This document shows, in pieces, positions 1 through 22,224 of a stretch of 22,224 nt of DNA. The notes below the pieces were generated by a model, which was given only the letters and a program-made list of their open reading frames with translations, made no database searches and was not told where the DNA came from. Position 1 is the stretch's first letter, and each line of letters starts with the position of its first letter. The stretch is from a virus. Where the stretch lies: the IMG/VR virus record IMGVR_UViG_3300017963_000788, positions 1-22,224 of that record; one strand, 5' to 3'. The translations under genes and the position numbers were made by a program.

Positions 1-257
1 ACCAGAGTTCTCTTTGGCGTAAAACTAGGGATAGCTATATTCTATCTAATCCTCTCTGTGCTGAGTGTCTTAAACACGATCCGCCTATATACAGACCTGC
101 TTACGCGGTAGACCATAAGGTTGATATAGTAGATGCCCCACATCTTTCCCTATCCCATACTAATCTTCAATCCCTATGCAAATCATGTCACAGTAAGAAG
201 ACCACAGCAACCCAATATGAGGATCTAAAACTCAAAAACAGAAAGTGGATTATATAA
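1..257 (+). CDS. HNH endonuclease, C-terminal part (gene enters from the left edge)
   Basis: The reading frame is open from base 3 to the TAA at 255-257 and gives 84 residues; the start lies outside the window. The visible part holds the core of an HNH nuclease: a CxxC pair (CAEC, residues 19-22), a DHK triplet (38-40) with the presumed catalytic histidine, then NLQSLCKSCHSKKT (54-67), which supplies the HNH asparagine, the second CxxC zinc pair and the final histidine. From family knowledge, HNH proteins encoded beside terminase genes in HK97-type phages bind terminase and assist cos cleavage. The position a short way upstream of both terminase genes fits that role. It could instead be a free-standing homing nuclease, but the compact single domain and the location favour the packaging role. 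Confidence 0.85.
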   Translation, partial: QSSLWRKTRDSYILSNPLCAECLKHDPPIYRPAYAVDHKVDIVDAPHLSLSHTNLQSLCKSCHSKKTTATQYEDLKLKNRKWII

Positions 258-263
258 TATAAA
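248..263 (+). promoter_or_regulatory. Degenerate copy of the GATATATAAAATAAA motif
   Basis: GATTATATAATATAAA overlaps the stop codon of the HNH gene and ends 11 nt before the ATG at 275. It differs from the consensus by an extra T and a shifted A/T pattern, so it is much weaker evidence than the other copies. Its spacing to an ATG is the same as theirs, which mildly supports the short ORF at 275 as a true gene start. Confidence 0.3.
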
Positions 264-274
264 GAATCATATTT

Positions 275-409
275 ATGGGAATACTCAAAACAATAAACAG
301 AAACCTGTACTCATTTACTCTTAAGGTAATAGAATTAAGAACAAGAATGGTACGTAAGAAAATAGAATTATTACACAGCAAAAGAGAAATAATTGGGAAA
401 AAAGGGTAA
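275..409 (+). CDS. Small basic ORF (44 aa), possibly the true N-terminus of the next gene
   Basis: The ATG at 275 opens 44 codons ending in TAA at 407-409. The product is basic and contains no motif I recognise. It ends in GKKG, and the next gene, read in the +1 frame, also encodes GKKG over the same bases (395-407, GGG-A6-GGG-T). Loss of one A from the A6 run, or a +1 ribosomal shift there, would join this ORF to the 393-1055 gene and give a continuous protein of about 263 residues. It may therefore be a separate small gene, a real N-terminal extension, or half of a gene split by a homopolymer error. The sequence alone cannot decide. Confidence 0.45.
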   Translation: MGILKTINRNLYSFTLKVIELRTRMVRKKIELLHSKREIIGKKG

Positions 410-1055
410 GAAGTTTTCAGAAGCACATAAGAAAGCCCTAGCCATTGCCCAACAAAAGAGGAGAGCGGCTGATGGTACCAGTCGTAGAAGCGAAGAAAAG
501 AAACAAAAAAGAATAGATTACTGTGCTGTTGATGTATTCTACCTAAAGAACCTTAGGACCATGATAAGGGCAATGGAACGTAACCCTAAACATGATCCTC
601 AAGACTATAAAGACTTACTTAAATATAGAGATATAATGGCATTTAGAAGCAATACAAGGTATAGACAATATCAAGTAATAACAAGAAGTGTAGAGAATTA
701 TGAGAGTATAAAGGATAGATTTGCTGATGCTCCAAGCAAACAACAAAACAAACTGTATGATAATTACATGTACTTCCTTAAGACTGCTCTTAATAGAATT
801 ATAATAAAGAATGAGGAGACTGATGTACTGCAAACTACCAAGAAGTTTCTGTATCCTGACATAGAGCTATCTGTACACTACCTGTATTCTCTTAAGGGAC
901 TCTACAGATACTTAAAGGACCCATCAATAGTTGATCCATTAGAGCTTGAAGAGCTTACAATAGGCTTCACCGGAATACTTGAAGAGCTCAACCTCTCCGA
1001 GTACAGCAGAACGATTAGATTCCCTATAAATAGGCCGTCAACAGACAAGCCCTAA
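393..1055 (+). CDS. Hypothetical protein, basic N-terminus, mostly helical
   Basis: I do not recognise this protein. A TAA at 390-392 closes the frame immediately upstream, so translation must begin at the TTG at 393, enter by frameshift from the ORF at 275, or begin at the first in-frame ATG at 561, which would drop 56 residues. With the TTG start it has 220 residues. Residues 1-45 are very rich in Lys/Arg and Ala, and KKFSEAHKKALAIAQQKRR resembles the NUMOD3-type DNA-binding repeats seen in the GIY-YIG protein downstream. The rest is rich in Tyr, Leu and charged residues and reads as predominantly helical, with no catalytic motif. Its place between the HNH gene and the small terminase suggests a packaging or DNA-binding accessory role, but that is only context. 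Confidence 0.7.
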   Translation: MGKKGKKFSEAHKKALAIAQQKRRAADGTSRRSEEKKQKRIDYCAVDVFYLKNLRTMIRAMERNPKHDPQDYKDLLKYRDIMAFRSNTRYRQYQVITRSVENYESIKDRFADAPSKQQNKLYDNYMYFLKTALNRIIIKNEETDVLQTTKKFLYPDIELSVHYLYSLKGLYRYLKDPSIVDPLELEELTIGFTGILEELNLSEYSRTIRFPINRPSTDKP

Positions 1056-1394
1056 GCAGTCTCAAAACATCCCCAAAAAGGGACATCAATGCCCCAACCC
1101 TCACGTGTCTCAGGATATCTCCAGCACACCATATAGGCCCAAATGATAGATTTTGGTGGCGTCACGAAATCACGTCAAACTTTTTTCACTCACAGTAACC
1201 CTCAGGATTCCCATTTATAAACCCAGGGTCCCACCAGTCTAAGAAGTCTGTACGTCCAATATGAACAATCATCTGGACCGTTGGGATGCCTAGAGGTGCC
1301 CAAAGAGGCCTTTAGTATACTGAAGCTTTGAGTCCTTTTGGGGTCCTTTTTTGGAGAAGATGTGAGCTTTGCCGGAAGTATAAATGGAGGTTGT
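1056..1394 (+). other. Non-coding GC-richer region, candidate cos/packaging site
   Basis: About 340 nt carry no convincing gene; the longest forward ATG ORF I find is about 25 codons (from 1143). The stretch 1081-1320 has 113 G/C of 240 by hand count (47%), clearly above the AT-rich genes around it. It holds three TCACG words (1101, 1162, 1170), two of them TCACGT, the palindrome CACGTG (1102-1107), a CTCAGGAT direct repeat (1109 and 1201) and a GTCCTTTT direct repeat (near 1332 and 1343). It lies between the HNH gene and the small terminase, where cos sites of HNH-encoding HK97-type phages are commonly found. It might instead hold a small RNA or a leader. Confidence 0.4.
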
Positions 1395-1410
1395 GATATA
1401 TAAAAGAAAA
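1395..1410 (+). promoter_or_regulatory. Putative late promoter, GATATATAAAA motif
   Basis: GATATATAAAAGAAAA matches the recurrent consensus with one substitution and ends 9 nt before the ATG at 1420. An in-frame ATG at 1384 lies upstream of this motif. Every other copy sits between the preceding gene and the start codon, so the motif argues for 1420 as the start. It would drive the small unknown gene and the small terminase. Confidence 0.55.
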
Positions 1411-1419
1411 GAGACTATT

Positions 1420-1713
1420 ATGATAACAGTTAAACCTCCAAATGGGATGACAAACCAAGAATACGTTGACTCACTATCAACCACCGAAAAATCGATATAT
1501 GATAATCTCAATGATGATGCAAACGTTAATGTGACGCTCACTGAGGATAAGATCTTCGCCCATCAACACACTAAGGTGGAGGTGAACATGTTCGTTGACA
1601 ATAAGATAAAGGTTAAGTATTACAAGAGGTTCCCAAGACATAACTATCTTGAGTACAACATACCTATCGAACAGTGGGAAACAGCAATTAACAATTACTT
1701 TAAAGAAGGATAA
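1420..1713 (+). CDS. Hypothetical protein upstream of small terminase
   Basis: I do not recognise this 97-residue protein. I chose the ATG at 1420 over the in-frame ATG at 1384 because the promoter-like motif at 1395-1410 lies between them and because the product then begins MITVKPPNGMT. The early ExxDSLSTTEKSIYDNL segment looks helical. The middle (about residues 35-75) alternates charged and aromatic residues in a way typical of beta strands (VEVNMFVDNKIKVKYYKRF), and the end is helical. There is no signal peptide or membrane segment. It stops 2 nt before the small terminase start, so the two are very probably co-transcribed. A role in packaging, for example DNA recognition with the terminase, is possible but not shown by the sequence. 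Confidence 0.7.
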   Translation: MITVKPPNGMTNQEYVDSLSTTEKSIYDNLNDDANVNVTLTEDKIFAHQHTKVEVNMFVDNKIKVKYYKRFPRHNYLEYNIPIEQWETAINNYFKEG

Positions 1714-1715
1714 AA

Positions 1716-2066
1716 ATGGATCTTAAAAAACAAATAGTGGCGTTTTTGGAAAAGAACACCGAATACGAATGGGTTGATGATTCTCTCATTGATGAATATG
1801 TTGCTAATGTTGATTTTGCAAAGCAGGCAAGAGAACTCATTAACCAGGAAGGTATAGTTGGTACTGAAATAAGGAAGACTTCTGGTAAGAATCCACAAGA
1901 ATATGAGATTCAAAAGAAGAATCCTGCGTTTGATGTTTATAATAAGGCTCTAGACAATATGACAAAGATAGTCACGAAGTTAGGGATTAGCCCTTCAGAT
2001 AGAATAAAACTAAAGATACTTGCCATAGAACAAGAGGACAAAGATGACTTATCGGATTTCGATTAA
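1716..2066 (+). CDS. Terminase small subunit, P27 family-like
   Basis: The small terminase recognises the packaging site and presents DNA to the large subunit. This 116-residue protein has an N-terminal part (1-60) rich in acidic and hydrophobic residues that looks like a helical DNA-binding domain. Its C-terminal half, NPAFDVYNKALDNMTKIVTK followed by LGISPSDRIKLKIL, carries the pattern of P27-type small terminases: NPA...Y..A...M..., then LG.(S/T)P..R.KL. The tail is very acidic (EQEDKDDLSDFD), as is common for the part that contacts the large subunit. It begins 2 nt after the preceding gene and is followed by a terminator-like hairpin before the large terminase. Length and position fit the family. 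The assignment rests on motif pattern only. Confidence 0.75.
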   Translation: MDLKKQIVAFLEKNTEYEWVDDSLIDEYVANVDFAKQARELINQEGIVGTEIRKTSGKNPQEYEIQKKNPAFDVYNKALDNMTKIVTKLGISPSDRIKLKILAIEQEDKDDLSDFD

Positions 2067-2113
2067 TGTTTGTTAAAATAGAAACTAAAGATAATTGAAA
2101 ATCTATAATATTA

Positions 2114-2175
2114 GAACTAGCAAATCAAAGATATTTTACAATTGTAACTGGGGTCTCGGTGTTCTATGCTAGTTC
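2114..2175 (+). promoter_or_regulatory. Long-range inverted repeat pairing with the terminator loop (possible attenuator/antiterminator)
   Basis: GAACTAGCA at 2114-2122 is the exact reverse complement of TGCTAGTTC at 2167-2175, which lies inside the 17-nt loop of the terminator hairpin at 2150-2188. In RNA the upstream segment could form either a loop pseudoknot or a competing stem that weakens the terminator. Between the two arms sits a separate palindrome, TTACAATTGTAA. Read-through here would control how much transcript reaches the GIY-YIG and large-terminase genes. The pairing is visible in the sequence; the regulatory role is inference. Confidence 0.45.
2136..2147. repeat. Perfect 12-bp palindrome TTACAATTGTAA
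   Basis: TTACAATTGTAA is a perfect 12-bp palindrome just upstream of the terminator hairpin. It could be an operator for a dimeric regulator or, in RNA, a small hairpin between the two arms of the long-range pairing. Palindromes of this kind also arise by chance in AT-rich DNA. Confidence 0.4.
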
Positions 2176-2195
2176 ATACTGAGGCCCCTTTTTTT
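2150..2195 (+). terminator. Intrinsic terminator after small terminase
   Basis: GGGGTCTCGGT (2150-2160) pairs with ACTGAGGCCCC (2178-2188) as an 11-bp stem in which two positions are G-U wobbles, and seven T residues follow (2189-2195). The loop is 17 nt. The stem is far more GC-rich than its surroundings. An ATG at 2166 lies in the loop and is an unlikely start. The ATG at 2202 begins 6 nt after the T-run, so the hairpin also occupies the leader of the GIY-YIG gene. Confidence 0.8.
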
Positions 2196-2201
2196 ACGAC
2201 T

Positions 2202-2810
2202 ATGAAAGAAACAATTTACGTCTATTGCACAACAAATCAAATCAATGGAATGAAGTACGTTGGTATGTCTAATCTTAAAAACCCAAGATATTTTGGTGGT
2301 GGTCCAAAACTTCATGATGACATTAGAAAATATGGGAAAAATAACTTTACAAGATCCATATTAATGAAGTTTGATAACAGAAAGGATGCTCATGAGTATG
2401 AGGGTTTATACATAGAATTACTTAATACAATGTGGCCATTTGGTTATAATACTGATAAAACGGGTGGAGCTGTTGGTACATCAGGTTTAAAACCTTGGAA
2501 TAAGAATAAGACTTATAAAATGAAAAAACAATTTAGTGAAATAACTAAAAAAAGGATTAGTGAATCAGGAAAAGGTAGAGAACCTTGGAATAAAGGAAAG
2601 AGATTATCTAAAGAATATAGAAAAAAACTAAGTGAATCACATAAAGGAAAATCAAATAATTGGGAAGGTAGAAAACATTCTGAAGAATCAAAGAAAAAGA
2701 TGAGTGAAGCCCATAAGGGTATAAAACTTTCTGAAGAAACAAAGAAAAAGCTTAGTGAAGCTAGTAAAAAATATTGGGCAAAAAGAAAAGCAATGAATGA
2801 AGCGGCTTAA
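2202..2810 (+). CDS. GIY-YIG homing-type endonuclease with NUMOD3 repeats
   Basis: This free-standing homing-type nuclease is inserted between the two terminase genes. From the ATG at 2202 the 202-residue product opens with a GIY-YIG core: IYVYCTTNQINGMKYVGMS supplies the two signature strands, HDDIRKYGKNNFTR the following helix and strand, and HEYEGLYIELL the conserved glutamate. The C-terminal half is a run of NUMOD3-like DNA-binding repeats (KPWNKNK, REPWNKGKRLS, WEGRKHSEESKKKM, GIKLSEETKKKL), extremely rich in Lys and Ser. The longer frame from 2166 would start inside the terminator loop, so I prefer 2202. The gene is strikingly A-rich compared with the flanking structural genes, which fits acquisition by homing. 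Its last codons overlap the large terminase start by 14 nt in another frame. Confidence 0.9.
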   Translation: MKETIYVYCTTNQINGMKYVGMSNLKNPRYFGGGPKLHDDIRKYGKNNFTRSILMKFDNRKDAHEYEGLYIELLNTMWPFGYNTDKTGGAVGTSGLKPWNKNKTYKMKKQFSEITKKRISESGKGREPWNKGKRLSKEYRKKLSESHKGKSNNWEGRKHSEESKKKMSEAHKGIKLSEETKKKLSEASKKYWAKRKAMNEAA

Positions 2811-4506
2811 GAAAGCAGAATATATCGATTATTGTTGGAAAGTAGGAAACCAATACGCTAAAGATATTAAGTCAGGTAAAATAGTTGCTAATCGTTGGAT
2901 TAAAGCAGCAATAGATCGTTATGAGAAGGATTTAAAAAATAAAAAGTATCACTTTAAAAAAGAAGAAGTGAGAAAGGTGTTTGGATTCTTCTCGGTATTG
3001 AATGTTGATCAAAAGGGAAATCAATTCAAGTTGATGCCCTACCAGTGCTTCATACTTATGAACCTATTTGGTTTCTACTATAAGAATAGTGAAAGGAGAA
3101 AGTACAACTATGCTCTTATTTTTGTTAGTCGGAAAAACGGGAAAACAGGATTCATAGCAGGATTACAACTTTATTTCATGATCTCAGTTCCTGATCCATT
3201 ATGTCTTAGTGTTGGTCATTCACCAGATGCTAGGTCTCATACAGCTAGAGCAGCTGCCACATTTGTGTACCAGACTCCAGAACTTATAAAAAGACTTCAA
3301 CCACAAGGACCACAATCATCCAAGAATAAGGTAGTCTTCAAGAAGGAGGGAAAACCTGGAGTTCTACAATCAGTAGTATCAACAGCAGAGCGATTGGATG
3401 GATTTAGTACTAGTAGTGCTGTTTTGGACGAGATACATGCGTATAATGATGACTCTTTATTCAATGTAATTAAATCATCAACAGGAACTAGATTTTCCAA
3501 CAATGAGAATCCAATGGTTACACTTATTAGTACTGCTGGTTTTAAGCCTGTTGGTTTTTGTGCTGATATGGTAACAATAGGTAAAAGAGTATTGGATGGA
3601 CAGGCAGAAGATGATTCTTTTTTCTATATGATTTATACATTGGATGATGAGGATAATGGTAAATGGGAAGATGATTCAAAATGGATAAAAGCAAATCCAG
3701 CATTAGGTGAAATACTTGATATTGAGTACTTAAAATCAGAGTTTACACAAGCAAAGAACTTAACAACTCAATTACCAAACTTCCTAACAAAACACCTTAA
3801 CATATTTGTAAACGAAACAAGTGAATGGATAAGTAGAGGAGTTTACTCAAAGGTATGTTATAATGCTGATCCAGCTCTTTATAAGGATCTTACTGGATTT
3901 ATTGGACTTGACCTTTCAGCAACAAGAGATTTAACTTCTTTAGTAGTTGTATTTTATGATCAAGATAAAGACTTCTATTATGTCATACCCTATTTTTGGA
4001 GAGCAAAGAATGAGGATAAAAGGTTTAGAAAAGGAGGACAAGATCTTAAGGAATGGATTGATAAGGGTTACATAACAGAAAGTTCTAAAAAGACTATTGA
4101 TTACAACCAAGTATTTGAAAAGATAAAGGAACTAAACCAACAATTTTACATTGGTAGTATTACTTTTGACCGTTACCTATCACAATTGGTACTTCCACAA
4201 GTTGAAGGCTTAAGTCGTTTGGATGGTAGTCCAATTAACATAGAACCATTTGCACAAACTGCTTATAAATATAGCTTTCCAATGACTACTTTTGAAAAAT
4301 CAATATATGATGGTAATTGCTCGTTAACTGATAATCCAGTATTTCAATGGAATATTGATAATGTAGTTTTGTATTATGATACCAATGGAAATATAAAACC
4401 CATGAAGAATAAAGGTAAGGACGCGATTGATGGTATAGTTAGTGCTGCCATGGCATTTAATGGTGCATTGAGTTGGTATAACTTAACTGAGGAATCTAGT
4501 ACCTAA
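2797..4506 (+). CDS. terL: Terminase large subunit (HK97-type ATPase-nuclease)
   Basis: This is the motor that translocates DNA into the prohead and cuts the concatemer. The 569-residue length is typical of the family. The ATPase domain shows Walker A as SRKNGKT (111-117) and Walker B as AVLDEIH (208-214, with D211 and E212). STAG at about 246-249 fits the coupling motif that follows. The RNase H-fold nuclease domain shows acidic residues in the expected order: D372 in GLDLSATRD, D458 in ITFDRY, and D542/D545 in DAIDG near the C-terminus. The ATG at 2797 overlaps the end of the GIY-YIG gene, so translation may be coupled to it. No copy of the promoter-like motif precedes it, so transcription must enter from upstream past the hairpin at 2150-2195 or from a promoter I cannot see. 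Confidence 0.95.
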   Translation: MKRLKKAEYIDYCWKVGNQYAKDIKSGKIVANRWIKAAIDRYEKDLKNKKYHFKKEEVRKVFGFFSVLNVDQKGNQFKLMPYQCFILMNLFGFYYKNSERRKYNYALIFVSRKNGKTGFIAGLQLYFMISVPDPLCLSVGHSPDARSHTARAAATFVYQTPELIKRLQPQGPQSSKNKVVFKKEGKPGVLQSVVSTAERLDGFSTSSAVLDEIHAYNDDSLFNVIKSSTGTRFSNNENPMVTLISTAGFKPVGFCADMVTIGKRVLDGQAEDDSFFYMIYTLDDEDNGKWEDDSKWIKANPALGEILDIEYLKSEFTQAKNLTTQLPNFLTKHLNIFVNETSEWISRGVYSKVCYNADPALYKDLTGFIGLDLSATRDLTSLVVVFYDQDKDFYYVIPYFWRAKNEDKRFRKGGQDLKEWIDKGYITESSKKTIDYNQVFEKIKELNQQFYIGSITFDRYLSQLVLPQVEGLSRLDGSPINIEPFAQTAYKYSFPMTTFEKSIYDGNCSLTDNPVFQWNIDNVVLYYDTNGNIKPMKNKGKDAIDGIVSAAMAFNGALSWYNLTEESST

Positions 4507-4522
4507 AAGCTTTTAAAGAGTA

Positions 4523-4540
4523 GATATATATAAAAAATAA
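4523..4540 (+). promoter_or_regulatory. Putative late promoter before the portal gene
   Basis: GATATATATAAAAAATAA matches the recurrent consensus with an extra TA step and ends 15 nt before the portal ATG. It lies in the 49-nt gap after the large terminase stop, preceded by the short palindrome AAAAGCTTTT. It would start a unit of its own for the portal gene. Confidence 0.55.
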
Positions 4541-4555
4541 CATAAGAAAAGAATT

Positions 4556-5812
4556 ATGTCAATATGGAATGACCTCTTAGAATCATTGAAGGTAAGCGTG
4601 GCACCCACAACAGACGCTAAATACCTTATAGAGAATCTCGACAATAAAGCTAATAGATTTGAAAAGAAAGATGCCGCAAATGTTAGCACTATTTATACTT
4701 GTCTTGAAATAAAATCTGACACTATAGCAAGGCTTCCCTTAGATGTTAAACAGGAATCTCCTGGAGGCGACACTACTCTAAAGGATGACCCACTTCATTA
4801 CCTTCTTCACTTCCAGCCTAATAACTATACCAATGCTTTCCAGTTTTGGTGGACTATTGAGTTTTATAGGAACCTAAGAGGTAATAGCTTTGCTAGAATA
4901 TTTAGAGATGCACGAGGAAGACCCGAGTCTTTAAAGATAGTGTATCCAGATGATGTTGTGGGGTATAGCCTATATAACAATCAACTTTACTATTCTTATC
5001 ACGAGAGAAAGCTAGATGGGTCCTTAAAGGAACAACCAACTAAGGTTAATAGTACTGAAATGCTACACTTTACTTTTGGTAGTATTGATGGTATCTTTGG
5101 TATTGATCCAATCACAAAGCTTATGTCGGAGCTTGGTATTAAGGTAAAATCTAGTAAGACACTTGAAAACCTTTATACAAATAATGCTCTTAATAAAGCA
5201 TTGGTACTTCCTAATGTTAATAACGAAAGTACTAAAAAGCAAATTGAGGAATTCAACAAAACAAGTGGTGTTGACCAAACAGGTAAGTTAAGACAACTTC
5301 CATTTGGATCAGAACTTGTTGATATGAGTCTTGATCTTAATGCTGTTCAATTCATTGATTCTCAAAAGTTCACAGTAACTCAAATTGCTGCACTTTACAG
5401 AATACCTGCTCATATGTTAGGTATATTGGAACAAACTAAGTTCTCATCTGTGGAAGCAATGACACTTGATTTTAAATCCAATTCTATATCACCAATAGCA
5501 AAACTCTATAAAAGAGAATTAGAATCCAAGTTGTTAACACAACAGGAGATACTTGATGGTAAGGTAATTGAATTCAATACAAATGCATTGATAGAAACTG
5601 ATCTTGATACTAAGAATAAGATCATCACTGACCAAGTAATGAAAGGACTTATTTCTCCTAACTATGCTGCTAGCATTTATGGTTATCCTCAGTATGATGC
5701 TGGTGAAGATCATTGGATGCCATCGAGCTCAATGTTTGCTGAGATAAGACACAAATCTGATACTGAGAAGCTTGATCAATTGATTAATCCTCCAGAGGAA
5801 GATACCGAGTAA
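4556..5812 (+). CDS. Portal protein, HK97 family
   Basis: The portal is the dodecameric ring at the unique capsid vertex through which DNA enters and leaves and to which the tail joins. At 418 residues it matches HK97-type portals. Family features are visible: an N-terminal segment with NVSTIYTCLEIKSDTIARLP (about residues 42-61), DPLHYLLHFQPNNYTNAFQFW (78-98), RNLRGNSFARIFRD, and the central ALYRIPAHMLG block (about 281-291) followed by the EAMTLDFKSNSISPIAKLYKRELESKLL stem helix region. The C-terminus is acidic and probably flexible. The gene lies alone between two promoter-like motifs, directly after the large terminase and before the prohead protease, the canonical order. Confidence 0.93.
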   Translation: MSIWNDLLESLKVSVAPTTDAKYLIENLDNKANRFEKKDAANVSTIYTCLEIKSDTIARLPLDVKQESPGGDTTLKDDPLHYLLHFQPNNYTNAFQFWWTIEFYRNLRGNSFARIFRDARGRPESLKIVYPDDVVGYSLYNNQLYYSYHERKLDGSLKEQPTKVNSTEMLHFTFGSIDGIFGIDPITKLMSELGIKVKSSKTLENLYTNNALNKALVLPNVNNESTKKQIEEFNKTSGVDQTGKLRQLPFGSELVDMSLDLNAVQFIDSQKFTVTQIAALYRIPAHMLGILEQTKFSSVEAMTLDFKSNSISPIAKLYKRELESKLLTQQEILDGKVIEFNTNALIETDLDTKNKIITDQVMKGLISPNYAASIYGYPQYDAGEDHWMPSSSMFAEIRHKSDTEKLDQLINPPEEDTE

Positions 5813-5830
5813 AAAACGGATACACTATAA

Positions 5831-5845
5831 GATATATAAAATAAA
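5831..5845 (+). promoter_or_regulatory. Putative late promoter before protease-capsid pair
   Basis: GATATATAAAATAAA is an exact copy of the consensus, continuing as TAAAT, and ends 13 nt before the protease ATG. It would drive protease and major capsid protein together, up to the terminator at 7683-7709. Confidence 0.6.
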
Positions 5846-5858
5846 TAAATAGCTAACT

Positions 5859-6497
5859 ATGGAAAATAGAAGTTATAACCCCGAAGCATTAGAACTTAGA
5901 GCCATCACAGATGATGATGGTAAAAGGTATATCCAAGGATATGCTGCTGTTTTTAACAGTAGATCTAAGTTACTATCTGACTTTGGACAGCTATTCTATG
6001 AAGAACTTGAACCTGGCGCATTCACCAATGCTCTTAATGATGACGGCTTAAACGTCGTATTTGTTGCGAATCACAATCGTGAACAATTACTGGCGAGATC
6101 CGCAAGCGGCACATTGGAACTAAAGGAGGATGACAGAGGTTTATATTTCAGGGCGGACGTCCCTGATACACAATTAGGTAATGACGTTTACACGTTAGTT
6201 GAGAGAGGTGATCTCTTTGAAAACTCTTTTGCTTTTAACTTGGATTCTGAAGGTTACAGATGGACTGAAACTGATGAGGAGATTCCTTTGAGAATCATCT
6301 CAAACGTAAGAAAACTTATGGATGTTTCAGTAGTTACTGATGGAGCTTACGGAGAAACTGTCGTTGAGGCCAGAGGTCTTAAGGAGTTTGTTGATTCCAA
6401 GAACGAAGTTGAGGAAGAAGTAGAAGAAACCACTGACGATACTGATGATGTTAAACTAAGAGCCAAATTGATACAACTTAAAAATAAAAACTATTAA
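5859..6497 (+). CDS. Prohead maturation protease, HK97 (U35) family
   Basis: This serine protease is packaged in the prohead, where it cleaves the scaffold-like N-terminal domain of the capsid protein and then itself. The 212-residue protein carries the family signature: IQGYAAVFNSRS (25-36), EELEPGAFTNAL (48-59), then FVANHN (68-73) with the presumed catalytic histidine H72, and ENSFAF (121-126) with the presumed nucleophile S123. LMDVSVVTDGAYGETVVEAR follows, as in homologues. The C-terminal stretch after about residue 175 is highly acidic (EVEEEVEETTDDTDD), a common feature of the part removed by self-cleavage or used for capsid targeting. One base separates its stop from the capsid gene, so the two are co-expressed. 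Confidence 0.93.
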   Translation: MENRSYNPEALELRAITDDDGKRYIQGYAAVFNSRSKLLSDFGQLFYEELEPGAFTNALNDDGLNVVFVANHNREQLLARSASGTLELKEDDRGLYFRADVPDTQLGNDVYTLVERGDLFENSFAFNLDSEGYRWTETDEEIPLRIISNVRKLMDVSVVTDGAYGETVVEARGLKEFVDSKNEVEEEVEETTDDTDDVKLRAKLIQLKNKNY

Positions 6498-6498
6498 A

Positions 6499-7632
6499 AT
6501 GAAAAAGTTAAATGAATTAATGCAATCTCGTGCCGCTATTAACGATCAGATTAATGACATTATAGCAGCTGATGAGCTTACTGATGAACAAAGAGCTCAA
6601 GTTACTGAGCTAGAAGGTAAGGTTGATTCCTTAAAGGAAGAAATCGAATTCCTAAAGCGTCAGGAAGAAAGAAATGCTGAAATGGCATCCGTTAACATCG
6701 TTGAGAGCAACACTAAAGATGACGAAACTGGTTCAAACCTAGTTCGTTCACTTAATGAGCTTTTCACAACTGGTCACATTACAAGTGATTACAGAGGTAA
6801 GGAAGGATTCGTAATCCCTTCTACTATCTTTAGAGCAGACCCTATCCTAACAACCACTAACACTGGTATCATCAACAAAGTTGTTGACCCTACTGTTAGC
6901 ATTAAGAGATCTTATGGAGAGCAATTCCTAAGAGACCTTGGTGTTCGTTTCTACGAAGGTGTTACTGGTAACCTTGTTCTTCCTTCAATGGCGGAAACAA
7001 CTGCTACCCTTACTGCTGAGTCTGGAACTGCAACTTCTGCAAGCCAAGCTCCTACTTCAAATACTCTTTCTGCAAAGAGAATTGACGTAGTTCAAGGATA
7101 TAACAGAGAATTCCTTGCTCAAACTTCTGTTTATGATAGCTTACTACAAGACCTTGTAGATTCTATTGGTGTACAGATGGTTTACACATTCTTCGATAAC
7201 ATGGCAACTGATGCTGTTGATGCATCTGTAGCAGGTACCACTGCTGGTGTTACTTACTCAGACGTTCTTGGTCTTGAGAAGAACCTTGCTGATGTAATGG
7301 GAGATATTAAGTTCGTAGGAACTCCTGCTTTCAAGCAGTATCTTAAGAATCTTAATGCTTCTTCTGCAAACATCAAGTTTGCTTGGGGAGATGATAACAC
7401 TCTATTAGGTCTTCCAGCAATGGCAGCTAATGGTGTTAATGCTAATCAATTATGGTTAGGTGACTGGAGCAAGTCTGCACAGGCAATGTTCGGTGACATG
7501 GAAATCATAGTTGACCCTTACTCTGTGAAGAAATCAGGTAAAGTAGAGGTATACGCAGTTCAGCTTGCTGACTCTGGTACTTCAAACTACCGTCACTTCT
7601 CATGGATTACTGATGGATCAATCGGTGTATAA
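6499..7632 (+). CDS. Major capsid protein, HK97 fold
   Basis: This is the 377-residue shell protein. Residues 1-65 form a charged helical segment with heptad-like spacing (LTDEQRAQVTELEGKVDSL, EEIEFLKRQEER), matching the delta domain that serves as an internal scaffold and is removed by the protease. The mature part probably begins somewhere around residues 75-105, near the polar linker SNTKDDETGSN and the start of the ordered fold. Family landmarks include EGFVIPSTIFRADPIL, the E-loop region around VTGNLVLPSMAETTATLTAE, and the P-domain segment LLGLPAMAANGVNANQLWLGD followed by AQAMFGDMEIIVDPYS. Codon use looks more optimised (more GTT, CTT, TCT) than in the tail genes, fitting high expression. 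It is co-transcribed with the protease and closed by the terminator downstream. Confidence 0.95.
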   Translation: MKKLNELMQSRAAINDQINDIIAADELTDEQRAQVTELEGKVDSLKEEIEFLKRQEERNAEMASVNIVESNTKDDETGSNLVRSLNELFTTGHITSDYRGKEGFVIPSTIFRADPILTTTNTGIINKVVDPTVSIKRSYGEQFLRDLGVRFYEGVTGNLVLPSMAETTATLTAESGTATSASQAPTSNTLSAKRIDVVQGYNREFLAQTSVYDSLLQDLVDSIGVQMVYTFFDNMATDAVDASVAGTTAGVTYSDVLGLEKNLADVMGDIKFVGTPAFKQYLKNLNASSANIKFAWGDDNTLLGLPAMAANGVNANQLWLGDWSKSAQAMFGDMEIIVDPYSVKKSGKVEVYAVQLADSGTSNYRHFSWITDGSIGV

Positions 7633-7682
7633 TCACTGAAATCTTTATATTGTTTTGAGATTATAGTCGTAACTCAAACCCA

Positions 7683-7709
7683 GGGAGCTCGTTCTGAGCT
7701 CCCTTTTTT
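7683..7709 (+). terminator. Strong intrinsic terminator after major capsid gene
   Basis: GGGAGCTC (7683-7690) and GAGCTCCC (7696-7703) form a perfect 8-bp GC-rich stem with a 5-nt loop (GTTCT), followed by six T residues. It lies 50 nt after the capsid stop codon. A weaker inverted repeat (TTTGAG...CTCAAA) sits just upstream. An open frame reaching back into this terminator exists for the next gene, but its ATG at 7771 lies beyond it. Confidence 0.92.
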
Positions 7710-7739
7710 GTTGCGTTCTGCTTCCAACCATGAAGCGTT

Positions 7740-7756
7740 GATATATATAAAAATAA
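7740..7756 (+). promoter_or_regulatory. Putative late promoter before head-tail connector genes
   Basis: GATATATATAAAAATAA begins 30 nt after the end of the terminator T-run and ends 14 nt before the ATG at 7771. The terminator should stop upstream transcription, so a promoter is needed here, and this motif is the obvious candidate. This is the best contextual evidence that the motif family consists of promoters. Confidence 0.65.
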
Positions 7757-7770
7757 GCAAAAGTAGAACG

Positions 7771-8334
7771 ATGAATTACTACAATAATTACGAAATAACT
7801 ACAGCCAGCACCAAGTTAATCTACCACGTTACATTAACTGAAGCCAAAGAACAATTAGGATTAGTGTTCTCACAAGATTATGATGATAATTACATCAATA
7901 GGTTAATTAAAGCAGCCCACCTTGAATGTGAAGCATACATTCAAAAGGATATTGCAAGAACCAGGAATGTAGCCCAAATATGGGACTTTAGCGGTGATTT
8001 TATCAAGATAGAAAAAGGTCACTTCAATGAGTTTGAATCCATTAAGGACACCAATGACACTGAGAGAACAACGGTCTCAACAACCTTAAGGACATATCCT
8101 GAATGGTTTGAGATTGAGCTAGCATCACCAGTTACATCTGATCCACTAACGGTGACCTACATCACAGGATTCGATGATGGAGCATGCCCAGAGTTGATAA
8201 AGCAAGCCATACTTATGAAGATAGGTGCTTACTATGATTTTGAACGTAACGGTTATGTTGGTGGTTCCTATAAGGATAACAAAACTGCTGAGAGGTTGCT
8301 CAATAATTACATGAGTGTTGCACAACTTCACTAA
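7771..8334 (+). CDS. Head-tail connector, HK97 gp6-like
   Basis: This adaptor protein forms a ring beneath the portal. I chose the ATG at 7771 because the frame upstream runs through the promoter-like motif and into the terminator. The resulting 187-residue product has the gp6-like layout: LTEAKEQLGLVFSQDYDDNYI followed by INRLIKAAHLECEAYIQKDI, the helical block that opens this family, then a beta-rich middle (residues about 65-135) containing TVTYITGFDD, then a C-terminal helical block with PELIKQAILMKIGAYYDFER and RLLNNYM. It heads a tightly packed block of four head-tail joining genes. Position, directly after the capsid gene, and fold pattern agree. Confidence 0.85.
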   Translation: MNYYNNYEITTASTKLIYHVTLTEAKEQLGLVFSQDYDDNYINRLIKAAHLECEAYIQKDIARTRNVAQIWDFSGDFIKIEKGHFNEFESIKDTNDTERTTVSTTLRTYPEWFEIELASPVTSDPLTVTYITGFDDGACPELIKQAILMKIGAYYDFERNGYVGGSYKDNKTAERLLNNYMSVAQLH

Positions 8335-8348
8335 AATAAGATGATGAT

Positions 8349-8675
8349 ATGAACCCATATACGGAAGTAATAACTGTAGAGAAACTAACAAAAACTAAGG
8401 ATGATGTTGGTACACCAGTTGAGGTGTGGTCAGAACTTTGTGTTGTTAGAGCATCAGTAAAACAGAATCCAGGAGGAAGACTTTATGACCAAGATCCACA
8501 AATGAACTTTCATGAGTTTAATATGACATTCTATACAAGATTCATAGAAGGAATAAACTATCAATGTAGGATAAAGTATTGTGATGATCTATTTGTGATT
8601 AGAAGTATAACTCCTATAATGAGAAGAAAAGGACATGAGCTTGTATGTTCAAGAAAACTATCTGATGGAAGATAA
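8349..8675 (+). CDS. Head-tail adaptor / head closure protein
   Basis: The 108-residue protein matches the pattern of the phage head-tail joining family (HK97 gp7, SPP1 gp16 type). It begins with a strand-rich segment that includes EVITVEKLTKTKDDVGTPVEVWSEL, continues with VVRASVKQNPGGRLYD, where homologues have the W.xVxP..G.E element, and ends with the paired strands YQCRIKYCDDLFVIRSITPIMRRKGHELVCSRKL. These small beta-barrel proteins close the channel below the connector. Two other ATG codons just upstream (8341, 8344) are in different frames. The stop overlaps the next start by one base (TAATG), which implies translational coupling. Confidence 0.8.
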   Translation: MNPYTEVITVEKLTKTKDDVGTPVEVWSELCVVRASVKQNPGGRLYDQDPQMNFHEFNMTFYTRFIEGINYQCRIKYCDDLFVIRSITPIMRRKGHELVCSRKLSDGR

Positions 8676-9133
8676 TGGCAGCTAAGATTGAAATAATAGG
8701 AATGAAGGAACTTGAAAAGTTACTTAATAGCATACCTGATAGTGTTGCTGTAGATGCTCTTAGGAATATTAATCGTGCTGGTGGTCAAGAATACAAGGCT
8801 GAAATGCAATCTCAAGCACCAGTAGGTAGTGATAATATACATAGGAACATTAGAATACAAAATGATCCAGAAGATAAGACTGCCATATTCATTGGTGTTT
8901 CAAATAAAGCTTATTGGGCTAGATTTGTTGAGTTTGGTACTAAGGTTAGAACAACAAAGGGTAAGGGACCAATAATATATGGTAAAGCAAATAGAGGTCA
9001 AATGAAACCAGAACCATTTATAGCACCATCAATAGAAAAGGCTACACCAAGAGCAATAGATAGCATATTCCAAAAGATGGGTAAGAGAGTAACTTCCTAC
9101 ATCAAAAGGTACACTAAAAAAATATCAAAATAA
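8675..9133 (+). CDS. HK97 gp10-like tail-completion/neck protein
   Basis: The 152-residue protein carries the clear gp10-like signature: I.GM.EL.K.L at the N-terminus, a helix with AGGQEYKAEMQSQAPVGSDN (about 40-59), then IGVSNKAYWARFVEFGTK (about 75-92), in which YWA.FVEFGT is highly characteristic, and a C-terminal PEPFIAPSIEKA segment. Family members act at the head-tail interface or as tail-completion proteins. The gene overlaps both neighbours by a single base in TAATG form. It is lysine-rich at the end (IKRYTKKISK). Confidence 0.88.
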   Translation: MAAKIEIIGMKELEKLLNSIPDSVAVDALRNINRAGGQEYKAEMQSQAPVGSDNIHRNIRIQNDPEDKTAIFIGVSNKAYWARFVEFGTKVRTTKGKGPIIYGKANRGQMKPEPFIAPSIEKATPRAIDSIFQKMGKRVTSYIKRYTKKISK

Positions 9134-9516
9134 TGAGCTTAAAAACAGAGATATACGACCTACTTGTTGCAGATTCCAGTATTAATTATTGGGTTGGTGA
9201 TAATATCTATCATAATATATTACCATTAAATCAAGATACTTCGGCAAACTCACTAGTATATATGTCAAGGATAGCAACTCCAACTCATACTATGAATGAA
9301 AGAGACATTAGTGAGGAATATAGTGTAACTATAAAGATAGTTGGTACAAGTCCGGTTAATAATGAAAATATAAATAGAGAAGTAAGACGAACAATGCAAG
9401 CATACTCATCTGCTAATATTGCTGATGTTATGTTTGAAAGAGATATAGATGTGTATGATGAAGATAATGACTTATATACTGAGTCATTAGATTTCACTGT
9501 ATATTACTACAATTAA
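9133..9516 (+). CDS. Tail completion / tail terminator protein (DUF3168-like)
   Basis: The 127-residue protein opens MSLKTEIYDLLVADSSINYW, the helical start of the DUF3168 family, then NIYHNILPLNQDTSANSLVYM, and ends with the strands RDIDVYDEDNDLYTESLDFTVYYY that complete a small alpha/beta fold. Members cap the tail tube or join it to the head. It is the last of four overlapping genes, and a small hairpin and a new promoter-like motif follow directly. Confidence 0.78.
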   Translation: MSLKTEIYDLLVADSSINYWVGDNIYHNILPLNQDTSANSLVYMSRIATPTHTMNERDISEEYSVTIKIVGTSPVNNENINREVRRTMQAYSSANIADVMFERDIDVYDEDNDLYTESLDFTVYYYN

Positions 9517-9517
9517 A

Positions 9518-9534
9518 AAAGGATTTAATCCTTT
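9518..9534. repeat. Small hairpin after tail-completion gene
   Basis: AAAGGATTTAATCCTTT forms a 7-bp stem with a 3-nt loop, starting in the A-run just after the stop codon. On the + strand no T-run follows, so it is not a standard forward intrinsic terminator. Read on the - strand it is followed by six T residues. It may mark a transcript end or simply be a stability element. Confidence 0.45.
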
Positions 9535-9535
9535 A

Positions 9536-9550
9536 GATATATAAATAAAT
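9536..9550 (+). promoter_or_regulatory. Putative late promoter before tail tube gene
   Basis: GATATATAAATAAAT is one of the closest copies to the T4-like TATAAATA form. It is followed by a second A/T-rich block (AATAAAATAAAC, 9551-9562) and ends 25 nt before the ATG at 9576, the longest spacing among the copies. If the second block is counted, the spacing falls to 13 nt. Confidence 0.55.
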
Positions 9551-9575
9551 AATAAAATAAACTAACGATAGAGAC

Positions 9576-9983
9576 ATGGCAAATGAATTATTATCCAAAA
9601 CTATGGTTATCTCGCTTGATGGCAATCCAATAGCAAGAACTACAGGTTTTAGCTTCAACGTTGATAAAGAAACAGTAGACGTAACGTCTTTCGATTCAAC
9701 ATCTAGTTGGAAGGAATTCCTTGTAGACTTAAAAGAGGCCGAGATCTCGTTTGACGGTCTTGTGTCAAGAGATAGCTCAAGTTCTACCAATGATTATGAA
9801 ACATTGTTAACTAACATTATGACTTCAGATGCTTCTGTTGCATTCTTACTGGATGACTCAGCAGCTCCAACTGATATTACTGGTGCTGGTTATCTAACTA
9901 ACGTTTCACTTACTGGAAGTTTAGGAGACAAGCAGACTTATAGCGGTACGCTTAAGCCTACTGGTCCAATATCCATAGCGTAA
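9576..9983 (+). CDS. Major tail (tube) protein
   Basis: The 135-residue protein has the pattern of TP901-1-type major tail proteins: an early strand pair with VISLDGNPIARTTGFSFNVD, then ETVDVTSFDSTSSWKEFL (about residues 33-50), a hallmark in which TSFDS is followed by WKEF, then EISFDGLVSRDSS, and near the end LTNVSLTGSLGDKQTYSGTL, the closing strands. These proteins form stacked hexameric rings. The gene is monocistronic in layout: a promoter-like motif precedes it and a T8 run and long hairpin follow, fitting strong separate expression. The codons appear more optimised at the 3' half. Confidence 0.87.
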   Translation: MANELLSKTMVISLDGNPIARTTGFSFNVDKETVDVTSFDSTSSWKEFLVDLKEAEISFDGLVSRDSSSSTNDYETLLTNIMTSDASVAFLLDDSAAPTDITGAGYLTNVSLTGSLGDKQTYSGTLKPTGPISIA

Positions 9984-10011
9984 AACTGACGACCTTTTTT
10001 TTCATAATAAA

Positions 10012-10044
10012 TAATATAGGTGGGAGTAATTCCCACCTGTATTA
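10012..10044 (+). promoter_or_regulatory. 14-bp hairpin upstream of tail chaperone gene
   Basis: Positions 10012-10025 pair with 10031-10044 across a 5-nt loop. The core AGGTGGGA/TCCCACCT is perfect, and six more pairs, one of them a G-U wobble, extend it outward. It ends 15 nt before the chaperone ATG. No T-run follows, so it is not a classical terminator; a T8 run lies upstream at 9995-10002. It could stabilise the 3' end of tail-tube mRNA, reduce read-through, or modulate chaperone translation. Confidence 0.6.
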
Positions 10045-10059
10045 AACTAAACGTATATT

Positions 10060-10362
10060 ATGATAAAATATCTCAAAACACAAGATGGAGAAAAGATACC
10101 TTTTTGTATCTCATACTCCGCATTAGCCGCTTGGGCTGATGAAACTAATAAATCCTTTGACGACTTGGGTGATAACCTTAACATGGCTGAATTAGAGCCA
10201 TTATTTTATTATGCCCTATTAGCCGGAGCGCGTCAAACCAAACAACCATTCCCTGATTATGATCGTAAGAGTGAGGAATACCTATTCCTTATTGACGATA
10301 TATGGTTTGACTTCATAACTGCAATGCCGGATTTTTTCCAAGGGCTGGTTCCTACAAAATAG
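10060..10362 (+). CDS. Tail assembly chaperone, short form (gpG-like)
   Basis: The 100-residue product sits between tail tube and tape measure, where every long-tailed phage encodes its tail assembly chaperones. It starts MIKYLKTQDGEKIPFCISYS and is helical and acidic afterwards (ETNKSFDDLGDNLNMAELEP, FYYALLAGARQT), as in TP901-type chaperones. Near the end a T TTT TTC heptamer (10332-10338) lies in frame. The -1 frame is open from 10311 onward, so a minority of ribosomes should make an extended form. The ordinary stop is the TAG at 10360-10362. Chaperones of this type coat the tape measure protein during tail assembly. Confidence 0.85.
   Translation: MIKYLKTQDGEKIPFCISYSALAAWADETNKSFDDLGDNLNMAELEPLFYYALLAGARQTKQPFPDYDRKSEEYLFLIDDIWFDFITAMPDFFQGLVPTK
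10332..10338 (+). promoter_or_regulatory. -1 ribosomal frameshift site T TTT TTC
   Basis: In the frame of the short chaperone the bases read GAT TTT TTC, so the heptamer is T TTT TTC, a perfect X XXY YYZ slippery sequence. It lies 22 nt before the zero-frame stop and inside the window (10311-10360) where both frames are open. I see no clear stimulatory stem-loop; GGTTCC and GGATCC downstream could pair with one mismatch. Confidence 0.85.
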
Positions 10363-10823
10363 AAAGCACTGATGGATCCCAATCTGAATCTGAAGAAGAG
10401 GAGGATTGGGATTGGAATGATACAACAGTTCTTTTGGGTATGGCAGTATCGTATGCTGGTATAAGACCTAAAGACTTTTGGGATCTAGCCCCAGTAGAAC
10501 TAAACAAAATACTCACATTCACGGCAAAGAAAAGAAAGGATACTTATGAATCCCATTATAGGGATATGTATGAAAGTATGAGATTACAAACTCTTTATCT
10601 TGTTAATGCTCAACTTCCTGGTAAGTCACAAGTAAAGTCTTTAGAAGCTTTAATGCCATTACCATGGGATAAAGTAAAACATAAACCACAAGAGGTAACT
10701 CCATTTACTGATGAAGAGGCTGAATACTATAAAAATAAGATACAAAAATCATCTCAAAAGAGTTCTGGTCCTGATATTAACTATCCAGAGTTCAAGGACT
10801 ATCTAAATAATATAGAAAGATAG
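10338..10823 (+). CDS. Tail assembly chaperone, -1 frameshift extension (gpT part of GT)
   Basis: This is the second half of the chaperone gene, read only after a -1 shift at 10332-10338. The fusion would have 93 residues from the first frame plus 161 from this one, about 254 in total, close to lambda gpGT in size. The junction is followed by a Ser/Glu-rich acidic linker (STDGSQSESEEEEDWDWND). A helical domain then begins MAVSYAGIRPKDFWDLAPVE, typical of chaperone C-terminal parts (the AG..P..FWDL.P.EL pattern), and LTFTAKKRKDTYESHYRDM and a basic-acidic tail follow. An internal ATG at 10440 could allow separate initiation, but the open frame extending upstream to the slip site, without a start of its own, favours frameshifting. 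Confidence 0.85.
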   Translation, partial: PRAGSYKIESTDGSQSESEEEEDWDWNDTTVLLGMAVSYAGIRPKDFWDLAPVELNKILTFTAKKRKDTYESHYRDMYESMRLQTLYLVNAQLPGKSQVKSLEALMPLPWDKVKHKPQEVTPFTDEEAEYYKNKIQKSSQKSSGPDINYPEFKDYLNNIER

Positions 10824-10826
10824 AGA

Positions 10827-10842
10827 GATATATAAAATAAAA
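10827..10842 (+). promoter_or_regulatory. Putative late promoter before tape measure gene
   Basis: GATATATAAAATAAAA is an exact match to the 15-nt consensus and ends 10 nt before the ATG at 10853. It begins 3 nt after the chaperone stop. Confidence 0.58.
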
Positions 10843-10852
10843 TCCTTGATAA

Positions 10853-12550
10853 ATGGCCAAGAATAAGATAATGACGGATCTTGCGGTTCGTATCTCAACA
10901 CAAACAGCAGAATTAAAAAAGGGACTTAGAAAAGCATCAGGTCAACTTAAGACCTTTGGAATGAAGGCTAAGACTGCCAGTAAAGAATTCTCAGCTGGTT
11001 TTAAAGGTGCTTTTACAGGTGTTGCCGGTATGGCTAATCCTATGATGGCCCAATTAACTTCAATATTGGGTGGCGCTACCAGTGGAATGAAAGCACTAAC
11101 AAAAGGAACTAAACTATGGAAGGTTGCCATAGCATCTACTGGTGTAGGATTGCTGGTGATAGCCTTAGGAGCATTGGTCACCTGGCTTAACAATACAAAA
11201 GAGGGTATGCTTGTAATGAGTAGAGCCACTGAAGTTGTTAAAGCAGTTATAGGTGTTGTTCTTGATCGTATAGCCAAGTTTGGTGGTGCTATAGTTAAAC
11301 TATTTAGTGGTGATTTTCAGGGTGCCTGGGATGATGCTAAGGGTGCCGTAGCAGGTGTTGGTGATCAAATAGTGGATGTTGCTAAGAAAGCTGATCAAAT
11401 AGCCAAGGATGAGGATGCTAATACTAAAAAGGAGATAGCCAATAAGAAGAAGATTGCCAAGCTTCTTGAAGAAAATGGTAACTTAAGATTAAAATCAAGA
11501 GATATTGATAAGTACACTGCTGATGAACGTCAGATGTTTGCAGCACAAGAACTTAAGAACTTAAGAGAGGTCAATAAAATGAAGACTGAAACTCTTGATG
11601 ATGAGATAGATCTTCTTGAAAGACGTCAAGCCTTGGGTGAGAATACACTTGAGGATGATATGGAGCTTGCTAATCTTCAACAAAAAAGAGCCCAAGAAGT
11701 AAAGAATATGCTCTTACAAGAGAAAGAGCTAATGATGCTTGGCCAAGATATTAGAAGACAAAAGGAAGCACAAGAAAAGGCTGAGATTAAGATTGCTGAA
11801 GCAAAACAAAAGCAACTTGCTGCCGATCAAAAGATGGCTGAAAAACTCTTTGGTAAAAAGGTTACAAAGACTGAACCAAAGATGGATAAAGATCTTCTTG
11901 ATAAGAGGATGCAAGCGCTTGGTGATGCAGCAGAAAAAGAATTAGAGATTAATCAAAACAAGCTTGATAGGATAGCAGAACAAGAGGCTCAAGCTGAAGC
12001 AGAAAGGCAACAAAGACAACAAATGACCTTTGATTTCATCAATGGTATGATGGATGCTATGGCTAATATACAAAGAGCCAATATGAATAAGGAGTTGGCG
12101 GCGGCTGGTGATAATGAGAAGAAGAAAGAGGAGATTAAGAAAAAGTACGCTAAGAAGGAAAAGAAAATGGCAATAATGAGGACACTTATATCAGGTGCTG
12201 AAGGTGTTGCTAAAACTATAGCAACATTAGGTATGCCACTTGCTATTCCTTTTATTGCATTGGCTGCAGCAACTACAGCAGCTCAAATAGCAGCAATAGC
12301 CTCACAAAACTTTGCAATGGGTGGTGTTGTTGATAAAGGATTCTCATTAGCCACAGTAGGAGAAAGAGGTAAGGAGACAGTAGCATTACCTAGAGGATCT
12401 AGAGTTGTATCTCATGCTGATACAATGAAAGCACTTGGTCAATCTAATGGAAAGGCTGTTAAAGTAATGGTTGAGGATGTATTAATCAGAGGAGAAGATC
12501 TTAGAATAGTGCTATCTGAAGCAAATAGAAGAAAACTAAATACACTATAA
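10853..12550 (+). CDS. Tape measure protein
   Basis: This protein spans the tail lumen, sets tail length and is ejected with the DNA. At 565 residues it is short for the class; at about 1.5 angstrom per helical residue it implies a tail under roughly 90 nm. Residues 1-85 are helical and basic. A hydrophobic segment follows at about 89-112 (LWKVAIASTGVGLLVIALGA), then a long, highly charged helical region (about 155-445) rich in Glu, Lys, Gln and Ala and predicted coiled coil, then a second hydrophobic stretch (about 448-483). The C-terminus has FAMGGVVDKGFSLATVGERG and VALPRGSRVVSHADT, a GG..x.G...VGE.G.E...LP.GS.V motif common to tape measures. It follows the chaperone genes, as expected, and ends 3 nt before the next gene. 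Confidence 0.92.
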   Translation: MAKNKIMTDLAVRISTQTAELKKGLRKASGQLKTFGMKAKTASKEFSAGFKGAFTGVAGMANPMMAQLTSILGGATSGMKALTKGTKLWKVAIASTGVGLLVIALGALVTWLNNTKEGMLVMSRATEVVKAVIGVVLDRIAKFGGAIVKLFSGDFQGAWDDAKGAVAGVGDQIVDVAKKADQIAKDEDANTKKEIANKKKIAKLLEENGNLRLKSRDIDKYTADERQMFAAQELKNLREVNKMKTETLDDEIDLLERRQALGENTLEDDMELANLQQKRAQEVKNMLLQEKELMMLGQDIRRQKEAQEKAEIKIAEAKQKQLAADQKMAEKLFGKKVTKTEPKMDKDLLDKRMQALGDAAEKELEINQNKLDRIAEQEAQAEAERQQRQQMTFDFINGMMDAMANIQRANMNKELAAAGDNEKKKEEIKKKYAKKEKKMAIMRTLISGAEGVAKTIATLGMPLAIPFIALAAATTAAQIAAIASQNFAMGGVVDKGFSLATVGERGKETVALPRGSRVVSHADTMKALGQSNGKAVKVMVEDVLIRGEDLRIVLSEANRRKLNTL

Positions 12551-12553
12551 AAT

Positions 12554-14563
12554 ATGGCTTTACAAGACGTTCGTTATAAGTTAGAATACGGTGATCCAGA
12601 TGTACATCTAGAATATCAGTTTTTAATAAGAGAAACTGCTGGTAATATTATAAATGATACTAGCATTAACTATCTTATAGGTGTTGGTGAAGCACCCGCA
12701 GTATTTAGAAGAAGAGCAACAAAGACCGATGGTGATCTAATCATGGCAGGTACTGAGTTATCACTTGAATTCTATGCAACAGTTGATCAATTGGAAGAAT
12801 ATGATGAACTATATAAAGGTGATTATAAGAGATTCAAGGTTGATTACTATAGAAGACAAGGTGCATCAAACTTACTTGTATGGCAAGGATTTGTTAAACC
12901 TGAAAACTGTAGTAGAGAATTCATAGAAAAAGATAAGCTTTATCGTTATAGTATAACTGCAACTGATTTATTGGGTGACCTTAAAAAGATAGAGTTTAAA
13001 GACTCAAATAATAACATATACAGGGATGTACAACCACTAATAGTACAAACACAAAGAGCACTTCAAAGAATAGATGATAATTACCTATTCTTACCATTCT
13101 ACATACAACTCAATACATATGAGGATGCTATGGATAGTAGCCTTGCACAAGTCTTTACTGATATAGCAGTAGATAGTAGAAGATGGGAAAAGGTTTCTGA
13201 TGGTCTAATTAATACCAATACATGTTATGAAGTATTGGAGGATATGCTAAAACCATTTAATTGTACACTTACACAAGCAGATGCTGGTTGGAGAATAATT
13301 AATTACCATGAACTATCATCAAAAACAGACCAGATTGTATGGGATACAAGTACTGTTGGATTTACTGGTGATAGTAATCTTATTGTTGATATTAGTAGCT
13401 ATAAGTTCTTGGATTATGGTTCTTTAGAATTTAAACAACCACTTAGAGAATTAAAAACAATCGTTAAGAATAGAACAGAACTAAATGGAGAACTAAGTAA
13501 TGGTGATTTTAATACAGCAAGCTTAGCTATAGATCCATGGGCACATAACTCTCAACCAGATCCTAATATTACTTGGGATGTTGTATCTAATGGAGGAAAT
13601 AATGAAATGAGATTGGAGTGGGACTTTAGAGGTTTAGGTTTTACTGGACAAACTGATGCATCAATGTACTTTTGGTTAGTAACAAGTCCTGGAGCAGCTC
13701 CATCAGAGAATTCATCATTTGAATTACAGTTCGATGTTAGGTGTCTTGCTAGACAGACATATGCTGGTGCAAAGACATTAAATGTCAGAGCATCCCTATA
13801 TACATCTGGTAAGGTTGGAACTGGTGATCTACAAGAATTACTTACTGATGAAACTGTATCTTTTAGTGATCCAGTTTATGACTATACAAGAAGAAAGTTC
13901 AAATGGAAGTGGAACACTGGTATAACATCCCACTACTTTACAATAACAGGTAACTTTGCTCAGCAAGTATATGGTGATCTTAGGTTTGATAACTTCAGAC
14001 TCATATACAATGAAAATGAAGAAACATCAATACAATTATCTTATGATAAGTTATATAGAACAGAGAATAATGGTCTTAGTCTATATGATAGCGCAAATAG
14101 AACCATTAATCTTAGTGATGGCCAAAACCAAGAAGATGTTGGTGCATTTAGATTATTAACAGATAGTTCCATAACAGAGGGTAGTTGGTATAGATGGAAT
14201 GAGGATGCATCAGCAAGTATACAAAAGAAATACAACATCAATATATTGGAGAATAGAAGTACGTATGCCAATTATATTAGAATCAAAATATTAGATGATA
14301 GTAACACATTAAGACCTTATCAAATATGGCAACTAGATGGTCACTATTATAGGATAATAGGGTACACAGAAGTTCTTAAAAAGAAGTGGAGAGAAATATC
14401 TGCAGAACTTGAAGAAATAATTACTGATCCTATAGATTCTAGTACATATACAACAGTACTTACAAGTGAAGATGGTCAGATTAATGATTCTCCTGTTATT
14501 CCACCATTACGTCTTGATATTCCACTTACTGGAGAGTATAATCTTGGATTTGGTACGATATAG
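12554..14563 (+). CDS. Large distal-tail/baseplate-type protein with inserted CBM-like domain
   Basis: The 669-residue protein directly follows the tape measure, where distal tail and baseplate hub proteins are encoded. Residues 1-160 are beta-rich, with GTELSLEFYATVDQLEEY, YKGDYKRFKVDYYRR and LVWQGFVKPENCSREF, then the repeated hub-like phrase YRYSITATDLLGDLKKIEF. About 215-300 includes CYEVLEDMLKPFNCTLTQAD and GWRIINY, a pattern seen in hub proteins that sense tail-tip folding. From about 310 to 485 a separate beta-sandwich-like stretch begins GDFNTASLAIDPWAHNS and ends GDLRFDNFRLIYNE, matching the opening and closing of carbohydrate-binding modules. The last 180 residues return to the hub-like style. 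The role is assigned by position and pattern; the exact baseplate part is uncertain. Confidence 0.65.
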   Translation: MALQDVRYKLEYGDPDVHLEYQFLIRETAGNIINDTSINYLIGVGEAPAVFRRRATKTDGDLIMAGTELSLEFYATVDQLEEYDELYKGDYKRFKVDYYRRQGASNLLVWQGFVKPENCSREFIEKDKLYRYSITATDLLGDLKKIEFKDSNNNIYRDVQPLIVQTQRALQRIDDNYLFLPFYIQLNTYEDAMDSSLAQVFTDIAVDSRRWEKVSDGLINTNTCYEVLEDMLKPFNCTLTQADAGWRIINYHELSSKTDQIVWDTSTVGFTGDSNLIVDISSYKFLDYGSLEFKQPLRELKTIVKNRTELNGELSNGDFNTASLAIDPWAHNSQPDPNITWDVVSNGGNNEMRLEWDFRGLGFTGQTDASMYFWLVTSPGAAPSENSSFELQFDVRCLARQTYAGAKTLNVRASLYTSGKVGTGDLQELLTDETVSFSDPVYDYTRRKFKWKWNTGITSHYFTITGNFAQQVYGDLRFDNFRLIYNENEETSIQLSYDKLYRTENNGLSLYDSANRTINLSDGQNQEDVGAFRLLTDSSITEGSWYRWNEDASASIQKKYNINILENRSTYANYIRIKILDDSNTLRPYQIWQLDGHYYRIIGYTEVLKKKWREISAELEEIITDPIDSSTYTTVLTSEDGQINDSPVIPPLRLDIPLTGEYNLGFGTI

Positions 14564-14605
14564 TTAATGAGCTGGTGATCCTTCCCAATACTCGCTGGAG
14601 GATGG

Positions 14606-14620
14606 GATATATAAAATAAA
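14606..14620 (+). promoter_or_regulatory. Putative late promoter before fibre gene
   Basis: GATATATAAAATAAA is an exact consensus copy and ends 21 nt before the fibre ATG. Just upstream, ATCCTTC (14578-14584) and GGAGGAT (14597-14603) can form a 7-bp stem with a 12-nt loop that ends 2 nt before the motif. Confidence 0.58.
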
Positions 14621-14641
14621 ATAACCGGTCATTTCATCATT

Positions 14642-17600
14642 ATGTCAACAGGAAATACTTACCAAAACAACGTAACCGGATCAGTAACTCTCACAACGCC
14701 GGTAAAGGGTACAATAATCAGTGCATATACCACAATAATAGGTACGGGTACCGGTGATGCCTTTGATAGATTAGATAATTACAACGCTATTCAGGATAGC
14801 AGCATCCTAATCAATACAATTAACATTGCTCAACATGATGCTTCCATAATAAGGATAGATGATTATAGAGCAATACAGGATGTTAGTATTGCTGCACTTG
14901 GTGGTGAGGAAGTTACAACAAAAACATATGTTGATGGATCTCTTGGACAAAGAGATGCTTCCTTATTTGTATTATTCACAGAGAATGATATTCAAGATAG
15001 TTCTATACTCTATAATCTAGAACAAACAATAAGAATCGATGCTTATAATGCAATACAAGATGCTTCAGTACTTGCAGAAATAACACGAATAGATATTTAC
15101 GCATCAGTACAAGATGCAAGCATACTCCTTAACACACAAAATATAGCTCAACTCGATGCTTCTGTTATAAGAATTGATAGTTATAATGCTATTCAAGATG
15201 CTTCTGTTCTTGCAGAAATAACTAGAATTGATAATTATCAAGCAATACAGGACGCTAGCACTTTAGCAGAAGTTAATCGTATTGATACTTATAATTCTAT
15301 TCAGGATGCCAGTATCCTTGTTGGTCTTCAATCATCACAATACGATCCTATCCAAGATGTATCGATAGCACAACACGATGCAAGCATAGTAAGAATAGAT
15401 CAATACACTGCTATACAGGATGCATCCATATTCATAGGCCTTCAGGCATCCAATTACGATCCCATCCAAGATGTTAGCATCGCCCAATTGGATGCTTCCG
15501 TTAGCAGGATTGATGCTTATAATATAATCCAAGATGCAAGTATACTTGCTAAAGCAGCATTACTTTCAGAACTTGATGATGTTTCAATAGTTTCAATAAG
15601 TGATGACAATGTATTGGTTTACGACGCATCTGATTCCTTATGGAAGAATGCAGTTGATATAGATGCTTCATTCTATAATGTAGTTGATGCCTCAGAGTAC
15701 TTCTGGATTCTAGCTGATACATCTGTTTCTAATCCGCTTGATAGGCAAGGTTTCCTATATGATGCATCTTGGGGACTATGGAGAAACTGGGATATAGTTG
15801 ATGTTAGCATATATGGTGTTGTTGATGCCAGTGAGTATTTCTGGATTCTTCAAGATACCAGTATTATTGATGCTAGTAATGGAGACTTATTAGTATGGGA
15901 CTCAAGTTTTGGTAAATGGTTCAATAGTAGAAATATTGAAGTCATAGATGAGTATACTGCAATACAAGATACTAGTATTGCTCAAGCACTTCAAAGTGGT
16001 ACTTATGACCCTATTCAAGATGCTTCAATAGCACAACTTGAAACTGATGTTACCAGAATTGATGGTTACAATGCGATACAGGATTCATCCATAAATCAAG
16101 CATTACAATCAGGTGCTTATGATCCTATTCAGGATGCTTCCATAGCTCAATTGGATGCTTCAGTAATTAGAATAGATGGTTACAATACTATTCAGGATTC
16201 AAGCATAGAGCAAGCATTACAATCTGGAGCTTATGATCCAATACAAGATGCTTCAATCATAGCAAATGAGGATAACATAGCTCAGATTGATGCTTCAGTT
16301 GTTAGAATAGATGCTTTCCTTCTAAATCCTACATTCCAAAATGATATTAATCTGGACGGTAGCATAGTATTTGATGCAAGTGGTAACATAGTTAATGTTG
16401 GACATATTGACTTTTGGAATAGTAATGGAGATCCAGATCACCTTGAAGGAAGAGTATTTTATGATTCTACAGAAAAGGCTCTGACTTACATGAATGATCA
16501 AACTGATATGAGATTACAAGTTGGTCAGGAGATGGTTGTTAGAGTTAGAAATAATCAAGGATTTTTAATTGATGATGGTAGTGTTGTTAAGATTAGTGGA
16601 GCAACTGGTAATAGACCAACCATAGAATTAGCTAATTCTGATATACATACTCCAACCGCAATATCTGAAAACCACATACTTGGTTTAGCAACTCATGATA
16701 TTGCTAATAATACAGATGGTTTTGTTACAGTGTTTGGATTGGTTTCCAACCAAAATACATCAGCATTCTCAGAAGGAGATATTCTTTACGTGGATGCTAG
16801 TGTTGCTGGTAACCTTACTAATGATGCACCACCTGCACCTTATGATAAGATAAAGATTGGTACCGTTACAGTTGCACATGCAACTCAAGGTAAGATCTTT
16901 GTATCACCTAAGGAGCCTGTTCATTTTAGCGATATTAGTGGGCTTGATGATAGCTCCACTGCTGTTGCAAACGGTGCACTCTGGGTGTACGATGACAGCT
17001 CAATGTATTGGTACACTAGCGATCAATTACCTACTCGTGTGAGTGCCCTAGAAGCTTATAATACAATACAGGATGCCAGCATTAATGCGGCAAACCTTCT
17101 TGGCGGGCTTGATGATGTTTCAATAGTAACACCTAGTCAGAATCACATAATACTTTATGATGCAAGCGATTCAATCTGGGAGAACGGAATAGGTTTCAAC
17201 ACCGATTCATACCAAGTTGTGGAGGCCTCCACTTACTTCTGGATACTTCAGGATACCTCTGTAAGCAATAAGCAAAATGATGATGTTCTTGTATATGACT
17301 CTTCATGGGGATATTGGATCAACCAGAATATAAGTGATTTCCTTAATGACCAAGCATCAACTCAGGATGCATCAATAGTTATCCTTAGAGCTGACATAGC
17401 CCAACTTGATGCTTCAGTTATTAGAATAGATGGTTACAATGCAATACAGGATGCAAGTGTCTTATCTGAATTCGGCAGGATTGATACCTATAACGCCATA
17501 CAAGATTCAAGCATAGATACTAATGCTAGTAACATATCTACCAATACTTCAGATATTTCAAATATAGAGAGTGAACAAAATGTTCAGAATATTGCTATTT

Positions 17601-19972
17601 CAGATAATGCTCTGGATATATCAACAAATCAGTTCAATAATGATCAGGAGTTCAGCTCAATAGATACTTACCAAGGAATACAGGATGCCTCAATTCTATT
17701 GGGATTATCATCTGGAACTTACGATCCTATTCAGGATGCAAGTATAATAGCAAATGAGGAGTCAATAACAAGGATAGATGCATATAATGCCATTCAGGAT
17801 GCAAGCATAGAGCTAGCAGCTCAAAGCGGTACATATGATCCTATTCAGGATGCGAGCATAATAGCTCTTGAGGGAGATATTACACGAATAGATGCGTATA
17901 ATGCAATCCAAGATGCAAGCATAGAGCTAGCAGCTCAAAGCGGTACATATGATCCAATACAGGATGCATCAATAATTACTAATGAAGGTAATATATCAAC
18001 AAACACCTCAAACATAGCCCAGCTTGATGCTTCAGTTGTTAGAATAGATGGTTACAATGCGATACAGGATTCATCCATAAATCAAGCATTACAATCAGGT
18101 GCTTACGATCCAATTCAGGACGCAAGCATAATAGCAAATGAAGCTGAAATAGCTCAGCTTGATGCTTCAATCATCAGAATAGATGCAACTAATGATACTC
18201 AAGATAATGAGATAGCTACCCTTGATTCATCAATAGTGAGAATAGATGCTTATAATGCTATACAAGATGCTTCAATATCTGATAATGATGCACAAATAGC
18301 TCAGCTTGATGCTTCAGTTGTGAGAATAGATGGAGAATTAACAACTCTTGATAATTACAATGCTATTCAAGATTCTGCAATAGTTAGTAACAGCAATGCA
18401 ATTACTACAATTAATGCCTATCAGGCAATTCAAGATGTCTCAATAGCAAATGCAGGAGTAACACTTGAATATGTTGATGGTTCACTTGGAGCAAGGGATG
18501 TATCAATAGCTAATAATGCCGCTTCAATAGTTAATATTGATTCAAGCATATCTGATCTTGATACTCTTACTCAGGGCCACACAATAGATATTGCAAACCT
18601 AGACTCAAGCGTTGCTGCTCTTGATGTTCTAACGCAAGTTCATACTGCTGACATAGCACAATTGGATGCTTCAATTATTAGAATTGACGCAACTAATGAT
18701 ACTCAAGATAATGAGATAGCTACCCTTGATTCATCAATAGTGAGAATAGATGCTTACAATGCGATACAGGATGCCAGCATAATATCAGAGCTAATTGGAT
18801 TAACTGATGTATCAATTATATCGCCAGTGACTGATGATATACTTGCTTACAATTCAATTAATGCTGCATGGGAAAATAGCACAACAATAGTTGATGCTTG
18901 CATTGGATTATTGGTGGATGTTTCCGTTGCTGATCCTTCTTCTTATGATTTAATATCATATAATGAAACAAGCGCAGTTTGGGAAAGTGGAAAGATTGAT
19001 ACAAGAAGCTTTACAGCTGATACTAGAGATCCATTTGCAATACTTAATGGTATTATGTTAGATCAACCTAAAGTTGATGTGACTTCAAATGGTACAACTG
19101 TTACTCTTAATCTTTTCGATAATGCAGGAAGAGATACAATTAGAATTGTATATGATAAGGATGTTGTATATTATGATGTAATTAATGATGGTTCTTTAGC
19201 ACTTACTGCTGGTACCGATGCGGCACCACAGATTAACTACGTATATGTTCCATATAACAGTGCAACATTAGAAGCTAGTACTGGAGATTGGCCAGATGTA
19301 GAATACGCAGCTGTTGCAACAGTTCTTGTTCAAAGTGCAGCAAGTGTTCAAACTCAAGGTCCATATAAAGTTCATGCTTGGACAGATCATGCTAAGAGTG
19401 GTAAAGATGTTGGTCACATACAAGATCTAAACTACTGGATTAGATACCAACCAGCAACATGGAGAAATGGTGTAGACTTAACTACTACTATTACTGTATT
19501 GGGAGGTCTTGATAGAGTTGATTTCTCAACAACATTAGGTAATTGTTTACAACTTCATAACCATGCATTCCCAGTATTTGATACAAGTACTTTAGATAGT
19601 AGTATCTTTGTTCCTAACTATCCAAGTGATAATTATAGACCTTTCACTTCTGTAGAAACTGCAATGCAAGTAGATTCTGGAGGTAATGCAATAGCCAATA
19701 ACAAGTGGGTTAATGTGATTCTTTGGGGAGTTGTGAATGAGGATAATGATGATTGTAAGCTAATGTTGAACTTACCAGAAGCATTCCATAGTAGTGAAGC
19801 TAACGCAAAAGCAGATGCTGAACATTACTCAGTATATAGTATACCTGAAGACTTCATAGGTACTGCATTTTACATTGCTAAAATCATATTTAAGTACACT
19901 ACTAATAATTGGGAACTTGTTGAAACTGAAGATCTAAGGAAGTTCGGAAAAGAATACTTACAATTGAACTAA
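14642..19972 (+). CDS. Giant repetitive tail fibre, probable receptor-binding protein
   Basis: The 1776-residue fibre is dominated by variants of RIDAYNAIQDASI; I count about 36 QD[A/S/V/T]S elements. They fall in two blocks (about residues 35-560 and 810-1390). In IAQLDASVIRID the hydrophobics are spaced 3-4-3, fitting a trimeric coiled coil. Interspersed are about eight short modules of the form (V/I/L)xYDxSxxxWxN (near residues 321, 369, 414, 778, 834, 880, 1397, 1435), often preceded by LDDVSI. Residues about 565-765 form a non-repetitive beta-rich domain (VVRVRNNQGFLIDDGSVVKI, SGATGNRPTIELA, GTVTVAHATQGKIFV) found in many fibres. From about 1460 to the end there is a unique domain, the likely receptor-binding tip (LQLHNHAFPVFDTSTL, IPEDFIGTAFYIAKI). 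The stop overlaps the next start by one base. Confidence 0.9.
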   Translation: MSTGNTYQNNVTGSVTLTTPVKGTIISAYTTIIGTGTGDAFDRLDNYNAIQDSSILINTINIAQHDASIIRIDDYRAIQDVSIAALGGEEVTTKTYVDGSLGQRDASLFVLFTENDIQDSSILYNLEQTIRIDAYNAIQDASVLAEITRIDIYASVQDASILLNTQNIAQLDASVIRIDSYNAIQDASVLAEITRIDNYQAIQDASTLAEVNRIDTYNSIQDASILVGLQSSQYDPIQDVSIAQHDASIVRIDQYTAIQDASIFIGLQASNYDPIQDVSIAQLDASVSRIDAYNIIQDASILAKAALLSELDDVSIVSISDDNVLVYDASDSLWKNAVDIDASFYNVVDASEYFWILADTSVSNPLDRQGFLYDASWGLWRNWDIVDVSIYGVVDASEYFWILQDTSIIDASNGDLLVWDSSFGKWFNSRNIEVIDEYTAIQDTSIAQALQSGTYDPIQDASIAQLETDVTRIDGYNAIQDSSINQALQSGAYDPIQDASIAQLDASVIRIDGYNTIQDSSIEQALQSGAYDPIQDASIIANEDNIAQIDASVVRIDAFLLNPTFQNDINLDGSIVFDASGNIVNVGHIDFWNSNGDPDHLEGRVFYDSTEKALTYMNDQTDMRLQVGQEMVVRVRNNQGFLIDDGSVVKISGATGNRPTIELANSDIHTPTAISENHILGLATHDIANNTDGFVTVFGLVSNQNTSAFSEGDILYVDASVAGNLTNDAPPAPYDKIKIGTVTVAHATQGKIFVSPKEPVHFSDISGLDDSSTAVANGALWVYDDSSMYWYTSDQLPTRVSALEAYNTIQDASINAANLLGGLDDVSIVTPSQNHIILYDASDSIWENGIGFNTDSYQVVEASTYFWILQDTSVSNKQNDDVLVYDSSWGYWINQNISDFLNDQASTQDASIVILRADIAQLDASVIRIDGYNAIQDASVLSEFGRIDTYNAIQDSSIDTNASNISTNTSDISNIESEQNVQNIAISDNALDISTNQFNNDQEFSSIDTYQGIQDASILLGLSSGTYDPIQDASIIANEESITRIDAYNAIQDASIELAAQSGTYDPIQDASIIALEGDITRIDAYNAIQDASIELAAQSGTYDPIQDASIITNEGNISTNTSNIAQLDASVVRIDGYNAIQDSSINQALQSGAYDPIQDASIIANEAEIAQLDASIIRIDATNDTQDNEIATLDSSIVRIDAYNAIQDASISDNDAQIAQLDASVVRIDGELTTLDNYNAIQDSAIVSNSNAITTINAYQAIQDVSIANAGVTLEYVDGSLGARDVSIANNAASIVNIDSSISDLDTLTQGHTIDIANLDSSVAALDVLTQVHTADIAQLDASIIRIDATNDTQDNEIATLDSSIVRIDAYNAIQDASIISELIGLTDVSIISPVTDDILAYNSINAAWENSTTIVDACIGLLVDVSVADPSSYDLISYNETSAVWESGKIDTRSFTADTRDPFAILNGIMLDQPKVDVTSNGTTVTLNLFDNAGRDTIRIVYDKDVVYYDVINDGSLALTAGTDAAPQINYVYVPYNSATLEASTGDWPDVEYAAVATVLVQSAASVQTQGPYKVHAWTDHAKSGKDVGHIQDLNYWIRYQPATWRNGVDLTTTITVLGGLDRVDFSTTLGNCLQLHNHAFPVFDTSTLDSSIFVPNYPSDNYRPFTSVETAMQVDSGGNAIANNKWVNVILWGVVNEDNDDCKLMLNLPEAFHSSEANAKADAEHYSVYSIPEDFIGTAFYIAKIIFKYTTNNWELVETEDLRKFGKEYLQLN
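16061..16119 (+). repeat. 59-nt exact repeat, copy 1
   Basis: Positions 16061-16119 are identical to 18047-18105, starting GATGGTTACAATGCGATACA. The two copies are about 2 kb apart in the fibre gene. Confidence 0.9.
17798..17841 (+). repeat. 44-nt exact repeat, copy 1
   Basis: Positions 17798-17841 are identical to 17912-17955, starting GATGCAAGCATAGAGCTAGC. The offset of 114 nt equals 38 codons, one expanded protein repeat, and marks a local tandem duplication. Confidence 0.9.
17912..17955 (+). repeat. 44-nt exact repeat, copy 2
   Basis: This is the second copy of 17798-17841, in the same reading frame. Confidence 0.9.
18047..18105 (+). repeat. 59-nt exact repeat, copy 2
   Basis: This is the second copy of 16061-16119, in the same reading frame. 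Confidence 0.9.
18185..18252 (+). repeat. 68-nt exact repeat, copy 1
   Basis: Positions 18185-18252 are identical to 18689-18756, starting GCAACTAATGATACTCAAGA. The repeat encodes ATNDTQDNEIATLDSSIVRI, with further codons in the same frame. The offset of 504 nt is 168 codons. Confidence 0.9.
18689..18756 (+). repeat. 68-nt exact repeat, copy 2
   Basis: This is the second copy of 18185-18252, in the same reading frame. Recombination between the copies would remove or add 168 residues without breaking the frame. Confidence 0.9.
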
Positions 19973-20688
19973 TGGCATATAAACAAAATACACTTTTAAG
20001 AGATGCTGATGGCAACGTGTTGCGATTTGATGGAGGGCTTGGCGTGTCACAACGAGCAACTTTTATACCTGATGATCCTAGCGTGTTCATGTCATACACC
20101 GATAGTTTGTTAGATACAGCTGATGGATACACATGGGTTTATAGGGATAATGGAGCAGAGCTCGGTACTAACAGCATCTCCTTTGCTGGTGGTTCCATGT
20201 ATAACACACCAGCCCAAGCTCTTCAGGAGATTCTAAAATCACCATGCACCACAGCATTTTGGTTCAAAACTAACTTCACTGATTCTCCGAATAGGTTTCT
20301 GTTGCATCTGGGCTCAACTGTTACAGGTGACACACAAATAGCAGTAAACTACAGAACCGGTCCGCAGATTGATTTGTGGTGGTACGATACTGGTTCAGCA
20401 GTTGATAGCCATAATTACATAAACACATCAGATGATGAGTGGCACCATTTAGCTTTTACTGGTGATAGTGGAACGTTTAGCGTGTATTATGATGGTGTTT
20501 TTCAATTCAGTGATAGCTTTTCTGCTGCTAACTTTGATTCACAGATTGAGAGAATTGCGTATGGAGATAACGTGACAGGAACGGATGTTGGCATAACAGC
20601 AGAATACGATGACATAATATACTACAACAGGATACTAACGGCACAGGAGGTTGAGGACCTCTATTATTTTAGAAAAAGACAGTCATAA
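19972..20688 (+). CDS. LamG-like lectin protein, one domain
   Basis: The 238-residue protein starts MAYKQNTLLRDADGNVLRFD and then has a concanavalin A/LamG-type beta-sandwich domain of about residues 55-235. Supporting motifs are TTAFWFKTNF (about 93-102), DEWHHLAFTGDSGTFSVYYDG (about 155-175, the W-H-H-(L/V)-(A)-(F/Y)...YxDG signature) and the C-terminal EYDDIIYYNRILTAQEVEDL, which is the standard end of LamG_3-like domains. There is no signal peptide. It overlaps the fibre stop by one base (TAATG), so it is translationally coupled to it, and it is likely a virion adhesin that binds cell-surface glycans. It could be an accessory fibre or a tip attached to the large fibre. Confidence 0.8.
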   Translation: MAYKQNTLLRDADGNVLRFDGGLGVSQRATFIPDDPSVFMSYTDSLLDTADGYTWVYRDNGAELGTNSISFAGGSMYNTPAQALQEILKSPCTTAFWFKTNFTDSPNRFLLHLGSTVTGDTQIAVNYRTGPQIDLWWYDTGSAVDSHNYINTSDDEWHHLAFTGDSGTFSVYYDGVFQFSDSFSAANFDSQIERIAYGDNVTGTDVGITAEYDDIIYYNRILTAQEVEDLYYFRKRQS

Positions 20689-20690
20689 AT

Positions 20691-22178
20691 ATGGGAAGCA
20701 AACCAACATACATGATTTATAATGGAAAGGTAATGGAATGGAATGGTTCCATTATCAGAACTGCTGGTGATGGTAAGGTTCCATTAGATGGATTGGTAGC
20801 ATATTGGGACTTTGAGGATGGTTCTTTAGCATCAACTCTTGGTAAGGATATATCATTCACCCTTGAAGGAGATTTTGATGTTCAAGATGGTATGAGATTA
20901 TGGACAGATGGTGACAATGGAGATTCATTAAGAAGATATAGGCATCCAATAGATCCATACCATTTTTTTACTAATGATAATTCAACCGGAAGAATATACA
21001 TCAATGATCCAAGCATAGGTCAATACCTAGAATCTCCTGAAGAATTCACACTGTCGTTATGGTTTAAACCCAGCACATTTCAAAGTGGCGATAGACAGGT
21101 TATATTTAAGTTTGATAATGGACAAACAGTTGATACATGGTATTCTCTTTTTAATCAATTCATAGAGCAAGAATATATTCTTGAGGCAAGAATTGATGGT
21201 GGTGACACGACATCACTTGATATTCCATGGCCAAACAAACCTTACACGTGGCAGCACATAGTTGCCCATTATAATGGATCACATTTAAGCATATTCATTA
21301 ATGATGTGAGTGTTGGTGCTATGCCATGGACTAACTATATGCCAGATGGTTCAACAACCCAACTTGGTTTGGGTTGCACACCAACAAACTGGAAGGTGGA
21401 AGAAACTATAGAAGGTAACTTTGATAAGGTTTACTATTATGGAAGAGCACTATCCAGAGATGAAATATCAGATCTATATTACAGTGTGAATGTTTACGAT
21501 TACCCAACATATTCCACAGATTCTTTATATGCAAGATGGGATTTTCAGAACACCATGGATTCTAGTATCGGAAGAACCATTACATTAATAACAACTGATA
21601 CGACTTATGAAAGTGGTGTTGTTGGTGATTCATTGAAATCAGACTCACCAACAGGATTTACATACACATTAGATTCTAGCATTGTAACATTATTAAGAGG
21701 CACTGATGACTACGCAATATCCTTATGGTATAAAGGAAATGATGCATCAGTTAATCTTGTAAAACATGCATTTCAATTTGCTAACACAAATGATCTGGGT
21801 CCATATGATAGGATCAATATTTTATACAATACTGCAACTGATGGTATTTCATACCAAATAGGTTCATCAATTACTCTTGAAGGTGCTAGTGATACAGTAT
21901 ATGTGAATAACACAAATAATTGGCATCATGTAATCTTATCAAGATCTTCTGGGGATGTTAGTTTTTGGGTTGATGGTTCATTAGCTTCCATTAATGAGTT
22001 TGTTGGACCATTGTCATCATTTGCATCAAGAATTACAGTTGCAAGTAGAAGTGAAGTCCCAACATACGATATAGATTGTAATGTGGACCTTTTATACATA
22101 TACAATAGAAGCTTAACCTCTCAGGATGTTAGTACGTTATGGAATGAAGGAATGGGAAGATATACGACACCATATTAA
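20691..22178 (+). CDS. LamG-like lectin protein, two domains
   Basis: The 495-residue protein begins 2 nt after the previous gene. A short leader MGSKPTYMIYNGKVMEWNGS resembles the leader of the neighbour in style (a display of gene-product-like NG.V..W.G text). Two LamG-type domains follow. The first (about 35-265) includes EFTLSLWFKPSTFQSGDRQV, TWQHIVAHYNGSHLSIFIND and FDKVYYYGRALSRDEISDLY. The second (about 280-490) includes DYAISLWYKGND, NWHHVILSRSSGDVSFWVDG and VDLLYIYNRSLTSQDVSTLW. Both carry the W.H......(G)..S..(I/V)(D/N)(G/D) core and the closing YNR.L...(D/E)(I/V)..L element. Probable glycan-binding virion adhesin, related by duplication to the protein upstream. Confidence 0.8.
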   Translation: MGSKPTYMIYNGKVMEWNGSIIRTAGDGKVPLDGLVAYWDFEDGSLASTLGKDISFTLEGDFDVQDGMRLWTDGDNGDSLRRYRHPIDPYHFFTNDNSTGRIYINDPSIGQYLESPEEFTLSLWFKPSTFQSGDRQVIFKFDNGQTVDTWYSLFNQFIEQEYILEARIDGGDTTSLDIPWPNKPYTWQHIVAHYNGSHLSIFINDVSVGAMPWTNYMPDGSTTQLGLGCTPTNWKVEETIEGNFDKVYYYGRALSRDEISDLYYSVNVYDYPTYSTDSLYARWDFQNTMDSSIGRTITLITTDTTYESGVVGDSLKSDSPTGFTYTLDSSIVTLLRGTDDYAISLWYKGNDASVNLVKHAFQFANTNDLGPYDRINILYNTATDGISYQIGSSITLEGASDTVYVNNTNNWHHVILSRSSGDVSFWVDGSLASINEFVGPLSSFASRITVASRSEVPTYDIDCNVDLLYIYNRSLTSQDVSTLWNEGMGRYTTPY

Positions 22179-22192
22179 ATATATAAAATAAA
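22178..22192 (+). promoter_or_regulatory. Putative late promoter before next gene
   Basis: AATATATAAAATAAA matches the consensus except for its first base and begins in the stop codon of the lectin gene. It ends 9 nt before the ATG at 22202. Confidence 0.55.
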
Positions 22193-22201
22193 CAACAAGA
22201 G

Positions 22202-22224
22202 ATGTCAACAGCAAATAGAATAGA
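22202..22224 (+). CDS. Start of next gene, fibre-like N-terminus (runs off the right edge)
   Basis: ATGTCAACAGCAAATAGAATAGA gives MSTANRI before the window ends. The first bases ATGTCAACAG are identical to the start of the giant fibre gene (MSTGNTYQ), and both follow a promoter-like motif. That suggests a second fibre or adhesin using the same attachment N-terminus. Only seven codons are visible. Confidence 0.5.

Follow-up and report, generated by a model that had tools for sequence, protein, structure and literature searches.

Late promoters of bacteriophage T4 have no −35 element (PMC2988020, PMC7892883), and their late box lies at −13 to −6 (PMC1524935). Both gp55 and the T4 late promoters are well known, as are gp55-like genes in several large phages, and in the T4-like phage Aeh1 the late box, CTAAATA, has diverged alongside gp55 (PMC1524935). 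Homologous gp55 is also found in the Bacteroidota-linked Lak phages and Tenacibaculum phage PTm1 and in phage PAU, which have large genomes (219–552 kb), and a box-type element occurs near genes in PAU and PTm1. By the same method as was applied to the phages described below, the positive control T4 returned its octamer TATAAATA in 9 of 18 regions against 0.5, and the gp55-bearing PAU and PTm1 returned ATACATA (9/23 against 0.7 and 9/32 against 1.5), so the box varies with the gp55 lineage. The locus presented here and its relatives suggest that a switch familiar chiefly from the large T4-like phages also works, in altered form, in phages of about 30 kb.

The window, meaning the whole 22,224-base stretch of an IMG/VR virus record that was analysed, carries the structural module of a tailed phage of the HK97 type, with every gene on the + strand. 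A gene at 1420 encodes an unknown protein and is followed by the small terminase, the large terminase subunit (2797–4506; PHROG 9, E 4e-125), the portal protein (4556–5812; PHROG 12, E 3e-70), the head maturation protease (5859–6497; PHROG 80, E 1.5e-48), the major capsid protein (6499–7632; PHROG 10, E 1e-15), the head-tail adaptor (7771–8334; PHROG 442, E 1e-14), the major tail protein (9576–9983; PHROG 1407, E 4e-17), the tail tape measure protein (10853–12550; PHROG 9483, E 3e-7), a large tail-fibre-like gene (14642–19972) and a truncated gene from 22202; closure, neck and tail terminator genes also belong to the module. An Rfam search of the window gave no match, nor did a first search of genome contigs with the portal protein. 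We infer a Bacteroidota host because the only match to the tape measure protein in the collection of cultured phages comes from a Bacteroides phage, the best four genome matches of the family terminase are all Bacteroidota (Sunxiuqinia, Gaoshiqia and two Prolixibacteraceae), and Shine-Dalgarno sequences are missing from most genes.

A preliminary description of this DNA had listed eight copies of a 15-base motif, each ending 9–25 nt before an ATG, and all eight were found on the + strand. They lie at 1395–1409 (GATATATA followed by an A-rich tail) ahead of the gene at 1420, 4523–4537 before the portal gene, 5831–5845 before the protease gene, 7740–7754 before the adaptor gene, 9536–9550 before the major tail protein gene, 10827–10841 before the tape measure gene, 14606–14620 before the tail-fibre-like gene and 22178–22192 (AATATATA) before the gene at 22202, the last of which overlaps the preceding gene's stop codon. 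The measured gaps to the ATG are, in this order, 10, 18, 13, 16, 25, 11, 21 and 9 nt. Three copies match the 15-mer exactly (5831, 10827 and 14606), and the others carry one mismatch (1395 and 22178), two (4523) or three (7740 and 9536). The major capsid gene, which abuts the protease gene and has no box of its own, would also be served by the predicted promoter at 5831. No box lies directly upstream of the large terminase gene, and the gaps before the genes at 2202, 10060 and 8349 contain no copy.

How far do these copies depart from what an AT-rich sequence would produce? With up to three mismatches allowed on both strands, the window contains 15 matches to the 15-mer against 4.8 ± 2.3 in the shuffled-sequence control, a count that none of 100 shuffles reached. 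Counting both strands, the 22,224 bases contain exactly eight copies of the shorter RATATATA. That number is ordinary by itself (6.2 expected), and the evidence therefore resides in the placement, since every copy is on the + strand and has an ATG directly after it. Similarly, all nine matches to RRATAWATA fall within the 1,160 noncoding bases that make up 5% of the window, with none in coding sequence and none on the − strand. The earlier remark that no full copy was seen inside a gene agrees with this; copy 1395 would fall within its gene if the gene at 1420 truly began at the ATG at 1384.

The strong terminator that had been noted just ahead of the copy at 7740 is also present, as a + strand hairpin after the major capsid gene (7682–7704; −17.0 kcal/mol, z −5.0) followed by a T run, and the box starts 36 nt past it. 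A second intrinsic terminator on the + strand (2150–2195; −22.2 kcal/mol, z −5.1) lies upstream of a GIY-YIG homing endonuclease gene and the large terminase gene. Between this terminator and 4523 there is no box, a point that speaks against the promoter reading and makes it necessary to assume read-through or a different promoter.

Because the motif was picked from these same sites, the independent test comes from relatives. The comparison with related phages that had been proposed finds the box again ahead of structural genes across a family of Bacteroidota siphophages, and at the same genes. It precedes the portal gene in L008, L010, L011, L013, L015 and L019, the head maturation protease gene in L008, L010–L013 and L015, and the major tail protein gene in L008, L013, L014 and L019, and in L008 it also occupies the matching place before the adaptor gene (position 5545). 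Capsid identity to the window is 74% in L008 and 27–40% in many other box-bearing contigs. When the family is pooled, ATAWATA is found in 129 of 239 upstream regions, where dinucleotide shuffles give 42.2 ± 4.8 and the opposite strand gives 35; among portal and terminase relatives outside the family, the count is 4 of 121 against 4.6 expected. An alignment of 131 family sites yields a logo with purines at −2 and −1, the ATAWATA core and then A-rich DNA. The first position of the box is a purine in 92% of the sites; ATATATA accounts for 63% of the cores and ATAAATA for 37%. No conserved column stands out 5′ of the box in these sites, and no −35 element is seen. It is highly likely that the box is a phage promoter, and the recurrent AT-rich element very probably drives the late genes of a small Bacteroidota bacteriophage.

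What protein, then, would read such a box? The preliminary description had likened the motif to the T4 late element, which works without a −35 box, and had named a phage-encoded sigma-like factor or RNA polymerase outside the window as a possible reader; the relatives support the late-promoter idea and point to a sigma-like factor. Searches of the window, a 22-kb fragment, with Sigma70_r2 and PHROG_234 gave no match to a sigma gene. A Sigma70_r2 search of 19 records returned four weak matches, two of them gp55-type proteins, and comparison with PHROG_234 places a gp55-type late sigma in three relatives, G003, G007 and G011 (E 1e-17, 5e-14 and 3e-6, one of the three proteins having been found by profile), which the portal tree divides between two separate clades. 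These proteins are 113–119 aa long. A profile of 23 gp55-like proteins matches T4 gp55 in the PDB (E 1.4e-21), and an AlphaFold2 model of the gp55-type protein (pLDDT 84.6) has the gp55-RNAP open complex, chain 7d7c_F, as its best fold match (Foldseek rank 1; Z 13.2, next chain 11.0), such that the modelled sigma region 2 fold is most like that of gp55. Approaching the question from the other side, a search of viral contigs in which the gp55-like protein was the sole query retrieved 35 loci, and the box occurs in 83 of 214 upstream regions of these contigs against 28.2 ± 4.4, a count that leaves out family members and near-duplicates. The opposite strand likewise gives a high count (50/214), because these contigs are AT-rich and divergent genes share intergenic DNA. 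Several of the 35 loci lie on contigs of 125–465 kb, far larger than those of the siphophage family.

The likeness to T4 therefore has two parts, a short −10-type box resembling ATAAATA that stands upstream of structural genes with no −35 element, and a region-2 gp55-type sigma encoded by members of the family. There are also differences. The family box begins with a purine rather than T, is mainly ATATATA rather than ATAAATA, and does not match the exact T4 octamer; T4 is a myophage of about 169 kb with a gp55 of 185 aa, whereas the family comprises HK97-type siphophages of about 30 kb with the shorter sigma; and neither a gp45-type sliding clamp nor a gp33-type coactivator was recognised among seven further G003 proteins scanned against PHROGs. 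Since the octamer differs among gp55 phages, as in Aeh1, PAU and PTm1, we file the family box as a variant that would work like a T4 late promoter, not as a T4 promoter. Aeh1 offers the parallel of a late box diverging together with gp55, albeit in a T4-like myophage with another box, and the Lak phages, PTm1 and PAU differ from the family in their large genomes and, for PAU and PTm1, in the ATACATA box. With gp55 in three relatives, the box in gp55-fetched contigs, no upstream element and no host-type signal, the full statement that RRATAWATA is the −10-type box of a late promoter read via a phage gp55-type sigma is probable. For the phage of the window itself, promoter activity, late timing, the start sites and possession of a gp55-type sigma are what we infer from this comparison.

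One group of relatives departs from this pattern. In a sister clade (L039, L040, L041, L043 and L054) the box is largely absent and CGTC-containing elements are present instead, in 9 of 34 upstream regions against 0.2 expected, and in 2 of 239 in the rest of the family. The contigs of this clade cluster together in the portal tree and therefore represent one evolutionary contrast. The other two weak Sigma70_r2 matches belong here, to G009 and G016 (18 and 15 bits, under the Pfam cut-off of 24); the structure model of this protein has a pLDDT of only 60, and a search for it matched solely G009 and G016, already known, such that it makes a weak candidate for an ECF-like sigma. The system described in PMC9723704 resembles the sister clade in the CGTC box and the G009 and G016 protein, a likeness applicable to that clade and not to the window. 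Within this one small siphophage family the late-specificity module might be swapped as a unit, pairing a gp55-type sigma with RATAWATA in most clades and an ECF-type sigma with ACGTCTTTATAAT in one, with a third, unrecognised reader in temperate RATAWATA members that have no gp55; we offer this exchange tentatively, as a possibility with the balance against it.

The motif could also be a phage late promoter that the window's phage reads by means other than gp55, through a host alternative sigma or through host RNA polymerase with an unrecognised phage activator. The larger box-bearing contigs G004, G008, G013, G014 and G017 contain no gp55 recognisable by motif or by a six-frame profile search, the profile having been built from the loci of the gp55-only search, and a Pfam search of nine further small proteins returned no sigma. 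One of these contigs, G017, has a 219-bp terminal repeat, looks complete and encodes a serine integrase. Something else must therefore read the box in these five. However, most of the contigs without gp55 may be incomplete, box-bearing members of two clades do encode it, the box is also present in contigs from outside the family that were retrieved through gp55, and the motif is not in excess in host genomes. On this evidence a reader other than gp55 in the window's phage seems unlikely, and a gp55-type sigma is the reader that we prefer.

Might the motif instead act in translation, as an initiation or 5′-leader element? It always stands ahead of an ATG, and Bacteroidota lack Shine-Dalgarno sequences and have A-rich leaders at −14 to −11 instead, with adenines at these positions boosting translation in Flavobacterium (PMC6847099). 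The family data divide the 15-mer, however, into what appear to be two signals, the RRATAWATA box, which would be the promoter core, and a separate TAAAATAA leader. Over the 131 aligned sites the distance from box start to ATG has a median of 27 nt, quartiles of 25–34 and a range of 19–60, whereas the TAAAATAA element begins 16–18 nt before the ATG in relatives whether or not the box is present, and AAAATAA is enriched at box-less genes too (41/99 against 11.7). The variable spacing had been taken earlier to argue against a ribosome-binding element; the AAAATAAA half appears to be a leader in its own right, positioned relative to the start codon. Within the window the A-rich element is placed less tightly, about 17–24 nt before the ATG, so the division into box and leader rests on the family. 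By its placement, TAAAATAA fits the translation signals of Bacteroidota and may be a translation-leader element. For the box itself such a role is very improbable, since the ATAWATA part floats and tracks gp55, and since a 14/15 copy at position 955 of the near-identical contig L009 precedes a terminator with no ATG in between.

An ordinary host sigmaA promoter, or a chance pattern in AT-rich DNA, is hardly credible. The region is indeed AT-rich and the number of RATATATA copies near chance, but their location and strand are non-random and the family data refute the chance reading. The Bacteroidota sigmaA −7 box, TAnnTTTG (PMC9723704), is absent from every intergenic region of the window, and matches to E. 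coli-type promoters are rarer than in shuffles (66 against 80.5). Barely conceivable is reading by a phage single-subunit (T7-like) RNA polymerase, which phages with missing genome parts could encode and to which a 383–446 aa protein with polymerase-like motifs, judged by eye, might correspond in G004, G016 and G017; this protein has no match among solved structures, no PF00940 match was obtained in 19 records (the controls gave none either), and the conserved core is merely ~9 bp, whereas T7-type promoters have a long conserved sequence. Two further candidates were dropped, a host-derived signal because the motif shows no excess over the reversed pattern in 61 Bacteroidota genomes, and an archaeal TATA box because the proviral relatives are in Bacteroidota and box-to-ATG distances of 19–27 nt leave no room for transcription to begin 25–30 nt downstream.

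Within the literature searched, two things appear to be new. One is a family of ~30-kb Bacteroidota siphophages that has both a purine-first ATAWATA box and a gp55-type sigma; the other is a sister clade that has a different box and perhaps a different sigma class. If the gp55 reading is true, the gp55/box module travels far beyond T4-like phages, and the 113–119 aa proteins provide a minimal gp55 to study. It would also aid late-gene annotation and supply candidate orthogonal promoters for a phylum with atypical promoters and ribosome-binding signals, and the covariation of box and sigma lineage would form a natural data set for the specificity of sigma region 2.

We hypothesize that the small phage-encoded gp55-type sigma, which would comprise region 2 only and read just the −10 box, redirects the host core RNA polymerase to each separately initiated structural gene block. 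In the T4 register, transcription would start about 12 nt after the start of ATAWATA, which predicts starts for the eight boxes at about 1408, 4536, 5844, 7753, 9549, 10840, 14619 and 22191. The A-rich TAAAATAA that follows the box would then serve as the translation-leader element in predicted leaders of 11–27 nt. These lengths agree with the median leader of 24 nt in F. psychrophilum (PMC9723704).

A terminator hairpin (7682-7704 in the window) lies 3' of the major capsid gene and occupies the same place in many relatives across the family. In the window and in L008, a relative at 74% capsid identity, this terminator is directly followed by the putative late-promoter box RATAWATA, and in contigs L010, L011, L013 and L015 it is followed by the A-rich, start-codon-linked leader alone, without the box. 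A strong terminator is also found in the terminase region of the window (2150-2810), followed by a gene for a GIY-YIG homing endonuclease that starts at ~2202 and sits between the terminase subunit genes, and no box is present between this terminator and the large terminase gene downstream. The terminase subunit genes of L008 are separated by just 96 bases. In the near-identical contig L009, a 14/15 copy of the combined box-and-leader motif at 955 overlaps the 3' end of a small gene, and a strong terminator follows within ~70 nt with no start codon in between. This segment (L009:955-1036) is a candidate for a noncoding RNA of ~65 nt, or alternatively a test case for the promoter.

Other boxes were observed among the relatives. 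In the sister-clade contigs L054/L039 and L040/L041/L043, ACGTCTTTATAATnAAA or CGTCTATATAG lies upstream of portal and tail genes, replacing the RATAWATA of the remaining family, and two contigs of that clade (G009 and G016) carry genes for small ECF-like sigma region 2 proteins, which are weak candidates. The distant relative L016 has a different box, GCGTATCTATATATT, 5' of the portal gene and a tail gene (upstream regions 6206 and 12841), and GCGATATATTA is found at the portal genes of provirus L099/L101. ATACATA is strongly enriched upstream in phage PAU (L149; 9/23 versus 0.7) and in Tenacibaculum phage PTm1 (L150; 9/32 versus 1.5), and is probably the late-promoter box of these phages, both of which bear gp55, the T4-type late sigma.

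Most of the short gp55-like proteins of L111-L137 end in a hydrophobic C-terminal tail (e.g., IYTI, IYSI, IYNL or MHNI); this tail may be a peptide that binds the clamp or RNAP. A protein of 383-446 aa is common to three contigs (L088:10864-12012, L076:2079-3239 and L086:4787-6124); a profile search against the PDB returned zero matches for it, and its sole Pfam match was a weak one to DUF1374. Its DLKSSQ and SVHDS stretches, read by eye, look similar to motifs A and C of the family A/T7-like polymerases. The 1,776-aa tail-fibre-like protein of the window (14642-19972) contains many degenerate repeats of the YNAIQDASI type.
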